A DNA stretch of 64,000 nt from Algorimicrobium algoritergicola. GTDB lineage: Bacteria > Bacteroidota > Bacteroidia > Flavobacteriales > Flavobacteriaceae. Where the stretch lies: positions 1 through 64,000 of the forward strand of contig NZ_VSKL01000007.1 of NCBI RefSeq assembly GCF_008086165.1, in the 5' to 3' direction. Of this stretch, positions 1-64,000 are shown piece after piece. Under the pieces are notes generated by a model. It saw only the letters and a list, made by a program, of their open reading frames with translations, was not told the origin of the DNA and ran no database searches. The stretch's first letter is position 1. Each line of letters begins with the position of its first letter. Both the position numbers and the translations under genes were made by a program.

Positions 1-80
1 GGGGCTTTTAAATGTGGTTTAAATTTGTATTAAATCAGTTATATTTGTTGAGTAATAACTAAATAAATTAAGTGAATGAG

Positions 81-113
81 TGTGCATTTCGTTTAAAAAA
101 GCTGTGCATTTCG
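81..113. repeat. 11-bp direct repeat, 22-bp period
   Basis: The sequence TGTGCATTTCG occurs at 81-91 and again at 103-113, exactly 22 bp apart, i.e. about two helical turns. It lies just upstream of the DUF4442 gene starting at 141. The spacing on one DNA face would suit a pair of operator half-sites, but chance in AT-rich DNA is not excluded. The rest of 1-140 shows nothing recognisable. Confidence 0.4.
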
Positions 114-140
114 ATTTTGCGATTATAAAATATATACTAA

Positions 141-596
141 ATGACTATTTCTCCTAGTAAACTCAATATGTTTCTAATGTTCAAATTGCCAGCAGCTTAC
201 TTTACAGGCGTCAGAACAAAATCATTAGATTCTGAACAATGTGTGGTAACTGTTAAGCATAGATGGATAAATCAAAACCCATTTAAATCTATGTTTTGGG
301 CTGTTCAAGGTATGGCTGCCGAATTAACAACTGGAGCTTTGGTTATGCAAAAAATTAAAGCTAGTGGGAAAAACATTTCTATGTTGGTAGCATCAAATAA
401 TGCTAGTTTTTCGAAAAAAGCAACAGGACGCATTACATTTATTTGCAACGAAGGCCATAAGATAGATGAAGCCATAAAGCGAACTATAGAAACTGGAGAA
501 GGACAAACTATTTGGATGCATGTAGTTGGAACTAATTCTGATAACATGGAAGTTTCACAATTTAATTTTGAATGGACTTTAAAGGTGAAACACTAA
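141..596 (+). CDS. DUF4442 hotdog-fold protein
   Basis: This 151-residue soluble protein matches the pattern of the DUF4442 family, a hotdog-fold group related to acyl-CoA thioesterases. Its middle contains the WAVQGMAAELTTG stretch, which in hotdog enzymes corresponds to the long central helix lining the acyl pocket, followed by beta strands (SMLVASNNASF, GRITFICNEG). No signal peptide or membrane segment is visible. The ATG at 141 is the first in-frame start and gives the usual family length. It lies 52 bp before the AIM24-family gene on the same strand, so the two may be co-transcribed. A thioesterase activity is a family-level inference; the substrate cannot be read from the sequence. Confidence 0.75.
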   Translation: MTISPSKLNMFLMFKLPAAYFTGVRTKSLDSEQCVVTVKHRWINQNPFKSMFWAVQGMAAELTTGALVMQKIKASGKNISMLVASNNASFSKKATGRITFICNEGHKIDEAIKRTIETGEGQTIWMHVVGTNSDNMEVSQFNFEWTLKVKH

Positions 597-648
597 TTTA
601 TAATTTCTACTCGTAATTTTTTATCTTTAACTCAACAACTCAAATATT

Positions 649-1449
649 ATGAATGCACACGAAATAGATTACGCCATTTACGGCGAAGAAATGCAATATG
701 TTGAAATAGAGCTAGACCCTCAAGAAGGCGTTGTTGCCGAAGCTGGTAGTTTTATGATGATGGATGATGGCATTAAAATGGAAACTATTTTTGGAGATGG
801 TTCTGCTAAAAACAAAGGGTTCATGGGTTCTATATTAGGAGCTGGCAAGCGGATTCTTACAGGTGAAAGTTTATTTATGACCGCTTTCTATAATGATTTG
901 GTGGGTAAAAAGCGCATCAGTTTTGCGTCGCCTTATCCTGGGAAAATTCTACCAATTGATTTAACGGCGTTTGGCGGTAAATTTATTTGCCAGAAAGATG
1001 CTTTTTTATGTGCAGCTAAAGGCGTTACTATTGGTATTGAATTTAGCAAGCGTTTAGGTCGCGGACTTTTTGGTGGTGAAGGTTTCATTATGCAAAAGTT
1101 AGAAGGTGATGGTATGGCATTTGTGCATGCTGGCGGAACTATGGCGAAACGTGCTTTGCAACCTGGTGAAATTCTTCGCGTGGATACAGGATGTATTGTC
1201 GGTTTTACGCAAGGTGTTGATTATGATGTGGAATTTGTTGGAGGAATTAAAAACACCATTTTTGGAGGCGAAGGTTTATTCTTTGCTAAATTACAGGGTC
1301 CTGGAACCGTTTATATTCAGTCCTTACCGTTTAGCAGGTTAGCAGGCCGTGTATTGGCATCAGCACCTCAGGGCGGCGGAAAAGATAAAGGTGAAGGTAG
1401 TATTTTAGGTGGTTTAGGAGATTTGCTAGATGGTGATAACCGGTTTTAA
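649..1449 (+). CDS. TIGR00266/AIM24 family protein
   Basis: This 266-residue protein belongs to the AIM24/TIGR00266 family, whose members form a glycine-rich beta structure; the bacterial role is not established. Visible hallmarks are the opening [17 protein letters not shown], repeated FGGEG segments ([17 protein letters not shown] near residues 140-157 and [16 protein letters not shown] near 205-220), and a glycine/aspartate-rich tail ([15 protein letters not shown]). There is no signal peptide. The duplicated FGGEG motif suggests two similar lobes. It follows the DUF4442 gene by 52 bp. Family assignment is firm; function is not. Confidence 0.85.
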
Positions 1450-1613
1450 TCTTTTCAACAGGCTATTAACAATTACCAATTAGTCGTAACGTGATGTATA
1501 ATAAGAGTTAACCTGTTTTTTTAACGCAATCAAAGATTTTTTTGATGTTAAAGTTTTGTTTACGTTTAAGAAGCGATGTCTTTTTTCACTATATTTATAG
1601 AAACCAAATAAGA

Positions 1614-1621
1614 TATTTTTG
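1614..1621 (+). promoter_or_regulatory. Candidate -7 promoter element (TATTTTTG)
   Basis: TATTTTTG fits the Bacteroidota -7 consensus TAnnTTTG and lies 41 bp before the start of the small gene at 1663. No clear -33 TTTG is seen at the expected distance. Upstream, 1521-1551 can fold as TTAAC..ATCAAA/TTTGAT..GTTAA, a possible weak terminator of the AIM24-family gene without a T-tract. Confidence 0.35.
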
Positions 1622-1662
1622 CCTATTAAAAAATCTACTTTTTAACCTAAAATTTTTAAGAA

Positions 1663-1860
1663 ATGGCCAGAGCAATGTTCGAGTACACGAAAACTGTACT
1701 CAATAAAGTGAGTTTTGATGCAACATTATTTTGCAGAGAAGTTCAAAAAGCCCTTCAAAGATTATTACCTTATGAAATTGAAGAACTTAAGATTTATATT
1801 GAATCTTTAGTAAGGCAGAATCCAGATTTAGATCAGTGTTTAGTATACTTGAAAACATAA
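1663..1860 (+). CDS. Small conserved-looking protein, unknown
   Basis: This is a 65-residue protein that I cannot assign to a named family. It starts MARAMFEYTKTVLNKVSFD and reads as a mostly helical, charged, soluble domain with a single cysteine (LFCREVQKAL). No signal peptide or membrane segment is present. Three things support a real gene: a candidate TAnnTTTG promoter 41 bp upstream, a strong hairpin terminator directly after the stop codon, and sensible codon use. It stands alone between the AIM24-family gene and the convergent oxyR. Confidence 0.7.
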   Translation: MARAMFEYTKTVLNKVSFDATLFCREVQKALQRLLPYEIEELKIYIESLVRQNPDLDQCLVYLKT

Positions 1861-1865
1861 AATAG

Positions 1866-1895
1866 AAAAGCGACCTTTATTGATCGCTTTTTTTT
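1866..1895. terminator. Bidirectional terminator, small gene / oxyR
   Basis: An 8-bp perfect stem AAAAGCGA/TCGCTTTT (1866-1873 with 1884-1891) is followed by a T run on the plus strand and, read from the other side, by an A/T-rich tail. It lies between the stop of the gene ending at 1860 and the stop of the convergent oxyR at 1894, so it can serve both. Confidence 0.75.
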
Positions 1896-2841
1896 ATTTA
1901 GGAAGTGGACTAACTATATTCACATTTTGGAATTTAATGGCACCTCTAATGATGCCTGAAATAACATTATGCATGGCATCAATAATTTGCATTTTTAATT
2001 CGCTTTTATGGTAGAGTAAACTGACCTCTCTAGCAGGTGAAGGCTCATTAAAATAATGTAAATTTTGTTTGGCTGTATCACTTAAATCCAAAGTATGTAA
2101 ATAGGGAAGAAGCGTCATACCCAATCCTTCATTTGAAAGTTTAATTAATGTTTCAATACTACCACTTTCTAATTGAAATTGGTCTTCATTTTGAGTTTTG
2201 AATGCTTTACATAAATTTATAACACCATCTCTAAAACAATGGCCATCTTCAAGAAGAAGCATGTCATCAATTTCTAAATCCGTTGTATTTAATTTTTGTT
2301 TATTGTGTAGTCTATGGTGTTCTGGAATATAGCCTACAAAGGGTTCAAAATATAATACGCGTTCTTTTATATACTCATTTTCCAAAGGAGTGGCCGCAAT
2401 GGCAGCATCTAAATGGCCTTCCTTAATACGCGATATAATTTCGTCCGTAGTAAGCTCCTCAATTTTCAACTTTATTTTTGGGTATTTTTTTATGAACGTT
2501 TTTAAAAACATAGGTAGTAGCGTTGGCATGATGGTTGGAATAATTCCCAACCGAAATTCGCCACCAATAAATCCTTTTTCTTGATCTACAATATCCTGAA
2601 TTCTGTAAGATTCATTCACAATATTTTTGGCTTGACTCACAATTTTTTTTCCAACTTCTGTTAACTCAATCGGTTTTTTACTCCTATCAAAAATAAGAAC
2701 GTCTAGCTCATCTTCCAATTTCTGAATTTGCATACTCAATGTTGGTTGGGTAACAAAACATGTTTCAGCAGCTTTGGTGAAATTTTGCTGCTCGGCAACG
2801 GCCAATACGTAATAAAGTTGCGTAATTGTCATAGGTATCAA
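1894..2841 (-). CDS. oxyR: OxyR-type peroxide-sensing LysR regulator
   Basis: This 315-residue LysR-family regulator has an N-terminal winged helix-turn-helix (residues 5-63, with TKAAETCFVTQPTLSMQIQKLE) and a C-terminal LysR effector domain. The redox centre of OxyR is directly visible: C202 in LEDGHCFRDG and C211 nine residues later, the same spacing as E. coli C199 and C208, which form a disulfide on reaction with hydrogen peroxide. It is divergent from dps, a classic OxyR target, with a 91-bp shared region. Translation may start at the ATG at 2841 or at the second ATG (2832), which gives the usual MTITQLYYVL start. It should activate peroxide defence genes, probably including its neighbour. 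Confidence 0.92.
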   Translation of the reverse strand: MIPMTITQLYYVLAVAEQQNFTKAAETCFVTQPTLSMQIQKLEDELDVLIFDRSKKPIELTEVGKKIVSQAKNIVNESYRIQDIVDQEKGFIGGEFRLGIIPTIMPTLLPMFLKTFIKKYPKIKLKIEELTTDEIISRIKEGHLDAAIAATPLENEYIKERVLYFEPFVGYIPEHHRLHNKQKLNTTDLEIDDMLLLEDGHCFRDGVINLCKAFKTQNEDQFQLESGSIETLIKLSNEGLGMTLLPYLHTLDLSDTAKQNLHYFNEPSPAREVSLLYHKSELKMQIIDAMHNVISGIIRGAIKFQNVNIVSPLPK

Positions 2842-2904
2842 TTTAGACTATAAAAATATAAAAACTATCAATAAAACTTATGCTAAAAGATACTAATTAT
2901 GTCT

Positions 2905-2912
2905 TAAATTTG
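2905..2912 (+). promoter_or_regulatory. Candidate -7 element of dps (TAAATTTG)
   Basis: TAAATTTG matches the TAnnTTTG consensus and lies 20 bp before the dps start codon at 2933. There is no good -33 TTTG upstream, which would fit a promoter needing an activator such as the divergently encoded OxyR. I could not identify a convincing OxyR footprint in 2842-2904. Confidence 0.45.
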
Positions 2913-2932
2913 AATTGAACTTAAAATAAGAG

Positions 2933-3418
2933 ATGATTATGAAATTAAACACAATTGGATTAAGCCAAACAAAAACTAAAGATATAGCCAAAGATTTAAA
3001 TGTTTTATTAGCGAATTTTCAGGTGTATTACCAGAATTTAAGAGGTGTGCATTGGAATATTAGAGGAAAACGTTTCTTTGATTTACATGTCAAATTTGAA
3101 GAGTTGTACACAGATGCCAATGTAAAAGTTGATGAAATAGCAGAACGTATTTTAACATTAGGCGAAACACCATTACATACGTTTGATGATTATACGAAAG
3201 CAGCAAAAGTTCCAGTAGGAAAAAATGTTTCTGAAGATGAAAAAACGGTGCGTTTAATTGTTGATTCGCTTTCAGAATTACTTAAAATTGAACGTCAGAT
3301 TTTAAATAAAACAGGCGAAGTTGGTGATGAAGGAACAAACTCAATGATGAGTGATTTTATAACGGAACAAGAAAAAACAGTTTGGATGCTTAAAGCATGG
3401 TTAAACGAAACTGTTTAA
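2933..3418 (+). CDS. dps: Dps-type ferritin-like DNA-protection protein
   Basis: This 161-residue protein belongs to the Dps/miniferritin family, which assembles into 12-mers that oxidise ferrous iron with hydrogen peroxide and store it as a mineral, protecting DNA from Fenton chemistry. The inter-subunit ferroxidase residues are visible with family spacing: H40 (GVHWNIRG), H52, E56, D67 and E71, which line up with Listeria Dps H31, H43, D47, D58 and E62. The start is ATG at 2933 or the next ATG at 2939. It is divergent from oxyR and ends in a strong bidirectional terminator. Peroxide induction via OxyR is a reasonable inference. Confidence 0.93.
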   Translation: MIMKLNTIGLSQTKTKDIAKDLNVLLANFQVYYQNLRGVHWNIRGKRFFDLHVKFEELYTDANVKVDEIAERILTLGETPLHTFDDYTKAAKVPVGKNVSEDEKTVRLIVDSLSELLKIERQILNKTGEVGDEGTNSMMSDFITEQEKTVWMLKAWLNETV

Positions 3419-3440
3419 TAATTAATTTTTGATTATTAGT

Positions 3441-3478
3441 AAAAGCGACCTGTACTATTAGTGCAGGTCGCTTTTTTT
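3441..3478. terminator. Bidirectional terminator, dps / DUF2141 gene
   Basis: A 15-bp stem with one G-T wobble pairs 3441-3455 with 3461-3475 (AAAAGCGACCTGTAC with GTGCAGGTCGCTTTT), with a short loop and a T run on both strands. It sits between the two convergent genes. Confidence 0.9.
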
Positions 3479-3491
3479 ATAGTAGTAACAT

Positions 3492-3911
3492 TTAAAATCG
3501 AATACTGATTTCAGTATCTTCTTTCAATTCAAATTTAGCGTCATTAAAGATTGGCGGGCCCATTAACATAGGATTGTTGGACATACCATAAGATTCCTTT
3601 GGCATGCCATTAGCTTCAAAATCCATTCGGGAATTATCATTTTCGTCATGAACAACCATAACGGCATAGTTTCCAGGTTTTAAATTTTCAAAAGAAGCAA
3701 TTGCTTGACCGTCTATTACTTTAATTTTAGCACTTTGAATGCCATCCGCTTTCATAAATGTATCAGCAGTATGCAGTCCTATTAAAACATGCCCATTATT
3801 ATTTAAGGGATTAACCACTTTAACTGAAATGGTATAAGTCTGTAAACTATCTTGTGCGTGAGAAATAAAAGATGTTAAGGTAAAAGCGATAATAACTGCA
3901 AGCGTTTTCAT
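3492..3911 (-). CDS. Exported DUF2141 protein
   Basis: This 139-residue protein has a cleavable signal peptide (about residues 1-19, ending SHAQ) and a DUF2141 domain over most of the mature chain. The domain hallmarks are the small-molecule-like beta sandwich sequence LKPGNYAVMVVHDENDNSRMD and the downstream GMPKESYGMSNNP and MGPPIFNDAKFEL segments. DUF2141 proteins are widespread exported proteins of Bacteroidota and Proteobacteria with no established activity. It is convergent with dps and shares its terminator; 160 bp separate it from the gene at 4071. Confidence 0.85.
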   Translation of the reverse strand: MKTLAVIIAFTLTSFISHAQDSLQTYTISVKVVNPLNNNGHVLIGLHTADTFMKADGIQSAKIKVIDGQAIASFENLKPGNYAVMVVHDENDNSRMDFEANGMPKESYGMSNNPMLMGPPIFNDAKFELKEDTEISIRF

Positions 3912-4070
3912 AATTGTTGGTTTTTAGATTAATACACTGTAAATATATATCAAACCGTTATGTTCTGAAAAGTAAGCTCACTGAACTGTTGTTTTTTTAG
4001 GATGGATTGTAAAATGATTAAAAAATTTATGAATATGGTCAAGCAGTTATTTTATTCGAAGCTGTAATAT

Positions 4071-4616
4071 TTATTTATGTTGTGCTAAAAGTGAATCTAT
4101 TTTTGGTCTCCAAATTGCTAAAATTTCGGCATCAGGTTCATTAGTTTTAAATATTAAATCAGTTTTAGTTTGCAGTTCTGGAAATATTCTTGCACCAATT
4201 TTTTCTAGATCTGCATATTTTGTATTTGCATCAAATTTGATTTTATTAATTTCGAAATTGAATTTCCGCGCATAAACTTCGTGCAAATCAAATATCAATT
4301 TTTGAATTTTCATTTCGGTATCTATTCCCGAATCCAATGTATCTTTAATTCCTGATTGGTTTTTGTTAAAATAAGCGCGTACAAAAGCTTTGTCAATGCT
4401 ATTTGCTTTTAAATAAAGACCATAGTAGTAATGGACATTATCAATCGAATTTTCATTAGACCTTTCTTGAAAATCTGAATAGTTTAATTTAGCATTCGGT
4501 GACCAATAAATTACATGCTTTGAAAAAAAATATTCTTCAATGTCCAACCTGAAATTCCAATAGACAACAATTGTTGCAATTAGTATTGTTAATAGTATAA
4601 GAGGTTTTTTTTTCAA
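4071..4616 (-). CDS. Membrane-anchored protein, possible DUF922-like
   Basis: This 181-residue protein has one N-terminal membrane segment or uncleaved signal (residues 4-24) followed by a soluble extracytoplasmic domain. The pattern W-S-P-N-A-K-LNYSDFQ near residues 38-50 and the helix FDLHEVYARKFNFE near 110-123 recall the DUF922 group of putative secreted zinc peptidases, but no HExxH motif is present, so catalysis is doubtful. It lies 20 bp downstream of the DUF58 gene on the same strand and may be the last gene of the MoxR cluster transcript. I do not recognise it with confidence. Confidence 0.6.
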   Translation of the reverse strand: MKKKPLILLTILIATIVVYWNFRLDIEEYFFSKHVIYWSPNAKLNYSDFQERSNENSIDNVHYYYGLYLKANSIDKAFVRAYFNKNQSGIKDTLDSGIDTEMKIQKLIFDLHEVYARKFNFEINKIKFDANTKYADLEKIGARIFPELQTKTDLIFKTNEPDAEILAIWRPKIDSLLAQHK

Positions 4617-4636
4617 GATTGTTATAAATATTCCGA

Positions 4637-5968
4637 TTAAATTAACCCACGAGCTTTAATTTCTAAATACTTATTAATGGTATTCAAGGTTAAATCTTCT
4701 GGAGCTGTTAAAATACTTTGAATGCCATGTTTCTGCAATTCGTTAATGATGAGTTTCTTCTCATAAACAAATTTTTCGGCAATGGTTTTTTCGAATATTT
4801 CAAAGGTATTGCGTGATTCTTTCTGCGTGAGTTTATCCAATTCGGTATTTTCAAAAAAGATAACAACCAATACATGATGTTTGGCTATGGCTTGTAAATA
4901 CGGTAACTGCCTGTGTAAAGCATCTAAAGTTTCAAAATTGGTGTAGAGTAATAATAAGCTTCGTTGATTTAAGCTACGTTTTACATCAATATATAATCTG
5001 GAGAAATCGGATTCGGAGAAATCGGTATCTAAATTATAGAGCGTTTCCATAATTTGATTCATCTGTGATGGTCTGCGTTCAGCAACTACTTTATTATCCA
5101 CTTTCCTAGAAAAGGCAAACATACCAGCTTTATCTTGTTTCTTTAAAGCCACATTACTAATAACCAACGTCGCATTTATAGCATAATCTAAAAGACTTAA
5201 TCCGTTAAACGGCATTTTCATAGCACGACCTTTATCAATTACGCTGTAAATAGGTTGAGAGCGTTCATCTTGGAATTGGTTCACCATCAATTGACTCCGT
5301 TTGGCTGTCGCTTTCCAGTTTATATTCCGAATATCATCACCTTGAACATATTCTTTAATTTGCTCAAACTCCATGGTGTGACCAATTCTTCGGATTTTCT
5401 TCAATCCAAATTCGAAAATTTTATTCGAAAATGCTAAAAGCATATATTTCTTTAACTGCAGAAACGATGGGTAATTGGGTACCATAGCGTTATTTCCAAA
5501 TTGAAAACGACGTGTTAATAATCCAACTGGAGACGTTACATAAACGTTCAGGTTTCCAAAATGATATTCGCCACGTTCCAAAGGACGCAAGGTATAGGTG
5601 ATTTTTTTATCCGTTAGTTTATCAAGTTGGGTGTCAATTTCAAAATCGCGCTTCTGATATTGAAAGGGCATTTCGTCTATCAGTTTTAGTTTAACTTTAT
5701 AATTATACGTGTTTTTCAACGTGATTTCAATCGGATTATCATCACCATTACTCAATTTTTCTGGAAGTAATCGTTTGGCTTCTAATCCATTTTGTTTGAA
5801 TAACAATATGCTATCTATAAGAATAAGTACTAAAAAAGCACCAAAAAGCATGATACTTATTGGTAATAATCCCGGAAATTGATACGCCATCAGAAATAGA
5901 AATGCGAATCCCATTAAGGCTGCAAAAAACCGAAACTCTAAATAGATATGTTTAAAAATACGTTTCAA
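4637..5968 (-). CDS. DUF58 protein of MoxR cluster
   Basis: This 443-residue protein has two N-terminal membrane helices (about residues 15-30 and 34-54), a beta-rich region, and the DUF58 signature at 205-225 (EYVQGDDIRNINWKATAKR). A degenerate von Willebrand A-like fold follows, beginning YSVIDKGRAM, where the D-x-S-x-S metal site is reduced to a single Asp. DUF58 proteins are regularly encoded beside MoxR ATPases and are thought to be partners or substrates of their chaperone-like activity. The start directly abuts the stop of moxR (5968/5969), so translation is coupled. The precise cellular role of such clusters is not settled. Confidence 0.88.
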   Translation of the reverse strand: MKRIFKHIYLEFRFFAALMGFAFLFLMAYQFPGLLPISIMLFGAFLVLILIDSILLFKQNGLEAKRLLPEKLSNGDDNPIEITLKNTYNYKVKLKLIDEMPFQYQKRDFEIDTQLDKLTDKKITYTLRPLERGEYHFGNLNVYVTSPVGLLTRRFQFGNNAMVPNYPSFLQLKKYMLLAFSNKIFEFGLKKIRRIGHTMEFEQIKEYVQGDDIRNINWKATAKRSQLMVNQFQDERSQPIYSVIDKGRAMKMPFNGLSLLDYAINATLVISNVALKKQDKAGMFAFSRKVDNKVVAERRPSQMNQIMETLYNLDTDFSESDFSRLYIDVKRSLNQRSLLLLYTNFETLDALHRQLPYLQAIAKHHVLVVIFFENTELDKLTQKESRNTFEIFEKTIAEKFVYEKKLIINELQKHGIQSILTAPEDLTLNTINKYLEIKARGLI

Positions 5969-6970
5969 TTATCTTGGTATTTCAATCGTTTCAAGAATCT
6001 GGTCCACTACTTTATCAACTGTAAAGGCTTCCATTTCACGTTCTGGTGTTAGTACTAAGCGGTGTTTTAAAACGGCTTTGGTACAGCGTTTTATATCATC
6101 TGGTGTTACAAAATCACGACCCTGAATAGCTGCATTTGCTTTGGCTGCATTTAAAATGGCAATGGATGCTCTTGGTGATGCTCCTAAATACAAATTAGCG
6201 TTATTACGCGTGCTATTAACAATGGAAGCAATGTAATGGAGTAAATGATCTTCCACTAAAATTTGTTTTATTAAGCTTTGGTATTTTATAATATCAGCTG
6301 CTTTTAAAACAGGATTTATTGTGCTAAAATCTAATTGATCTTCCCGTTTGTGGTTGTCCACTAGAATCTGAATTTCATCTTCTAATGATGGATAATCCAC
6401 ATTAATTTTAAATAAGAAACGGTCTAATTGGGCTTCTGGCAATCGGTAGGTTCCTTCTTGTTCAATGGGATTTTGAGTAGCAAAAACCAAGAAAGGCGGT
6501 TCCATAATAAATTGATTATTATCAATAGTTATTTGGCGTTCTGCCATGACCTCAAATAAAGCGGCTTGTGTTTTTGCTGGTGCTCTGTTAATTTCATCAA
6601 TTAAAATAATATTGGAAAAAATAGGACCTTTTTTATATTCAAATTCGCTCGTTTTCACATTAAAAATGGAGGTTCCTAAAATATCACTCGGCATTAAATC
6701 TGGTGTAAATTGAATACGGCTAAAATCCACATCCAAGGTACGTGCTAAAAGTTTGGCTGTAACTGTTTTTGCAACACCTGGAACACCTTCAATAAGTGTG
6801 TGGCCATTAGATAAAATGGAAATGATAAGCAATTCTATCATTTCATTTTGACCAACGATAATTTTACCAATCTCCGTTTTAATACTTTCTACATGCGCTT
6901 GTAAAGGCTTGAGGTCAATTCTATTGGTGAAGCTTAAATCTTCGCTTTCGTGCTGGTTCGTATCTTCCAT
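5969..6970 (-). CDS. MoxR-family AAA+ ATPase
   Basis: This 333-residue AAA+ ATPase is of the MoxR group. Walker A is GVPGVAKT at residues 62-69, Walker B is IILIDEIN at 121-128, sensor 1 is ATQNP at 164-168, and the arginine-finger region DRF is at 183-185. MoxR proteins act as chaperones that mature or activate partner complexes, often VWA-domain proteins. It sits in the centre of a six-gene minus-strand cluster; its ATG overlaps the stop of the upstream DUF4350 gene by one base and its stop abuts the DUF58 start. A second MoxR/chelatase-like ATPase begins at 63407, so the genome carries more than one. Confidence 0.93.
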   Translation of the reverse strand: MEDTNQHESEDLSFTNRIDLKPLQAHVESIKTEIGKIIVGQNEMIELLIISILSNGHTLIEGVPGVAKTVTAKLLARTLDVDFSRIQFTPDLMPSDILGTSIFNVKTSEFEYKKGPIFSNIILIDEINRAPAKTQAALFEVMAERQITIDNNQFIMEPPFLVFATQNPIEQEGTYRLPEAQLDRFLFKINVDYPSLEDEIQILVDNHKREDQLDFSTINPVLKAADIIKYQSLIKQILVEDHLLHYIASIVNSTRNNANLYLGASPRASIAILNAAKANAAIQGRDFVTPDDIKRCTKAVLKHRLVLTPEREMEAFTVDKVVDQILETIEIPR

Positions 6971-8169
6971 TATATAGTGTTTTTTGTAAAATGTTCTATT
7001 TGTTTGTTAAGGGCAATGAGCTCTTTTTCAGTATGGTTATTTTTCGATTTTAAAAACGTAATTAAATCGATTAATGATTTAGTGTCTTGAACCGTATTTG
7101 ATGATTTAACAGCGAGTTTCTGAATAAAACGCTCGCTAAATTCATTGGTTTCTAAATAGTATGCGGTTCGTATGAATTCTAAAAAATACGTGATTTTTTT
7201 ATGAATGATATTCGAATAATCACCATGTTGGTAGTATAAATCGCCAATGGTTTGGGTAAACTCAACCGTAGAATTTTTTAAGGGTTCTACAACTGGAATA
7301 ATACGCTGGGTTCGTTTTCCTTTGAAAATTACAAAGATGATTAAGCCTAATAAACTTATATAGAATGTCCATTTTAAAGCAGGACTACTCAAAATAAAAC
7401 GCAATGGACTTTTAATAACTTTGCGTCCGCTTTTGTAATAGTTATCCCAAAGGATGCTATTATTTTTAGGCAAAAATGATAAAACGGTTGCTGCATAATC
7501 TGCTTTATCATTTAATAAATGATAGTTTGTAAAGGCAAACGGATTGCTATGAACATAAAAGGCTCCACCATTATCACCAAAAGGCGTTTTCGTAAAATTA
7601 ACTTCCTTCCTTATCTTATTTTCATCAATCATATAACCTAAAACGGTTGCTGTAGATGTATCTATGGAGGTGAAGAAGCTGTTTTCAATAACATCATCAA
7701 ACAGACGTTCGTTAGCTTTTAATGTTTTATTAGTGAATATAGATTTGGAAGGATCCTTGAAAAATCCATCATAATCGCGATCTATTTCTATGTTTAGCGA
7801 ATCGGCAAATGCTCCGTAAACATAGTTGGTACTAATAAAAACGGTATTCCCATTTTCAACAAATTCTAAAAGGGCATTGGAACCTTCTTCCTCAACATTA
7901 ATATAATCGTTAATAAGAATGAGTGTGGTGTTTGTCGCGTTTGGAAAATCTTTCAATCGTTCATACAGACTTTCATCAGATGTTTCTATAGTATTGGATG
8001 TAAACGGTTCCAATTCATTATAAAGCACGTAGCAACCCAAAGGAATTTTATCGGCAGCGGAGTAGGAGTTTCGCCAATTCAATGGTTTTGGTTTTGTGAC
8101 TTCAGCTATCATTAACAACACGATAATGGCGCCAATGCTATATAAAGCTATTTTTGAGCGTTTATCCAT
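6970..8169 (-). CDS. DUF4350 membrane protein
   Basis: This 399-residue protein has a membrane segment at residues 7-21, an extracytoplasmic DUF4350 domain (beginning around GCYVLYNELEPF and including the TLILINDYINVEEEGSNALLEFVENGNTV-type Rossmann-like segment), and a second membrane helix near 268-285 followed by a cytoplasmic helical tail. DUF4350 domains resemble GATase1-like folds without obvious catalytic residues and occur in MoxR clusters. It overlaps the DUF4129 gene by 8 bp and the moxR start by 1 bp, indicating one transcript with coupled translation. Its biochemical role is unknown. Confidence 0.85.
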   Translation of the reverse strand: MDKRSKIALYSIGAIIVLLMIAEVTKPKPLNWRNSYSAADKIPLGCYVLYNELEPFTSNTIETSDESLYERLKDFPNATNTTLILINDYINVEEEGSNALLEFVENGNTVFISTNYVYGAFADSLNIEIDRDYDGFFKDPSKSIFTNKTLKANERLFDDVIENSFFTSIDTSTATVLGYMIDENKIRKEVNFTKTPFGDNGGAFYVHSNPFAFTNYHLLNDKADYAATVLSFLPKNNSILWDNYYKSGRKVIKSPLRFILSSPALKWTFYISLLGLIIFVIFKGKRTQRIIPVVEPLKNSTVEFTQTIGDLYYQHGDYSNIIHKKITYFLEFIRTAYYLETNEFSERFIQKLAVKSSNTVQDTKSLIDLITFLKSKNNHTEKELIALNKQIEHFTKNTI

Positions 8170-8887
8170 TTATGCGTTTATTTAAGGTTGAAAAATCGTC
8201 TTGATTTCTATTGAAAGCTTGCTCGTCTATGGCAAATTCGCCATACCAAACGTAATCATAGATGTAGGAAATTCGTTTAAATAATTGTTTGATACCATCA
8301 TCTGAAATTTCATTAAGATAGTCTGAATTGGTTTTGTCATAATGCCAATCGATGATGTTTTTGTTCGTTAAGTTTTTAAGTGATTTTAGATATAAATAAC
8401 GCGTTGCCAAACGATAATTGCTCTCTTTTAACGCTGTTTTTATCAAGTTTTCAAAATCAACCTGTTGGATGTCTTCTTCAATATAACCAAAATTATCAAT
8501 GGTTTTTTCTTCCGTTTTAAATACGGAACTCATTGGTGATTGTAATAAAAACTTAATAAATAAATACAGAGCTCCAGCAGCTAAAAGGCCGTAAACAATG
8601 TATTCCAAGGTTTCATAATCTACAAAGTCTATGTCAATCCCGAATATATCACCTAACCAATTAAAAAATTTCCGAAGCAATTGTTGTAATAAATTAACAC
8701 CGCCTGTATCATTGATATTGTAATTAAAATCATTTCCGGAATAGCGATCAAGAATGCCTTCTTTAAAATAGGTAACCGTGATATCTGTAGAATCTTCCTG
8801 AATTTTATTTTGAGCAACAGAAACCGCATGCTTTATAAAAAACAAGCCTGAAGCCGCTAAAGTGATATGTCTGTTTGGTTTATTCAT
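8162..8887 (-). CDS. DUF4129 membrane protein
   Basis: This 241-residue protein carries an N-terminal hydrophobic segment (residues 8-25, probably a signal or anchor), an extracytoplasmic stretch, a clear membrane helix near residues 95-115, and a C-terminal cytoplasmic DUF4129 domain with the typical WHYDKTNSDYLNEI motif and helical repeats. DUF4129 proteins accompany MoxR, DUF58 and transglutaminase-like proteins in many bacteria. It overlaps its upstream neighbour (8880) and its downstream neighbour (8169) by 8 bp each. Function is unknown beyond membership in this conserved membrane assembly. Confidence 0.83.
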   Translation of the reverse strand: MNKPNRHITLAASGLFFIKHAVSVAQNKIQEDSTDITVTYFKEGILDRYSGNDFNYNINDTGGVNLLQQLLRKFFNWLGDIFGIDIDFVDYETLEYIVYGLLAAGALYLFIKFLLQSPMSSVFKTEEKTIDNFGYIEEDIQQVDFENLIKTALKESNYRLATRYLYLKSLKNLTNKNIIDWHYDKTNSDYLNEISDDGIKQLFKRISYIYDYVWYGEFAIDEQAFNRNQDDFSTLNKRING

Positions 8888-9800
8888 TCACACCTATTTG
8901 TTCAATGCGTTCGCGTAAAAACGTGTTATGACGCTCTTCATGTAAATTAAAGAACAATACACCATAAGCTACTTGTGAAAGGGCTTGCGAGAAAATAAAA
9001 GCTAAAATAAACATGGTGAAACCCAGTGTAAAAACAATAGTTGCAAAGTTACTTGTTAAAAAATCGACTTCACTTTCAATAGAAAAATAGGTGTAAAAAC
9101 CAATAATGAATCCTGGAATGGATAGGATTAAAAACGTTAGCATTAGATTTAGAATTCCAATTACCAATCCGAAGAAAACCACACGAATAAAATTAGAAAA
9201 CGTGAAAGACCAACCTTCAGATAATGCTTCGCCAACCGATTTATTAGTACTGAAAATAGACATAAATGATAAACCAAAAAGGGCGCTTATTGTAAAACTG
9301 ATGGCATATTGTGCTAACATGCCTAATAACGGGATGAACGCCAAAACAAGTGAGACCACAAAGTAACCGATGTACATGGCAATGCCAATGAGAATGAATA
9401 GGATGATGGTTCCTAAATTCTTTTTAATGGCAGACCATATGTTTGCCGATTTCACGTCGCCTTCATGCTTTACATATTCCGTCATATAAGCGCTAGAAAA
9501 ACTGTAATTTAAAACGGCCGTAACAAATAAAATAACAACCAAGAGCAATCCGCCAACTATTAAATACCAATCATTATCCATGCTGGTTTCCATGCCAAAT
9601 CTGAAATCACGACTCGCCAAGCCCATAAATCCGGTTACTAACAGATAAGATCCAATTAGCGTTAATATGATACTAATGGCATTGTAACGCAAGTAAAGGT
9701 TGGTATAATGTTTAAAGTTTAGTTTTAAAAACTGGAAATAGTTATTGACAATATCGCCAAAGGTATTTCGCGTACGAAGTTCTAAATATGGTTTTTCCAC
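8880..9800 (-). CDS. Polytopic membrane protein of MoxR cluster
   Basis: This 306-residue integral membrane protein has about six hydrophobic helices (for example ISIILTLIGSYLLVTG, WYLIVGGLLLVVILFV and IVFTLGFTMFILAFIF). It resembles the membrane domain found N-terminal to some glycerophosphodiester phosphodiesterases, but no phosphodiesterase domain is present. The charged soluble ends (EKPYLELRTRNTFGDI at the start, ERIEQIGVNE at the end) face the cytoplasm by the positive-inside rule. It overlaps the DUF4129 gene by 8 bp and follows the SpoIIM-like gene by 10 bp. No function can be assigned. Confidence 0.75.
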   Translation of the reverse strand: MEKPYLELRTRNTFGDIVNNYFQFLKLNFKHYTNLYLRYNAISIILTLIGSYLLVTGFMGLASRDFRFGMETSMDNDWYLIVGGLLLVVILFVTAVLNYSFSSAYMTEYVKHEGDVKSANIWSAIKKNLGTIILFILIGIAMYIGYFVVSLVLAFIPLLGMLAQYAISFTISALFGLSFMSIFSTNKSVGEALSEGWSFTFSNFIRVVFFGLVIGILNLMLTFLILSIPGFIIGFYTYFSIESEVDFLTSNFATIVFTLGFTMFILAFIFSQALSQVAYGVLFFNLHEERHNTFLRERIEQIGVNE

Positions 9801-9810
9801 ACGGTAGGTT

Positions 9811-10776
9811 TTATAGATTTAAGGCCATTTTTTTATTCAATTTAATCGGGTAAATTATATAATAAAATACAATTAAGGTTAAAGATGCGAGGATAATTCC
9901 ATAAGCTAAAACAGGATGCATTTGTTCGCCAAAGCGGGTTATAAACCCTTCAATAAAACCAGCTACAATAAAAAAGGGAATGGTGCTGACTACTATTTTT
10001 AAGCCATCTTTTGCGCCTTTCATAAAGGCAACGCGTCTGGAATATGTTTTAGGAAATAAAAAGCTATTTCCCATTACCAAACCAGCGCAACCAGCAATAA
10101 CAATTACCGAAATTTCAATAGTACCATGAAGCCAAACAGTTGATGTTTTTTCTAAAATGCCATAATTATAGAAAAACGTAATAAAAGCGCCCAACATGAT
10201 GCCATTACTAAACAAAATATAAATGGTGCCAACGCTAAAAACGACACCTGCGGCAAATGCAAAAATAGCCACACGTATATTGTTTATGGTAATTCCGAGA
10301 AAGGTCCCCATTTGACTTCCGCTTTTATAAACAGCCATAGGTTCTCCTTTTTCAATATTTTCAATGGTCATATTTACATAAGCATCTCCCAAAATTAAAC
10401 GCACAAAACTATCATCATTTAAAGTAGAAACGATACCAATTAAAACGGCAGACATAAAAATAAGAAATGAATACAGTAAGGTTTTGTGATAGGCTTTAAA
10501 AAACAGCGGAAATTCATATTTCCAAAAGGAAACGATTTTATTTTTCGACTCTCTTTTGGTGATGTAAATTTTCTGATGCGCCTCTGAAGCCAACGAATTT
10601 AAATACAAAAGCGTCTTACTATCAGCATAGTAAGTCTGTGCATAAGAGAGGTCGTTAGTAAGTTGAATATAGTATGAAGCTAAATCGTCTGGATTTATTT
10701 TAACATTATTGTGTAATGCCTTTTCAAATACCAGCCATTTTTCCTTATTTTGCTTCACGAATGATGCTTCGCGCAT
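9811..10776 (-). CDS. SpoIIM (stage II sporulation protein M)-like membrane protein
   Basis: This 321-residue protein has a cytoplasmic N-terminal helical region (residues 1-95) and a SpoIIM-like membrane domain with about five helices, including the conserved NNIRVAIFAFAAGV and LHGTIEISVIVIAGCAG segments. In Bacillus SpoIIM works in spore engulfment, but this organism is not a spore former; in Bacteroidota and Actinobacteria the family is a constant member of RDD/MoxR/DUF58 clusters. It is the first gene of the minus-strand cluster and is divergent from the RDD gene with only 34 bp between the start codons, so the promoters must overlap the coding starts. Confidence 0.85.
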   Translation of the reverse strand: MREASFVKQNKEKWLVFEKALHNNVKINPDDLASYYIQLTNDLSYAQTYYADSKTLLYLNSLASEAHQKIYITKRESKNKIVSFWKYEFPLFFKAYHKTLLYSFLIFMSAVLIGIVSTLNDDSFVRLILGDAYVNMTIENIEKGEPMAVYKSGSQMGTFLGITINNIRVAIFAFAAGVVFSVGTIYILFSNGIMLGAFITFFYNYGILEKTSTVWLHGTIEISVIVIAGCAGLVMGNSFLFPKTYSRRVAFMKGAKDGLKIVVSTIPFFIVAGFIEGFITRFGEQMHPVLAYGIILASLTLIVFYYIIYPIKLNKKMALNL

Positions 10777-10810
10777 AGACTATTTAAAATTTAAACGAAT
10801 ATACATTTCC

Positions 10811-11536
10811 ATGAGCAATATAGCAATTAACACAGCCCAAAATGTCAATTTAGATTACAAACTAATTGGTGTTGGCGAACGTTTTGTCGCTTTTTTAATT
10901 GATGGCTTGATTTTAATTGCCTACATGACCATCATGGAAAACTTGGTAGCTGTTTCTGAAATATTTGATACAGATAGCTGGACCCGTCGTGGATTTCTAG
11001 GTTTGTTAACGCTTCCTGCTTTGTTCTATTCTTTACTTTGCCATGTGCTTTTTAGTGGGCAAACCATTGGTAAAATGATTATGAAGATAAAAGTGGTTCG
11101 TTTTGATGGTGCACCAACCCAATGGTATAATTTATTAGTACGTTGGATGCTTCGTATTATTGATATTTGGATGTTTTTTGCTTCTATTGGCGTAATGAGC
11201 ATTTTATTGTCCGATAGAAAGCAACGTGTTGGTGATTCAGCAGCTGGAACCGTGGTTATTAGTGTGAAACAAAAACATAAAATCACCAGTACCATTCTTG
11301 AAGAAATAACAGACGATTATGAGCCTGTATTTAATAATGTAACATTGTTGAGTGATAAGGACGTTCGGATTATTAAAGAAGCCTTTTTAATTTCCAAACG
11401 TAATAATGATTTCAAAACCTTAACAATTATACGAAATAAGATTTGTGGCTTGCTGCAAATAGAATCGGATATGTTTGATAAAGAGTTTATTGATACCATT
11501 TTAAAGGATTATAATTATTACACTCAAAATATGTAA
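10811..11536 (+). CDS. RDD-family membrane protein
   Basis: Reading from the ATG at 10811, this is a 241-residue protein with an RDD domain: GERFVAFLIDGLILIAYM provides the Arg-Asp signature, followed by three to four membrane helices and the GQTIGKMIMKIKVVRFDG and LSDRKQRVGDSAAGTVV segments typical of the family. A soluble cytoplasmic tail of about 80 residues follows. An upstream in-frame start at 10709 exists but would overlap the divergent SpoIIM-like gene and adds an unconserved stretch, so 10811 is preferred. The constant pairing with SpoIIM/MoxR/DUF58 genes suggests a common membrane complex; the transported or modified substrate is unknown. Confidence 0.87.
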   Translation: MSNIAINTAQNVNLDYKLIGVGERFVAFLIDGLILIAYMTIMENLVAVSEIFDTDSWTRRGFLGLLTLPALFYSLLCHVLFSGQTIGKMIMKIKVVRFDGAPTQWYNLLVRWMLRIIDIWMFFASIGVMSILLSDRKQRVGDSAAGTVVISVKQKHKITSTILEEITDDYEPVFNNVTLLSDKDVRIIKEAFLISKRNNDFKTLTIIRNKICGLLQIESDMFDKEFIDTILKDYNYYTQNM

Positions 11537-11851
11537 GCAGAGAACCAATTTCTTGCAAAGAAATTGAGTGAATCGCTTACACCGTTTTTAAAACGGTGTC
11601 TATCTTAATTGAGCTAATGCTAAATCAACTATCAAAAATATAATTGTGTGAAATGTTTTGGCCTTTTTCATAATGGTATTTCATGTTAATACTTTTGAAT
11701 CCGTTGTATTAATTAAAAAAAAGTTGATTCCTGCTTCATAACGTACTTTACAACCACGCAAAATAAGCCTGAAAAATAGTAGGTCTTCCGTTTCACTAAA
11801 TAGCTTTCATTCTATACCTTTGCTTGCATTTTAAACTAATCAGTAACAGTC
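11537..11851. other. 315-bp gene-free stretch with two hairpins
   Basis: Two perfect 9-bp hairpins lie just after the RDD stop codon: 11546-11566 (CAATTTCTT/AAGAAATTG) and 11579-11599 (ACACCGTTT/AAACGGTGT), each with a 3-nt loop. A 7-bp pairing TGTAAGC/GCTTACA (11532-11538 with 11575-11581) encloses the first hairpin and would compete with the second. Neither hairpin is followed by a T run. The remainder holds only a candidate -7 element for the next gene; no small ORF or RNA gene is recognised. Confidence 0.45.
11815..11822 (+). promoter_or_regulatory. Candidate -7 element (TACCTTTG)
   Basis: TACCTTTG matches TAnnTTTG and lies 29 bp before the start of the TRIC-family gene at 11852. Confidence 0.4.
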
Positions 11852-12451
11852 ATGTTTTACGCAATAGATATTTTAGGAACCATAGCATTTGCTATTTCAG
11901 GTGTGTTAGTCGCTTTAAGTAAGCGCATGGACGTATTTGGAATTTTAATCATTGCTACGGTTACAGCTGTTGGTGGTGGAACACTTCGTGATGTTTTAAT
12001 TGGTGAAACGCCAGTGAGTTGGATGCTTAATTTGAATTATATCTACGTTATTTTAGCCAGTACTGTATTGACTATTATTTTTAAAAATAAAATTGATTAC
12101 CTCCGAAAATCCCTGTTTCTTTTTGACACTATTGGAATTGGTTTGTACACAGTTGTTGGTGTAGAAAAAGGAATTTCAGCCGGATTAGACCCTATTATAT
12201 GTATTGCATTGGGAACTATGTCTGCTTGTTTTGGTGGTGTAATTCGTGATATTTTGTGTAATGAGATTCCTGTAATTTTCAGAAAAGAAATTTATGCAAC
12301 GGCCTGTATTTTAGGAGGTCTTACGTATTTTTTAATCCGTAAATTGCCTATAGATGATAACGTTGTTTTTATTATTGCCGGTTTAGTGGTTATCACGATC
12401 AGATTACTTGCCGTCCGATTTAAAGTTAGTTTACCAACGCTTTATAAATAG
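11852..12451 (+). CDS. TRIC-family cation channel (UPF0126/YadS-like)
   Basis: This 199-residue membrane protein consists of two tandem three-helix repeats, each with the family signature: GTIAFAISGVLVALSKRMD...GGGTLRDVLIG (residues 9-49) and FDTIGIGLYTVVGVEKG...FGGVIRDILCNEIP (about 92-139). Prokaryotic members form trimeric potassium-permeable channels, with the glycine-rich GGGxxRD motifs near the pore. A seventh helix closes the protein. It is convergent with the cyclophilin gene, with only 7 bp between stops, and has a candidate TAnnTTTG promoter upstream. Ion selectivity in vivo is not known from sequence. Confidence 0.9.
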   Translation: MFYAIDILGTIAFAISGVLVALSKRMDVFGILIIATVTAVGGGTLRDVLIGETPVSWMLNLNYIYVILASTVLTIIFKNKIDYLRKSLFLFDTIGIGLYTVVGVEKGISAGLDPIICIALGTMSACFGGVIRDILCNEIPVIFRKEIYATACILGGLTYFLIRKLPIDDNVVFIIAGLVVITIRLLAVRFKVSLPTLYK

Positions 12452-12458
12452 AAGACGT

Positions 12459-13163
12459 TTATTTAATGATCTCCACTTTCTTAATGTATACGTTTCTTAA
12501 AGGCCAATCGCCATCGTCGGTTTTTTGAGCTGCAATTTCATCAACCACATCCATACCAGAAATAACTTCGCCAAAAATGGTGTAATCGCCATCCAAATGA
12601 TAGGCGCCATCTTTGTTTTGGACAATGAAAAACTCAAAAGGCGATGCTAATTTATAGGCATCTTCAATCTCGCTACTTGGCATACTCACAATACCTCTAT
12701 GGTGTTTAAAACCACGTTTGGTATCAGGTGGAAGTAGATAGCGACCAATATCACCTCGTTTTCGTTTTATTTTTGGATCGTCAGTATTTCCAGCTTGTAT
12801 GATGAAGTTATCTATCACACGGTAAAATTGTGTACCATTAAAATAACCGCGTTTGGTTAAGTAGACGAAATTTGCACGATGAAACTTAATTTTATCAAAT
12901 AATAAGATATCAATATTTCCAAATTTGGTTGTTATTCTAACTTTATTTTCCGGATTGTTCTTTTCGTATTCTAAAAAGAATTCCATGGCATTTTCATCCG
13001 TTAGGAAAGGGAATTCAGGGATTTCTATTTCCGCACTATCTAATTTTTCAGATGGTTTTTTAACAGTTTTTGTCGTTTTAGGAGTCGGTTCTTTTGGTTT
13101 TGATTGTTTATCTTCACAACCAAGAAAAAAAATAAAAGCGACTAACATAAGAATACGAATCAT
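12459..13163 (-). CDS. Lipoprotein peptidyl-prolyl isomerase, cyclophilin type
   Basis: From the ATG at 13163 this is a 234-residue protein with a lipoprotein signal (MIRILMLVAFIFFLGC, cysteine at residue 16), a Pro/Lys-rich linker, and a cyclophilin domain (ITTKFGNIDILLFD to the end). Recognisable cyclophilin segments are NFVYLTKRGYFNGTQFYRVIDNFIIQAGN, GIVSMPSSEI, SPFEFFIVQ and YTIFGEVISGMDVVDEI. It would catalyse cis-trans proline isomerisation for envelope protein folding. A longer reading from 13235 would overlap the divergent Nudix gene and place the lipobox too deep, so it is rejected. The start lies 2 bp from the divergent Nudix start at 13166. Confidence 0.88.
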   Translation of the reverse strand: MIRILMLVAFIFFLGCEDKQSKPKEPTPKTTKTVKKPSEKLDSAEIEIPEFPFLTDENAMEFFLEYEKNNPENKVRITTKFGNIDILLFDKIKFHRANFVYLTKRGYFNGTQFYRVIDNFIIQAGNTDDPKIKRKRGDIGRYLLPPDTKRGFKHHRGIVSMPSSEIEDAYKLASPFEFFIVQNKDGAYHLDGDYTIFGEVISGMDVVDEIAAQKTDDGDWPLRNVYIKKVEIIK

Positions 13164-13165
13164 AG

Positions 13166-13807
13166 ATGAAATTTGATGAATTTTTACAATCGGTATCAAA
13201 AATAGAAAATATACAACTGCCAGCCGAATCTTCACAATTTAAAATGTCGCCACCTTTTAGAGAGCAGCTCCAAGCGCAGCAAAAAAATGCCATTAAAAAT
13301 GCTAAAAATGCTGGAGTTGTTGCCTTGTTTTACCCTGATCAAGAACATGAAACCAAATTAGTCTTAATTCTTCGGAAAACATATAAAGGAGTGCACTCTG
13401 CCCAAGTAGGCTTTCCTGGTGGAAAAGTGGAAAAAACGGATGCGACTATAAAAGATGCTGCTATTCGCGAAACTTGGGAAGAAGTTGGCGTGCCAGAGAC
13501 GGAAATAGAAATTTTATGTGCCATGACCAAGGTATATATTCCACCAAGTAATTTTTTTGTTTATCCGTTTATAGGAATTTCTCGATGTACGCCTAAATTT
13601 GTTAAACAGGATACGGAAGTTGAAGATATTATAGAAGTGACTTTACAAGATTTTATCAGTGATTCTAGTGTTGTAACTAAAACGGTATCAACTTCCTATA
13701 GTGTTCAGGTGGATGTTCCAGCATTTCAATTAAACAATCATATTGTTTGGGGAGCAACAGCCATGATGTTGAGCGAAATAAAAGACTTGTTAAAAGAACT
13801 GCTGTAA
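13166..13807 (+). CDS. Nudix hydrolase, CoA pyrophosphatase type
   Basis: This 213-residue protein is a Nudix hydrolase of the CoA pyrophosphatase (NudL/NUDT7-like) group. The CoA-type motif is seen as LILRKTYKGVHSAQVGFPGGK (about residues 67-87) running into the Nudix box with GGKVE at 85-89 and RETWEEVG at 101-108, whose glutamates bind the catalytic metal. The expected reaction is hydrolysis of CoA or acyl-CoA to 3',5'-ADP and (acyl-)phosphopantetheine. It is followed after 51 bp by the PlsC-like gene, so both might act in acyl-CoA and lipid turnover. Its start is divergent from the cyclophilin gene, with almost no intergenic space. Confidence 0.88.
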   Translation: MKFDEFLQSVSKIENIQLPAESSQFKMSPPFREQLQAQQKNAIKNAKNAGVVALFYPDQEHETKLVLILRKTYKGVHSAQVGFPGGKVEKTDATIKDAAIRETWEEVGVPETEIEILCAMTKVYIPPSNFFVYPFIGISRCTPKFVKQDTEVEDIIEVTLQDFISDSSVVTKTVSTSYSVQVDVPAFQLNNHIVWGATAMMLSEIKDLLKELL

Positions 13808-13821
13808 ACGGACAGTTTTAT

Positions 13822-13829
13822 TACATTTG
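13822..13829 (+). promoter_or_regulatory. Candidate -7 element (TACATTTG)
   Basis: TACATTTG fits TAnnTTTG and lies 29 bp before the acyltransferase start at 13859, suggesting that gene can be transcribed apart from the Nudix gene. Confidence 0.4.
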
Positions 13830-13858
13830 TAATCTTAAATCAGTTTTAAATTATACGT

Positions 13859-14671
13859 ATGGGATTGTTTAAACAAAATCCTTTTGGTCATTATCTCATT
13901 CTAAAAAAATGGGTAATCAGAATTCTAGGCGGTCTAACACATAGACGCTTTAGAGGTTTTAATGAACTTAAAATTGAAGGATCTGAAATTATAAGAAATC
14001 TGCCAGATCATAACGTGCTGTTCATATCTAATCATCAAACCTATTTTGCAGATGTGGTTGCCATGTTTCATGTCTTTAACGCGAGTTTGAGTGATCGAGA
14101 CGATTCTATTAAAAATGTAGGTTATTTATGGAATCCGAAAATGAACATTTATTATGTAGCAGCTAAAGAAACCATGAAATCTGGTTTACTCCCTAAAATA
14201 ATGGCTTATGCAGGTTCTATTAGTATTGAGCGGACTTGGCGAGCAAAAGGGGAAGATGTTAATCGCCAAGTAAAAATGAGCGATATTTCAGCTATCAAAA
14301 CAGCTTTAGATGATGGTTGGGTTATTACATTTCCTCAAGGTACTACAACACCTTTTAAACCTATTAGAAAAGGAACGGCACATATTATTAAGCATTACAA
14401 ACCGGTTGTTGTGCCTATAGTTATTGATGGTTTTAGGCGTTCGTTTGATAAAAAAGGACTACGTGTTAAGAAGAAAAATATTTTGCAATCTTTAGAAATT
14501 AAAGAGCCATTACAGATTGATTACGAAAATGACTCTATTGCTGAAATAGTTGAAAAAATTGAATATGCTATTGAGCAACATCCTTCCTTTTTAAAAGTGA
14601 TTCCACAGGATGTTTTAGAAGCTGAAGAAGCTTTAAATGAAATGCGAAAATGGCGACCTAATAATCCTTAA
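13859..14671 (+). CDS. PlsC-like 1-acylglycerol-phosphate acyltransferase
   Basis: This 270-residue protein has the acyltransferase NHx4D motif at residues 58-65 (NHQTYFAD, H59 and D65), the hallmark of the PlsC/LPLAT family that transfers acyl groups to lysophospholipids on the inner membrane face. The glycerol-phosphate-binding motif III is FPQGTT at 158-163 rather than the canonical FPEGTR, with basic residues following (KPIRKGTAH). There is a short hydrophobic N-terminal stretch but no clear cleaved signal. The substitution may alter the acceptor, so the exact lipid made is uncertain. It is convergent with the membrane gene at 14674, with a 2-bp gap. Confidence 0.85.
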   Translation: MGLFKQNPFGHYLILKKWVIRILGGLTHRRFRGFNELKIEGSEIIRNLPDHNVLFISNHQTYFADVVAMFHVFNASLSDRDDSIKNVGYLWNPKMNIYYVAAKETMKSGLLPKIMAYAGSISIERTWRAKGEDVNRQVKMSDISAIKTALDDGWVITFPQGTTTPFKPIRKGTAHIIKHYKPVVVPIVIDGFRRSFDKKGLRVKKKNILQSLEIKEPLQIDYENDSIAEIVEKIEYAIEQHPSFLKVIPQDVLEAEEALNEMRKWRPNNP

Positions 14672-14673
14672 TT

Positions 14674-15315
14674 TTATAAATCTAATTTTTTTAGCTCCGT
14701 ATAGTTCTTATTCAAATTACGTAATAAAATACCATAAACTAACCAATAAAATAGAAGTAAGGTAAGTATAACAACAACTAAAAGAGCTATTACAGTTAAT
14801 GTAAAAATGGTGTAAAACTTAAACGTTTCTCCACTTGCTGCTGCGCTGTTTGCAAGATTTATAAGTTCTTGATCTTGGTCAAATTCTACAAATAGTACAA
14901 TTACAACGGATAGTATTAAGTATAAGAGATTAAAAGCGACGTAGCGTTTTACCGTTTGACGCGTTTTTAAAATATTTTCCATGAGTTTTTTTGCACTATC
15001 CGTAACAGAAATAGTTCGGTAGTTTTTAAAAAACATGACGAAAAAATAAGCTAGAATAATATAACCAAATACGGTCAGTGGTATAATAACATAATCAGCG
15101 TCATAGCTGTTGTAGCGCTCCATGCCTTTGCTGTCTTTTAATGCAAACGATATAACCAGCCAGAAAATAAATTCTAACAGACTAATGATAAATATCCATT
15201 TTACAATGGATGACGACCTTTTTAAAATCATTTTATAAATATCATTATAAGACAATTTTGGATACGCATTGTTATCCTTATTCCAGTCCTTTTTTAATAA
15301 TTCTAATTCATCCAT
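14674..15315 (-). CDS. Membrane protein encoded with ECF sigma factor
   Basis: This 213-residue protein has a soluble charged N-terminus of about 38 residues (MDELELLKKDWNKDN...) and four predicted membrane helices (IVKWIFIISLLEFIFWLVIS, VIIPLTVFGYIILAYFFVMFF, YVAFNLLYLILSVVIVLFV, FTLTVIALLVVVILTLLLFYWL). I do not recognise a named domain. It begins 4 bp after the stop of the ECF sigma gene, an arrangement typical of sigma/anti-sigma pairs. The short cytoplasmic N-terminus could hold a sigma-binding helix, but no ZAS or RskA signature is visible, so an anti-sigma role is only inferred from position. Confidence 0.7.
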   Translation of the reverse strand: MDELELLKKDWNKDNNAYPKLSYNDIYKMILKRSSSIVKWIFIISLLEFIFWLVISFALKDSKGMERYNSYDADYVIIPLTVFGYIILAYFFVMFFKNYRTISVTDSAKKLMENILKTRQTVKRYVAFNLLYLILSVVIVLFVEFDQDQELINLANSAAASGETFKFYTIFTLTVIALLVVVILTLLLFYWLVYGILLRNLNKNYTELKKLDL

Positions 15316-15319
15316 AGGG

Positions 15320-15814
15320 TTACGGATTTAAAATGGTTTTAAGCTTTGTTTTTATGCGATTCATTTTTACACGTGCATTTACTTCGCTAATTCCCATGGT
15401 TTCACTTATTTCTTTGTAATTTTTTTCTTCTAAATATAAAAACACCAATGCTTTTTCAATATCATTTAATTCTTTAACAGCATTGTATAGTAGTTTTAAT
15501 TGTTGCTCTTCCGTATCATCATATTCTTCGGCTTTAATTTTGAATTCAATGCTATCAAACTCTTGTGTCTTTATGCGGCGTTTCTTCTTCCTGTAAAGCG
15601 TTATAGCGGTGTTCAACGCGACACGATACATCCAAGTACTGAACTTTGAGTCACCACGAAATTTTGGAAAAGCTTTCCAAAGTTGTATGGTTATCTCTTG
15701 AAACAGATCATTATGTGCATCTTGGTTATTGGTGTAGAGTCTACACACTTTATGCACAATGTTTTGATTTGCTTCAAGCTGTTCAACAAAATTATGTTCT
15801 AATGATTGGCTCAA
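15320..15814 (-). CDS. ECF RNA polymerase sigma factor
   Basis: This 164-residue protein is a sigma-70 family ECF factor. Region 2 covers about residues 25-95, with the core-binding DLFQEITIQLWKAFPKF and the -10 recognition region FSTWMYRVALNTAITLYRKKKRR. Region 4 is at 115-160, with the helix-turn-helix NYKEISETMGISEVNARVKMNRIKTKLK. Region 1.1 and region 3 are absent, as in ECF factors. It is co-transcribed with the four-helix membrane protein directly downstream. The stimulus and target promoters are unknown. The second ECF factor of this window (34468-35001) is a different type with a recognisable anti-sigma. Confidence 0.92.
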   Translation of the reverse strand: MSQSLEHNFVEQLEANQNIVHKVCRLYTNNQDAHNDLFQEITIQLWKAFPKFRGDSKFSTWMYRVALNTAITLYRKKKRRIKTQEFDSIEFKIKAEEYDDTEEQQLKLLYNAVKELNDIEKALVFLYLEEKNYKEISETMGISEVNARVKMNRIKTKLKTILNP

Positions 15815-15909
15815 ATTGATGGTTTAGTACTGTATAAGTAGCATAATTATTAAAAAGTTACAGGGAATACAAATATTATTCAAAAATAGCCATTTAAATT
15901 GTTAAGGTT

Positions 15910-15917
15910 TATATTTG
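15910..15917 (+). promoter_or_regulatory. Candidate -7 element of ndh (TATATTTG)
   Basis: TATATTTG matches TAnnTTTG and lies 27 bp before the NDH-2 start codon at 15945. Confidence 0.45.
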
Positions 15918-15944
15918 TATATCTGAAACGTATCCATTTAATTT

Positions 15945-17225
15945 ATGAATATTCCTGAATCTAATCTTCCAAGGATAGTGGTTGTTGGTGGTGGATTTGC
16001 TGGTGTTAATCTAGTCAAATCCTTAAAAAACAAACCCGTGCAAGTTGTTTTAATAGACAAAAGAAACTATCATACTTTTCAACCGCTATTATACCAAGTG
16101 TCAAGTTCGGGTTTAGAGCCTGATTCCATTGCTTATCCCCTTCGAAAAATTATCAAATCTTCTCAAAATATCTTTTTTAGGTTGGCAGAAGTCCAGACAA
16201 TAGATGCGCAAACGAATACGATTCAAACATCAATTGGCGATTTAACGTTTGATTATTTGGTGTTAGCTACAGGAACAAAAACCAATTATTTTGGGAATAA
16301 AGATGTTGAAACCTATAGTATGCCAATGAAAACGGTTCCACAGGCTTTAAATATTAGAAGTTTAATACTTCAGAATTTAGAAAAAGCAACCATAGCAAAA
16401 ACGGTTGAAGAGCGTCATGCTTTTTTAAACTTTGTAATAGTAGGAGGTGGACCAACAGGCGTAGAATTGGCTGGAGCTATTGCCGAATTAAAGAATAATA
16501 TTGTTCCTAAAGATTATCATGATTTGAATGCGAATGATATGCATATTCACCTTCTTGAAGGCGGTGATCGATTATTACCGCCAATGAGTTCACATGCATC
16601 CAAAAAAGCGGCTGAATTTCTAAATAAACTAGGCGTTAATATTCATTGCAATACGTTTGTTAAAAATTATGATGGAAAAAAAGTGGAAACAAATACAGAT
16701 TTGGAATTAGAATCCGAGACCTTAATTTGGGCTGCAGGTGTTACCGGAAATCCAGTGAAAGGATTGGCTTCTGAAGCGCTTTTCGAGAAGCTAAATCGGT
16801 ACCGCGTAAATGAGTATAATCAGGTGGAAAATTACCCTCATATTTTTGCGCTTGGAGACATTGCTTATATGGAAACGGAAGCCTATCCAAAAGGGCATCC
16901 GCAAGTAGCACAACCAGCTATTCAACAAGGTCAATTATTTGCTAAAAATATTGTAAAATTAATAGCCAATAAACCTATGAAAAAATTCAAATATAAGGAT
17001 AAAGGTTCCATGGCAACTATAGGAAGAAATAAAGCTGTTGTGGATTTAGGGTCTTTAAAATTTTCTGGATTTCTAGCTTGGTTTGTTTGGATGTTTATTC
17101 ACCTGATGGCTTTGGTTGGATTTAGAAATAGAGTCGTAGTTTTCTTCAATTGGAGCTATAATTATATCAATTTTGACAAAGCAGCACGCTTAATTATTAG
17201 ACCTTTCAACAAGTTAAATAAATAG
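15945..17225 (+). CDS. ndh: Type II NADH:quinone dehydrogenase (NDH-2)
   Basis: This 426-residue flavoprotein has the two dinucleotide-binding folds of NDH-2: GGGFAG at residues 15-20 binds FAD and GGGPTG at 167-172 binds NADH. The family motif around residues 44-57 (TFQPLLYQVSSSGL) and the C-terminal FAD-contacting segment (FALGDIA, then QPAIQQGQ) are present. A hydrophobic C-terminal stretch (GFLAWFVWMFIHLMALVGF) should anchor it to the inner membrane. It would pass electrons from NADH to menaquinone without pumping protons, feeding oxidases such as the cbb3 enzyme encoded later in the window. It stands as a single gene with its own candidate promoter. Confidence 0.9.
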   Translation: MNIPESNLPRIVVVGGGFAGVNLVKSLKNKPVQVVLIDKRNYHTFQPLLYQVSSSGLEPDSIAYPLRKIIKSSQNIFFRLAEVQTIDAQTNTIQTSIGDLTFDYLVLATGTKTNYFGNKDVETYSMPMKTVPQALNIRSLILQNLEKATIAKTVEERHAFLNFVIVGGGPTGVELAGAIAELKNNIVPKDYHDLNANDMHIHLLEGGDRLLPPMSSHASKKAAEFLNKLGVNIHCNTFVKNYDGKKVETNTDLELESETLIWAAGVTGNPVKGLASEALFEKLNRYRVNEYNQVENYPHIFALGDIAYMETEAYPKGHPQVAQPAIQQGQLFAKNIVKLIANKPMKKFKYKDKGSMATIGRNKAVVDLGSLKFSGFLAWFVWMFIHLMALVGFRNRVVVFFNWSYNYINFDKAARLIIRPFNKLNK

Positions 17226-17287
17226 TTTAATAAGATGTAATTAAGTAGTTGGTTAATATTGCTTTGGGTATTTGCTATAAGAAAAAT

Positions 17288-17953
17288 CTATTGCGCTTTT
17301 AGGAGTCCAAAAACAATACAAAGCTGTGCAAAAGCGTATGTAAACATAATACTTATATTCGAAAAAGGCAAGGGCTCATAAAATTTATTTAAAGCGAGTA
17401 AACTGTCAGAGACCATAAATAAAATAGCCCCTACAAATACTAAAATATAGCTACCATTTGGTACTTCACCTCTCCGTAAATATGCCGTTGTTCCCATGGT
17501 TAAAATGACTAGCATGTACACAATAACAGGAATTATCATGTCGCCTAAATTGTTCTTCAAAAGGTAAAAAAGTAGTCCGCCATAAACGAGTAAAATAACA
17601 CTAAAAAGATAGGGTTTTTTATCAGCGTTTCTTCGCTTTAAAAACACCAAAATATAGAGGACATGGGCTGTTAAAAATGCGACTAAACCTACCGTAAAAA
17701 AGTGTTCAGATTTGTCTACAAACATCAATAAAATATCACCCAATAATGAGAAGATTAAAGCACCAAAAGTAAGCTGTTTTATTTTGGTTGAGATAGATGA
17801 ATTTTGTTTGTAATAAAAGAAAATTAACGAAACTAATAAAGCGGGCTTTGCAAAATAATGTAAGAATGGATAGGACATTCCAGTTTGAATTTCTGCCATC
17901 AATATGAAACAAAAAAGGATAATAAATGATTTTTCAAGTTTGGTAAATTTCAT
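17288..17953 (-). CDS. YhhN/lysoplasmalogenase-family membrane protein
   Basis: This 221-residue protein has about eight hydrophobic helices and matches the YhhN (TMEM86-like) family. Visible family segments are FAKPALLVSLIFFYY near residues 35-49, GALIFSLLGDILLMF near 64-78, FTVGLVAFLTAHVLYILVF and FVGAILFMVSDSLLALNKF. The conserved acidic residues in GDILLM and SDSLLA are the presumed catalytic or binding residues of the family, of which animal members cleave the vinyl-ether bond of lysoplasmalogens. Whether bacterial members do so with the lipids present here is not known. It is followed by the hydrolase gene on its upstream side, both on the minus strand. Confidence 0.85.
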   Translation of the reverse strand: MKFTKLEKSFIILFCFILMAEIQTGMSYPFLHYFAKPALLVSLIFFYYKQNSSISTKIKQLTFGALIFSLLGDILLMFVDKSEHFFTVGLVAFLTAHVLYILVFLKRRNADKKPYLFSVILLVYGGLLFYLLKNNLGDMIIPVIVYMLVILTMGTTAYLRRGEVPNGSYILVFVGAILFMVSDSLLALNKFYEPLPFSNISIMFTYAFAQLCIVFGLLKAQ

Positions 17954-18003
17954 ATAGCAGGCAATTTAAAGTGTAAATTAGAGGTGTTTATAATTAGATT
18001 TTT

Positions 18004-19302
18004 TTAGTGTGAACTGTCTTCTTTTAGCAAAAGCGTATAAAGTTTATCTCTGGAATAATTATTACCCTTGCCTGTACTTAATGCTTTTTGATATGCTGAA
18101 ACGGCTTTATCTTTTTCATTCACTTCCACATAATAATCACCTAAAGAGTCGTAAACATTGGAGTTTTCTGGATAATTCTTAACATTTAACTTAAAGAAGG
18201 CTTCAGCTTTATCATAAAGTTTTCGCCTTAAACACCCATAACCAAATTGATTTACCAAAGATTCTGGGGGTAGAATGGTATAATCCATTTTATTTGATAC
18301 TAATTGATAATGATTTTTAAGCGTTTTGATTACGGTACTTTCTTTAACTTCTGGATTTATAATTAATGGTATAAAACTTTTATCCAAATCATACCATGAA
18401 AAAATATAGCGTAAGGCATCATAGGTAGCTATAAAAGGTAAGGTGCCATGACTTTCGTTAGGATAATAGTTGGAATTGAAATCAATTTGTGATGAAGATT
18501 CTGGAACAACCTGATTCGTAAACTCTAAAATATCCCGAATATGCTGTGTTTGCTTGGTGGTATCTTGTTCTACTGTATTTAATGTCATTCCGGCCGGCAT
18601 GGAATTAGCTATGCCTACATACAGGATTTCATTGGAAAGTTTTTTATTGTTTAAAATCATTTTTGCTTCTTCCAACATTGCCGAATCAGACCACCATAAG
18701 CTAGGGTCTAAAGCTATATAACTATTAAAAAGTTCTGGACGTTTTAGCATGGTGTTAATCACTGTTAAGCCCCCTAAAGAGTGACCAATATAAAGTCTGT
18801 AAGGTTTTGTTTGGTATGTTTTATCAACAAAGGGAATTAGTTCTTTTTGCAAGAATTCCATAAAAGCTTCGCCACCACCTGATGTATTTGGACCATTTTC
18901 GCGGTTTCCATGTTTGGGTGTTAAATCGCGCAATCTATCCGTGTTAAGTATGCCAACAACAATCATTTTTGGTAAAACAGAATTGCTTTTAGTACTTAAC
19001 TCTTGAATGGTTCCAACTACAGATGTAAAATGGGTATCACCATCAAGTAGGTAAACCACAGGAAAGCCATCATCAGTATCTGAACCTGATTCTGGAACGT
19101 GAACCCAAATTGTCCGTTTTTCATTTAATATGGTTGATTCAATGGTATGGGAAACACCAATGTTTATCATGTCTTCTTGTGTAGTTTGTGCGCTATTCTT
19201 ATTAGGGATGGATAGAATAAATAAGGTAAATAAGGGCAGAAATAGATTGGTTCTGCTTGGTATTTGTGGTAAAAATCTCATTAGACGGTTAATCATATCC
19301 AC
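18004..19302 (-). CDS. Exported alpha/beta-hydrolase (esterase D/Fes-like) with TPR tail
   Basis: This 432-residue protein has an N-terminal hydrophobic signal (about residues 20-36), an esterase D-type alpha/beta-hydrolase domain (about 45-300) and a C-terminal TPR-like segment (about 350-425, with AEAFFKLNVKNYPENSNVYDSLGDYYVEVNEKDKAV). The nucleophile elbow is GHSLGG with S175 and the catalytic histidine is probably H285 in NESHG. The family includes enterochelin esterases and S-formylglutathione hydrolases. It is divergent from a TonB-dependent receptor, a common setting for hydrolases that process imported siderophores or peptides, but the substrate is unproved. Starts at M6 or M8 are also possible. 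Confidence 0.85.
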   Translation of the reverse strand: MDMINRLMRFLPQIPSRTNLFLPLFTLFILSIPNKNSAQTTQEDMINIGVSHTIESTILNEKRTIWVHVPESGSDTDDGFPVVYLLDGDTHFTSVVGTIQELSTKSNSVLPKMIVVGILNTDRLRDLTPKHGNRENGPNTSGGGEAFMEFLQKELIPFVDKTYQTKPYRLYIGHSLGGLTVINTMLKRPELFNSYIALDPSLWWSDSAMLEEAKMILNNKKLSNEILYVGIANSMPAGMTLNTVEQDTTKQTQHIRDILEFTNQVVPESSSQIDFNSNYYPNESHGTLPFIATYDALRYIFSWYDLDKSFIPLIINPEVKESTVIKTLKNHYQLVSNKMDYTILPPESLVNQFGYGCLRRKLYDKAEAFFKLNVKNYPENSNVYDSLGDYYVEVNEKDKAVSAYQKALSTGKGNNYSRDKLYTLLLKEDSSH

Positions 19303-19437
19303 TAAAGTAGCATTTTATTATTAGTATTAGATGCATTTTACATTTCAGCTATTAAAAATTACAATTGAGTAGGTATCTTTTTTAAAATTTTATAAGTAAG
19401 ATCATATTTGTTGTATCAAAAATGAAACACGACCAAT

Positions 19438-21591
19438 ATGAAAACCATATTCATCATTATTCTAACTTTAATATCCAATTCAGCTTTTTCGCAAGTTGAA
19501 ATAACGGGGACTGTTTTAGACTCTAAAAACAATCCCATTGAAGGAGCTAATGTTTACATAGAAGGCAGCTATGATGGTGCAACATCAAATGCTTTGGGTG
19601 AATTTCAATTTCAAACTTCAGAAACTGATTTGCAAACATTAATTGTGTCATTTCTTTCTTATGAAACTTATAAACTAGAAGCAGATGTATCGGTATTTTC
19701 AAATATTACCATTAAATTACGAGAAGACGTTAATGCCTTAGATACAGTTGTTATTTCGGCAGGTACATTTGAAGCGGGAGATGCTAGCAAAGTGTCCGTT
19801 TTAAAACCACTGGATGTAGTAACAACGGCAAGCGCAGTAGGTGATTTTGTTGGAGCTTTGCAAACATTGCCAGGAACTTCTACTGTAGCAGAAGATGGTC
19901 GCTTATTCGTGCGTGGAGGTGATGCCAATGAAACACAAATATTTATTGATGGTATTCGTGTGTTCACACCATATACGCCAACTACAAATAATATTCCTAC
20001 ACGTGGCAGATATTCACCGTTTCTATTTGATGGTATCACCTTTTCAACAGGTGGTTACTCTGCCGAATACGGCCAAGCCTTATCAAGTGTACTTCTTTTA
20101 AACACAATAAATGAACCAGATCAGAATAAAACAGATATAGGAATCATGAGTGTTGGAGGCTCTTTAGGGCATACCAAAAAATGGAAAAAGAGTTCCTTGA
20201 GTATTAATGGATCCTACATTAATTTGGCACCTTATACTGCTTTATTTCCCGATAGAAATGAATGGGATAAACCATTTAATGGTGGTTCGGGTGAAGCTGT
20301 TTTTAGGCGTCAGTTTAATTTAGGTATACTTAAAGTTTATACCGCATTTGAATCAGGTGGTTTTGCCCTAACACAAGAAGACATCAATGTTCCAGAAGGT
20401 GTTTACTATAAACTAAAAAACAACAACCTCTATTTCAATGGTTCGTATCGAGGTATGCTTTCTGATAATTGGACAGTTTTTGGAGGATTGAGTTACACAT
20501 ATTCCAATAATGATATTCAAGTATTTTCAGATAATATTAATGATACTGAAAATGCTGTTCATGCAAAATTTAAATTGAAACGGCGTTTTAGCAATCGCTT
20601 TAAAGTTCAGGTAGGTGCTGAATATTTTTCAACAGATTTTAATGAGAAATATGAAAGTCCTTTAACGGAAAAACTATCCTATGGATTTAAAAATAATATT
20701 TCTGCAGCCTTCACGGAAGCGGATGTTATATTTTCAAAAAAATTCGCTTTAAAAGGTGGTTTGAGATTAGAATATAGTGCGCTGTTCAATGAAGTTACGG
20801 TATCTCCTCGTTTATCATTGGCTTATAAAACATCTAAAAACAGTCAAGTATCTCTGGCTTATGGTAATTTTTACCAGAATCCTGATAGTAGTATTTTAAA
20901 ATTTGAACACGATTTACAAGCTCAAAAAACCACGCATTATATATTGAATTACCAATTAAATCGTGATGGTCAAATTTTTAGAGCAGAGGCTTTTTATAAA
21001 GATTATAGTAATCTAATTAAATACGACACGGAGTTTGCCAGATTTAATAGTGATTTTAATAATCAGGGCTTCGCTTATGCCAAAGGAATCGATTTATTTT
21101 GGCGTGATAACAAAAGCTTAAAAAACATTGACTATTGGGTAAGTTATAGCTTTTTAGATAGCGAGCGCGACTATTTAAATTACGCAGAAACCGCTACACC
21201 TAATTTTGCAAATACTCATAATCTTTCTATAGTAGGGAAATATTGGGTTGAAAACTGGAAAAGTCAGATTGGTTTAAGCTATAATTTTGCCTCTGGACGT
21301 ACTTACACAGACCCATACCTTGACGGGTTTTTAAATCAGAAAACAAAAAGCTATAACAGTTTAAGCTTGAATTGGGCATATTTAGTAACACCACAAAAAA
21401 TACTGTATGTATCCGTAAACAATGCATTGGGTTTTAATAATATTAATGGGTATCAGTTTGCCAATTCGCCAGATGTTAATGGAAACTTTGCAAGTCGTGC
21501 TTTAAAACCTGCAGCGGATCAGTTTTTCTTTATTGGGTTTTTCTGGACTATTAGTGAGAAAGGCACGGATAATCAATTAAATAATTTATAA
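19438..21591 (+). CDS. TonB-dependent receptor with carboxypeptidase-like domain
   Basis: This 717-residue outer-membrane protein has a signal peptide (residues 1-19, ending AFSQ), a carboxypeptidase-regulatory-like domain (about 20-100, EITGTVLDSKNNPIEGANVYIEGSYDGATSNALGEFQF), a TonB plug domain (about 110-225, containing LPGTSTVAEDGRLFVRGGD and the IDGIRV segment) and a 22-stranded barrel ending in a short C-terminus. It lies 104 bp upstream of a dedicated tonB gene on the same strand and is divergent from an exported hydrolase, suggesting an uptake locus. The substrate cannot be read from sequence; no SusD partner is present, so it is not a classic glycan-uptake pair. Confidence 0.92.
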   Translation: MKTIFIIILTLISNSAFSQVEITGTVLDSKNNPIEGANVYIEGSYDGATSNALGEFQFQTSETDLQTLIVSFLSYETYKLEADVSVFSNITIKLREDVNALDTVVISAGTFEAGDASKVSVLKPLDVVTTASAVGDFVGALQTLPGTSTVAEDGRLFVRGGDANETQIFIDGIRVFTPYTPTTNNIPTRGRYSPFLFDGITFSTGGYSAEYGQALSSVLLLNTINEPDQNKTDIGIMSVGGSLGHTKKWKKSSLSINGSYINLAPYTALFPDRNEWDKPFNGGSGEAVFRRQFNLGILKVYTAFESGGFALTQEDINVPEGVYYKLKNNNLYFNGSYRGMLSDNWTVFGGLSYTYSNNDIQVFSDNINDTENAVHAKFKLKRRFSNRFKVQVGAEYFSTDFNEKYESPLTEKLSYGFKNNISAAFTEADVIFSKKFALKGGLRLEYSALFNEVTVSPRLSLAYKTSKNSQVSLAYGNFYQNPDSSILKFEHDLQAQKTTHYILNYQLNRDGQIFRAEAFYKDYSNLIKYDTEFARFNSDFNNQGFAYAKGIDLFWRDNKSLKNIDYWVSYSFLDSERDYLNYAETATPNFANTHNLSIVGKYWVENWKSQIGLSYNFASGRTYTDPYLDGFLNQKTKSYNSLSLNWAYLVTPQKILYVSVNNALGFNNINGYQFANSPDVNGNFASRALKPAADQFFFIGFFWTISEKGTDNQLNNL

Positions 21592-21695
21592 CTCAAAGTT
21601 ATTTAACTATTTGATAAGCAGTCTAAAACATGATTTAAGTCATAGTTTTTTAAAGGTATTTTGAGTAATTTAATTTCAGTTTAACTCTAGAAATT

Positions 21696-22421
21696 ATGGA
21701 ACTCAAAAAAAATCCGAATTTAGAAATTGGTCGCAATAGCGCTATCTATTTTGCTGTTGGTCTCAATATCATGCTGTTTTTTACGTGGCGTGGATTGGAA
21801 TATCGCACGTACGACCAACGAGACATTAATCAAGAACTCTTGATTTTTACCGATGAGATTGAAGACGACATTCCTATTACCAATCTTGAAGCAACACCAC
21901 CACCACCACCACCTGCATCTGCGGCAATTCCAGAAGTTATTACCATAGTGGAAGATACCGAAGAGATTGAAGAAACAATAATAGAAAGCTCGGAGTCTGG
22001 TCAGGAAGATCGTATTGAAGAGCGAGAAATAGCCATTGAAGAGGTATTCGTGGAAGAGGTTGAAGAAGAGGTTTCTGTGCCTTTTTCAGTTGTAGAAGAC
22101 GTGCCTATATTTCCTGGTTGTACTGGTGATAATTTGGAGTTGCGTAACTGCTTTAGTGCGAAAATTACCGAACACATCCAGAAACACTTCAAATATCCAG
22201 AATCAGCTCTAGATTTAGGAATTCATGGTAAAGTGTATGTCATGTTTATTATTGATTCCCAAGGTCGTGTAAGTAATATAAGATCGCGTGGTCCAGATCC
22301 GCAATTAGAGAAAGAAGCAGAACGCATAATAGGTTTATTGCCAGTTATGCAGCCAGGAAAACAACGCGGAAAACCTGTAAAAGTACCGTATAGTATTCCG
22401 ATAAATTTTAAAATTGAATAA
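21696..22421 (+). CDS. Energy transducer TonB
   Basis: This 241-residue protein has the layout of TonB: a cytoplasmic start, one membrane helix (about residues 16-32, NSAIYFAVGLNIMLFF), a proline run (six consecutive prolines near residue 70), a long acidic periplasmic spacer rich in Glu/Ile/Val, and a C-terminal TonB domain (about 150-240) with FKYPESALDLGIHGKVYVMFIIDSQG and VPYSIPINFKI. It transfers proton-motive energy from ExbBD to outer-membrane receptors. No exbB or exbD is nearby. Its position behind a receptor gene suggests dedication to that receptor. The acidic rather than lysine-rich spacer is common in Bacteroidota. Confidence 0.92.
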   Translation: MELKKNPNLEIGRNSAIYFAVGLNIMLFFTWRGLEYRTYDQRDINQELLIFTDEIEDDIPITNLEATPPPPPPASAAIPEVITIVEDTEEIEETIIESSESGQEDRIEEREIAIEEVFVEEVEEEVSVPFSVVEDVPIFPGCTGDNLELRNCFSAKITEHIQKHFKYPESALDLGIHGKVYVMFIIDSQGRVSNIRSRGPDPQLEKEAERIIGLLPVMQPGKQRGKPVKVPYSIPINFKIE

Positions 22422-22448
22422 CCTTACTGGATATTTTATAATTTTAGC

Positions 22449-22500
22449 AACCGTATTAAATTGATTCATGTATCAATTAGTACGGTTTCTTGTTTTTATT
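22449..22500 (+). terminator. Terminator after tonB
   Basis: A long hairpin pairs AACCGTA (22449-22455) with TACGGTT (22481-22487) and, inside it, ATTGAT (22460-22465) with ATCAAT (22472-22477), followed by TTCTTGTTTTTATT. The inner TTGAT...ATCAA resembles an FNR box but has a 6-nt rather than 4-nt centre. Confidence 0.75.
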
Positions 22501-22625
22501 AGGATTTGTGAGTAGTTTGGGGTTTAAAAACAATTCATCCACAAAATCTGACAGTTGAGAGGTTTGCTTTTTGTAAAACCTTATTTCTGATGCATATTTG
22601 TACTATCAAATTAAAACACAATCTT

Positions 22626-23246
22626 ATGAAATCACTTATAATAACGTTTATTCTTTTAATGGGCGTTGCTGCACAAGGGCAAACTAATTTTGAAAAAGGT
22701 ATGACAAAGGCTTTTTCTATGTGGCAGTCTGATAATATGAATGGTGCGGAACAACTTTTTGAGCGCATTGCAGATGCTGAACCAGATGAATGGCTTCCAA
22801 GCTATTATATTGCGCAAATCAATAGTTTAAAAAGTTGGACAGAAAAGGATGTAAGCGTATTGACATCTCAATTAGAGAAAGCTCAAAATTATATAGATAT
22901 GGCCAAAGCTATCGATCCAAATAATGCCGAAATTTTAGTTATGCAAGCCCAAATTTATACCAATTGGGTGGCTTTTGATGGTGCTATATATGGCATGAAA
23001 TACAGCTCCATAATAAATGAACTTTATAAGCAAGCGTATAAACTGGATCCAGAAAACCCAAGAGTGGTCCTTAATAAAGCAGAATGGGAAATGGGAAGCG
23101 CCAAATTTTTTGGCAAAGACACCAAGCCTTACTGTGAAGACATTGCCCGAGCCATAGAACTTTGTGTTACCTTTAAACCAGCTTCAGATTTTCATCCAAA
23201 TTGGGGAAAAGAACGTGCCGAACAGGTATTGGCTAACTGCAAATAA
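22626..23246 (+). CDS. Exported TPR-like protein
   Basis: Reading from ATG 22626 gives a 206-residue protein with a signal peptide (MKSLIITFILLMGVAAQGQ) and degenerate TPR-type helices (FEKGMTKAFSMWQSDNMNGAEQLFERIADAEPDEW, AKAIDPNNAEILVMQAQIYTNW, AYKLDPENPRVVLNKAEWEMG). The earlier in-frame start at 22590 would spoil the signal peptide. It is probably periplasmic. It lies 27 bp upstream of the LytS-type kinase gene on the same strand and may be the first gene of that operon, which would make it a candidate periplasmic partner of the sensor. Function is unknown. Confidence 0.8.
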   Translation: MKSLIITFILLMGVAAQGQTNFEKGMTKAFSMWQSDNMNGAEQLFERIADAEPDEWLPSYYIAQINSLKSWTEKDVSVLTSQLEKAQNYIDMAKAIDPNNAEILVMQAQIYTNWVAFDGAIYGMKYSSIINELYKQAYKLDPENPRVVLNKAEWEMGSAKFFGKDTKPYCEDIARAIELCVTFKPASDFHPNWGKERAEQVLANCK

Positions 23247-23273
23247 TCTATAATAACAACAACTCACGAAACC

Positions 23274-24605
23274 ATGAATAGATTAATGAAAAATATAGTA
23301 CTCACTATTGGTATAGGTATTTTGGTTTTCTTGATAGGTAATGCATTATCTCGTGGCTTTGAGTTTGAGAGTTTTAATGACTTTCTTGTGAACTTCATGT
23401 TTTATCAGTTGTATGCTTTTATTCTAGGGTTTTCTAACATGTATTTTTTTGGATACTTAGGGAAACTCAATTGGAAAGATGATGAAAGTTTCAAACGAAT
23501 ACTTGTAGGTATCGTTGGCTCTGTCATGATTACACTTTTTGGCTTGTTTCTATTACATATGTTTGAAGCTTTAGCTCTGGACGGTAAAAGCTTTGAAACC
23601 TTTATTGCTAATGAATCTTATAGGAGTTATACCTTCGGTTTATGGATTACATTAACCATTGTAATAACGTTTCATGCGGTTTATTTTTATAAGCAATCCC
23701 AAGAAAAAAAGGTTAAAGAATCACAACTAGTAGCACAAACCCAAACGGCTAAATTTGATGCACTTAAAAACCAATTAGATCCTCATTTTCTATTTAATAG
23801 TCTGAATGTATTATCTAGTTTAATTGAAGAAAATCCAGATAATGCACAACAATTTACGACGTCTTTATCAAAAATATACCGCTATGTTTTAGAGCAGAAA
23901 AACAAAGATTTGGTATCCGTTGATGCGGAATTGGAGTTTGCTAGAACCTATATGCTGCTATTAAAAATGCGCTTTGAAGACAGTATTATTTTTGATATTC
24001 CAAATCAGGCTTCAAATCCAGACAGCAAAGTGGTGCCATTAGCGCTTCAGTTGCTATTGGAAAATGCCGTAAAACATAATATGGTTACTCCAAGTAAGCC
24101 TTTACATATAAAAATCTACGAACACCAAGGTAATCTGGTAGTCGAGAATAATTTACAAACCAAACAAGTATTAAAAAAGAGTAGTGGTGTAGGGTTGAGT
24201 AATATAACGGAACGCTATAAGCTATTAACAACTAAAAAAGTTTCAATTAACCAACAAGCATCGGTTTTTAAAGTATCAATTCCAATGCTGACAAAACAAA
24301 TAACAATTATGGAACCACAAGAAATTACCAATAAAGAAGAAGCCTATTATCGAGCTAAAAAGCAAGTAGAAGAAATAAAAGGGTTTTATGGAAACCTTAT
24401 ATCTTACTGTCTCGTTATTCCTTTTTTAATTTTTTTAAATTATAGGACATCTTGGGAGTTTCAATGGTTTTGGTTTCCTATGTTAGGTTGGGGAATGGGT
24501 ATTGTATTTCATGCTTTTGCTGTGTTTGGTTATGGTAAAACGTGGGAAGAACGAAAAATACAAGAGATTTTAAATAAAGATAATAATCAAAAAAAATGGA
24601 ACTAA
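23274..24605 (+). CDS. LytS-type sensor histidine kinase fused to a 2TM domain
   Basis: This 443-residue kinase has four N-terminal membrane helices (about residues 8-24, 42-60, 75-95 and 122-138), a His_kinase domain with the phosphoacceptor H171 in DPHFLFNSLN, and a HATPase domain with the N-box LLLENAVKHN and the G-box GVGLSNITERY. Unusually, a 2TM domain (about residues 345-435, EAYYRAKKQVEEIKGFYGN...GKTWEERKIQEIL) is fused to its C-terminus. The next gene encodes the same 2TM domain alone, and the third is a LytTR response regulator. The fused domain would add two helices, making six in total. The input signal is unknown. Confidence 0.9.
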   Translation: MNRLMKNIVLTIGIGILVFLIGNALSRGFEFESFNDFLVNFMFYQLYAFILGFSNMYFFGYLGKLNWKDDESFKRILVGIVGSVMITLFGLFLLHMFEALALDGKSFETFIANESYRSYTFGLWITLTIVITFHAVYFYKQSQEKKVKESQLVAQTQTAKFDALKNQLDPHFLFNSLNVLSSLIEENPDNAQQFTTSLSKIYRYVLEQKNKDLVSVDAELEFARTYMLLLKMRFEDSIIFDIPNQASNPDSKVVPLALQLLLENAVKHNMVTPSKPLHIKIYEHQGNLVVENNLQTKQVLKKSSGVGLSNITERYKLLTTKKVSINQQASVFKVSIPMLTKQITIMEPQEITNKEEAYYRAKKQVEEIKGFYGNLISYCLVIPFLIFLNYRTSWEFQWFWFPMLGWGMGIVFHAFAVFGYGKTWEERKIQEILNKDNNQKKWN

Positions 24606-24916
24606 TGAGTACTGATTTTAATTTTGAAGCTCAAGACCGCATTGATCGCGCAAAAGCGGAAGTAAAAAAACTAAAAGGTTTTTATTCACATTTATTGGTG
24701 TATGTTGTTATAAATTTAATGATTGTTGTTATAAATGTCCAAGATTTGGAACCCGGTGAAAGTTACTTTCAATTCAAGAATTTTTTCACACTAACATTTT
24801 GGGGATTTGGTTTATTAGTCCATGGTTTATCTGTCTTTTTACCAAATTGGGTTTTAGGAAAAAACTGGGAAGAACGTAAAATTAAGGAATACATGGAACG
24901 CAATAAAAGGAAATAA
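24605..24916 (+). CDS. Stand-alone 2TM-domain protein
   Basis: This 103-residue protein consists almost entirely of a 2TM domain: an amphipathic lead (DRIDRAKAEVKKLKGFYSH), two membrane helices (LLVYVVINLMIVVINV and FFTLTFWGFGLLVHGLSVF) and the conserved cytoplasmic ending GKNWEERKIKEYMER. It closely parallels the C-terminal domain of the preceding kinase, in particular KGFY and WEERKI. Its ATG at 24605 overlaps the kinase stop codon by one base (TAATG); an alternative start at 24596 adds three residues. Such proteins are regular members of LytS/LytTR operons in Flavobacteria and may help the kinase to associate or sense, but this is inferred. Confidence 0.85.
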   Translation: MSTDFNFEAQDRIDRAKAEVKKLKGFYSHLLVYVVINLMIVVINVQDLEPGESYFQFKNFFTLTFWGFGLLVHGLSVFLPNWVLGKNWEERKIKEYMERNKRK

Positions 24917-24942
24917 AACCAACCTAAACCAGCTAAAACACT

Positions 24943-25698
24943 ATGAATGTCATTATAATAGAAGACGAAAAACCATCAGCAAGACGATTGCAACGTATGC
25001 TAGATAAATTAGGAATCCAAGCTGAAACCATGCTGCATTCGGTTGAAGAGTCCATAAATTGGTTTCAAAATAATTCGCATCCAGATCTGATTTTTTTAGA
25101 TATTCAGTTAAGTGATGGTTTATCGTTTGAAATTTTTGATGCTGTAAAAGTCAAATCTGCTATTATTTTCACAACAGCTTATGATGAATACGCGCTTCAA
25201 GCTTTTAAATTAAATAGTATTGACTATTTGTTAAAGCCTATTGATACAGATGAATTGGCTAAGGCATTAGAAAAGTTTAAAGAACATCAATTTAAAGAGC
25301 AACAGGTAGCTTTAGATTTTAATGCCATAAAAAACCTACTGGTCAATGCATCTGAGCCAGAATATAAGAAACGCTTTTCCGTAAAAGTAGGACAGCATTT
25401 AAAGCTGTTTACAATTGAAGAAATAGAATGTTTTTATAGCGAAAATAAAGGCACGTATTTGCACACCAATCAAGGTAGAAGTTATCTTCTGGATACCACT
25501 TTAGAGCAACTAGAAGTCGAATTAAATCCAAAACAGTTTTTTAGAATCAGTAGAAAATTCTACGTTAATATTCATGCAATAAAAGATATGGTGAGTTACA
25601 CCAATTCGCGATTAGAAATAAAACTGAATAGTTTTAACGAGCAAGACGTTATAGTTGCACGAGAACGTGTTAAGGATTTTAAAAATTGGTTAGAATAA
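24943..25698 (+). CDS. LytTR-family response regulator
   Basis: This 251-residue regulator has an N-terminal receiver domain (residues 1-120, acidic pocket E7/D8, phosphoacceptor D53 in FLDIQLSDG, and the conserved Lys in YLLKPI) and a C-terminal LytTR DNA-binding domain (about 148-250, with FSVKVGQHLKLFTIEEIECFYSE, FFRISRKFYVNIHAI and VARERVKDFKNWL). It is expected to be phosphorylated by the kinase encoded 340 bp upstream and to bind direct-repeat sites. The three genes run on the same strand with 26 bp or less between them. Targets are unknown; the TonB and TPR genes upstream are possible. Confidence 0.93.
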   Translation: MNVIIIEDEKPSARRLQRMLDKLGIQAETMLHSVEESINWFQNNSHPDLIFLDIQLSDGLSFEIFDAVKVKSAIIFTTAYDEYALQAFKLNSIDYLLKPIDTDELAKALEKFKEHQFKEQQVALDFNAIKNLLVNASEPEYKKRFSVKVGQHLKLFTIEEIECFYSENKGTYLHTNQGRSYLLDTTLEQLEVELNPKQFFRISRKFYVNIHAIKDMVSYTNSRLEIKLNSFNEQDVIVARERVKDFKNWLE

Positions 25699-25736
25699 TA
25701 ATGAAGCTGTTTTATGTTAGGTAAGAATGAGGTTTT

Positions 25737-26909
25737 TTAATCATCAACCCGATTATCATCAAAAGCCGACGGTAATAGTTTGGGTATAAATTTTATTACA
25801 ATTGGCAATAACAAAGCACCTCCTGGTAATAAAAAAATTGCCAAACTCGGTATAGATTTAAAAACATCTAATAACTGATTGTTTACACGCTTTTGTTCAT
25901 CTTCATTTAGCTCTCTAATGGTAGATTGCGTTAATAGCTTCATTAAATCCTTACTTTCCTGAAGTTCCTTCAGTAAGCGCTTACTATTTCTAGAAATTAG
26001 TTTGTTTACCATTTCGCTAGAATTGTCATAAAACGTTTTCACAACATTCTTGGAACTTAATAAGGCTATTTTATCTTTATGTGTTTCGTAAAATACATTA
26101 ATGGCGCGTGTGGCTTCATCCATATTAGCACCTTCCAATTGTAAGTCAGTAGATAATTTATTTAAAAAATCATATTCTTTCTTATCAATAATAGTATCTC
26201 CCCAAGCAGCCATACAGGCAATATCTAGAATGTAATATTTTTCTAAAGCTCCAGAAATATGCGAAAGTGCTTCGTCATAACCCATTTTCTTGGTGTCATG
26301 ATATCTGCGTGACTGTTCAAATAAATTAATCAAACTTTTGTCATAATCACTTTTCAGGATTTTCGAATTTAAAGTCTGAATTACCACCGTTTCTATGGCA
26401 GCTTCCAAATTCTGAAGATAGATTTCTGAAATATTTTTTGTTTTTAAAAACGTCTTATAGGCTAATATGTCTGTAAACAATAAGGCATTTGTAATAAAGT
26501 AATTGAAACTTCTTTCAATTATGTTATCGTCAATTTGAACCCGTTTATGAATTATCTTCTCAAGGGTAGATACATTTTTCTTGCCTCCTAATAATTCAGA
26601 AAAAAACGATGCCTTGTATGCGTTTATATGTGTGTAAAAATCCAGGATACTATCAACAAAATTACTTCTAGTATCTGATGTGCTATGAATATAGTTGAAT
26701 GCCGTAATCAAATTTACTTTGCAAATCTCTTCACTTGTAAAATCCGAAATAGAGACATAGTCGTTAAATACACCTACGTTACTTCCATAAATAAATCCGT
26801 TTTGACGAAGCTCTCTATAAAAGGTGTTTGTAGATAAGGTAGAAAGATTGGTGCTAATATTTTCTACGAGTAATAATTTATTTATCCAGCCACTTGCTGA
26901 TGGATTCAT
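25737..26909 (-). CDS. LETM1-related protein
   Basis: This 390-residue protein is predominantly helical. Its C-terminal part (about residues 320-385: ELQESKDLMKLLTQSTIRELNEDEQKRVNNQLLDVFKSIPSLAIFLLPGGALLLPIVIKFIPKLLPSAF) has the LETM1-type pattern, with one hydrophobic helix containing the Pro/Gly-rich LPGGALLLP motif. Proteins of this type in Flavobacteria are called LETM1-related biofilm-associated proteins. A TerB-like helical segment (ACMAAWGDTIIDKKEYDFL near 235-253) lies in the middle. Mitochondrial LETM1 acts in cation/proton exchange, but that function cannot be carried over. It is divergent from the DUF4331 module. Confidence 0.75.
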   Translation of the reverse strand: MNPSASGWINKLLLVENISTNLSTLSTNTFYRELRQNGFIYGSNVGVFNDYVSISDFTSEEICKVNLITAFNYIHSTSDTRSNFVDSILDFYTHINAYKASFFSELLGGKKNVSTLEKIIHKRVQIDDNIIERSFNYFITNALLFTDILAYKTFLKTKNISEIYLQNLEAAIETVVIQTLNSKILKSDYDKSLINLFEQSRRYHDTKKMGYDEALSHISGALEKYYILDIACMAAWGDTIIDKKEYDFLNKLSTDLQLEGANMDEATRAINVFYETHKDKIALLSSKNVVKTFYDNSSEMVNKLISRNSKRLLKELQESKDLMKLLTQSTIRELNEDEQKRVNNQLLDVFKSIPSLAIFLLPGGALLLPIVIKFIPKLLPSAFDDNRVDD

Positions 26910-27055
26910 GTACGTTTGTTTGAGGATGTAAAGATATAGTTTAAATCTAAAAAGTCCTTAAAAAATCATGTTAACAAAATTTTAACAAAACCGACTTCAA
27001 AGTTATTGCGTAGGTATGTGTGAGAGTCAATAATAATTAACAAAAACTCAAAATT

Positions 27056-27706
27056 ATGAAAAACATGAAAATTTATTTAGGAATCGGTGTTGCAGTCGTA
27101 GCAGGTTTCTTTTTGGTAGCAGCCGATCATATCGATGCGCCAGCAGTAGCAGGTGGTACAAGTGATATCACTGATTTTTACGCCTTTCAAGGGCAAAACA
27201 CAGACAATTTGGTGTTTGTAGCAAATGTTCAAGGCTTAATAAGTCCAGCAAATACTGGAGATGCAGCATTTGATGAAAATGTATTAATTGAATTTAATAT
27301 TGATATCAATCAAGACAATATTGAAGATTTAGTAATTCAAGCTATTCCAAGAAATGGTAAAATGTATTTCTTCGGGCCATCTGTTCCGTCAACAACGGGA
27401 TTAAACAGTACAGTACTTGTTGGTAATGCGAAAGGGAGTGTGGATATTTCACAATATGGTGCATCTGCAATTATTGAAGAGGCTAATCAAATGAAGTTTT
27501 TTGCTGGACCAAGAGACGATCCATTTTTCATGGATTTCGCTCGTTATGGTGACATTATAGCAGGAAACGAAACAGAATTTGCTAATCCAGGATCCGATAC
27601 GTTTGCAGGTACTAACGTGATGTCTATTGTGGTAGAAGTGCCAAAACGTGTATTTGGTAACGTAGGTACTATTAACACTTGGGTTGAATCAAAACGCAAA
27701 CAATAA
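27056..27706 (+). CDS. DUF4331 protein, N-terminal-half type
   Basis: This 216-residue exported protein has a signal peptide (about residues 1-23) and opens its mature part with the DUF4331 signature ADHIDAPAVAGGTSDITDFYAFQG, the counterpart of SSHREAP...TDxYAF in full-length members. It continues through the family strands FNIDINQDNIEDLVIQ and GPRDDPFFMDFARY and stops just after VVEVPKRVFGNVGTINTW. Full-length DUF4331 proteins carry on from here into the region that is encoded as a separate lipoprotein 29 bp downstream. The two genes therefore look like a split family member. Function of the family is not established. It begins the module that includes the TPR and receptor genes. Confidence 0.85.
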   Translation: MKNMKIYLGIGVAVVAGFFLVAADHIDAPAVAGGTSDITDFYAFQGQNTDNLVFVANVQGLISPANTGDAAFDENVLIEFNIDINQDNIEDLVIQAIPRNGKMYFFGPSVPSTTGLNSTVLVGNAKGSVDISQYGASAIIEEANQMKFFAGPRDDPFFMDFARYGDIIAGNETEFANPGSDTFAGTNVMSIVVEVPKRVFGNVGTINTWVESKRKQ

Positions 27707-27735
27707 TTAACTAACAATTTAAAAACACACATATT

Positions 27736-28308
27736 ATGAAAAATTTAAAATATATATTAAGTATAGTCGCTATTGCAGCACTAACCGTAAGTTGCTCAAG
27801 CGATGACGATTTTACACCAGCTCAAAATGGCGTAGCAGGACCTAGTTTTTCTGGGTTTTATGCGCAACAAGATCAAATGGGTAGACCAGCTGTAAACACC
27901 GTTTTTGTTTCAGGAGATAGTAAGAACATGTTTAATAAAACAATCCCGTCTCAACAAAATGCGGCATTTCAAAGCATGTTTCAAACCAATTTAGAAGGTT
28001 TAAGTCCTGCTTATGCAAATCCAGGAGATATGAATGCATTAGGGTTGACTTCAGCTCAATTTACAGGATTATTAGCTACAGATGTGCTAACTGTTTCTTT
28101 AGATGCTCCAACAACATTTTTTGATGGAACGAACGTATTAACAGGTCGTAATTTAAGTGATGATGTTATTACCGTTGAATTGATTTTGATTTTTGGTGGT
28201 GAAACTGGATTAACAGCTCCAGAGAACCCAGGATTATCAAATGATAATGTGGATGCTAATGACAAAGATTTTTTAAATGAATTTCCATATTTAGCTAGCG
28301 CTTGGTAG
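27736..28308 (+). CDS. DUF4331 protein, C-terminal-half lipoprotein
   Basis: This 190-residue lipoprotein has a signal ending at TVSC (cysteine 20) and contains the C-terminal part of the DUF4331 family: DQMGRPAVNTVFVSGDSKNMFN, a long helix, the strand NLSDDVITVELILIFGG and the ending NVDANDKDFLNEFPYLASAW. The N-terminal signature is missing and is supplied by the preceding gene (29-bp gap), so the two products probably associate in the periplasm or at the membrane. Both carry their own export signal, which argues for a stable split rather than a fresh frameshift. It ends in a strong hairpin terminator that may attenuate the next genes. Confidence 0.82.
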   Translation: MKNLKYILSIVAIAALTVSCSSDDDFTPAQNGVAGPSFSGFYAQQDQMGRPAVNTVFVSGDSKNMFNKTIPSQQNAAFQSMFQTNLEGLSPAYANPGDMNALGLTSAQFTGLLATDVLTVSLDAPTTFFDGTNVLTGRNLSDDVITVELILIFGGETGLTAPENPGLSNDNVDANDKDFLNEFPYLASAW

Positions 28309-28317
28309 AAATTCCAT

Positions 28318-28352
28318 ATCAGAGCATGTGAGGGCATGCTCTGATTTTTTTA
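28318..28352 (+). terminator. Terminator/attenuator inside the DUF4331 module
   Basis: A perfect 11-bp stem ATCAGAGCATG/CATGCTCTGAT (28318-28328 with 28335-28345), loop TGAGGG, is followed by TTTTTTTATT. It lies between the second DUF4331 gene and the TPR gene, so it should limit read-through into the TPR and receptor genes. Confidence 0.88.
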
Positions 28353-28355
28353 TTA

Positions 28356-28383
28356 CAAAACAAACAAACAAACAAACAAACAA
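28356..28383 (+). repeat. CAAA tetranucleotide repeat before the TPR gene
   Basis: Five perfect CAAA units occupy 28361-28380, flanked by CAAAA before and CAAC after, ending 10 bp before the start codon at 28393. The repeat lies between the hairpin terminator and the start codon, i.e. in the leader. Slippage would change leader length in 4-nt steps without touching the reading frame. Confidence 0.8.
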
Positions 28384-28392
28384 CATCAACAC

Positions 28393-29688
28393 ATGAAAAC
28401 TTTAAAACAATATATCGGATTATTTGTTTGCATGCTAATCATAACTAGTTGTGAAAATCAACCAGAAGCAATAACCGAAAAGTCAGATTACAATAATTAT
28501 TTAGAATTAGTCGAGAATGATGCGTTGCAAAAAGCTGAAAAGGACCTTTTATTTTGGGAAAATAAGCTAGAAAAAGAACCATCGCAATATCCTTATGTAG
28601 CTAAAATTGCAGCGTCTCATTCCCGATTATTTACTATTACAGGAAAGGTTGAACATTTAAAATTAGCTGAAGAAAATCTAAAAGCTGTAAATGAGCACAC
28701 CAACTATAATAACGTTGGCTATTTACGTTCACTATCACGAAATTATATTTCTCAACACCGTTTTCGTGAAGCAAAAGAATTGCTTCAAAAAGCAAAATCT
28801 AATGGAGAAAACATTGAAGCCACTTATAAAATGCTTTTTGATGTAGAATTAGAACTTGGTGATGTGGCAGCTGCAAAAACGTATTTGGAACGCGTAAAAG
28901 ATTTTAGCGATTTTGATTACTTAATTCGCTTGTCTAAATGGAGCGATCATCAAGGCGATTTAGATTCAGCTATAAAATATATGGAAAAAGCTACGACTAT
29001 GGCAGAAAGCGCTAATATCAATAGCTCTAAAGAATGGGCTTATACCAATTTGGCCGACTTTTATGGACATGCTGGAAAAATAAAAGAGTCTTATACTTAT
29101 TATCTAAAAGCACTAGCCATTAACCCAAATGATGCCTATGCTAAAAAAGGAATTGCATGGATTGTGTATTCTTATGAAAGAAACCCAGAAGAAGCCACGC
29201 GTATTTTAAACACCTTAACTCAAAATTACCAAGTGCCAGATTTATATTTATTGAAAGCTGAAATTGCAGATTTCATGAAAAACAAACAAGCCAAAGAAGG
29301 TAATATTGATATGTATTTAGCCTTGGTTTCAAATGAATCTTATGGTGATATGTATAATGCGTATAATATTGAACTTTTTGTAGACTCTGAAAATCAACAT
29401 GAAGCTGCTTTACAGCTAGCAAAAAAAGAAATACAAAACCGCCCAACAGCTATGTCTTATGATTTATTAGCATGGAGTTATTATAAAAATGGAAATGTTA
29501 AAAAAGCGTTAAGTATTATGGAAGAATTCGTTATTGGTAATACTTTTGAGCCACTTGCCGTTTATCATTTAGCCCTTATTTATAAGGCAAATGGATTAAC
29601 TGAAAAAGCGCAAAAACTAAAACCAGAATTAGAATCTAGTTCCTATGAGTTAGGACCTATTCTATCTCAAGAAATTTCACTTATTTAA
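28393..29688 (+). CDS. TPR-repeat lipoprotein of DUF4331 module
   Basis: This 431-residue protein has a lipoprotein signal (cysteine 20 in IITSC) and a mature chain made of tetratricopeptide repeats from about residue 35 to the C-terminus. Clear repeat units include EWAYTNLADFYGHAGKIKESYTYYLKALAINPND and AMSYDLLAWSYYKNGNVKKALSIMEE. It should be a periplasmic or membrane-attached scaffold. The gene follows the two DUF4331 genes after a terminator and a CAAA repeat and precedes the histidine-rich receptor by 20 bp, so it is probably co-translated with that receptor. The partner it binds is unknown. Confidence 0.87.
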   Translation: MKTLKQYIGLFVCMLIITSCENQPEAITEKSDYNNYLELVENDALQKAEKDLLFWENKLEKEPSQYPYVAKIAASHSRLFTITGKVEHLKLAEENLKAVNEHTNYNNVGYLRSLSRNYISQHRFREAKELLQKAKSNGENIEATYKMLFDVELELGDVAAAKTYLERVKDFSDFDYLIRLSKWSDHQGDLDSAIKYMEKATTMAESANINSSKEWAYTNLADFYGHAGKIKESYTYYLKALAINPNDAYAKKGIAWIVYSYERNPEEATRILNTLTQNYQVPDLYLLKAEIADFMKNKQAKEGNIDMYLALVSNESYGDMYNAYNIELFVDSENQHEAALQLAKKEIQNRPTAMSYDLLAWSYYKNGNVKKALSIMEEFVIGNTFEPLAVYHLALIYKANGLTEKAQKLKPELESSSYELGPILSQEISLI

Positions 29689-29708
29689 CCCATTAAACCT
29701 AACCAACT

Positions 29709-31949
29709 ATGCTAACCAAAACAGTAATTAAGTATTTATTTGCCGTGTTTATCATGAGTCAAATGGTGCATGCACAAACAGTAAAAGGTGTTGTAAATGA
29801 TGATGAAGGACAACCTATTGAAAATGCTTATGTATATAATGTAAATAGTTCAAGTCATGCACACACCTTATCAAACGGAACGTTTATAATAGAAAATAAT
29901 AATCAAGGTGATTCATTAACCATAGGTTTATTAGGTTATGAAAAACTGGTTGTAATTCTTAATCAAGATCATTTTAAAAATGGCTTGCAAATTATTTTAA
30001 AGAGTAAAACAATTCTTTTAAATGAATTAGTTATTACGGAACAAGTAAATGCCATGAACAGTATTGCTAGAGTGGATTTGGAAACCAATCCGGTAAACTC
30101 ATCTCAAGAAATATTGCGAAAAGTGCCAGGATTAATTATTGGTCAACACGCTGGAGGAGGAAAAGCCGAGCAAATATTTTTACGTGGTTTTGATATTGAT
30201 CACGGAACAGATATAAGTTTGTCTGTAGATGGAATGCCTGTAAATATGGTGTCTCATGCACATGGTCAAGGTTATAGCGATTTACATTTTGTAATTCCGG
30301 AAACCATCAATAATATTAATTTTGGTAAAGGACCATATTATGCCAATAAAGGGGATTTTGCAACTGCAGGATATGTCGATTTCAACACGAAAGATAATAT
30401 CAATGGAAGTGAAATTAGTTTGAGTTTCGGACAGTTTAACTCATTAAGAACCTTGGGAATGTTTGATTTGTTGAAAAACAACAAACGCTCCAATGCTTAT
30501 GTAGCATTAGAATATATTGAGTTTGATGGCCCTTATGATTCACCTCAAAACTTCAACCGTTTAAACTTATTTGGTAAATTCAGTACCTATTTAAAGGGTA
30601 ATGATAAACTATCGCTAACGGTTTCACATTTTACAAGTCGTTGGGATGCTTCTGGGCAAATTCCTCAACGTGCTGTGGATAGCGGGTTAATTTCCCGTTT
30701 CGGATCTATCGATGATACCGAAGGCGGAACTACCTCAAGAAGTAATGTGAATGTTGCTTATGAATCTATTTTAGATAACGACTTACAATTTAAGTCGAAT
30801 GTATTTTACTCTAAATATGGTTTTGAATTGTATTCCAATTTCACCTTCTTTTTAGAAGATCCTATTAATGGCGATCAGATAAAGCAATTTGAAAGTCGTG
30901 ATATTTTCGGGTTTAATACCGCTTTTATAAAAGATACACATGTAGGTGATGTGGATACTAAAATTACATCTGGATTTGGTTTGCGTTATGATATGGTTAA
31001 TGATGTAGAGCTTTCTCATACATTAAACAGAAACGAAACACTCAATTATTTAGCTTTAGGAAATGTAAACGAAACCAATATGTTTGGATATGTAAATGCT
31101 GAATTTAAGCTGAACAAATTTATAATTGCGCCAGCTTTGCGTTTAGATTATTTCAAGTTTATGTATAATGATGCATTAGTGGCAGATTATGAAACACTAT
31201 CTGAAACAAAAACGGCAGTAAGTCCTAAATTGAATTTTTTCTATAATCAAGATAAGAACTTACAATTATTCTTAAAAACAGGTATTGGCTTTCATTCCAA
31301 TGACGCGCGTGTGGTTGTTGCTCAAAGTGGCGAAGATATTTTACCAAGAGCTTATGGTGCCGATTTAGGAGCTATTTGGAAACCGTTCCCAAAAATGGTG
31401 GTTAATACAGCATTATGGTATTTGTTTTTAGAACAAGAATTTGTGTATGTAGGTGATGGCGGTGTTGTGGAACCAAGTGGAAAATCAGAACGCTATGGAT
31501 TAGATTTAGGACTTCGCTATCAATTTACAGATTGGTTATACTTTGATACAGATGCTACGCTTACACATGCTAGAAGTGTGGATGAACCAAGTGGAGCAGA
31601 CTATATTCCATTAGCACCAGATTTTACCCTAACAGGAGGTTTATCTATTAATGATTTAAATGGTTTTTCTGCCGGAATTCGTTACCGTTATATTGATGAC
31701 AGACCAGCTAATGAAGACAATTCAATTGTGGCAAATGGTTATTTTGTAACCGATTTAAATATGAATTATGCGTTCAATAAAAATATTAGTGTTGGCCTAG
31801 CTATTGAAAATCTATTTGATACGGAATGGAATGAAACACAGTTTGCTACAGAAACACGATTGCAAAATGAAATTGATCCTGTGGAAGAAATTACGTTTAC
31901 ACCTGGAACACCATTTTTTATTAAAGGAATCGTGAGTTATAAGTTTTAA
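29709..31949 (+). CDS. TonB-dependent receptor with His-rich plug
   Basis: This 746-residue outer-membrane receptor has a signal peptide (residues 1-22), a carboxypeptidase-like domain (about 23-100), a plug domain (about 115-230, starting near VDLETNPVNSSQEILRKVPGLI) and a barrel. Histidines are concentrated in exposed positions: H50 and H52 in SSSHAHTLSNG, H165 in IDHGTD, and H183, H185 and H193 in SHAHGQGYSDLHF. This plug type recurs in Bacteroidota beside DUF4331 and TPR proteins. The histidines raise the possibility of a metal or metal-complex substrate, but that is inference. The gene ends in a good terminator; no TonB or SusD gene is linked. Confidence 0.9.
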   Translation: MLTKTVIKYLFAVFIMSQMVHAQTVKGVVNDDEGQPIENAYVYNVNSSSHAHTLSNGTFIIENNNQGDSLTIGLLGYEKLVVILNQDHFKNGLQIILKSKTILLNELVITEQVNAMNSIARVDLETNPVNSSQEILRKVPGLIIGQHAGGGKAEQIFLRGFDIDHGTDISLSVDGMPVNMVSHAHGQGYSDLHFVIPETINNINFGKGPYYANKGDFATAGYVDFNTKDNINGSEISLSFGQFNSLRTLGMFDLLKNNKRSNAYVALEYIEFDGPYDSPQNFNRLNLFGKFSTYLKGNDKLSLTVSHFTSRWDASGQIPQRAVDSGLISRFGSIDDTEGGTTSRSNVNVAYESILDNDLQFKSNVFYSKYGFELYSNFTFFLEDPINGDQIKQFESRDIFGFNTAFIKDTHVGDVDTKITSGFGLRYDMVNDVELSHTLNRNETLNYLALGNVNETNMFGYVNAEFKLNKFIIAPALRLDYFKFMYNDALVADYETLSETKTAVSPKLNFFYNQDKNLQLFLKTGIGFHSNDARVVVAQSGEDILPRAYGADLGAIWKPFPKMVVNTALWYLFLEQEFVYVGDGGVVEPSGKSERYGLDLGLRYQFTDWLYFDTDATLTHARSVDEPSGADYIPLAPDFTLTGGLSINDLNGFSAGIRYRYIDDRPANEDNSIVANGYFVTDLNMNYAFNKNISVGLAIENLFDTEWNETQFATETRLQNEIDPVEEITFTPGTPFFIKGIVSYKF

Positions 31950-32027
31950 GTGTTTGTTGATGATAAGGATAACTGGCAAGCTGCTCCTTATATAGAGTAG
32001 TTTGTTTAGTGTTTTTGTTAGTTTGTG

Positions 32028-32056
32028 AGCGTCTGTTTTATACAGGCGCTTTTTGT
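32028..32056 (+). terminator. Terminator after the His-rich receptor
   Basis: A 9-bp stem with one G-T pair, AGCGTCTGT/ACAGGCGCT (32028-32036 with 32042-32050), is followed by TTTTGTTG. Confidence 0.82.
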
Positions 32057-32087
32057 TGTTCTAAAGAAATTTATTTTCAATAAATAT

Positions 32088-32762
32088 TTACCGTAAATGT
32101 CTGCAATCTCCATCGGTAACAATGGTTTTGTCTATTTTAGAAATAGAGATGAGTTTTTCAGAACTAAATGCTTCATCCAGCTCATTGAAAAATTTCTTCT
32201 CAATATAAATACCATTGGGTAGGTTTTTATGGATTTTCCACTCTTCATAAGCGGTTGGATGCGTTAAAATAGGTAAATGAAAATTATAGGATGTATCCAC
32301 AATATACAGATTAGAACCTGCATGGTTTTTAAGCTTTTTCTTTAGTGAATACGTGCTTTTCAAAGTGTATGCTGCAATTGTTTTGTTCTGCATGAGGGAA
32401 TCTTTCAAACTAATATATTCATAATGTTTGGTGATATTTTTAAAATTATTTTTGCTTTTTACAATAGCATCACAAGCAATGGTAATAAACTCTGCTTGTA
32501 TCAATTCGGTTTGAGCAACACGCACGTTTGCATACAATTTATCATGTTGCATGAAAATTAATTTACAGTTCAAATTATCTTCAATTGTTATGGTAGCAAA
32601 GTAGCTGTTGTCTTTGGAATTGGTTAAATAAACAGTTTTATTTTTAATAGAGTCTTCCTTGAAAAATGTTGTTTCGTAAGTTAACATATAATCAAAGTGA
32701 TAGGTTTTTTGCGAAAAACTAAAAACAGGAAGTATTAATAACAAAAGAAGGGTAATTCTCAT
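32088..32762 (-). CDS. Exported protein of unknown function
   Basis: This 224-residue protein has a signal peptide (MRITLLLLLILPVFSFSQ) and a beta-rich mature domain with no motif I recognise. It has three cysteines in the mature part (NLNCKLIF, ITIACDAI and DGDCRHLR). The pattern of alternating hydrophobic strands (YHFDYMLTYETTFF, NSYFATITIEDN, ANVRVAQTELIQAEFITIA) resembles lipoprotein-carrier or GLPGLI-type Bacteroidota proteins, but the similarity is too weak to name it. It lies 35 bp downstream of the DJ-1/PfpI lipoprotein gene and may belong to the sigma/anti-sigma transcription unit. Confidence 0.65.
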   Translation of the reverse strand: MRITLLLLLILPVFSFSQKTYHFDYMLTYETTFFKEDSIKNKTVYLTNSKDNSYFATITIEDNLNCKLIFMQHDKLYANVRVAQTELIQAEFITIACDAIVKSKNNFKNITKHYEYISLKDSLMQNKTIAAYTLKSTYSLKKKLKNHAGSNLYIVDTSYNFHLPILTHPTAYEEWKIHKNLPNGIYIEKKFFNELDEAFSSEKLISISKIDKTIVTDGDCRHLR

Positions 32763-32797
32763 GGAATTTTTTTTATAAAGCGTTAATTTAAGTAGGC

Positions 32798-33559
32798 CTA
32801 TTTAGTAGGCTTCCAATTCTGTAAACGATCTAAATAGAGATATGATTCAACAAATTTTCTGTGTTCCAAACTAGTCATTTTTTCTAACAAATTTAATGCT
32901 GAAATATAACTCGCTAAATTTCCATTAGACGAACTAAATTTTCCGTCTTCAATAAAAGTGACAGTGGCATCGTCTTGAACTTTTAAATTCGGGTAATCTT
33001 TTTGAAGTTGTACTCCACCACCAATCCAAGTAACAATTTTATGGCCATCTGCAATTCCAGACTTTCCAATTAACTGCGCACCTGCACAATTACTAACAGT
33101 ATATGTGGTTTCTTGATTTTTAGCTTTTATGAAGTCAATGATATTTTTATTATGAACCTGCGCATACATATCATAAGCACTTGGAACAAAAAGAGCATCT
33201 AATTTCGGACAGTTCTCAAAGGTGTAGTCAGGTACAAAATGCATACCTTCTTCAGAGGTAATAGCTTGATTGGTTTCGGCAATGGTGATTACATTAAAAA
33301 GTTGGTCTCCAGATGCACTAGCTTTTGCAAACACATCAGATGTGGCAATTACTTCACTTTGTAAAACGCCGGAATACATAAGCAAACCAATAGTTGGTAC
33401 GTTTTTTTTAAACGGTTTTAGGTGTTTGGTTAATGTATCTGAGGAAACCTCCAAGGAATTTGAAGTTTCTCTTATTTCAACTTTTTCGTCCGTAATATTA
33501 TTACAATTGCATAATAATGATACCAAAAACACGAAACATAAGTAGTTTTTAAATGTCAT
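32798..33559 (-). CDS. Exported DJ-1/PfpI-family lipoprotein
   Basis: This 253-residue protein has a short lipoprotein signal (LLCNC, lipidated at C17 or C19) followed by a linker and a DJ-1/PfpI (GATase1-like) domain from about residue 54. The nucleophile elbow is SNCAGAQLIGKSG with C158, followed by the strand KIVTWIGG and the conserved DDATVTFIEDGKFSSSNG. The arrangement resembles the N-terminal domain of GlxA-type AraC regulators without the DNA-binding half. The usual catalytic histidine after the elbow (TTHW) is VTW here, so activity may be changed. It follows the anti-sigma gene by 78 bp on the same strand. Extracytoplasmic DJ-1 proteins are uncommon. Confidence 0.82.
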   Translation of the reverse strand: MTFKNYLCFVFLVSLLCNCNNITDEKVEIRETSNSLEVSSDTLTKHLKPFKKNVPTIGLLMYSGVLQSEVIATSDVFAKASASGDQLFNVITIAETNQAITSEEGMHFVPDYTFENCPKLDALFVPSAYDMYAQVHNKNIIDFIKAKNQETTYTVSNCAGAQLIGKSGIADGHKIVTWIGGGVQLQKDYPNLKVQDDATVTFIEDGKFSSSNGNLASYISALNLLEKMTSLEHRKFVESYLYLDRLQNWKPTK

Positions 33560-33637
33560 ATTTTATCAGGTTTATTACTGTTTGCCAGAATAAACAAAAA
33601 TAAACATTTAAAAAGAAATTATAACTAATTGCCCAGT

Positions 33638-34468
33638 TTAAGAATTAGTAGTAACAGCACCAAGCGTATACAGTTGTTCCATAGTTGGAGTTGCACTACC
33701 GCCAGCAGGCTCTAATGTAATTCCGAATGCTTCCGATTGATTGGCATTTTCAATGGTGAATATTTTGTTTGTATCGCTCGTAAAATTGTCTATAGTTCCT
33801 AAACTAGTAGGCGCAAGTGGGTTTAAGGTTAAGGACCAAACTTGGTACACTTTTCCAGCAGGAGGTTCAGGTAAACCTTGTACATCTAAATACACTGTGT
33901 TGGCATCTTTATCCCAATATACATTAGCATAGGATTCTGGTGAAACAGCTTGACCTGCAAGCGGAACAGAAAGAATATCTTTATCACGTATAACAGATAA
34001 TAATTTTTGAGTTTCCGTTAAGTTAGCAGTTGTTTTAGTTATACGTTCTTCTAATAATGTGTTATCTATAGTTTGTTCTTGTAGTTCTGTTTCAACAACT
34101 TGAATGTCAGATTTTAAGGCGCTGTTTTGATTAAAGAAGTACATTAAACCCACAGCTAGTAATACGGATGCTGCCCAACCAGAATACGCAAAATAATTTG
34201 TTTTAGCTTGTTGTAAAGGAATCACTTTTGAGTCCTCATCAGTATCCAAGCCTAATTTTTCTTTTACGGCTTTAAATAAATGTTGTGAATCGGAAGGAGA
34301 AAGGGCTGCAGTAAGTTGCATAATGGCAGCTTCAATCTTTAAAACTTCGTCTAATAAATCAGGATTTTCAAGGAGTTGGTTATAAACAGCTTCGTTTTCT
34401 TCATCAGAAAGACTGCCAGCTATATACAGCTCTAAAATTCCAGATTCTATGTATTCTTGATTTGTCAT
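33638..34468 (-). CDS. RskA-type anti-sigma factor
   Basis: This 276-residue protein has a cytoplasmic N-terminus (residues 1-95, with the sigma-binding helical part YIESGILELYIAGSLSDEENEAV), one membrane helix (about 96-114, YSGWAASVLLAVGLMYFF), a short coiled coil (about 118-155) and an extracytoplasmic RskA domain ending in the strands GKVYQVWSLTLNPLAPTSLGTID and AFGITLEPAGGSATPTMEQLYTLG. It starts on the last base of the sigma gene stop codon, the classic sigma/anti-sigma coupling. It should hold the sigma factor at the membrane and release it after regulated proteolysis or redox change. Confidence 0.92.
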   Translation of the reverse strand: MTNQEYIESGILELYIAGSLSDEENEAVYNQLLENPDLLDEVLKIEAAIMQLTAALSPSDSQHLFKAVKEKLGLDTDEDSKVIPLQQAKTNYFAYSGWAASVLLAVGLMYFFNQNSALKSDIQVVETELQEQTIDNTLLEERITKTTANLTETQKLLSVIRDKDILSVPLAGQAVSPESYANVYWDKDANTVYLDVQGLPEPPAGKVYQVWSLTLNPLAPTSLGTIDNFTSDTNKIFTIENANQSEAFGITLEPAGGSATPTMEQLYTLGAVTTNS

Positions 34469-35001
34469 TAATTTACGTCTAACATGATTCGTAGCTCATT
34501 GATACAGTTTCTGTTTCTTGTTTTAATCGTACCAATTGGCATTTCTAAAGTTTCAGAAGCCTCTTTTTGTGTATATCCTTTAAAGTATAATAACTCAATT
34601 ACTTCAATACACTTTTTAGCTAACTTATCTACAAACTTCTTAATGCCGATGGCATTTGTTTTTTCGTTTAAGTTATCATGGTCTTCTAAGATATCTACGA
34701 AAAAATCAGCTTGAAGGTTTTTTTTCGAATTCTTAAAGGTTTTAGATCGTGTTTTATCAATAGCAGCATTTCGTGCTATATTGAGGATCCAAGTAAAAAA
34801 ACGTCCTTTTTTGACGGAATACGAAGCGGAATTATTCCAAGCCTTTATAAATACATCTTGCATGACTTCTTCCGCAAGGTCGTTATCACGAACAATATTA
34901 TAAATTACACCATGCATACTTTCGCTGTACATATTGTAAAGCGTTTCAAATGCTTTTTCATTTTTGTCTTGAAATTGTGAAACCAGAGCTTCTAACTGCA
35001 T
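34468..35001 (-). CDS. ECF sigma factor paired with RskA
   Basis: This 177-residue protein has sigma region 2 (about residues 10-80, LYNMYSESMHGVIYNIVRDNDLAEEVMQDVFIKAW and WILNIARNAAIDKTRSK) and region 4 (about 120-172, FKGYTQKEASETLEMPIGTIKTRNRNCINELR), typical of SigK-like ECF factors. The anti-sigma start overlaps its stop by one base. Downstream genes on the same strand encode the DJ-1-type lipoprotein and an exported unknown, and sodC lies upstream behind its own terminator; the group suggests an envelope oxidative-stress response, which is an inference from neighbours. Confidence 0.93.
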   Translation of the reverse strand: MQLEALVSQFQDKNEKAFETLYNMYSESMHGVIYNIVRDNDLAEEVMQDVFIKAWNNSASYSVKKGRFFTWILNIARNAAIDKTRSKTFKNSKKNLQADFFVDILEDHDNLNEKTNAIGIKKFVDKLAKKCIEVIELLYFKGYTQKEASETLEMPIGTIKTRNRNCINELRIMLDVN

Positions 35002-35047
35002 ATAGTTTGAATTAAGTGTCTAAATTAGGAAATAATTAGCAATAAAA

Positions 35048-35066
35048 AAAGCTGCACAAGGCAGCC
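35048..35066 (-). terminator. Terminator after sodC
   Basis: Read on the minus strand, GCTGC and GCAGC (35061-35065 with 35051-35055) form a 5-bp GC-rich stem flanked by A and T runs (AAAAG...CTTTTTTT). It lies 26 bp past the sodC stop and separates it from the sigma gene start at 35001. Confidence 0.72.
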
Positions 35067-35091
35067 TTTTCATTTTTATTTTAGTATTGTT

Positions 35092-35688
35092 TTATTCAAT
35101 AATACCAGCGCAACTAACACGTGCTCCAGCATCTCCAGTCGGTTGCGTTTTAAAATCATCTACACCTTTATGGACAATTACCGCTTTTCCAAGAATATCT
35201 TTGGCAGGATCGCCACAACCAATACACCATTCGTCTGTGCTCAATGTAATAGTAGCATTTCCTTTTTCGTCAGCTTCTAGGTTGCCAATATCTCCTTTAT
35301 GATATCCTGCAGCATCACCCCATTTTCCGTGTGGTTCGCCTGTTGGATTCCAATGTCCTCCTGATGAGGTTCCATCGTCTGATGAACAATCAGCTGTTTC
35401 GTGTAAATGAATCGCATGTGTTCCAGGTTCTAGTCCACTAACTAGAGCTGTCATGGTAACCGTTCCATTTTCCTCGTTAAAAACAACATTTCCGGTAACG
35501 TTACTACCGCTTTTTGCGTTTAATTCCGCAGTTACTTTTTTAGCAACTACAACGTTTTCTTCAGCCATGGTTTCAGTAACCACTTCGGTTTCTGTGTTTT
35601 CCATTTCTGTGTTTTCTTTTTTATCATTCTTACAACTTGTAGCAAAAGCTAAAGTAACTACAAGCGCTAAAAGGCTTAATTTTTTCAT
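35092..35688 (-). CDS. sodC: Cu/Zn superoxide dismutase, lipoprotein
   Basis: This 198-residue protein has a lipoprotein signal (cysteine 19 in FATSC), an acidic Glu/Thr linker and a Cu/Zn-SOD domain from about residue 52. The metal ligands are present: H94 and H96 in HAIHLHE, bridging H112 in GGHWNP, H120, H130 and D133 around EPHGKWGDAAGYHKGD, and the last copper histidine in VIVHKG. The disulfide cysteines are C101 (ADCSS) and the one in VSCAG. An extra two-cysteine insert (DEWCIGCGDP) precedes the last ligand, as in other Bacteroidota. It removes extracytoplasmic superoxide and needs copper, linking it loosely to the copper genes further on. Confidence 0.93.
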   Translation of the reverse strand: MKKLSLLALVVTLAFATSCKNDKKENTEMENTETEVVTETMAEENVVVAKKVTAELNAKSGSNVTGNVVFNEENGTVTMTALVSGLEPGTHAIHLHETADCSSDDGTSSGGHWNPTGEPHGKWGDAAGYHKGDIGNLEADEKGNATITLSTDEWCIGCGDPAKDILGKAVIVHKGVDDFKTQPTGDAGARVSCAGIIE

Positions 35689-35763
35689 CTGATTTGTTTG
35701 TTTTTGTGTTTATCCGAAAGTTACATATTATTTTACATAAAATGAAACGTATCGACTTTATTG

Positions 35764-35779
35764 TATGATAATTATCATA
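35764..35779. promoter_or_regulatory. FNR box upstream of hemN
   Basis: TATGATAATTATCATA is a perfect 16-bp palindrome containing the TGATnnnnATCA core (35766-35777, centre 35771.5). It lies 29.5 nt before the first base of the -7 element at 35801, the position expected for an activator binding around -41.5. Confidence 0.85.
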
Positions 35780-35800
35780 TTTTAATCGTGTAAAAGATTT

Positions 35801-35808
35801 TAATTTTG
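35801..35808 (+). promoter_or_regulatory. -7 element of hemN (TAATTTTG)
   Basis: TAATTTTG matches TAnnTTTG and lies 18 bp before the hemN start. Its spacing to the FNR box is identical to that of the nos, cco and copper promoters. Confidence 0.75.
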
Positions 35809-35826
35809 CTTATTATTTAGTGAGTT

Positions 35827-37191
35827 ATGGCAAAAATATTAGTAAATAAATATAATGTAGCAGGTCCGAGATACACCAGCTACCCAACGGTTCCGTATTG
35901 GGATGAAGCTTCGTTTTCTATTGGGAAATGGGAAACCAGTTTGCGAAAATCTTTTAATGAAAGTAATGAAAGTGAAGGCATTAGTTTATATATTCATTTG
36001 CCATTTTGTGAGAGTTTATGCACCTTTTGTGGTTGCAATAAACGTATTACTACTAGACATGAAGTAGAATCGCCTTATATAGATTATGTATTAAAAGAAT
36101 GGCGGCTTTATGTTGAATTATTAGGAAATACGCCTCAAATTAAAGAATTGCATTTAGGAGGTGGAACACCTACTTTTTTTTCGCCTAAAAATTTAGAACG
36201 CCTTATAAATGGCATTTTTACCATAGCCGAAAAAGCAGATAATTACGAATTCAGTTTTGAAGGTCATCCAAATAATACAACCAAAACACATTTACAAACA
36301 TTATACAATTTAGGTTTTCGTCGGGTTAGTTACGGTGTTCAAGATTATAATGAAACCGTACAGAAAGCTATTCACAGAATTCAACCATTTGAAAATGTGA
36401 AACGCGTTACAGAAGAAGCTCGTGAAATAGGATATACATCTGTAAGTCATGATATTATTTTTGGGTTACCATTTCAAACCGAAGCTCATGTAGCTGAAAC
36501 AATTAGTAAAACCAAAGCTTTAATGCCAGACCGAATAGCTTTTTATAGTTATGCGCATGTGCCATGGATAAAAGGAAATGGACAACGTGGTTTTAAGGAT
36601 AACGATTTACCTTCAGCGGAAAGCAAGCGCAAGCAATACGAACTTGGAAAGGAACAATTAGATGCTTCTGGGTATGTAGAAATTGGTATGGATCATTTCG
36701 CATTAAAAACAGATAGTCTATATCAAGCCACAGAAACCAAAAAGCTTCATAGAAATTTTATGGGTTATACAGCTAGTAAAACCCAAATAATGGTTGGTTT
36801 AGGTGTTTCTGCCATAAGCGATAGTTGGTATGGTTTTGCACAAAATGAAAAGAAAATTGAAGATTATTACAAACGATTAGATACAGATGTAATTCCTGTA
36901 TTTAGAGGTCATATTTTAAATTCAGAAGATTTAATAATTAGACGTCATATTTTAAACCTCATGTGTCATTTTGAAACGAGTTGGAGTTTAAATTCAAATT
37001 ACTTTAAAGAATTACCGGATGTTTTAGTCCAAATAAAAGAATTGGAAACGGATGGGTTAATAATTATAAATACTAATTCAATTACAGTCACAGAAAAGGG
37101 TAAGCCTTATGTTAGAAACGTATGCATGGCTTTCGATTTATTACTTCAGAGAAAAAAACCTGAATCACAATTGTTTTCAATGACTATTTAA
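35827..37191 (+). CDS. hemN: Oxygen-independent coproporphyrinogen III oxidase
   Basis: This 454-residue radical SAM enzyme carries the HemN cluster motif CESLCTFCGC (C61, C65, C68, C70) after the conserved YIHLPF, together with the SAM-binding GGGTP and the HemN-specific DRIAFYSYAHVPW and QNEKKIEDYY segments. It converts coproporphyrinogen III to protoporphyrinogen IX without oxygen, allowing haem synthesis for the anaerobic cytochromes. The full length matches the HemN type rather than the shorter HemW-like homologues. An FNR box and a matching -7 element precede it, so it should be induced by oxygen limitation. A universal stress gene follows 82 bp downstream. Confidence 0.95.
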   Translation: MAKILVNKYNVAGPRYTSYPTVPYWDEASFSIGKWETSLRKSFNESNESEGISLYIHLPFCESLCTFCGCNKRITTRHEVESPYIDYVLKEWRLYVELLGNTPQIKELHLGGGTPTFFSPKNLERLINGIFTIAEKADNYEFSFEGHPNNTTKTHLQTLYNLGFRRVSYGVQDYNETVQKAIHRIQPFENVKRVTEEAREIGYTSVSHDIIFGLPFQTEAHVAETISKTKALMPDRIAFYSYAHVPWIKGNGQRGFKDNDLPSAESKRKQYELGKEQLDASGYVEIGMDHFALKTDSLYQATETKKLHRNFMGYTASKTQIMVGLGVSAISDSWYGFAQNEKKIEDYYKRLDTDVIPVFRGHILNSEDLIIRRHILNLMCHFETSWSLNSNYFKELPDVLVQIKELETDGLIIINTNSITVTEKGKPYVRNVCMAFDLLLQRKKPESQLFSMTI

Positions 37192-37273
37192 AACTTAAAA
37201 ATATCAATTAATACATAATCAACCTAAAAACGTTTTAACAATTTGTTTTCGTTTTTAATAAAATTACTACATC

Positions 37274-38104
37274 ATGAAAAAAATAATTGTACCGATAGAT
37301 TTCTCTGAATATTCGGAATACGCATTGGAAACAGCAGCCATTTTAGCTAAAAAAAATAATGCTGAAATTTTAGCATTACATATGCTTGAATTGTCTGAAG
37401 CTATTTTAACAAAAGGTTCTGATGGCCAAATGGAAACCGTATTTTTTATAAAACTAGCGGAAAAACGTTTTACAGAATTTTTGGATAAATCGTATTTAGA
37501 TGGTGTAAAAGTTACACCAATTGTAAAACACTTTAAGGTGTTTAGTGAAGTGAATGAGGTTGCCAAAGTAAACCAAGCAGATTTAATCATCATGGGATCT
37601 CAAGGCAGCAGTGGAATTAAAGAATATTTTGTAGGTTCTAATACCGAAAAGGTAGTTCGCTATTCAGAAATCCCCGTTTTGGTTATTAAGCATAATCCTA
37701 TTTTAACCGAATTCGAGACTATTGTTTTTGCATCAGATTTTTCAGATGATTCTGTTTCGGCATACCTAAAGGCCAAAGATATGTGCAGCATTTTAAAAGC
37801 GAACATGAATATGGTGTACGTTAACTTACCGGGTGAAAAATTTAAGAGTACGGCAGAAATGGAAGGCAAAATAGTTACCTTCTTTAAAAAAGCAGAAGGT
37901 GATTTGGAAAGTTTATCAAAAGTCACTTATGTCAGTGATTACACCGTAGAGCAAGGTATTTCAAACTTTGCTAACCTCATTGGTGCTGATCTGGTTGCAA
38001 TAGCTACACATGGTAGAAAAGGAATAGCTCATTTCTTTGAAGGCAGTATTTCAGAAGATGTGGCTAACCATTCCACATTGCCTGTAATGACATTTAAAAT
38101 TTAA
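37274..38104 (+). CDS. Two-domain universal stress protein
   Basis: This 276-residue cytoplasmic protein contains two UspA domains. The first (residues 1-142) has the ATP-binding loop G-2x-G-9x-G-S in MGSQGSSGIKEYFVGS; the second (about 145-276) has the shortened form THGRKGIAHFFEGS. Tandem UspA proteins are often induced under oxygen limitation or stasis. It is on the same strand as hemN with no intervening terminator, so it probably shares the FNR-controlled promoter; it has no FNR box of its own. A strong terminator follows. Confidence 0.9.
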   Translation: MKKIIVPIDFSEYSEYALETAAILAKKNNAEILALHMLELSEAILTKGSDGQMETVFFIKLAEKRFTEFLDKSYLDGVKVTPIVKHFKVFSEVNEVAKVNQADLIIMGSQGSSGIKEYFVGSNTEKVVRYSEIPVLVIKHNPILTEFETIVFASDFSDDSVSAYLKAKDMCSILKANMNMVYVNLPGEKFKSTAEMEGKIVTFFKKAEGDLESLSKVTYVSDYTVEQGISNFANLIGADLVAIATHGRKGIAHFFEGSISEDVANHSTLPVMTFKI

Positions 38105-38141
38105 TTTTCATAGTAATTTTATAATAATTTTTTTTAGTGGG

Positions 38142-38185
38142 AGAAAGAGCCAAGCGTTACGTTTGGCTCTTTCTATGTTTTTGAC
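38142..38185 (+). terminator. Terminator after the uspA gene
   Basis: A perfect 12-bp stem AGAAAGAGCCAA/TTGGCTCTTTCT (38142-38153 with 38163-38174) is followed by ATGTTTTTGA. It separates the hemN-usp unit from the nos promoter. Confidence 0.85.
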
Positions 38186-38240
38186 TATTTTATAGTATTA
38201 TAAACCAGGTTGATAGTTAAAAAGGATAATTATATCCGAA

Positions 38241-38258
38241 ATATGATTTTTATCATAT
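38241..38258. promoter_or_regulatory. FNR box upstream of the nos cluster
   Basis: ATATGATTTTTATCATAT has 7-bp arms ATATGAT/ATCATAT around TTTT (core TGATTTTTATCA, centre 38249.5). It lies 29.5 nt before the -7 element at 38279. Confidence 0.87.
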
Positions 38259-38278
38259 TTTTTAAAAGGCTTTAATCT

Positions 38279-38286
38279 TACTTTTG
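38279..38286 (+). promoter_or_regulatory. -7 element of the nos cluster (TACTTTTG)
   Basis: TACTTTTG matches TAnnTTTG, 22 bp before the cytochrome c start codon at 38309 and at fixed spacing from the FNR box. Confidence 0.75.
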
Positions 38287-38308
38287 ACCTATAAATTTTA
38301 AATACACT

Positions 38309-38815
38309 ATGAGAACATCACTAAAATTAATGACATTATTATTCGCAATTGCCTTAATAGGTTGTGGCGGAAAAGAAGAGAAAAAGAAAGAATCTTTCTC
38401 TTATGACAAAAAAACACCAAAAACAGAAACTACAACAACACCAAAAGAAGAAGTAATATCAGCTTCTAAACGTGTTGATTTAACAAGTAAGGGTGTTGGG
38501 CCTATTACATCAGTAGTGTTGGACGCTAATATAGATCAAGCTATGGCTGATCAAGGTGCCGACATTTACCAGAAAATGTGTACCGCTTGTCATAGAGTTG
38601 ATAAGAAGTTTATTGGACCTGCACCAACTGGAATTATGGCGCGTAGAACACCAGAATGGATTATGAATATGATTCTAAATCCAGAACAAATGGTAAAAGA
38701 AGATCCATTAGCAAAAGAATTATTAATGGAGTTCAATGGTTCACCAATGGCTAACCAAAATCTTACAGAAGATGAGGCAAGAGCTGTATTAGAGTATTTC
38801 AGAACCTTAAAATAA
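38309..38815 (+). CDS. nos-cluster cytochrome c lipoprotein
   Basis: This 168-residue lipoprotein (lipidated C19 in LIGCGG) has a charged linker and one class I c-type haem domain: CTACH with C91, C94 and H95, and probable distal methionine M147 in GSPMANQNL. It is the first gene of the nos transcript, just after the FNR box. NosR, NosG and NosH are absent here, so this cytochrome is the best candidate electron donor to NosZ in the periplasm, receiving electrons from a bc-type or alternative complex III. That role is inferred from position. Confidence 0.9.
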   Translation: MRTSLKLMTLLFAIALIGCGGKEEKKKESFSYDKKTPKTETTTTPKEEVISASKRVDLTSKGVGPITSVVLDANIDQAMADQGADIYQKMCTACHRVDKKFIGPAPTGIMARRTPEWIMNMILNPEQMVKEDPLAKELLMEFNGSPMANQNLTEDEARAVLEYFRTLK

Positions 38816-38822
38816 ATACAAT

Positions 38823-39395
38823 ATGAAACCAATTAAAAAACTAATGCTTTCAGTCTTATGCTTATCACTTTTTTTAGGCTGTAAGAATGAAAATTCAGAA
38901 CCATCACAATCAGCCACGGAAGTACAGACTGCAGAAACAACAGAACGAACTGGTCAAGCTTTTATTGAAGATGATGGTAGTGCACCAACAGTATTAGATA
39001 TCGCTATCGGATCACCAGATCATACAACTTTGGTAGCCGCTGTTAAAGCCGCTGAATTAGAAAATGTGCTTGTAAATGCAGGACCACTTATGGTTTTTGC
39101 ACCTACCAATGAAGCATTTGCCGCTTTACCTGAAGGTACGATTGACGATTTATTAAAGCCTGAAAATAAGACGGCGTTGGCTAATATTTTAAAATATCAT
39201 GTAACACCAGGGAACTATTCAAAAGAATTTTTAATCAAATTCAAAAAACTAGGTCAGGCAAATAATCAAGATTTAAAAGTAGAGGTCATTAATGGTGAAC
39301 CTATGATTGGAGGAGCCAAGATTCTGGCAAGTATTCCTGCTGGTAACGGTATTGTTCATGTTATTGACAAAGTATTATTACCACCTTCGGAATAA
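38823..39395 (+). CDS. Fasciclin-domain lipoprotein in the nos cluster
   Basis: This 190-residue lipoprotein (C20 in LFLGC) has one fasciclin (FAS1) domain from about residue 58 to the end, with the H1 motif TLVAAVKAAELENVLVNAGPLMVFAPTNEAFAALP and the H2-like NGIVHVIDKVLLPP. FAS1 domains mediate protein or surface contacts. The gene lies between the cytochrome c (7-bp gap) and nosZ (28-bp gap), a position shared by other Bacteroidota nos clusters, so a support role for the reductase or its cytochrome is plausible but unproved. Confidence 0.88.
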   Translation: MKPIKKLMLSVLCLSLFLGCKNENSEPSQSATEVQTAETTERTGQAFIEDDGSAPTVLDIAIGSPDHTTLVAAVKAAELENVLVNAGPLMVFAPTNEAFAALPEGTIDDLLKPENKTALANILKYHVTPGNYSKEFLIKFKKLGQANNQDLKVEVINGEPMIGGAKILASIPAGNGIVHVIDKVLLPPSE

Positions 39396-39423
39396 CTATA
39401 AAACACTTAAAACTAAATAAATA

Positions 39424-41382
39424 ATGAAAAACACATTTAAATTATCAATAGGATTGATGGTTGTGGCACTTGCTTTTACAAGTTGTAATAATTCAACGCA
39501 AACATCAAACAAAGGTGCATTAGGGTCTAGTGCAGCTGAAAAAGTCTATGTCGCACCCGGTGAGCACGATTCCCATTATGCATTTATGTCAGGTGGTTAT
39601 AGCGGAAACTTAACCGTTTACGGACTGCCTTCAGGACGTATGTTCAAGGAAATTCCAGTTTTTTCACAGTTTCCAACCAATGGTTATGGATATTCAGAAG
39701 AAACAAAACCGATGTTAGAAACCTCTTATGGTTTTATTCCTTGGGATGATTCGCATCACCCAGATATTTCACAAACAAATGGTGAATTAGATGGTCGTTG
39801 GATTTTCATCAATGGTAATAACACACCACGTATTGCACGTATTAGTTTAAAAACGTTTGAAACTGAAGAAATCATTGAAGTTCCAAACAGTGCAGGTAAC
39901 CACAGTTCATCTTTTATTACAGAAAACACGGAGTATGTAGTAGCGGGAACTCGTTTTTCAGTTCCAGTACCACAACGCGATATGGCTATAAAGGACTACA
40001 AAGGAAACTTTAAAGGCGCTTTATCTTTTATTAGTGTTGACCCTGAAAGTGGCCACATGGATATAAAATTTCAAATTTTAATGCCAGGTTTTAACTACGA
40101 TTTATCACACCCTGGACGTGGAAAATCTCATGGTTGGTTCTTCTTCACAACCTATAATACAGAAGAAGCAAATAGTTTATTAGAGGTTAATGCATCTCAA
40201 AATGATAAGGATTTCATTGCCGCTATTAATTGGAAAAAGATTGAAGAATATGTAAATAATGGTGGTGGAACCATGATGCCTGCTAATTATGCACATAACA
40301 TACATAGCGATGAAACTCATATGGCAACATCAACTATGAAAAAAGAGGTACGAGTAGTAAACCCAGCAGAGGTTCCAGGTGCCGTATATTTTTTACCAAC
40401 ACCTAAGTCACCTCACGGTTGTGATGTAGATCCTTCTGGAGAATATATTGTGGGTAATGGCAAACTATCTGCTAACTTAACAGTGCATTCATTTACTAAA
40501 ATGCTTGATGCTATTGAGAAAGAAAAATTTGATGGAGAAGCTTATGGTATTCCAATTTTAAATTTTGAAGATGTTTTAGCTGGATCAGTTGAGCAACCGG
40601 GTTTAGGGCCATTACATACAGAATTTGATGGACAAGGGAATGCATATACAACGTTCTTTATCTCATCAGAAGTTGTAAAATGGAAATTAGGAACTTGGGA
40701 AGTGTTAGACAGAAAACCAACTTATTACTCTGTTGGTCACTTAACAATTCCAGGTGGAAACTCTAGAAAACCTTTTGGTAAGTATATGTTTGCAATGAAC
40801 AAAATTACTAAAGATCGATATTTACCAGTAGGTCCAGAAATGGAACATTCAGCACAGTTGTATGATATATCTGGAGATAAAATGGAATTATTATTAGATT
40901 TCCCTACGCATGGTGAGCCGCATTATGCAGCAGCTATTCCAGCTGAAATAATTAAAGATAAATCTGTTAAGTTCTTTAAGTTGGCTGACAATAAGCACCC
41001 TAGAAAAGCATTAAGTGATGCCGATACTAAAGTAGTTCGCGATGGTAAAAACGTGCATATTTATATGACAACTATCCGTAGTCACTTTTCACCAGATAAT
41101 ATTGAAGGTGTTAAAGTCGGGGATAAAGTATTTTTCCATATTACTAACTTGGAGCAAGATTTTGATGTGCCACATGGTTTTGCTATGATTGGTGCTAATA
41201 ATGCCGAATTATTAATTATGCCAGGGCAAACAAGAACATTGACTTGGGATGCGAAACAAGTAGGGGTTTGGCCTTTCTATTGTACAGATTTCTGTTCAGC
41301 ATTACACCAAGAGATGCAAGGCTATATTCGTGTGTCTCCAGCCGATTCTGATATAGAGTTGTCTTGGTCATTAGGCGAATAA
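39424..41382 (+). CDS. nosZ: Nitrous oxide reductase, clade II (Sec-type)
   Basis: This 652-residue enzyme reduces N2O to N2. Its N-terminus is a lipoprotein-like Sec signal (TSC, C21) without a twin-arginine motif, which marks the clade II (atypical) type. The seven-bladed propeller holding the CuZ site has its first histidines in GEHDSHYAF (H48, H51). The C-terminal cupredoxin domain holds the CuA site: H in VPHGFAMIG, then C620, C624, H628 and M631 in YCTDFCSALHQEM. It follows the cytochrome c and fasciclin genes in one transcript and is followed by a terminator-like hairpin before the maturation genes. Expression is expected under FNR control. Confidence 0.97.
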   Translation: MKNTFKLSIGLMVVALAFTSCNNSTQTSNKGALGSSAAEKVYVAPGEHDSHYAFMSGGYSGNLTVYGLPSGRMFKEIPVFSQFPTNGYGYSEETKPMLETSYGFIPWDDSHHPDISQTNGELDGRWIFINGNNTPRIARISLKTFETEEIIEVPNSAGNHSSSFITENTEYVVAGTRFSVPVPQRDMAIKDYKGNFKGALSFISVDPESGHMDIKFQILMPGFNYDLSHPGRGKSHGWFFFTTYNTEEANSLLEVNASQNDKDFIAAINWKKIEEYVNNGGGTMMPANYAHNIHSDETHMATSTMKKEVRVVNPAEVPGAVYFLPTPKSPHGCDVDPSGEYIVGNGKLSANLTVHSFTKMLDAIEKEKFDGEAYGIPILNFEDVLAGSVEQPGLGPLHTEFDGQGNAYTTFFISSEVVKWKLGTWEVLDRKPTYYSVGHLTIPGGNSRKPFGKYMFAMNKITKDRYLPVGPEMEHSAQLYDISGDKMELLLDFPTHGEPHYAAAIPAEIIKDKSVKFFKLADNKHPRKALSDADTKVVRDGKNVHIYMTTIRSHFSPDNIEGVKVGDKVFFHITNLEQDFDVPHGFAMIGANNAELLIMPGQTRTLTWDAKQVGVWPFYCTDFCSALHQEMQGYIRVSPADSDIELSWSLGE

Positions 41383-41426
41383 ATTAAAGAATAGGAGAAT
41401 TTTGTTTTAGTGTTTATTTTCCTAAT

Positions 41427-41465
41427 AAGGCGAGAGTAGATGTATCTCTCTCGCCTTTCTTTTTA
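41427..41465 (+). terminator. Terminator/attenuator after nosZ
   Basis: A perfect 10-bp stem AAGGCGAGAG/CTCTCGCCTT (41427-41436 with 41448-41457) is followed by TCTTTTTAAAT. It sits inside the nos cluster and would lower expression of the maturation genes relative to nosZ. Confidence 0.85.
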
Positions 41466-41508
41466 AATCACTATTAACTAAATGGTTAATTTTTAAATAT
41501 TAAAATTT

Positions 41509-42129
41509 ATGAAAAAGGCTGGCATTTTAATGATTATCGGATCGTTATTATTATTAGGACTTTTTAAATTTCCTCTTTGGAACATTATGCTTGGAGCACC
41601 ACAATATCCAGAACCTTTAGGGATGGATATTTATATTGATGGTATTAAAGGTATAACGGAATTTGACCTTCAAAATATTGATGGTTTAAACCATTATATA
41701 GGGATGAAAACAATTCCGAAGCCTGAAGAAATGTGGGAGTTTTCCGTATTCCCAAAAGTTATATTAGGTATGGTAATTCTTGGCGTTGTCATTGGATTTC
41801 TTGGTTTTTTTGAAAAAGTTAGCTATAAATATTTTTTAGGTTGGTTTCTACTAATGTCTATCTTAGGCGTATTAGGAATGTATGATTTTAATAATTGGTT
41901 AATTGATTATGGTAGCAACCTAGATCCACATGCCATTATTAAGGTTACAAATCCTGATGGTACACCAATGTCCTACAAACCACCATTAATTGGATATCAA
42001 AAATTATTAAATTTTGATGTAGATTCTTGGCCTCATATTGGTGGATATTTAATGTTTATTGGTATGTCTTTTACACTCGTTGCTTTCTGGTTAGGAAGAA
42101 AAATGACTTTAAAGCAAACGACACAATAA
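41509..42129 (+). CDS. nos-cluster membrane protein (nosB position)
   Basis: This 206-residue membrane protein has about four helices (residues 4-24, 83-101, 106-125 and 176-194) with an extracytoplasmic loop (about 28-80) and another (128-172). I see no copper-binding or haem motif. It lies directly after nosZ and before nosL, which in clade II clusters is the place of the nosB-type membrane protein; that equivalence rests on position and membrane topology only. It may assist NosZ assembly or electron transfer. Confidence 0.7.
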   Translation: MKKAGILMIIGSLLLLGLFKFPLWNIMLGAPQYPEPLGMDIYIDGIKGITEFDLQNIDGLNHYIGMKTIPKPEEMWEFSVFPKVILGMVILGVVIGFLGFFEKVSYKYFLGWFLLMSILGVLGMYDFNNWLIDYGSNLDPHAIIKVTNPDGTPMSYKPPLIGYQKLLNFDVDSWPHIGGYLMFIGMSFTLVAFWLGRKMTLKQTTQ

Positions 42130-42165
42130 ACAATTTGCAAAAAAAACATTAAACACTAAACACTC

Positions 42166-42591
42166 ATGAAACATTTAATTTTAATACTTCTTCTTGGCGT
42201 TACTTTTACGTCGTGTACGGTAAAGCCAGAACCTATAAATTACGGTCAAGATGCTTGTCATTTCTGTAAAATGACTATTGTAGATAAAGTGCATGCAGCC
42301 GAGGTGGTCACGCATAAAGGTAAAGTGTACAAGTTTGACGCTACCGAGTGCATGGTAAATTTTATGGATGATTTTGATACAGCAGAAATTAAACTGTATT
42401 TAACCAACCACTTTAATCAACCTGAAACACTTATTGATGCTACGAATGCCACGTTTTTAATTAGTAAAAACGTTCCAAGTCCTATGGGTGCCTTCTTAAC
42501 GGCATTTAAAACCAAGCAAGAGGCGGAAACTGTTCAGGCAGAACAAGGTGGTGAGATCTATACATGGGATGCTTTATTGCAACACTTGTAA
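42166..42591 (+). CDS. nosL: NosL copper chaperone
   Basis: This 141-residue lipoprotein (C17 in FTSC) is NosL, the Cu(I) chaperone that loads the CuZ site of NosZ. The copper motif is CHFCKM (C31, C34, M36), followed by the family segment AEVVTHKGKVYKFDATECMVNFM and the C-terminal SPMGAFLTAF. It lies between the nosB-position gene and nosD on the same strand, 36-41 bp from each. Copper is presumably supplied by the import set encoded at 45862-49356. Confidence 0.95.
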   Translation: MKHLILILLLGVTFTSCTVKPEPINYGQDACHFCKMTIVDKVHAAEVVTHKGKVYKFDATECMVNFMDDFDTAEIKLYLTNHFNQPETLIDATNATFLISKNVPSPMGAFLTAFKTKQEAETVQAEQGGEIYTWDALLQHL

Positions 42592-42632
42592 TATTAATTA
42601 CGAATATATTTAAACACTAAAAACATTTTGTG

Positions 42633-43880
42633 ATGCCATTAAAAAAGCACCATTTACTAGTTGCTACCCTCATGTTTTTGCTTGGTAACACACTCTTTTC
42701 TCAAACGCTTACGGTGTGTAAAACTTGTGATATCAAAACACTACAAGGTGGTATTGATGCAGCAAAAGCAAATGACACTATTTTTGTTGAAAAAGGAATC
42801 TATAAAGAAATTAACGTACTCGTTGATAAACCACTAACCATTATTGGTAAAGATTATCCCATTATTGATGGGGAAATGAAAGGTGAAATTATTACCATTA
42901 CTTCAGATAACGTAACGGTTGACGGTTTGTTTATCAAGAACGTAGGAACAAGTTATACTTCAGATTATGCAGCTATTCGCTTGAAACGTGTTGAAAATTT
43001 TGTTGTAAAAAATCTTGTTTTAGAAAAGTTGTTTTTTGGTATTTATGTTGAAAAATCTAAAAATGGAAAAATATTTCATAACAAAATAATAGGCGATGCG
43101 GTAGAGGAGTATAATTCTGGAAATGGCATTCAACTTTGGTATAGTAAAAATATTGAAATTGAGCATAATTTTATACAGCGAGTCCGAGATGGTATTTATT
43201 TAGAATTTTCAGATGATTGCATTATAAAAAATAACGTGAGTTCTCATAACGTACGATATGGTTTACATTTTATGTTTTCCAATAGAGATACTTATGAGGA
43301 TAATCTCTTTGAAAAAAATGGCGCTGGCGTTGCCGTAATGTTTTCTAAAGACATAAAAATGTATAATAATATTTTTAGAGAAAATTGGGGAACTGCGTCT
43401 TATGGATTACTGCTTAAAGAAATAAATGATGCCGAAATTATGTACAACACGTTTGAACAAAATACTATTGGCATTAATACAGAAGGTTCCAACCGAATCC
43501 GATATGAAAACAACAACTTTATAAGTAATGGCTGGGCTATAAAAGTCCTTGGTGCCTGCTATTCAAACACGTTTAAGGGAAATAATTTTTTATATAATTC
43601 CTTTGACATGGCCTATAACAGTAAAGTGCATGATAACGAATTTGATGGTAACTATTGGAGTAATTATACAGGTTATGATTTGGATAAAGATGGTGTAGGT
43701 GATGTACCATACAGACCTGTGAAACTCTTTTCATATATTGTAAATCGAACACCAGAGACTATCATTTTACTACGTAGTTTATTTATTGATATTATTGATT
43801 TCTCTGAAAAAGTATCACCTGTATTTACACCAGATAACTTACTGGATAATAACCCTAAAATTAAAAAAATAACATGGTAA
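42633..43880 (+). CDS. nosD: NosD periplasmic copper-maturation protein
   Basis: This 415-residue protein has a signal peptide (about residues 1-24, ending LFSQ) and a right-handed parallel beta-helix domain with many NosD-type turns (IEIEHNFIQRVRDGIYLEFSDDC, IKNNVSSHNVRYGLHFMFS, YEDNLFEKNGAGVAVMFS), ending in the conserved GNYWSNYTGYDLDKDGVGDVPYRP. NosD works with NosF and NosY to supply copper (through NosL) to NosZ. A GTG at 42630 precedes the preferred ATG at 42633. Its stop overlaps the nosF start by 7 bp. Confidence 0.95.
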   Translation: MPLKKHHLLVATLMFLLGNTLFSQTLTVCKTCDIKTLQGGIDAAKANDTIFVEKGIYKEINVLVDKPLTIIGKDYPIIDGEMKGEIITITSDNVTVDGLFIKNVGTSYTSDYAAIRLKRVENFVVKNLVLEKLFFGIYVEKSKNGKIFHNKIIGDAVEEYNSGNGIQLWYSKNIEIEHNFIQRVRDGIYLEFSDDCIIKNNVSSHNVRYGLHFMFSNRDTYEDNLFEKNGAGVAVMFSKDIKMYNNIFRENWGTASYGLLLKEINDAEIMYNTFEQNTIGINTEGSNRIRYENNNFISNGWAIKVLGACYSNTFKGNNFLYNSFDMAYNSKVHDNEFDGNYWSNYTGYDLDKDGVGDVPYRPVKLFSYIVNRTPETIILLRSLFIDIIDFSEKVSPVFTPDNLLDNNPKIKKITW

Positions 43881-44581
43881 GTGTTGAAAATTTACATAAA
43901 AAATTTGGCAAGAATAACGTATTAATTGGTCTGGATTTAGAAATTAATGAAGGTGGTATTTTTGCCGTATTAGGACCTAATGGTTCTGGGAAAACCACAC
44001 TTATAAAATCTATTTTAGGCATGGTAATTCCGGATAAAGGAACAATTTCTATTCGCGGAAAATCTATTAAAAAAGATTCCAATTACAGAAAACAAATAGA
44101 CTATTTGCCTCAAATTGCTAATTTCCCTAGTAACCTGAAGGTAAAGGAACTTATTAAAATGATTAAAGACTTACGAGGTAATTCAACTAACGAAGCTGCT
44201 TTAATCGAAATGTTTAAATTAGAACCTTTTATTGATAAAAAACTTGGTCAGCTTTCTGGCGGAACCAAGCAAAAAGTAAACATCTTATTGACCTTTATGT
44301 TTGATAGTCCTTTGGTTATTTTAGATGAGCCAACAACTGGTCTAGACCCTATTGCGCTTATTCGATTAAAAGAGCTAATTAAAGCAGAGAAAGCCAAAGG
44401 TAAAACGGTGTTAATTACATCGCATATTATGAGTTTTGTGGAAGAAATTTCTGATGAAATTGTTTTCCTTTTAGAAGGAAAAATCTATTTTAAAGGCACT
44501 ATTCCAGCGCTTAAAGCACAAACCAATCAACCAGATTTAGAACACGCAATTGCATCCATTTTAACTACAAATCATGTTTAA
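43874..44581 (+). CDS. nosF: NosF ABC transporter ATPase
   Basis: This 235-residue ATP-binding protein has Walker A GPNGSGKT at residues 34-41, the Q-loop LPQ at 78-80, the ABC signature LSGGT at 127-131 and Walker B VILDEP at 148-153, followed by the D-loop GLD and the switch histidine in ITSHI. With NosY it forms the NosDFY transporter that powers copper-site assembly in NosZ. Start and stop overlap nosD (7 bp) and nosY (8 bp), showing tight coupling. Confidence 0.95.
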   Translation: MVSVENLHKKFGKNNVLIGLDLEINEGGIFAVLGPNGSGKTTLIKSILGMVIPDKGTISIRGKSIKKDSNYRKQIDYLPQIANFPSNLKVKELIKMIKDLRGNSTNEAALIEMFKLEPFIDKKLGQLSGGTKQKVNILLTFMFDSPLVILDEPTTGLDPIALIRLKELIKAEKAKGKTVLITSHIMSFVEEISDEIVFLLEGKIYFKGTIPALKAQTNQPDLEHAIASILTTNHV

Positions 44582-45356
44582 AATATTAAAATATAGTTTT
44601 TTCGACCTTATGCGTAGCCGTTGGAGTTACGTGTATTTTGCTTTTTATTTATTATTAGGTGTTGTTTTGTTATTTTTAAATAACGACCTCTCAAAAGCTG
44701 TCATTACACTTATGAATGTCATCATTATTTTAGTACCACTTATTGGAACTATTTTTGGTGTCATGTATTATTATAACTCCAAAGAGTTTACAGAACTCCT
44801 TTTAGCACAACCTTTAAAACGCTCATCCATATTTTTAGGGCAATATTTGGGCGTGGCTATTTCCTTGTCTATGAGTTTAATTTTAGGACTCGGAATCCCG
44901 TTTGTATTTTACGGTTTATTTATGTCCAATGCCATTTGGGATTTTAGTTTGTTACTAATAACAGGTGTGTTTTTAACACTCATTTTTACGGCTTTGGCAT
45001 TCAACATAGCCTTATCCAACGAAAATAAAATAAAAGGTTTTGGATATGCTATTCTAATGTGGCTGTTTTTAGCAGTTATTTATGATGGCTTGTTCTTGAT
45101 GTCATTATTGTTTTTTGAAGATTATCCACTAGATAAATTATCATTAATCGGAACCGTTTTAAACCCTGTGGATTTATCGAGAACACTCATTTTATTAAAA
45201 CTTGATATTTCTGCTTTACTTGGTTATACTGGAGCCGTTTTTAAACAATTTTTTGGAACTAACTTCGGATTGATTTTATCCTTTACAATGCTTGTAGTTT
45301 GGGTGCTTGTGCCAGTTTTGCGTATCGTACAAAAATCAAAGAAAAAAGACTTTTAA
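44574..45356 (+). CDS. nosY: NosY ABC transporter permease
   Basis: This 260-residue protein has six membrane helices (for example YVYFAFYLLLGVVLLFL, ALAFNIALSNENKIKGF then AILMWLFLAVIYDGLFLMSLLFF) and an ABC-2 permease layout. The segment ALSNENKIKG between helices is typical of the NosY group. It starts within the end of nosF and completes the NosDFY set. Its stop is one base before the start region of the small lipoprotein gene at 45358. Confidence 0.92.
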   Translation: MFKILKYSFFDLMRSRWSYVYFAFYLLLGVVLLFLNNDLSKAVITLMNVIIILVPLIGTIFGVMYYYNSKEFTELLLAQPLKRSSIFLGQYLGVAISLSMSLILGLGIPFVFYGLFMSNAIWDFSLLLITGVFLTLIFTALAFNIALSNENKIKGFGYAILMWLFLAVIYDGLFLMSLLFFEDYPLDKLSLIGTVLNPVDLSRTLILLKLDISALLGYTGAVFKQFFGTNFGLILSFTMLVVWVLVPVLRIVQKSKKKDF

Positions 45357-45357
45357 T

Positions 45358-45807
45358 ATGAAATCTATTCTTTTTATTCTAATTGTTTCTTCCGTACTTT
45401 TTACAAGCTGCAAAAACGAAGCTAAAACAACGAATAATGTTGAAACTGTTCAAAAAATATCTAGTGCAGATACGTTACAGTTAACCTTTAATAAAGGTGA
45501 TAAATGGCTTGTAAATGCTGAAACACATGAAGGTGTCAAAAACATGGAGGCTATCATTAATCAATTCAATTCTGAAAATTCTGAAAACTATAAAGAATTA
45601 GGTGATAAACTTTCTAAACAAACCAGTTACGTAATTAAAAATTGCACCATGACAGGTGAGCCACATGATCAGTTACATGTAGTTTTAGTACCTATGTTAG
45701 ATGAAATTAGCGCGTTACGAGAAAGTAATAATTTGATTATGGCTAAAGCGTCATTAAGTAATTTAGAAGAATTGATTCAGGCTTATTTTAAGCATTTTAA
45801 TTTATAG
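45358..45807 (+). CDS. Small lipoprotein at the end of the nos cluster
   Basis: This 149-residue lipoprotein is read from ATG 45358, where a signal MKSILFILIVSSVLFTSC is lipidated at C18; the earlier in-frame ATG at 45307 lies in nosY and spoils the signal. The mature part is helical (VKNMEAIINQFNSENSENYKELGDKL, LDEISALRESNNLIMAKASLSNLEELIQAYFKHF), with one cysteine (KNCTMTGEPHDQLH) next to a methionine and histidines that could bind copper. I know no named family. It follows nosY by 1 bp and so is part of the nos transcript. Confidence 0.75.
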   Translation: MKSILFILIVSSVLFTSCKNEAKTTNNVETVQKISSADTLQLTFNKGDKWLVNAETHEGVKNMEAIINQFNSENSENYKELGDKLSKQTSYVIKNCTMTGEPHDQLHVVLVPMLDEISALRESNNLIMAKASLSNLEELIQAYFKHFNL

Positions 45808-45814
45808 TTAAATG

Positions 45815-45826
45815 TGATTTTTATCA
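45815..45826. promoter_or_regulatory. FNR box upstream of the copper-uptake genes
   Basis: TGATTTTTATCA (centre 45820.5) has perfect 4-bp core arms; flanking bases differ from the other boxes (G before, G after). It lies 29.5 nt before the -7 element at 45850. Confidence 0.8.
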
Positions 45827-45849
45827 TGTTTAAACCACTGATGAATTCT

Positions 45850-45857
45850 TAAATTTG
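45850..45857 (+). promoter_or_regulatory. -7 element of the copper-uptake genes (TAAATTTG)
   Basis: TAAATTTG matches TAnnTTTG and ends only 4 bp before the ATG at 45862, so the transcript should have almost no leader. Confidence 0.7.
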
Positions 45858-45861
45858 TCCT

Positions 45862-46260
45862 ATGATTAAAAGAGTTTCACATATAATAACCGCGCATGTA
45901 CTTGTCCTAATTTTGTTAGCACATAACATTAATTCGTTGGTTATTGTTACTGATTTTGTTTTAAATCAAGACTTCATTGCAAAAACTCTGTGTATTCAAA
46001 AAGAGGATCAACAAGGTTGTAACGGAAAGTGTCAACTGAAAACTGAACTAGCAAAAAATGAAACTGGAACGGATGGTAAATCGCCAATCCAAAATACGGT
46101 AAAACGTCAGACCTTAGATGTCTTCTTTGTTTCAGAAATCAATACGATTTCAGATCAATTGGAAACTGTAAAGCGTGCAGTTAATCCTATTTATTCATAC
46201 ACGCCAAGGCTCGACAATCAGTCGTTGTCCGTGGAAACACCTCCTCCAGATTTTAGTTAA
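45862..46260 (+). CDS. CNGKC-motif membrane-associated protein
   Basis: This 132-residue protein has one N-terminal hydrophobic segment (residues 8-30) and a small extracytoplasmic part with the motif CIQKEDQQGCNGKCQLK (C44, C53, C57), a pattern seen in small Bacteroidota proteins encoded next to metal receptors. The three cysteines could bind Cu(I) or Fe. The rest is low-complexity and ends TPPPDFS. An FNR box and -7 element directly precede it, and it is followed by the Met/His-rich lipoprotein and the copper-receptor-like gene. The start codon is only a few bases past the promoter, so a leaderless mRNA is likely. No activity is known to me. Confidence 0.8.
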   Translation: MIKRVSHIITAHVLVLILLAHNINSLVIVTDFVLNQDFIAKTLCIQKEDQQGCNGKCQLKTELAKNETGTDGKSPIQNTVKRQTLDVFFVSEINTISDQLETVKRAVNPIYSYTPRLDNQSLSVETPPPDFS

Positions 46261-46428
46261 TTTTTTAGCGTTAAAAAACAATTTGTTTTTCTGTTTCTAC
46301 CCATGTATTATGGTGTAGGCACAGTTTTTATAATCAAATTTCAGCATATTTTTTTATCCATGGACAGCTATTTACACTATCTGTATTGGTAATTGCTGTG
46401 CTAATTATAACTCAAAAAATAACATAAA

Positions 46429-47280
46429 ATGAAACTAAAATATATATTACCTGTACTATTTATCGCTTTATTCACAACAGCTTGTTCTGAAGATGACACG
46501 AATTATGAGGCGCCAATTGTAAATGAAGTGGAAGGGCTCAATAAAGTTCAAGAACTTACAAATAACACACATACTATTGAATTATTTAATGCTTCAGGTC
46601 GTTTTTATACAGGATACAATGCCATTAGCGTTCGCATTAAAGATAATGCTGCAAATGACTATGTTGAAAATGCATCTATTAGCTGGATGCCTATAATGCA
46701 GATGCCTACTATGCAACATTCTTGCCCGAATGCCAACCCGACTAAAGCGCCTGGTAAAAACACGGTTTATAAAGGAAATATCATTTATCAAATGGCTCTT
46801 GAAGATGGAACAGGTTGGTCATTAACGGTAAACTACACGATTGATGACGTAGATTATTCAGCTGCAACAGACATCACAGTTATGCAAAATGATAATCAGA
46901 ACGTATCCAGTTTTATAGGTAGTGATGATAAGCGCTATGTAGTGGCCAGGGTTGCACCAACAAATCCTATTATTGGAAATAATGAGTTGGTGTTGGGTGT
47001 TTATGAAATGGAAAATATGATGTCTTTCCCAGTGGTTCAAGATTTCAGTTTATCATTAGACCCAAGAATGCCTGGAATGGGTAACCATAGTTCACCAAAC
47101 AACACGAACTTAACTTACAATTCTGCTGATAATCTGTATCATGCCAATTTAGCGTTAACTATGACAGGGTATTGGGTGTTAAACCTAAAGCTTTTGAATG
47201 GTCAAGGTGAAATTCTTAAAGGTGAAAATGTAACGGAGGACAACATTCAAAGTAGTCTTTATTTGGAGCTTGAATTTTAA
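46429..47280 (+). CDS. Met/His-rich lipoprotein with two YtkA-like modules
   Basis: This 283-residue lipoprotein (C19 in FTTAC) appears to contain two YtkA-like beta modules. Each bears a Met-rich loop resembling the family motif PxMPxMxH: WMPIMQMPTMQHSC at residues 86-99 and DPRMPGMGNH at 211-220, with further methionines (MENMM, 194-198). Such clusters of Met, His and Cys are typical Cu(I)/Cu(II) sites. Position between the CNGKC gene and the NosA/OprC-like receptor suggests a periplasmic or surface copper carrier in the same import route. The function is inferred from motif and context. Confidence 0.8.
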   Translation: MKLKYILPVLFIALFTTACSEDDTNYEAPIVNEVEGLNKVQELTNNTHTIELFNASGRFYTGYNAISVRIKDNAANDYVENASISWMPIMQMPTMQHSCPNANPTKAPGKNTVYKGNIIYQMALEDGTGWSLTVNYTIDDVDYSAATDITVMQNDNQNVSSFIGSDDKRYVVARVAPTNPIIGNNELVLGVYEMENMMSFPVVQDFSLSLDPRMPGMGNHSSPNNTNLTYNSADNLYHANLALTMTGYWVLNLKLLNGQGEILKGENVTEDNIQSSLYLELEF

Positions 47281-47299
47281 TTCAAATCTTAATTAAAAC

Positions 47300-47340
47300 C
47301 TATAGATAGTTTGCTTTTGGGTAAGCTATCTATAGATTTT
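47300..47340 (+). terminator. Attenuator-like hairpin before the copper receptor
   Basis: CTATAGATAG (47300-47309) pairs with CTATCTATAG (47326-47335), extended inward by TTTGC/GTAAG pairs including G-T wobbles, followed by ATTTTCC. It separates the lipoprotein gene from the receptor gene. Confidence 0.7.
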
Positions 47341-47358
47341 CCAAAACACTATATAGCT

Positions 47359-49356
47359 ATGAAAAAGTATATCATATACGGCATAGGTTTCTTGTTTAGT
47401 GCCTTTATGTATGCACAAGAAACAGAAACTACCGTAGAAAAAGATACCACGCAACTCCAAGAAGTTATTTTGATTGGCCAGCGTAAATTAAGTAATTACC
47501 GACAAGAAAAAACCCTTTCAAGTGTTGATGACTATTTAGAGAAATCGAATAAAATTACCATGATTAAACGTGGTAATTATGCTTGGGAACCTACCATGAA
47601 CAACATGACTAGCGAACGTTTGAACGTTACTATTGATGGGATGCAAATTTTTGGAGCATGTACGGATAAAATGGATCCGATAACATCATATGTGGATGTT
47701 TCTAATTTAGAAAAGGTAAACATAGGATCTGGGCAAGAAGGAACTGAAAATGGTCATGCTATTGGTGGTGGCATCGACCTACAATTACCGCAATCTAAAT
47801 ATTACGATTTTGGTTTTAAAGGCAGTGCTGATTTAGGTTACGAAACCAACGGAAATTACCGAACAGCAGGATTAGATTTAGAGTATTCAGGTAATAAATT
47901 TTATATTAATGCAGATGGTATTTACCGAAAATCTGATAATTATGATGCTGGAAACAATCAAGAGGTTTTGTATTCGCAATTTGAAAAATACAATGTCTCG
48001 CTTCAAAGTGGTTATAAATTGAATGAAAACCATTCAGTAGATGCTAATCTTATTTACGATAAAGCAACAGATGTTGGATATCCAGCATTACCTATGGATG
48101 TGTCTTTAGCTGAAGCTTTAATTACCTCTTTAACACACACGTATAAAAACGATTCTACATTTGTGAAATCCTGGGAATCTAAACTGTATTATAATACAAT
48201 TACCCATATTATGGACGATTCAAAACGGCCAGATGTACCCATCAGAATGGATATGCCAGGCTGGAGTGATACCTATGGGTTTTATAGTAAGTTAGGTTTA
48301 AAAGAAAATAAGCACGATCTATTATTTAATTTAAACGGGTTTTATAATCGTTCTGTTGCCGAAATGACCATGTATCCAAATGACTCCAATCAACCAGCTA
48401 TGTTTATGTTTACGTGGCCGGATATTAGAACGTTATATTCAGGGATTTTTGCCAAAGATGCTATTACATTAAGTAATAAAGAAACATTGACGGCTTCCGC
48501 TAGATTTGGTTTTCATAATAATACCATTGCAGAGCAAGTGGGATTGGAGAGTTTACAAATTTTCTATCCAGATTTAACGGATAGTAAAAATCGTTTCTTA
48601 ATGAGTGTATCTGCCGATTATAAACTAAAAACTAAAAAGTATGATGCTAGTTTTGGTCTTGGCTATGGTGAACGCGCACCTTCCGTTAGTGAAGGTTATG
48701 GTTTTTTCCTGTTTAACAGTTTTGACAACTATGATTATATAGGAAATCCGACATTAAATAATGAAAAGGCTGTGGAAGTTAATGCCAAAGCAAACTATAA
48801 TAAAAAACGCTTTCAAGTAGGTGTGGAGGCATCTTATTTCTACATTATGGATTACATTATTGGCGAAATAGATCCAAGCTTAAGTGCTATGACTATTGGT
48901 GCAGATGGTGTACGTGTTTATAATGCGTTATCTCATGCGTCTATCTTTGACGTTTTTGTAAATGCTAGTTATGATTTCACCAATAAACTATCGGCAAATG
49001 CAACCGTAGGCTACAATTATGGATCAGGAAGTAATGGTGAGAATTTACCACTTATCAAACCTTTCTCATATGTAGCGGAAATAGCTTATAATCTTACAAA
49101 GTTTAATGTAGCCTTGCAGTTGGAAGGAAATGGTAATCAAAGTCGTTATAGTAGTTTTTATGGCGAAGATAATACATCAGCTTATGCCGTTTTAAACCTT
49201 AATTTAGGAAATATCCTATATGTGAAGGATAATAAAATGATTTTCAAGTATGGCGTGGAAAACATATTAGACGCCAACTATTCAACTTATGCAGACTGGA
49301 ATAATATTCCTCGTCAAGGACGAAATTTCTATGTAAATGTGTCTTATGTGTTTTAA
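47359..49356 (+). CDS. NosA/OprC-like TonB-dependent copper receptor
   Basis: Read from ATG 47359 this is a 665-residue outer-membrane receptor with a signal peptide (ending MYAQ). Its plug has the NosA/OprC hallmark INVxIDG...GxC...MDPxxSY: here LNVTIDGMQIFGACTDKMDPITSY, giving C101 and M105 (CxxxM). In the barrel, H283 and M285 in ITHIMDD give the second half of the OprC copper site (HxM). In Pseudomonas, NosA and OprC import copper and NosA is needed for NosZ maturation. The first in-frame ATG at 47311 lies in the hairpin and is not used here. It ends in a bidirectional terminator facing the cco operon. Confidence 0.85.
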   Translation: MKKYIIYGIGFLFSAFMYAQETETTVEKDTTQLQEVILIGQRKLSNYRQEKTLSSVDDYLEKSNKITMIKRGNYAWEPTMNNMTSERLNVTIDGMQIFGACTDKMDPITSYVDVSNLEKVNIGSGQEGTENGHAIGGGIDLQLPQSKYYDFGFKGSADLGYETNGNYRTAGLDLEYSGNKFYINADGIYRKSDNYDAGNNQEVLYSQFEKYNVSLQSGYKLNENHSVDANLIYDKATDVGYPALPMDVSLAEALITSLTHTYKNDSTFVKSWESKLYYNTITHIMDDSKRPDVPIRMDMPGWSDTYGFYSKLGLKENKHDLLFNLNGFYNRSVAEMTMYPNDSNQPAMFMFTWPDIRTLYSGIFAKDAITLSNKETLTASARFGFHNNTIAEQVGLESLQIFYPDLTDSKNRFLMSVSADYKLKTKKYDASFGLGYGERAPSVSEGYGFFLFNSFDNYDYIGNPTLNNEKAVEVNAKANYNKKRFQVGVEASYFYIMDYIIGEIDPSLSAMTIGADGVRVYNALSHASIFDVFVNASYDFTNKLSANATVGYNYGSGSNGENLPLIKPFSYVAEIAYNLTKFNVALQLEGNGNQSRYSSFYGEDNTSAYAVLNLNLGNILYVKDNKMIFKYGVENILDANYSTYADWNNIPRQGRNFYVNVSYVF

Positions 49357-49387
49357 TGGAATATTCAAGTTAAAAGTAAAATGAAGT

Positions 49388-49419
49388 AAAAGCTTTCAAT
49401 GTTTATTGGAAGCTTTTTT
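49388..49419. terminator. Bidirectional terminator, copper receptor / cco operon
   Basis: A 13-bp stem with one G-T pair (49388-49400 with 49405-49417; AAAAGCTTTCAAT and ATTGGAAGCTTTT), loop GTTT, has T runs on both strands and lies between the convergent operons; it just touches the stop codon of the SafE gene. Confidence 0.88.
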
Positions 49420-50119
49420 AATGACAATCTATTTCACTTGAAACGTTTTCAATAATTGGAGCAGGCGAGAGGTAAGGTATTCCTAATCCTAAACCACGAA
49501 GAATAAATAATAAACCAATAATTACAACGAATATCGGAATGGCTTTTTGAATACGTTGCTTAATGGTTGCGTTTAAAAATTTTCCTAAATAAATAGCGGT
49601 TGTCATTAATGGAATAGTTCCAATACCAAATAAGGACATATAAAGTGCGCCTTGAAAGGCATTCGCGCTGGCTAAAGACCCGAAAACGGCCATATAAACC
49701 AAACCACATGGTAGAAAACCGTTAAGAAAACCAATAGTTAAAAACGTATCGGCAGTTTTCTTTTTGAGGGCAGCACCCAAACCGGATTTAATTTTTGAAA
49801 TGACTTTATGAAGGGGTTTCGAAAAGTTGTATTTATTGAATGTTTTGTAAGGAATTAGAATGACAACAATCATTAAAACCCCTATGATAATAGAGAGTTG
49901 TTGTTGAAGGCCAAAAATATATAAGCTTTTGCCAATAAGGCCAAATACAAGTCCAATTAGACTATAAGCGAAAATGCGTCCAAAATGATATAAAGCAATT
50001 TGCGTAATTTTTCGCGTTGAATTACTGCGGTCTACAGGCAGCATAAAAGCTATAGGACCACACATACCAACGCAGTGAAAACTTCCTAGCAAGCCCAATA
50101 TAAGTGCAGACCATAACAT
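49418..50119 (-). CDS. SafE/TauE-type membrane protein of the cco operon
   Basis: This 233-residue membrane protein has six helices and the cco-linked SafE/TauE pattern: GLLGSFHCVGMCGPIAFML at the start, with cysteines in HCVGMC, and GFLNGFLPCGLVYMA in the fourth helix. In many genomes this type follows ccoG/ccoH and has been linked to assembly of the cbb3 oxidase, possibly copper supply. It is the last gene of the cco operon, starting 2 bp after ccoH. The transported substrate is not established. Confidence 0.88.
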   Translation of the reverse strand: MLWSALILGLLGSFHCVGMCGPIAFMLPVDRSNSTRKITQIALYHFGRIFAYSLIGLVFGLIGKSLYIFGLQQQLSIIIGVLMIVVILIPYKTFNKYNFSKPLHKVISKIKSGLGAALKKKTADTFLTIGFLNGFLPCGLVYMAVFGSLASANAFQGALYMSLFGIGTIPLMTTAIYLGKFLNATIKQRIQKAIPIFVVIIGLLFILRGLGLGIPYLSPAPIIENVSSEIDCH

Positions 50120-50120
50120 G

Positions 50121-50567
50121 CTAGTACCTTATTTCTTTCTTGAAGCGATATCCATTTCCATTATAATCCCATTCAATGATTAAGTTCCAACGTCCATCTA
50201 ATAATTTATCTTCAGGTATAAGCATATTTTGATTTGATAAAGAAATAGGTGTTTCAAAATCAAATTTCTTATTCGATGGTCTATATAAAATTACTTTTCC
50301 TGATATTTCAGATACGTTTAATGAATCTGGGAAGGTTATAAGTATACCTTCTTCACTTTGAGTAACACGCACATTTTGGGCTAAATTATTACCCTTTTGT
50401 TCGCGCTCCATATTACCTTCTACCTTTAACTCTTGCTGGTAATAATCTTCAGTAACCAAATCGTGCTGATATTTGCTGTCAACACTCATTTTAATAACAA
50501 AAAACATGATAAAGGCTATAAACCCTATCAGTGCTAATACCATACCAGTTCCCCAATTTATTTTCAT
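50121..50567 (-). CDS. ccoH: CcoH/FixH assembly protein
   Basis: This 148-residue protein has one N-terminal membrane helix (about residues 9-27, MVLALIGFIAFIMFFVIKM) and a periplasmic beta domain with the FixH feature YYQQELKVEGNMEREQKGNNLAQNV and an ending RWNLIIEWDYNGNGYRFKKEI. FixH/CcoH is an assembly factor that stays with the cbb3 oxidase. It lies between ccoG and the SafE gene, with a 2-bp gap to the latter. Confidence 0.92.
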   Translation of the reverse strand: MKINWGTGMVLALIGFIAFIMFFVIKMSVDSKYQHDLVTEDYYQQELKVEGNMEREQKGNNLAQNVRVTQSEEGILITFPDSLNVSEISGKVILYRPSNKKFDFETPISLSNQNMLIPEDKLLDGRWNLIIEWDYNGNGYRFKKEIRY

Positions 50568-50617
50568 AATAGATTCCGTAAAAACGGTTGTTTTAATATT
50601 AATTGCAAGCTACACTA

Positions 50618-52042
50618 TTAATTATAACTCCGTGGACCTAAAAAGTTCACGGTTTCAGTTTCAATAAGTTCATCGTTGCTATAAACTTCAATCATTAATC
50701 TGTTTTTGTCACCACTCAAATCTTTTTGGTCAATTTCAATAAATAATGTTCCTTGCGCTAAATCTTGAGGTGGCACATTAAAGGTTTCTGAATTAGATAC
50801 CACTTTTATAACACCATCAAATTTTCTTAATTTAAAATGAATATTCTCAATTTCTTTGGTCGTTTTATTTACTAATTTGTAAGTAAATACATTACTTATA
50901 ATAGTGCCTTCTTTATGTTCATAAAGTTGACCTGGTAACCGTAAAATATTTGCTTCTACATCATTACGAAGCAATAACATACCAGATAAAAGACCAACAA
51001 GAATTGTTAAGACCGCAATGTACCCTTTAATTCTAGGTGTCATTTTGAATTTCTCTTTCTTCTCGATTTCATCTTCGCTGGCATAGCGAATAAGACCCTT
51101 TGGAAGATTGATGCTTTCCATAATATGATCGCATTCATCAATACAAGCTGTGCAGTTAACGCATTCCAATTGTGTTCCGTTTCGAATGTCTATTCCAGTA
51201 GGGCAGACGTTAACGCACTGGAAACAGTCAATACAATCACCATGACCCAATGCTTCCCGATCTTCATTTTTGCGAAATTTTTTCCTGCCATTTTCAGCTT
51301 CACCACGTTTATGATCGTAGGCTACAACTATGGACTTATTATCTAACAATACACCTTGAAGTCGACCGTAAGGACAAGCAATAATACAAACTTGCTCTCT
51401 GAACCATGCAAAAACAAAATAGAAAACCGCTGTAAAGATTATCAATGGAAATAGTGTTCCTAGATGTTCCGTTGGACCATCTTTGATATGGCTAATGAGT
51501 TTATCACTTCCAATTAAATATGCTAAAAATACATTCGCAATTAAAAATGAAATTATTAAAAATATAAACCACTTAAGTAAGCGTTTTTTTATTTTTTCGG
51601 AATTCCATGGTTGATTATCTAGTTTGCGCTGCTTATTTCTATCGCCATCAATCCAATACTCAATACGTCTAAAAACCATTTCCATAAAAATGGTTTGCGG
51701 ACAGATCCAACCACAAAAAATACGACCAAAACTAACTGTGAATAAAGCAATAAAAATCACGCCTATAAGCATGCAAATAACAAACAAGTAAAAATCTTGA
51801 GGCCAAAATGGAAGTCCGAAAATATTAAAACGACGCTCCAATACATTAAATAAAAGGAATTGATTCCCATTTATTTTTATAAATGGTGCTGCAAATAGAA
51901 AGGCTAATAAACCATAACTGACTATTTTACGCCATTCGTAATAGCGACCACTTGGTTTTTTTGGATAAACCCAGGCGCGTTTTCCTTGATCATCTAATGT
52001 GCCAATAGTATCTCTAAACGATTCGTTTTCTGGGCTTTCCAC
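50618..52042 (-). CDS. ccoG: CcoG/RdxA/FixG ferredoxin-like cupric reductase
   Basis: This 474-residue membrane protein has about five helices and two [4Fe-4S] motifs, CIDCFQCVNVCPTGID and CVNCTACIDECDHIM (about residues 265-310), with an IG-like C-terminal domain. The N-terminal helices carry FGRIFCGWICPQTIFMEMVFRRIEYWIDGD, with the conserved FCGWxCPQ. CcoG reduces Cu(II) to Cu(I) for insertion into cbb3 oxidase. It lies between ccoP and ccoH on the minus strand. Confidence 0.95.
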   Translation of the reverse strand: MESPENESFRDTIGTLDDQGKRAWVYPKKPSGRYYEWRKIVSYGLLAFLFAAPFIKINGNQFLLFNVLERRFNIFGLPFWPQDFYLFVICMLIGVIFIALFTVSFGRIFCGWICPQTIFMEMVFRRIEYWIDGDRNKQRKLDNQPWNSEKIKKRLLKWFIFLIISFLIANVFLAYLIGSDKLISHIKDGPTEHLGTLFPLIIFTAVFYFVFAWFREQVCIIACPYGRLQGVLLDNKSIVVAYDHKRGEAENGRKKFRKNEDREALGHGDCIDCFQCVNVCPTGIDIRNGTQLECVNCTACIDECDHIMESINLPKGLIRYASEDEIEKKEKFKMTPRIKGYIAVLTILVGLLSGMLLLRNDVEANILRLPGQLYEHKEGTIISNVFTYKLVNKTTKEIENIHFKLRKFDGVIKVVSNSETFNVPPQDLAQGTLFIEIDQKDLSGDKNRLMIEVYSNDELIETETVNFLGPRSYN

Positions 52043-52123
52043 TGTTGTTTATTTTAGGTTATTGTTTTTATAGATAACAGAAATCACCAAACTATTTTAG
52101 TTCCATGATTTCTGTTAATTGTA

Positions 52124-53011
52124 TTATTCTGCTGCATCGTCTTTCCAAATATCACCTTCAGCTTCTTTCGGGTTAGCTGCTGTTGTACCTTGAAATGTTA
52201 ACACATAACTTGATACTTGTGCCATTTCAAGAGGAGATAAACTCTGCTTCCATGCAATCATTCCTTTTCCGGCTCGACCACCTTCTGCAACCGTTTTAAA
52301 TACATTTTTAATACCGCCGCCTAAAATCCAGTGTTCATCAGTCAGGTTTGGTCCAATACCACCACCACCATCAGCCATGTGGCAGGCCACACAGTTAACT
52401 TCAAATAGGGCTTGTCCAGCGCTTAAATCGGCTGCACCTGTTAAGACTTCTACTGTATTAGCATCGACTAAATTTTTTGCGGTTCGTTTATATTCTTCAA
52501 TATCAATAGCTGCTTGGGCATATTCAGAATTCAATTCATCGTACTGGTTTTCACCATCAAAAACATGATATCTCACTAAATAGACCGCTGCAAATACAAT
52601 AGAAGCATAAAAACTATAAATCCACCAAGGCGGTAAGTTGTTATCCAACTCTCTAATGCCATCATAATTATGATCTAATATAATGTCATGTTCCTCTTCC
52701 ATTGGTTTGGAATCTAGTGATTTGGTGTATAGTTTTTTAAACCATATAACAAATTTAGATGTACTTTCTTTTTTAGCATTATATCGTGCTTTTGCCGCTT
52801 CGTCTAAACTCTGGTATAAAATATTACCCATTGAGCTCACAATAGCTTCAATCCCTATTAATAATATTAATACAAATATTAAAAATAGCATAACTAGTGG
52901 TTGTTCAATAAAGGCTGGTTGGCTACCAGATTCTATAAAGAATTCTGCTAGTCCAGCAATTAAGAAAAATATAATAGGTATCCTTATCCAAGCTGGAATT
53001 GATTGTCTCAT
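52124..53011 (-). CDS. ccoP: CcoP-type subunit with one haem c
   Basis: This 295-residue subunit of cbb3 oxidase has three membrane helices (about 11-26, 38-58 and 132-148) and a periplasmic cytochrome domain. Only one CxxCH motif is present: C207, C210 and H211 in CVACH, with probable distal M251 in GKGMIAW. Proteobacterial CcoP has two haems; the single-haem form with an extra N-terminal membrane region is seen in Bacteroidota. The DNNLPPWWIYSFYASIVFA segment corresponds to the CcoP N-terminal domain. It overlaps ccoQ by 4 bp. Confidence 0.92.
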   Translation of the reverse strand: MRQSIPAWIRIPIIFFLIAGLAEFFIESGSQPAFIEQPLVMLFLIFVLILLIGIEAIVSSMGNILYQSLDEAAKARYNAKKESTSKFVIWFKKLYTKSLDSKPMEEEHDIILDHNYDGIRELDNNLPPWWIYSFYASIVFAAVYLVRYHVFDGENQYDELNSEYAQAAIDIEEYKRTAKNLVDANTVEVLTGAADLSAGQALFEVNCVACHMADGGGGIGPNLTDEHWILGGGIKNVFKTVAEGGRAGKGMIAWKQSLSPLEMAQVSSYVLTFQGTTAANPKEAEGDIWKDDAAE

Positions 53012-53196
53012 AGTTCTTCGTGGTTTTGGTTGTTATCTAATGGTATATTGCTGACAGTTTCTATGTAATCTTTTTTTGCGGTTACAACCCACCAAAATAA
53101 TACTACAAAGAAGATGAAAAATATGAGTAAAGAGATAATCGGGTAAATCTCGATTCCCTCCATACTGTCCATGTGATTTTTTACAAACTTTAACAT
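53008..53196 (-). CDS. ccoQ: CcoQ-like small subunit
   Basis: This 62-residue protein has one membrane helix (about residues 19-37, IISLLIFFIFFVVLFWWVV) and a charged tail. Its size, single helix with WW, and place between ccoNO and ccoP mark it as CcoQ, which stabilises the oxidase. The stop overlaps the ccoP start by 4 bp (ATGA). Confidence 0.85.
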   Translation of the reverse strand: MLKFVKNHMDSMEGIEIYPIISLLIFFIFFVVLFWWVVTAKKDYIETVSNIPLDNNQNHEEL

Positions 53197-53212
53197 CGTT
53201 TATTTTATTAGA

Positions 53213-55387
53213 TTATTCTTCTAAATCAGTTACATTAATATCTGTTCCTAATCGTTGCATGTATGCAATTACGGCTACAATTTCACGATTACGCATTTCA
53301 ACAAAATCTTCGCCACCTGCAGCTTTTTCAGCCTCATACGTGGCTGCGAAATCAGGATCAGCATATAAATTCTGTTCAATTTTTGTTCCTTGCTCCAACA
53401 TGTTTTGTTGTGCGTTGGCAATGTCCTCTTCTGTATATGGTACACCTAAAGTAACCATGGCTTCCATTTTAGTTTCTGTAATGGACTTGTCTAATTTATT
53501 GGTAATAAACCATTTGTATGATGGCATAATAGAACCGGAAGAGGTGCTTTGCGGATCATAGAAGTGATTAAAATGCCAATTGTCTGAATATTTTCCACCT
53601 ATGCGATGTAAATCTGGACCTGTACGCTTACTTCCCCATAGGAATGGGTGGTCATAAACAAACTCTCCAGCTTTGGAGTAGTCACCATAGCGTTCTACTT
53701 CACTTCTAAATGGTCTTACCATTTGAGAGTGACAACCTACACAACCTTCACGGATGTATATATCACGACCTTCTAATTCCAAAGGAGTATATGGTTTCAC
53801 GCTACTAATTGTAGGTATATTGGATTTAACCATAATGGTAGGTACTATTTGGACAATACCACCAATTAATATAGCAATGGTTGCATAAATTGTTAATCTA
53901 ACTGGTTTTCTTTCTAACCAAGAGTGCCATCCTTCGCCACCCACACGGCTTTTAGAAACATTTTGCAAAGCCGGAGCTTCAGCTAATTCATCCGTAACTT
54001 TACTACCATTTTTAGCAGTAATAATAACGTTATAGACTAATACTAACATACCTGTTAGGTAAAGTGTACCTCCAATGGCACGCATCCAATACATAGGCAT
54101 TATTTCAGTAACGGTTTCTAAAAAGTTACCATAAACTAAAGTCCCATCTGGGTTAAATTGCTTCCACATACTTGCTTGTGTAAATCCAGCAACATATAAT
54201 GGTAAGGCATACATAATGATACCTAAAGTACCAATCCAGAAATGGAAATTAGCTAAACCAATGGAGTGTAATTTTGTTTTAAATAAGCGAGGTATTAACC
54301 AATAAATCATACCGAAAGCCAAGAATCCGTTCCAAGCTAATGCGCCTACGTGAACGTGCGCAATAATCCAGTCGGTAAAATGGCCAATGGCGTTTACATT
54401 TTTTAAAGACAGCATGGGGCCTTCAAAAGTTGCCATACCGTAACCCGTAATAGCCACTACCATAAATTTTAAAACAGGATCTGTACGTACTTTATCCCAA
54501 GCACCACGGAGCGTTAATAGTCCGTTAATCATACCACCCCAAGATGGCATTAATAACATAACAGAAAACGCCACACCTAAATTTTGTGCCCATTCTGGAA
54601 GTGCTGTGTATAATAAGTGGTGGGGTCCAGCCCAGATATATATAAAAATTAATGACCAGAAGTGAATAATGGACAAACGATAAGAATATACAGGTCTGTT
54701 AGCCGCTTTAGGAACAAAATAATACATTAAACCTAAAAATGGTGTTGTCAAGAAAAATGCTACAGCATTATGTCCATACCACCATTGCACCAATGCATCC
54801 TGAACACCTGCGTATACAGAATAACTTTTAAAAGCACTAACAGGCACTTCTAAACTGTTAAAAATATGAAGTACGGCAACTGTTACAAACGTCGCTATAT
54901 AAAACCAAATAGCAACATATAAATGTCGTTGTCTACGCTTAATCATAGTTCCAATTAAATTGGCACCAAACACAACCCAAACTACAGCAATGGCAATATC
55001 AAAGGGCCATTCAAGCTCGGCATATTCTTTAGATGTTGAAAAGCCTAATGGTAATGTTATGGCCGCACCAACAATAATAAGTTGCCAACCCCAAAAGTTA
55101 ATTTTACTTAAAACATCGCTATACATTCTCGCTTTTAAAAGTCGTTGTGTTGAGTAGTAAACACCGGCAAAAATGGCATTACCAACAAAAGCGAAAATTA
55201 CTGCATTGGTGTGTAACGGTCTTAATCTACCAAAACTTAACCACGAAATTCCATCGGTTAAGTTGGGAAATAAAAACATAAATGCTAAAAGTAAGCCTAC
55301 AAGCATACCTACAACTCCCCAAAACATGGTGGCATAGAGGAAATTTTTAACGACCTTGTTGTCGTAATAGAATTGTTGTACTTCCAT
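53213..55387 (-). CDS. ccoNO: Fused CcoN-CcoO subunit of cbb3 oxidase
   Basis: This 724-residue protein fuses the catalytic CcoN and monohaem CcoO subunits. CcoN (residues 1-about 465) has twelve helices, with likely haem ligands H59 and H343/H345 (HVHVG) and CuB ligands H206 (WWYGHN), H256 and H257 (GPHHLLY). CcoO (about 490-724) has one membrane helix and the haem c motif CVGCH (C549, C552, H553), with the Met ligand in IMPSYKWF. The fusion is usual in Bacteroidota. The enzyme reduces O2 to water at low oxygen and pumps protons. It is the second gene of the FNR-preceded operon. Confidence 0.96.
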   Translation of the reverse strand: MEVQQFYYDNKVVKNFLYATMFWGVVGMLVGLLLAFMFLFPNLTDGISWLSFGRLRPLHTNAVIFAFVGNAIFAGVYYSTQRLLKARMYSDVLSKINFWGWQLIIVGAAITLPLGFSTSKEYAELEWPFDIAIAVVWVVFGANLIGTMIKRRQRHLYVAIWFYIATFVTVAVLHIFNSLEVPVSAFKSYSVYAGVQDALVQWWYGHNAVAFFLTTPFLGLMYYFVPKAANRPVYSYRLSIIHFWSLIFIYIWAGPHHLLYTALPEWAQNLGVAFSVMLLMPSWGGMINGLLTLRGAWDKVRTDPVLKFMVVAITGYGMATFEGPMLSLKNVNAIGHFTDWIIAHVHVGALAWNGFLAFGMIYWLIPRLFKTKLHSIGLANFHFWIGTLGIIMYALPLYVAGFTQASMWKQFNPDGTLVYGNFLETVTEIMPMYWMRAIGGTLYLTGMLVLVYNVIITAKNGSKVTDELAEAPALQNVSKSRVGGEGWHSWLERKPVRLTIYATIAILIGGIVQIVPTIMVKSNIPTISSVKPYTPLELEGRDIYIREGCVGCHSQMVRPFRSEVERYGDYSKAGEFVYDHPFLWGSKRTGPDLHRIGGKYSDNWHFNHFYDPQSTSSGSIMPSYKWFITNKLDKSITETKMEAMVTLGVPYTEEDIANAQQNMLEQGTKIEQNLYADPDFAATYEAEKAAGGEDFVEMRNREIVAVIAYMQRLGTDINVTDLEE

Positions 55388-55392
55388 AATTT

Positions 55393-55581
55393 TTAATTAG
55401 TCTTTTTGGTTTTAATAGTTTGTTTTTGGTTTTCTTTTACGAGTTCATCTTCAAATAGCATTCTGACAGATGGTGTATAATCATCATCAAATTGACCGCT
55501 TCTTACTGCCAAAACAAAAGCAATAAAAAAGCCAATGGCCACTACGATGCTGATACTCAATAATATGTATATAACACTCAT
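55393..55581 (-). CDS. ccoS: CcoS assembly protein
   Basis: This 62-residue protein has one membrane helix (about residues 3-24) and the CcoS pattern FAVRSGQFDDDYTPSVRMLFED. CcoS is needed for cofactor insertion into cbb3 oxidase. It is the first gene behind the FNR box at 55630-55647 and ends 6 bp before ccoNO. Confidence 0.93.
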   Translation of the reverse strand: MSVIYILLSISIVVAIGFFIAFVLAVRSGQFDDDYTPSVRMLFEDELVKENQKQTIKTKKTN

Positions 55582-55601
55582 ACCTGATAGAAGTTATGGT
55601 T

Positions 55602-55609
55602 CAAAAATA
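55602..55609 (-). promoter_or_regulatory. -7 element of the cco operon (TATTTTTG on minus)
   Basis: The minus strand reads TATTTTTG from 55609 down to 55602, 21 bp before the ccoS start and exactly 29.5 nt from the FNR box centre. Confidence 0.75.
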
Positions 55610-55629
55610 CTGTCTTAATATACTCAAAA

Positions 55630-55647
55630 ATATGATAAAAATCATAT
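55630..55647. promoter_or_regulatory. FNR box upstream of ccoSNOQPGH
   Basis: ATATGATAAAAATCATAT has 7-bp arms ATATGAT/ATCATAT (core 55633-55644, centre 55638.5). It is the reverse complement of the box before the nos cluster. It lies between the stop of ccoI and the start of ccoS. Confidence 0.88.
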
Positions 55648-55661
55648 TTGTTTATTTTTAA

Positions 55662-58034
55662 TCATTCTAATTTCCTACCAATAACATTGGTTGCAACCGT
55701 AGTAAAAACCACAATACTTATAGAACTTAATGGCATTAAAATAGCGGCAATAACAGGCTCTAATTGTCCAGTAACCGCAAAGTACAACCCTATTATATTA
55801 TATACAAATGAGAGGGCAAAACTCCACTTAATAATTTTTATAGCTTGTTTGGATGCTTTTATATATTGGTATAATTGATTGAATTTGGATGCGTCTAAAA
55901 TGGCGTCACAAGCAGGCGAAAAGACATTCACATTCTCTGAAATAGCTATGCCAACTTCGCTTTGTGCCAATGCACCAGCATCATTTAACCCGTCGCCAAT
56001 CATGAGCACTTTAGCGCCTTCAGACTGATGATATTTAATATAATCCAATTTATCGTCTGGTTTTTGATTAAATATTAATTTAGTTTTTGCTGGTAATAAT
56101 TTTTTTAAGTTTTCCAATTCACCGGCATTATCCCCCGAAAGGATAACTAAATCATACTCATGTTTTAAGCTATTAAACAATTTGGATAATCCTTTTCTAT
56201 AACTATTATAAAAGGTGTATTTTCCTTTGTATTGGTTGTTACTGTTAATATGAACTGTGGTATTCAGTATGGATTTATCTTGTTTGAAGCCAACAAAACT
56301 GGCGGAACCAATTTTCATCGTATCATTTTGATGAGTACTTTCAATACCTTGACCTAAATGTTCTTCAAAATGGTTTAATGTTATGATATCATGCTCATCT
56401 AAAATATCATAAAGTGTACGGCTCAAAGGGTGGTTTGAACCTCGCAAGGTATTCTTTAAAAGGATTTCCTCTGACGTGGATAATGCATCACCATCATAGG
56501 TGGCGGAACTTTGCTTATTGGAAGTAATAGTTCCTGTTTTATCGAAAATAATGGTATTTATAGCTGCTAATTGTTCAATAACAGATGCGTTTTTGAGGTA
56601 GAATTTCAACTTGCCAAAAATCCGTAATAAATTTCCTAACGTAAAAGGCGCGGAAAGGGCAATAGCACATGGACAAGCAATAATTAAAACAGCTGTAAAG
56701 ACATTCATGGCTTTGGATGAATCTACAAGTAACCAATAGGTGGTTGCTATAAATGCAATACTTAAAACTGCAATTGTAAAACGCTTACTAATAGTATTAG
56801 TTAAGTTTGTAAAGCTGTCTTGTTTATTTTTATTAAAAACATCATTACTCCATAACTGTGTTAAATAACTTTGCTCCACAGATTTTAAAGCTTCCATTTC
56901 AATAACACCAGTGGTTTGTTTCCCTCCAGCGAAAAGTTTATCGCCAGAATTTTTAGTTATGGCATCAGACTCTCCTGTAACAAAACTATAATCAATTTTT
57001 GCTTTGCCATTTATTAAAATGCCATCAACCGGAATTAATTCTTGATTTCTAATAAGAAGGCGATCTCCTTTCTCAATATCATAAACTTGAATTGGTGTTT
57101 CTATACCATCCAAAATTTTTGTAATTGCAATAGGAAAATAGGATTTGTAATCTCTTTCAAAAGAAAGAAATGAATAAGTTTTTTGTTGAAAAAACCGGCC
57201 TAGCAACAGGAAAAATACTAACCCCGTTAAACTGTCAAAAAATCCAGAACCGATATCTAATATAATTTCAACAGTACTTCTTATGAATAATACAGCCAGA
57301 CCTAGTGCTATGGGAACATCAATATTTAAAAGTCCAGAGCGCAGTCCTTTATAAGCTGATGTAAAATAATCGCGCCCAGCATAAAAAACAACAGGTAATG
57401 AAAACGCAAACATGAGCCATCTAAAAACGTGTTTATATTGCTCTAGCCAAAATTCGCCCACTTCAAAATACTCTGGAAATGATAAAAACATAACGTTTCC
57501 AAAAGAAAACCCCGCAATACCGAGCTTGTAAATTAGCGAACGATTAATATTTTCCTTACCCGTTTTGAAATCATTTAAGGAAATATAGGGTTCGTACCCA
57601 ATAGCACTTAAAAGCAAAACCACCTCTTTTAAAGAAAAATTTTCGGTATTATATGTTATACGAACATTCTTTTTGCCAAAATTAACTTGAGAAGCTGTAA
57701 TGTTATTATTGAGTTTGTTTAGGTTTTCTAATATCCAAATACACGAACTACAATGTATATGCGGAATATACAAGGTGACAATTTGAATACGTCCATCATT
57801 AAATTCCGTGAGTTTTTCAATAATGTTTTCTTTTGAGAGAAAATCATATTTACCCTGAATCTCTTTAGGTGCAGAGCCTGGTGATGCTTGTAAGTCGTAA
57901 TAACAAGTTAAATCGTTTTCTGAAAAGATTTCATAAACCGTTTTACAACCATTACAACAAAATAATTTTTCGTCGTAAGTAATTTGTTCTGAATTGCATA
58001 TATCACCACAGTGGAAACATTTGTGTTGTTCCAT
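55662..58034 (-). CDS. ccoI: Copper-translocating P1-type ATPase CcoI/FixI
   Basis: This 790-residue P1B ATPase, read from the ATG at 58034, has an N-terminal Cys-rich domain (CFHCGDIC, FCCNGC; residues 6-30), an HMA domain with HCSSC (C95, C98), eight membrane helices, the transport motif CPC at 454-456, the phosphorylation site D498 in DKTGT and the ATP-binding GDGLNDAGAL. CcoI exports Cu(I) for cbb3 assembly. An upstream in-frame ATG at 58079 would put the promoter inside the gene, so 58034 is preferred. It is divergent from the fnr gene with a shared FNR box. Confidence 0.94.
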   Translation of the reverse strand: MEQHKCFHCGDICNSEQITYDEKLFCCNGCKTVYEIFSENDLTCYYDLQASPGSAPKEIQGKYDFLSKENIIEKLTEFNDGRIQIVTLYIPHIHCSSCIWILENLNKLNNNITASQVNFGKKNVRITYNTENFSLKEVVLLLSAIGYEPYISLNDFKTGKENINRSLIYKLGIAGFSFGNVMFLSFPEYFEVGEFWLEQYKHVFRWLMFAFSLPVVFYAGRDYFTSAYKGLRSGLLNIDVPIALGLAVLFIRSTVEIILDIGSGFFDSLTGLVFFLLLGRFFQQKTYSFLSFERDYKSYFPIAITKILDGIETPIQVYDIEKGDRLLIRNQELIPVDGILINGKAKIDYSFVTGESDAITKNSGDKLFAGGKQTTGVIEMEALKSVEQSYLTQLWSNDVFNKNKQDSFTNLTNTISKRFTIAVLSIAFIATTYWLLVDSSKAMNVFTAVLIIACPCAIALSAPFTLGNLLRIFGKLKFYLKNASVIEQLAAINTIIFDKTGTITSNKQSSATYDGDALSTSEEILLKNTLRGSNHPLSRTLYDILDEHDIITLNHFEEHLGQGIESTHQNDTMKIGSASFVGFKQDKSILNTTVHINSNNQYKGKYTFYNSYRKGLSKLFNSLKHEYDLVILSGDNAGELENLKKLLPAKTKLIFNQKPDDKLDYIKYHQSEGAKVLMIGDGLNDAGALAQSEVGIAISENVNVFSPACDAILDASKFNQLYQYIKASKQAIKIIKWSFALSFVYNIIGLYFAVTGQLEPVIAAILMPLSSISIVVFTTVATNVIGRKLE

Positions 58035-58059
58035 AAAATTTGCCCATTTATACCTTTTG

Positions 58060-58067
58060 CAAAGGTA
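58060..58067 (-). promoter_or_regulatory. -7 element of ccoI (TACCTTTG on minus)
   Basis: The minus strand reads TACCTTTG from 58067 down to 58060, 26 bp before the ccoI start. Distance to the box centre is 28.5 nt, one less than in the other four promoters. Confidence 0.6.
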
Positions 58068-58089
58068 AAATATAAGCATTGATTTAATA

Positions 58090-58101
58090 TGATTTTTGTC
58101 A
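58090..58101. promoter_or_regulatory. FNR box between ccoI and fnr
   Basis: TGATTTTTGTCA (centre 58095.5) has one mismatch in the second arm (GTCA). It serves the divergent region of ccoI (minus) and the regulator gene (plus). Confidence 0.7.
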
Positions 58102-58110
58102 TGTATTGTG

Positions 58111-58118
58111 TATTTTTG
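58111..58118 (+). promoter_or_regulatory. -7 element of the fnr gene (TATTTTTG)
   Basis: TATTTTTG lies 23 bp before the start at 58142. The FNR box centre is only 15.5 nt upstream of it, so a bound regulator would cover the promoter and probably repress. Confidence 0.55.
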
Positions 58119-58141
58119 ATGTTAACTTATTTTAGGCTGAT

Positions 58142-58819
58142 ATGAGTAAATGTGAATCCTGTATTGCAAAACAATTGAATTCTTTAAATGCTTTAACTAG
58201 CGAAGAATTGCGAAAGGTATCAGCTTGTAAAACAACACGTTTTTATAAAAAAGGTGATATTATTTTTGATGAAGGCGAATCGCTTCATGGCGTTTATTGT
58301 GTTCGTAGTGGTGTTTGTAAACTAACCAAATTAAGTGCAAATGGTAAAGATCATACCGTTAAATTACTTGGGAAAGGTGAACTTTTAGGGCAACGCTCTA
58401 TTATTAGTGATGAGCGGACCAATTTAAGTGCTGTGGCTTTAAATGATATTGAATTATGTTTTGTGCCGAAAGATCAAATTATTACGCCTTTACACGAAAA
58501 TCAAAATTTTTCATTTGATGTATTACAGAATTTAGCTAAAGATTTACGAAGCGCGGAAGACGACCTAATTAATATGGCTCAAAAATCCGTTAAGCAACGT
58601 ATGGCGGAAACACTAATTTATATTCAACGTGTTTTTGGTGTTGATTCGTCTGGAGCATTAAATGTTATATTATCACGTGAAGATTATGCTAGTATTGTAG
58701 GTACAGCAACAGAATCTGCCATCCGAATTTTATCACAGTTTAAAAAGGAAAAATTGATTGCTACATCTGGTAAACACATAACGATTACAGATATTGAAGG
58801 ACTCAAACGTGTGGATTAA
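58142..58819 (+). CDS. Fnr/Crp-family oxygen regulator
   Basis: This 225-residue protein has an N-terminal cyclic-nucleotide-type sensor (residues 15-125), a dimerisation helix and a C-terminal winged helix (about 150-222) with recognition helix TATESAIRILSQF. Cysteines are C4 and C7 (CESC), C29, C53, C59 and C106; C4, C7 and C106 align with E. coli FNR C20, C23 and C122, but the C29 ligand of E. coli is replaced by N13. In the recognition helix E191 and R195 are kept while the FNR Ser is I194. It is next to ccoI with a shared FNR box and is the likely master of the boxes in this window. Confidence 0.88.
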   Translation: MSKCESCIAKQLNSLNALTSEELRKVSACKTTRFYKKGDIIFDEGESLHGVYCVRSGVCKLTKLSANGKDHTVKLLGKGELLGQRSIISDERTNLSAVALNDIELCFVPKDQIITPLHENQNFSFDVLQNLAKDLRSAEDDLINMAQKSVKQRMAETLIYIQRVFGVDSSGALNVILSREDYASIVGTATESAIRILSQFKKEKLIATSGKHITITDIEGLKRVD

Positions 58820-58820
58820 A

Positions 58821-58856
58821 AAAAATGCTTCAATCGTTTTAGATTAAAGCATTTTT
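58821..58856. terminator. Bidirectional terminator, fnr / BNR gene
   Basis: A perfect 10-bp stem AAAAATGCTT/AAGCATTTTT (58821-58830 with 58847-58856) lies between the stops of the two convergent genes and gives a T tract on either strand. Confidence 0.82.
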
Positions 58857-58877
58857 ACCATTGTTATATTGATTTTC

Positions 58878-61800
58878 TTAAAACATTTTAACGGGTTTAA
58901 AAGGATTGAGTTGTAGTTTTTCCATTTCAGATTGATAGGTTTTCCAAGATTCTTTATAGAAAGCATTTGTTTTATTAATAGCTTCGTTAAGCGCATCTTC
59001 CGCGTGTTTTATCAAGGTGTCTTCAGTAGTTGTTATACCATTTTTACGAGACCTAGAATACCAACCTGCTGTTCCTAATCTACTACTTACGGGAATATCA
59101 TCTGAATTCGTAATGCCTTGACGCTTATCTGGTTTTCCTAAATATAGGTTGATGAGCGCATCTGCCTGTTCAGAAATGTCTTTAGATTCTTTTATGGCAT
59201 CCTTGTATTTTTCTTTATCTAATTTCTTTAAATCTGACGCATATTTATCGGCAGTATTCTTGCTTTCAACAAGCTGTTTTACAGCATTTGCCATTTTCTC
59301 TTGTAGCACTTCTAAACGTTTGGCTGTATTATAAATGGCCTCTATATTAGCTTGTGTTACATTTAATCGCGGATCTGATTTAACTTCAATATTTTTTTCA
59401 GACATTTCAGTTCCATAAGTCATGACCACACGGTATGTTCCTGGCTTAACCGAAACACCACCAGATTCGCTTGTTCGTTTTCTAATGGATCGGGATGCAC
59501 GCGGAACACCAGCTTCATCCATATACCATGTCCATTTATGAACTCCTGTTTCTTTAGGTGTTTTACGTTTTAAAGTTCTAATAAGTCGATTGCCATCATA
59601 AAACTGTAAGGTGATGGAGTCCTTGGTGGCAATAGATTTCTCTACGACTTCTGAAGAATCTTCGTCTTCAAGTGTATCTTCTGTCTGATCTTCTGCTTCA
59701 GATGATTCTTTTAGTTTTTGTTCTTTTTGTTCTTTCCTTTTAGTTGAATCTACTTTTACGAAATAGGAGAGTTCAGCACCATAACTACGATTTTCACCAT
59801 GATACGTAGCATCTGCTCCAAAACGACTTCCGGTTGGTTGTTGGTAAGTGGCTTGATAGGCAATTGGTGGACTAAACAACTCTAAATTCGCGTTGAGCAT
59901 TTGTTTGTTTTTCGCCATGGCTCGTAACGGTCTAATATCATCTAAAACCCATGCTGCACGACCAAAAGTACCAATTACTAAATCGTGTTCTCTTGGGTGA
60001 ATTACTAAATCCTTAACCGAAACGGTGGGGAAACCTTCGGTCCATTTTGTCCATTTGTTTCCAGCGTCTATAGATATATATAAACCATCATCTGTTCCTA
60101 AAAATAGTAAATTGGGTTCTTCTAAATCTTCAATAATTGACAGTGTGTAGCTTTCTACATCGTCTGCATTAACAATACGCGTCCAAGTTTTTCCGTAATT
60201 AGTAGTTCTATAGGCATAAGGCTCATAGTTAAAACGTCTGTAATCATTTGCAATCAGTAACGCTTCACCTTTATTTTTATTCGATGCTTTAATCTGTGGA
60301 ATCCAGCTACCAGCTGGTAACCCTTTGATGTTTTTAGATACGTCAGACCAGGTTTCGCCACCATTTCTGGTAATATGTACGCGTCCATCATCGGTGCTTA
60401 CCCAAAGCATATTGTTTTCAATAGGTGAGGGCTCAATGACCAAAATGGTGCAATGATTTTCAGCACCTGTTGCATCCATGGTTAAACCACCACTTTCATT
60501 TTGTTTGAGTTTTTCAGGATCGTTGGTTGTTAAATCGTCTGAAATAATAGTCCAAGTTTCGCCTTTGTCAGTTGATTTATGGACAAATTGACTCCCAAAA
60601 TAAATGGTGCTATTATTAAAGGGATCTATGTTAATTGCTGAATTCCAATTGAAACGTAATTTTACATTCGGATCTGGATGGATGGGTTTTACCGTGTAAT
60701 TACTTCCAGTTTCCCAATCATACCGACTTACGGAACCTTCTTGACTCATAGTCCAACCGTAACGAGAATCGTCTTTGTCTGGCACTACATCAAAACCATC
60801 ACCAAAACTAATTTCTTGCCAATAACTATTTCTGATACCTTGTGCACGCCAAACATAAGCAGGTCCACGCCAAGAACCATTGTCTTGCATACCTCCATAT
60901 ACGTTATACGGAAAATCATTATCGACATTTATATGATAAAATTGAGCAACTGGAAGATTTCCTATAAAACGCCAAGTGTCACCACCATCATGTGTGATAT
61001 TCAAACCACCGTCGTTACCATCAATCATAAAACTACCATCTTCTGGGTGCACCCACCAGGCGTGATGATCAGGATGAATTCCATTATCTACACCATAAGC
61101 AGGCATAAGTCTCTGAAAACTTTTTCCACCATCCTGACTGACATTTACATAGGTAAATACCGAATACACGCGATTTTCATTCTGCGGATCCACATATATT
61201 TCAGAATAATAGAATGGTCTATCGCCAATATCATTTTTGTCATTAATTTTGCGCCATGTAAAGCCACCATCTTCACTTTTGTAAAGTGCATTTTTTTTGG
61301 CCTCAACCAAAGCATAAATAACATCTGGTTTACTTGGCGCAATGGCAACACCAATCCTTCCTAAATTCCCGGAAGGAAAACCATCATCTTCGGTTATTTT
61401 TTTCCATGTATCACCACCATCAAAGGTAATGTGCATGCCCGAACCTTCACCTCCTGAATTAAAAAACCAAGGATCGCGTTTGTGTTCCCACATGGCAGCA
61501 ATTAATTTGTTAGGATTGGTTGGATCCATAATTAAATCGGCAGCACCAGTTTTATTATTGGCAAAGAGAATATTTTTCCATGTTTTTCCACCATCCGTTG
61601 TTTTATAAACACCACGTTCTGGATGTTCTCCCCAAGGTGAGCCGATGGCAGCAGCATAAACCACATTCGGATTTGTTGGGTCAATAACCACACGATGAAT
61701 ATGTCGTGTTTTCTCTAAGCCCATAGCTTGCCAGTTTTTGCCACCATCCAAAGATTTATAAATTCCGTAACCACCATTTAAACTGTTTCTAGGATTCCCT

Positions 61801-62117
61801 TCACCAGTACCAACCCAAATAACACTCGGGTTTGATTGTTGAATAGCAACTGCACCAATAGATGCTGTAAGCTCATGATCGAAAATAGGATCCCACTTTA
61901 TGCCACCTGAAGTCGATTTCCATAAACCACCTGAAGCAGTACCAACAAACATTACGTCTGGATTGGAATGTACAACATCAATAGCCGTTACACGACCAGA
62001 CATACCTCCAGGACCAATATTTCTGGGTTTCATGTTTTTTACTAAATCGAGGTTGAAATCTTGCGAAAACCCTGAAATTGATATAAATAGGAATAATATA
62101 AGAAAACGTTTTTTCAT
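58878..62117 (-). CDS. Exported BNR/sortilin-type beta-propeller protein
   Basis: This 1079-residue protein has a signal peptide (residues 1-19, ending GFSQ) and two beta-propeller blocks built of BNR/VPS10-like repeats with recurring D-G-G-x-T-W motifs (for example SLDGGKNWQAM, TTDGGKTWKNI, SEDGGFTWRKI, THDGGDTWRFI, TRNGGETWSDV) up to about residue 740. A low-complexity Lys/Glu/Asp-rich stretch (about 785-830) and a helical C-terminal part with a small beta domain (SVKPGTYRVVMTYG) follow. It lacks a C-terminal sorting domain. Such proteins are common in Bacteroidota and may act in protein or glycan binding or hydrolysis; the substrate is unknown. Confidence 0.88.
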   Translation of the reverse strand: MKKRFLILFLFISISGFSQDFNLDLVKNMKPRNIGPGGMSGRVTAIDVVHSNPDVMFVGTASGGLWKSTSGGIKWDPIFDHELTASIGAVAIQQSNPSVIWVGTGEGNPRNSLNGGYGIYKSLDGGKNWQAMGLEKTRHIHRVVIDPTNPNVVYAAAIGSPWGEHPERGVYKTTDGGKTWKNILFANNKTGAADLIMDPTNPNKLIAAMWEHKRDPWFFNSGGEGSGMHITFDGGDTWKKITEDDGFPSGNLGRIGVAIAPSKPDVIYALVEAKKNALYKSEDGGFTWRKINDKNDIGDRPFYYSEIYVDPQNENRVYSVFTYVNVSQDGGKSFQRLMPAYGVDNGIHPDHHAWWVHPEDGSFMIDGNDGGLNITHDGGDTWRFIGNLPVAQFYHINVDNDFPYNVYGGMQDNGSWRGPAYVWRAQGIRNSYWQEISFGDGFDVVPDKDDSRYGWTMSQEGSVSRYDWETGSNYTVKPIHPDPNVKLRFNWNSAINIDPFNNSTIYFGSQFVHKSTDKGETWTIISDDLTTNDPEKLKQNESGGLTMDATGAENHCTILVIEPSPIENNMLWVSTDDGRVHITRNGGETWSDVSKNIKGLPAGSWIPQIKASNKNKGEALLIANDYRRFNYEPYAYRTTNYGKTWTRIVNADDVESYTLSIIEDLEEPNLLFLGTDDGLYISIDAGNKWTKWTEGFPTVSVKDLVIHPREHDLVIGTFGRAAWVLDDIRPLRAMAKNKQMLNANLELFSPPIAYQATYQQPTGSRFGADATYHGENRSYGAELSYFVKVDSTKRKEQKEQKLKESSEAEDQTEDTLEDEDSSEVVEKSIATKDSITLQFYDGNRLIRTLKRKTPKETGVHKWTWYMDEAGVPRASRSIRKRTSESGGVSVKPGTYRVVMTYGTEMSEKNIEVKSDPRLNVTQANIEAIYNTAKRLEVLQEKMANAVKQLVESKNTADKYASDLKKLDKEKYKDAIKESKDISEQADALINLYLGKPDKRQGITNSDDIPVSSRLGTAGWYSRSRKNGITTTEDTLIKHAEDALNEAINKTNAFYKESWKTYQSEMEKLQLNPFKPVKMF

Positions 62118-62214
62118 AAGTGGTAGTTTAGTTTGCCTTAAAGTTAAGCAAGAAAACTTAAATAGATGTTAAGGCCTTAATTTTTGAGTGAAAATTGTCG
62201 TATTTTTATGATGC

Positions 62215-63342
62215 ATGAAAAAAGAAGATAAACACAGAAAAGGCTTCGTATTTAAACAATATGAGTCGCCTTCACAAAGCCCGTTTGAAAAACTTTTTGA
62301 TGTTTTCAAAGAGCTGATTACCCATACATCGGGTGATTTTGATGAAGCAATAGATTGGTTAAAACAATTGGATGACGAATACAAGTTAACAACTCCCGAT
62401 TACACAATTGAAGACTTTATTGAAGATCTAAAAGCGAAAGGCTACATTCGTGAGGAAATTCGTCCGGATGGTAAAAAAGGGACAGCCATTACTGCAAAAA
62501 CGGAACGTGCTATTAGACAATCTGCGTTAGCCCAAATTTTTGGAAATTTAAAAAAGAGTGGAAGCGGTAATCATAAAAGTAAAGGTCTTGGAATAGGTGA
62601 TGAGCATACAGGGGATTTTAGAAATTACCAGTTTGGTGATGGCTTGGATAAAGTGAATATTACGGAAAGTCTTCGGAATGCCCAAATTAATAATGGGATA
62701 GGAAATTTTAATTTAACCGAAGATGATTTAGTGGTTGAAGAAACCACACATAAATCGCAAATGAGTACTATTTTAATGATAGACATTAGCCATAGTATGA
62801 TTCTGTATGGTGAGGATCGGATTACGCCAGCCAAAAAAGTTGCCATGGCATTGGCAGAATTAATTACCACACGCTATCCAAAAGATACACTTGATATTTT
62901 GGTTTTTGGAAACGATGCGTGGCCAATAAAAATTAAAGATTTGCCGTATTTAAATGTGGGGCCTTATCATACCAATACAGTTGCAGGATTACAATTGGCT
63001 ATGGATTTGTTGAGACGAAAACGAAATACGAACAAGCAAATATTTATGATTACAGACGGCAAGCCGAGTTGCTTAAAGTTACCAGATGGCACTTATTATA
63101 AAGATAGTAATGGTTTAAATCCGCACATTACTAATAAATGTTATGCTATGGCGCAACAAGCCAGAAAATTACATATTCCCATTACAACATTTATGATTGC
63201 TCAAGATCCCTATTTAATGCAGTTTGTTGAAGAATTTACAAAAGCAAATCAAGGCAAAGCATTTTACACAGGCCTAAAAGGTTTAGGCGAAATGATTTTT
63301 GAGGATTATGAAACGAATAGAAAGAAACGGATTAAGGGGTAA
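62215..63342 (+). CDS. VWA-domain protein paired with chelatase-like ATPase
   Basis: This 375-residue soluble protein has a helical, charged N-terminal part (residues 1-175) and a von Willebrand A domain (about 183-370). The metal-site motif D-x-S-x-S is intact: D190, S192 and S194 in MIDISHSM, with the later MIDAS residues T in AVAGLQ-region and D in MITDGKPS. It precedes by 64 bp the AAA+ gene at 63407; AAA+/VWA pairs of this type resemble the ChlI/ChlD and MoxR/VWA systems that remodel or insert metals into partners. The partner is not visible in the window. Confidence 0.87.
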   Translation: MKKEDKHRKGFVFKQYESPSQSPFEKLFDVFKELITHTSGDFDEAIDWLKQLDDEYKLTTPDYTIEDFIEDLKAKGYIREEIRPDGKKGTAITAKTERAIRQSALAQIFGNLKKSGSGNHKSKGLGIGDEHTGDFRNYQFGDGLDKVNITESLRNAQINNGIGNFNLTEDDLVVEETTHKSQMSTILMIDISHSMILYGEDRITPAKKVAMALAELITTRYPKDTLDILVFGNDAWPIKIKDLPYLNVGPYHTNTVAGLQLAMDLLRRKRNTNKQIFMITDGKPSCLKLPDGTYYKDSNGLNPHITNKCYAMAQQARKLHIPITTFMIAQDPYLMQFVEEFTKANQGKAFYTGLKGLGEMIFEDYETNRKKRIKG

Positions 63343-63345
63343 ATA

Positions 63346-63380
63346 AAAGTTAAGAGTTACAAGTTAATAGTTGTGAGTTT
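63346..63380 (+). repeat. Degenerate AGTTA-type short repeats
   Basis: AGTTAAGAGTTACAAGTTAATAGTTGTGAGT contains four loosely spaced AGTT units between the VWA and ATPase genes, followed by a small GTGAG/CTCAC hairpin. It looks like simple-sequence drift; no function is evident. Confidence 0.4.
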
Positions 63381-63406
63381 TTCTCACTGTTATGAAAAAA
63401 TGATAT

Positions 63407-64000
63407 ATGAAAATAAAAAGTATTAAAACATTAGTACAACTAAAAGAATCAGGTTACCAATCGCGATCCATAAAAGATGAATTGCGCGATAACTTAATTG
63501 AAAAAATTAAAAATAAAGAACCCATTTTTGAAGGAATCTACGGCTATGAAAATACCGTTATTCCAGAATTACAACGTGCTATTTTATCACGACACAATAT
63601 TAATTTATTAGGACTTCGTGGACAAGCAAAAACCCGTTTAGCGCGTTTAATGCTCACCTTGTTAGATGAATATATTCCCGTTGTTGAAGGTTCTGAAATA
63701 AATGATGATCCGTTGAATCCAATTTCCCGATACGCCAAAGAATTAATTAATGAAAAAGGTGATAACACCCCAATTTCTTGGATGCATAGAAGTGAGCGTT
63801 TTGCCGAAAAATTAGCCACACCTGATGTTACAGTAGCCGATATTATTGGTGATGTAGATCCTATAAAAGCAGCCAATTTAAAGTTGAGTTATGCTGATGA
63901 TCGTGTCATTCATTATGGCATGATTCCACGTGCAAATCGTTGTATTTTTGTTATTAATGAGTTGCCAGATCTACAAGCTAGAATCCAAGTAGCCTTATTT
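63407..64000 (+). CDS. Chelatase-like AAA+ ATPase, partial (5' end)
   Basis: The reading frame opens at ATG 63407 and runs off the window after 198 codons, so the C-terminus is missing. Walker A is GLRGQAKT at residues 69-76, and near the end FVINELPDL stands at the Walker B place with Asn for the first Asp, as in the magnesium-chelatase ChlI-like subgroup. It follows the VWA gene by 64 bp on the same strand. It would act as the ATPase motor of a VWA-linked complex. This is a second AAA+/VWA-type system besides the MoxR/DUF58 cluster. Confidence 0.88.
   Translation, partial: MKIKSIKTLVQLKESGYQSRSIKDELRDNLIEKIKNKEPIFEGIYGYENTVIPELQRAILSRHNINLLGLRGQAKTRLARLMLTLLDEYIPVVEGSEINDDPLNPISRYAKELINEKGDNTPISWMHRSERFAEKLATPDVTVADIIGDVDPIKAANLKLSYADDRVIHYGMIPRANRCIFVINELPDLQARIQVALF

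Follow-up and report, generated by a model that had tools for sequence, protein, structure and literature searches.

Four operons on one contig of the marine bacterium Algorimicrobium algoritergicola are each preceded by a TGATN4ATCA core at one and the same distance from a TAnnTTTG promoter element, and that distance recurs before homologous operons in related genomes. From sequence comparison I regard it as probable that their promoters are of the activator-dependent class II type and belong to a single low-oxygen regulon, run by the Crp-family protein encoded at 58142, which would bind the boxes, sense oxygen, activate its targets and repress its own gene. The geometry itself is not proof of a single regulator, since the geometry is also preserved in 11 genomes of the family that have a receiver-Crp fusion but no ortholog of that protein.

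Boxes and Promoter Elements in the Window

The window is the whole stretch of DNA analysed, 64,000 nt in length (positions 1–64,000 of the forward strand of NZ_VSKL01000007.1, assembly GCF_008086165.1). The gap is defined as the number of nucleotides between ATCA and the TA of TAnnTTTG, and a gap of 23 corresponds to 29.5 nt from the centre of the core. The predicted activator boxes, to which no strand is assigned, are TGATAATTATCA at 35766..35777 (hemN-usp; predicted centre −41.5) and TGATTTTTATCA at 38244..38255 (nos cluster), at 45815..45826 (copper-uptake set) and, the palindrome being read on the minus strand, at 55633..55644 (cco). The TAnnTTTG −7 elements lie at 35801..35808, 38279..38286 and 45850..45857 on the plus strand and at 55602..55609 on the minus strand; the cco promoter has one TTTG at a 15-nt spacer before this element. 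All four distances are 29.5 nt, as claimed in the preliminary description of this DNA. A core followed after 20–30 nt by TAnnTTTG occurs four times in the window, as compared to 0.05 expected from shuffles of it. The window has four other exact cores, at 6513, 27301, 30191 and 39747, none of them with a gap of 23.

Behind the first box lie hemN (35827..37191, plus), encoding an oxygen-independent coproporphyrinogen III oxidase (TIGR00538, above cut-off), and, 3' of it, usp, encoding a universal stress protein (37274..38104, plus; PF00582). The nos cluster (38309..45807, plus) encodes a cytochrome c, a fasciclin-domain protein, NosZ, NosL, NosD and an ABC ATPase and contains other open reading frames; its NosZ is of the Sec-dependent clade II (TIGR04246, 943 bits vs. 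a cut-off of 625). The copper set (45862..49356, plus) consists of a 132-aa protein for which the family search gave no match, a YtkA-like protein and a TonB-dependent receptor whose nearest family is TonB-copper, with a score below the cut-off. The cco operon, on the minus strand, begins with a gene translated as 62 aa (55393..55581), which I take from its sequence and position to be ccoS, and includes a ccoNO fusion for the cbb3 cytochrome oxidase (53213..55387; PF00115, PF02433).

According to the main text of a start-site map of Flavobacterium psychrophilum, TAnnTTTG occupies positions −12 to −5 (PMC9723704). By that rule transcription is predicted to start at 35813, 38291, 45862 (the A of the ATG, hence leaderless) and 55597, and, if the rule holds here, the centre of the box would be at exactly −41.5, the class II position. 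The earlier reading of TAnnTTTG as the −7 element, with a box near −41.5, agrees with the map. Bacteroidota promoters also have a −33 element with the consensus TTTG. None of the five target promoters has a TTTG 16–25 nt before the −7 element, and in this sense they are without a good −33 element. The combination of a predicted box position of −41.5 and no TTTG at −33 argues for activation rather than repression. It is conceivable that the protein at −41.5 represses instead, or that it senses NO, haem or copper in place of oxygen: many genes of the set concern copper or nitrogen oxides, and the cysteines of the regulator described below might be ligands of copper or targets of NO. I consider this unlikely, in view of the promoter layout and also of the induction of cbb3 and haem synthesis genes under oxygen limitation that the same text reports in F. 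psychrophilum (PMC9723704).

Spacing across Genomes

The abundance of pairs at gaps other than 23, with the same motifs, served as the main null and internal control; because reversing the pattern alters its word composition, the reversed pattern was not given this role. Seven of the 16 core/TAnnTTTG pairs in the genome of A. algoritergicola (gaps 8–38 counted) are at gap 23, with 0.3 expected as the mean per other gap. In 198 genomes of the class, 265 of 1198 pairs are at gap 23, with a mean of 31.1 per other gap (genomes with a match in these class-wide counts: 116 and 183 of 198). Among the matches listed for the family (150 pairs from 19 of 60 genomes, the present genome included), 28 of the 134 pairs from the 18 other genomes are at gap 23, and the family gap-23 count has a match in 48 of the 60 genomes. 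Chance spacing is refuted by the class-wide and own-genome counts. TAnnTTTG by itself is no commoner in the window than chance would have it (111 observed, 111 expected), as might suit the view that AT-rich intergenic DNA, or the choice of elements after the fact, produced the fixed spacing by accident, but given what is seen at the other gaps that view is scarcely credible.

The preliminary description had proposed scanning the genome for cores 29–30 nt before TAnnTTTG, and the scan yields, besides the four pairs in the window, three beyond it. They precede nirK, recognised from the geometry alone, the gene for a ribosome-hibernation factor (HPF) and the gene for an HYC_CC_PP protein. The regulon first proposed (hemN-usp, nos, copper set, cco and ccoI) therefore stands as a coherent set but not as a complete one: six of the seven pairs sit before genes of respiration, haem, copper, nitrogen oxides or dormancy, the HYC_CC_PP gene being the seventh. 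ATCA is followed by T in all seven of these boxes and in 22 of the 28 gap-23 boxes listed for the family; the consensus of the box would be ATGAT-N4-ATCAT rather than TTGAT-N4-ATCAA.

The spacing is near-invariant upstream of homologous operons. Pairs are at gap 23 in 16 of 16 cases before nosZ orthologs, 11 of 12 before hemN orthologs, 24 of 25 before cco and five of five before homologs of the copper set, or 56 of 58 pooled, while many homologs have no box. The gap-23 pair is absent from 18 of 29 hemN upstream regions (200 nt scanned), 13 of 29 for nosZ (1500 nt), 24 of 29 for the copper homologs (500 nt; mostly weak homologs) and 8 of 32 for cco (450 nt), the remaining 24 cco loci having it. 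Membership of the targets thus drifts between relatives. The nos, copper and cco cores are identical in sequence, and one might suppose that the units of box and promoter are recent copies of one promoter, their equal spacing reflecting common descent and not constraint. However, the 23-nt spacers are unlike one another across the operons, and among counterparts of any one operon, cco included, the sequence of the spacer varies and its length remains 23. Recent copying is accordingly very improbable.

The Box Shared by ccoI and the Regulator Gene

The gene for the copper P-type ATPase, ccoI (55662..58034, minus; PF00122, PF12156), is divergent from the regulator gene. Between them is a predicted box, TGATTTTTGTCA (58090..58101, no strand assigned), which would serve both as activator site for ccoI and as operator for the gene at 58142. 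Here the preliminary description placed a fifth core, 28.5 nt from the ccoI element. The distance is confirmed (gap 22, to TACCTTTG at 58060..58067, minus; predicted start 58055), but the core has one mismatch to TGATN4ATCA. Where the element before ccoI is readable, 34 of 38 loci have gap 23, to which the gap in this genome is an exception. The start listed for the ccoI reading frame, 58079, is upstream of the proposed −7 element and was rejected; the in-frame ATG at 58034 (MEQHKCFHCG), chosen by inspection, is the more likely start, and with it the conflict with the −7 element is gone.

The box is kept in 40 of 41 loci. The predicted −7 element of the regulator gene is TATTTTTG (58111..58118, plus; predicted start 58123), and TAnnTTT(G/A) is found on that side at gap 9 (28 loci) or 10 (five loci) in 33 of the 40 loci with the box. 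Since the shared box, centred at about −27.5 relative to the predicted start, overlaps the core promoter of the regulator gene, the regulator probably limits its own synthesis. The ccoI box may serve to repress the 58142 promoter.

The Regulator

The protein encoded at 58142..58819 (plus) has both a cNMP-binding beta-roll and a Crp-type helix-turn-helix (PF00027 and PF13545, above cut-off). FNR of E. coli has cluster cysteines C20, C23, C29 and C122, the recognition residues VE--SR and the site TTGAT-N4-ATCAA. The full set of four cysteines is not found at these positions in the 58142 protein: C4, C7 and C106 align with three of them, the third ligand is N13, and C53 aligns with an alanine in FNR. 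Cysteines C4, C7, C53 and C106 are invariant in 41 of 41 sequences, and my guess is that they form the ligand set of a metal or redox centre. The recognition residues are TE--IR rather than VE--SR, and the best NCBIfam match, Fnr (NF008365), scores 73.5 bits vs. a cut-off of 228. The AlphaFold model (mean pLDDT 78.7, about 62–65 in the first 20 residues) has holo-FNR 5e44 among its fold matches (rank 39, TMq 0.72). What had been called FNR is therefore FNR-like, but with its missing third cysteine ligand, invariant C53, TE--IR and ATGAT-N4-ATCAT box it is not canonical FNR.

This protein is the likely activator of the regulon. The genome encodes nine Crp-family (cNMP-binding-domain) proteins, one of which, L019, has a core upstream of its gene at gap 27. 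Another, L017, has the helix VETVIR and hence likewise E--IR, and the −41.5 code might be shared while a protein such as L017 is the main activator here; a second type of regulator is indeed linked to the code in relatives. Yet only the 58142 protein has the N-terminal cysteine pair (CxxC), and its gene adjoins both cco/ccoI and the box kept in nearly all loci, conservation having been followed for this one of the nine genes. I judge a different main activator to be distinctly unlikely.

Genomes with a Receiver-Crp Fusion

Among the 60 family genomes, 24 with only the FNR-like regulator have 54 gap-23 boxes (10.2-fold enrichment), 13 with both this and the receiver-Crp fusion have 56 (24.3-fold), 11 with only the fusion have 32 (19.2-fold) and 12 with neither have eight (4.9-fold). 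In the 13, the fusion was classed by frame length among the matches listed, with G013 and G038 classed by Pfam. In the 11, every fusion gene consists of receiver, cNMP and helix-turn-helix domains according to Pfam; a 351-aa frame in G036 is classed as such a fusion. Without the present genome, 23 family genomes that have the ortholog and no listed match of receiver-Crp size contain 47 gap-23 boxes vs. 5.0 per other gap (9.4-fold). Enrichment with the ortholog alone is thus lower than with the fusion alone, and at the level of the family it is 14.5-fold with the ortholog vs. 12.1-fold without (23 genomes, 40 boxes; two of the genomes counted as without, G043 and G020, have 40%-identical partial matches). 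Across the class it is 10.4-fold with a strong homolog (best E at most 1e-40; 80 genomes), 7.1-fold with a weak one (93) and 3.8-fold with none (25, of which 20 are listed and five inferred from missing table rows). The regulator's presence or absence does not by itself give a clean attribution, as enrichment persists without the ortholog.

Five of nine hemN promoters in the fusion-only genomes retain the exact box and spacing. This count draws on 42 hemN genes in 60 genomes and on 102 typed boxes of 150; by eye, none of the 48 boxes left out falls in the 150 nt preceding a typed hemN.

The proposal of one regulon under one regulator thus survives as to the common box and geometry, but not as to sole dependence on the 58142 protein. 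It may be, and I hold the chances to be about even, that there is one near-invariant Bacteroidia code, ATGAT-N4-ATCAT 23 nt before TAnnTTTG and centred at −41.5, into which different oxygen or redox sensors plug: an FNR variant with a ligand relocated to C53, or a FixL-like PAS kinase with a receiver-Crp fusion. Lineages would then have lost or swapped the sensor and kept the promoters, in line with the hemN promoters retained in fusion-only genomes and with an enrichment that goes along with both regulators. No receiver-Crp fusion was found in the genome of the window.

Proposed Mechanism and Known Systems

In the proposed mechanism, the dimeric 58142 protein would bind the ATGAT-N4-ATCAT palindrome centred 41.5 bp before the start, occupy the place of the −33 element otherwise needed and contact the sigma and alpha subunits of RNA polymerase, with Bacteroidota sigma-A reading TAnnTTTG at −12 to −5. 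A fall in oxygen, which a metal or redox centre on C4, C7, C53 and C106 would probably sense, would lead to activation of oxygen-independent haem synthesis (hemN), of the cbb3 oxidase with the loading of copper into it (cco, ccoI), of copper uptake, of the nitrite reductase gene nirK and of nos, for N2O reductase. The box overlapping the core promoter of the regulator gene would probably limit synthesis of the regulator.

FNR of E. coli and A. fischeri acts at class II promoters through a TGATN4ATCA core in a box at −41.5. The present system shares with it the core, the position predicted for the box, the Crp fold and three of four aligned cluster cysteines. It differs in having N13 for the third ligand together with the invariant C53, TE--IR for VE--SR, A..T for T..A as outer bases, the Bacteroidota −7 element and near-invariant spacing. 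The FixL-FixJ-FixK cascade of rhizobia controls the cbb3 oxidase and its copper ATPase in response to oxygen through a Crp-family output, and resembles the present system in targets and output and probably in signal. Unlike it, some relatives fuse the receiver straight to a Crp-type output, which would make FixJ and FixK one protein; the window genome has no such fusion. Nitrosophilus labii belongs to the Campylobacterota. The part of its description available suggests Crp/Fnr control of nosZ (PMC11539149), so that the two have in common clade II nosZ and the Crp/Fnr family but differ in phylum. HcpR, DNR and NnrR are likewise Crp/Fnr regulators with nitrogen-oxide targets; in the part of PMC1274295 available, the only Bacteroidetes case is HcpR2 (consensus GTAACnnnnGTTAC, hcp targets), with no nos or cco regulon. 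The sigma-A promoters of F. psychrophilum are similar in their TAnnTTTG and in the induction of cbb3 and haem genes, and the main text of that study contains neither fnr nor crp, with no activator box in the passages covered (PMC9723704). No account of the box geometry or of an FNR-type regulon in Flavobacteriaceae was found in the portion of the open-access full-text literature covered, which is weak evidence of absence.

The rigid spacing provides a search rule, by which a low-oxygen regulon and its likely start sites are predictable from a Bacteroidia genome. Whether promoters can outlive their sensor becomes testable here as well, and the 58142 protein may have a new arrangement of cysteines for an FNR-type sensor. 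Flavobacteriaceae are abundant in the sea. Of 199 genomes sampled from the family, 92 have a match to the NosZ of the window, weak or partial in a few cases, so that how N2O reduction is switched on in this family matters for greenhouse-gas models.

Distance between box and -7 element

The preliminary description placed four TGATN4ATCA cores (centres 35771.5, 38249.5, 45820.5 and 55638.5) before TAnnTTTG, the -7 element, of hemN-usp, the nos cluster, the copper-uptake set and cco. All four exact cores and elements are found there, the centre of each core being 29.5 nt from the first base of its element, which corresponds to a gap of 23 nt between ATCA and TA. A fifth core, TGATTTTTGTCA, is centred at 58095.5 and separated from the element of ccoI by 22 nt. 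In the nos cluster, nosZ is separated from the cytochrome c gene by a gene for a fasciclin-domain protein (38823-39395).

All other spacings, over gaps of 8 to 38 nt, served as the control, since they involve the same motifs in the same genomes. The strain's own genome (3.54 Mb, 29 contigs) has 16 pairs, 7 of them at gap 23 and the remaining 9 scattered, with at most two at any gap. Among the matches listed for 18 other genomes of the family, 28 of 134 pairs lie at 23, 11 at 24 and 6 at 22, with a mean elsewhere of 3.2 pairs per gap. Across 198 genomes of the class, gap 23 accounts for 265 of 1198 pairs, as compared to a mean of 31.1 per other gap; without the six genomes of the strain's own family, the figures are 238 and 29.4. 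In one genome of another family (G123; contigs C11, C59 and C76), several gap-23 boxes are nearly identical and their -7 parts similar, as if they were copies of one promoter.

Pairs were also counted upstream of relatives' genes (cores with at most one mismatch, TAnnTTTG at gaps 8-38), the loci being the best matches of each search rather than a random draw. Gap 23 was found in 11 of 12 pairs before hemN (29 loci, the strain's own excluded; 200 nt), 16 of 16 in the 1500 nt before nosZ (29 loci, one of the same genus), 5 of 5 before the copper gene (29 loci, mostly weak homologs; 500 nt) and 24 of 25 before cco (32 loci; 450 nt), altogether 56 of 58, with one pair at 22 and one at 24. The same scans found no gap-23 pair at 18/29 hemN, 13/29 nos, 24/29 copper and 8/32 cco loci. 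Membership in the set of targets therefore drifts, the distance hardly at all. The original observation was right, and the geometry extends much further than claimed.

Position relative to transcription

Class II activators are centred at -41.5, a position known from E. coli FNR and CRP. None of the five target promoters has a TTTG with a 16-25 nt spacer; that of cco has one at 15 nt. In the start-site map of Flavobacterium psychrophilum, of the same family, TAnnTTTG occupies -12 to -5; that study also reports that limiting oxygen strongly induces the cbb3 oxidase, as well as enzymes of haem synthesis (PMC9723704). With the first base at -12 here too, a distance of 29.5 nt would put the box centre at exactly -41.5. 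By this rule, starts are predicted at 35813, 38291, 45862, 55597 (minus) and 58055 (minus), with leaders of 0-21 nt, and the copper gene would be leaderless.

The region between ccoI and the regulator

The Crp-family regulator gene (58142-58819, plus) diverges from ccoI, and a box, with no more than one mismatch, lies between the two in 40 of 41 loci, the window included (many loci are closely related, from Winogradskyella, and the counts are not independent). Of the 38 loci having an nAnnTTTG on the ccoI side, 34 have it at 23 and four, including the window, at 22. The first T is absent (AA, CA or GA) in all 34 elements at 23, while all four at 22 have the full TAnnTTTG. The 28.5-nt spacing described for ccoI is thus present in the window but is an exception, paired with a -7 element that is stronger. 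Among the 41 aligned loci (window 58034-58067; L026-L065), many share a conserved stretch in the ccoI leader, TTTGCTCATTTATACCT (plus), accompanied in the window by an out-of-frame ATG; a leader element or a short upstream frame is possible. The start of ccoI is probably 58034; that of the longest ORF, 58079, probably lies too far upstream.

On the other side, 33 of the 40 loci that have a box carry TAnnTTT[G/A], at a distance of 9 nt in 28 of them and 10 nt in 5. Relative to the regulator gene the box would lie at about -27.5 or -28.5, and because it would there overlie the core promoter, I infer that the gene would be autorepressed through the shared box.

The regulator and its probable targets

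The 58142 protein is 94% identical to its counterpart in Bizionia echini, which marks the strain as a Bizionia-like member of Flavobacteriaceae, and, among the nine Crp-family proteins of its genome, it is the only one with an N-terminal CxxC. C4, C7, C53 and C106 are invariant across all 41 sequences; 36 have C29. Aligned with A. fischeri FNR, C4, C7 and C106 pair with FNR cysteines, whereas the third FNR cysteine falls on N13, and C53 on an alanine of FNR. FNR has VE--SR in its helix, the 58142 protein TE--IR (TESAIR). Among the matches listed, T follows ATCA in 7/7 gap-23 boxes of the strain and 22/28 of the family, as compared to 45/106 boxes at other gaps. The protein is FNR-like in action, in my reading, but it is not FNR by strict membership, because of its cysteine alignment, its helix and the base after ATCA.

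Three gap-23 matches of the genome fall outside the window, upstream of genes for a copper nitrite reductase that includes a cytochrome c domain (nirK; TIGR02376), for a ribosome hibernation factor (TIGR00741) and for an HYC_CC_PP protein (NF047658). Since geometry was the sole search criterion, nirK independently supports a low-oxygen and nitrogen-oxide set. The nirK gene (L010, 1607-3043), whose cytochrome c domain is C-terminal, adjoins a gene that by inspection is parA-like. Elsewhere in the genome, on contig C24 (L008/L019), another Crp-family gene is closely preceded by a TGATTTAAATCA core whose TAnnTTTG is at gap 27; this core is possibly that gene's own operator. The best reading, and a probable one, is that in this strain the boxes form a class II, low-oxygen regulon run by the 58142 protein.

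A possible second reader in relatives

Of 60 family genomes, 37 have an ortholog of the FNR-like regulator (best E ≤ 1e-60) and 23 do not. Gap 23 is enriched 10.2-fold in the 24 genomes with the ortholog only (54 boxes; 9.4-fold without the strain itself), 19.2-fold in 11 that have only a fusion of receiver, cNMP and HTH_Crp domains (32 boxes), 24.3-fold in 13 with both (56 boxes; fusion assigned by frame length among the matches listed, except by Pfam in G013 and G038) and 4.9-fold in 12 with neither (8 boxes). All 11 fusion-only genes have the three domains by Pfam, with E--IR in the helix. No fusion was found in the strain's own genome, where the open frames of the nine cNMP-domain proteins are no longer than 237 codons.

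At all three loci inspected (fusion-only G040 and G007; G013, with both regulators), the fusion follows a PAS histidine kinase and is itself followed by usp, with a gap-23 box immediately 5' of usp. The kinase is FixL-like in the one case tested, G013: compared with solved structures, its PAS domain has FixL proteins as its seven best matches, the four displayed alignments are all gapless, and a histidine aligns with the haem-ligand position of FixL. The fusion looks like FixJ and FixK joined in one protein. Such fusion proteins are present in relatives (L186-L190, L192-L203), with the same box geometry before usp at the three inspected loci and often before hemN.

Counting exact cores only, a gap-23 box precedes hemN in 5 of the 9 fusion-only genomes that have this gene (counting G036, which lacks the box) versus 6 of 32 with the FNR-like ortholog. 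Two of those six, G018 and G037, also have a fusion-sized match, so hemN may follow either regulator. I would give an even chance to the broader reading, that the fixed distance serves the whole class as a promoter code, one that sensors of more than one design read.
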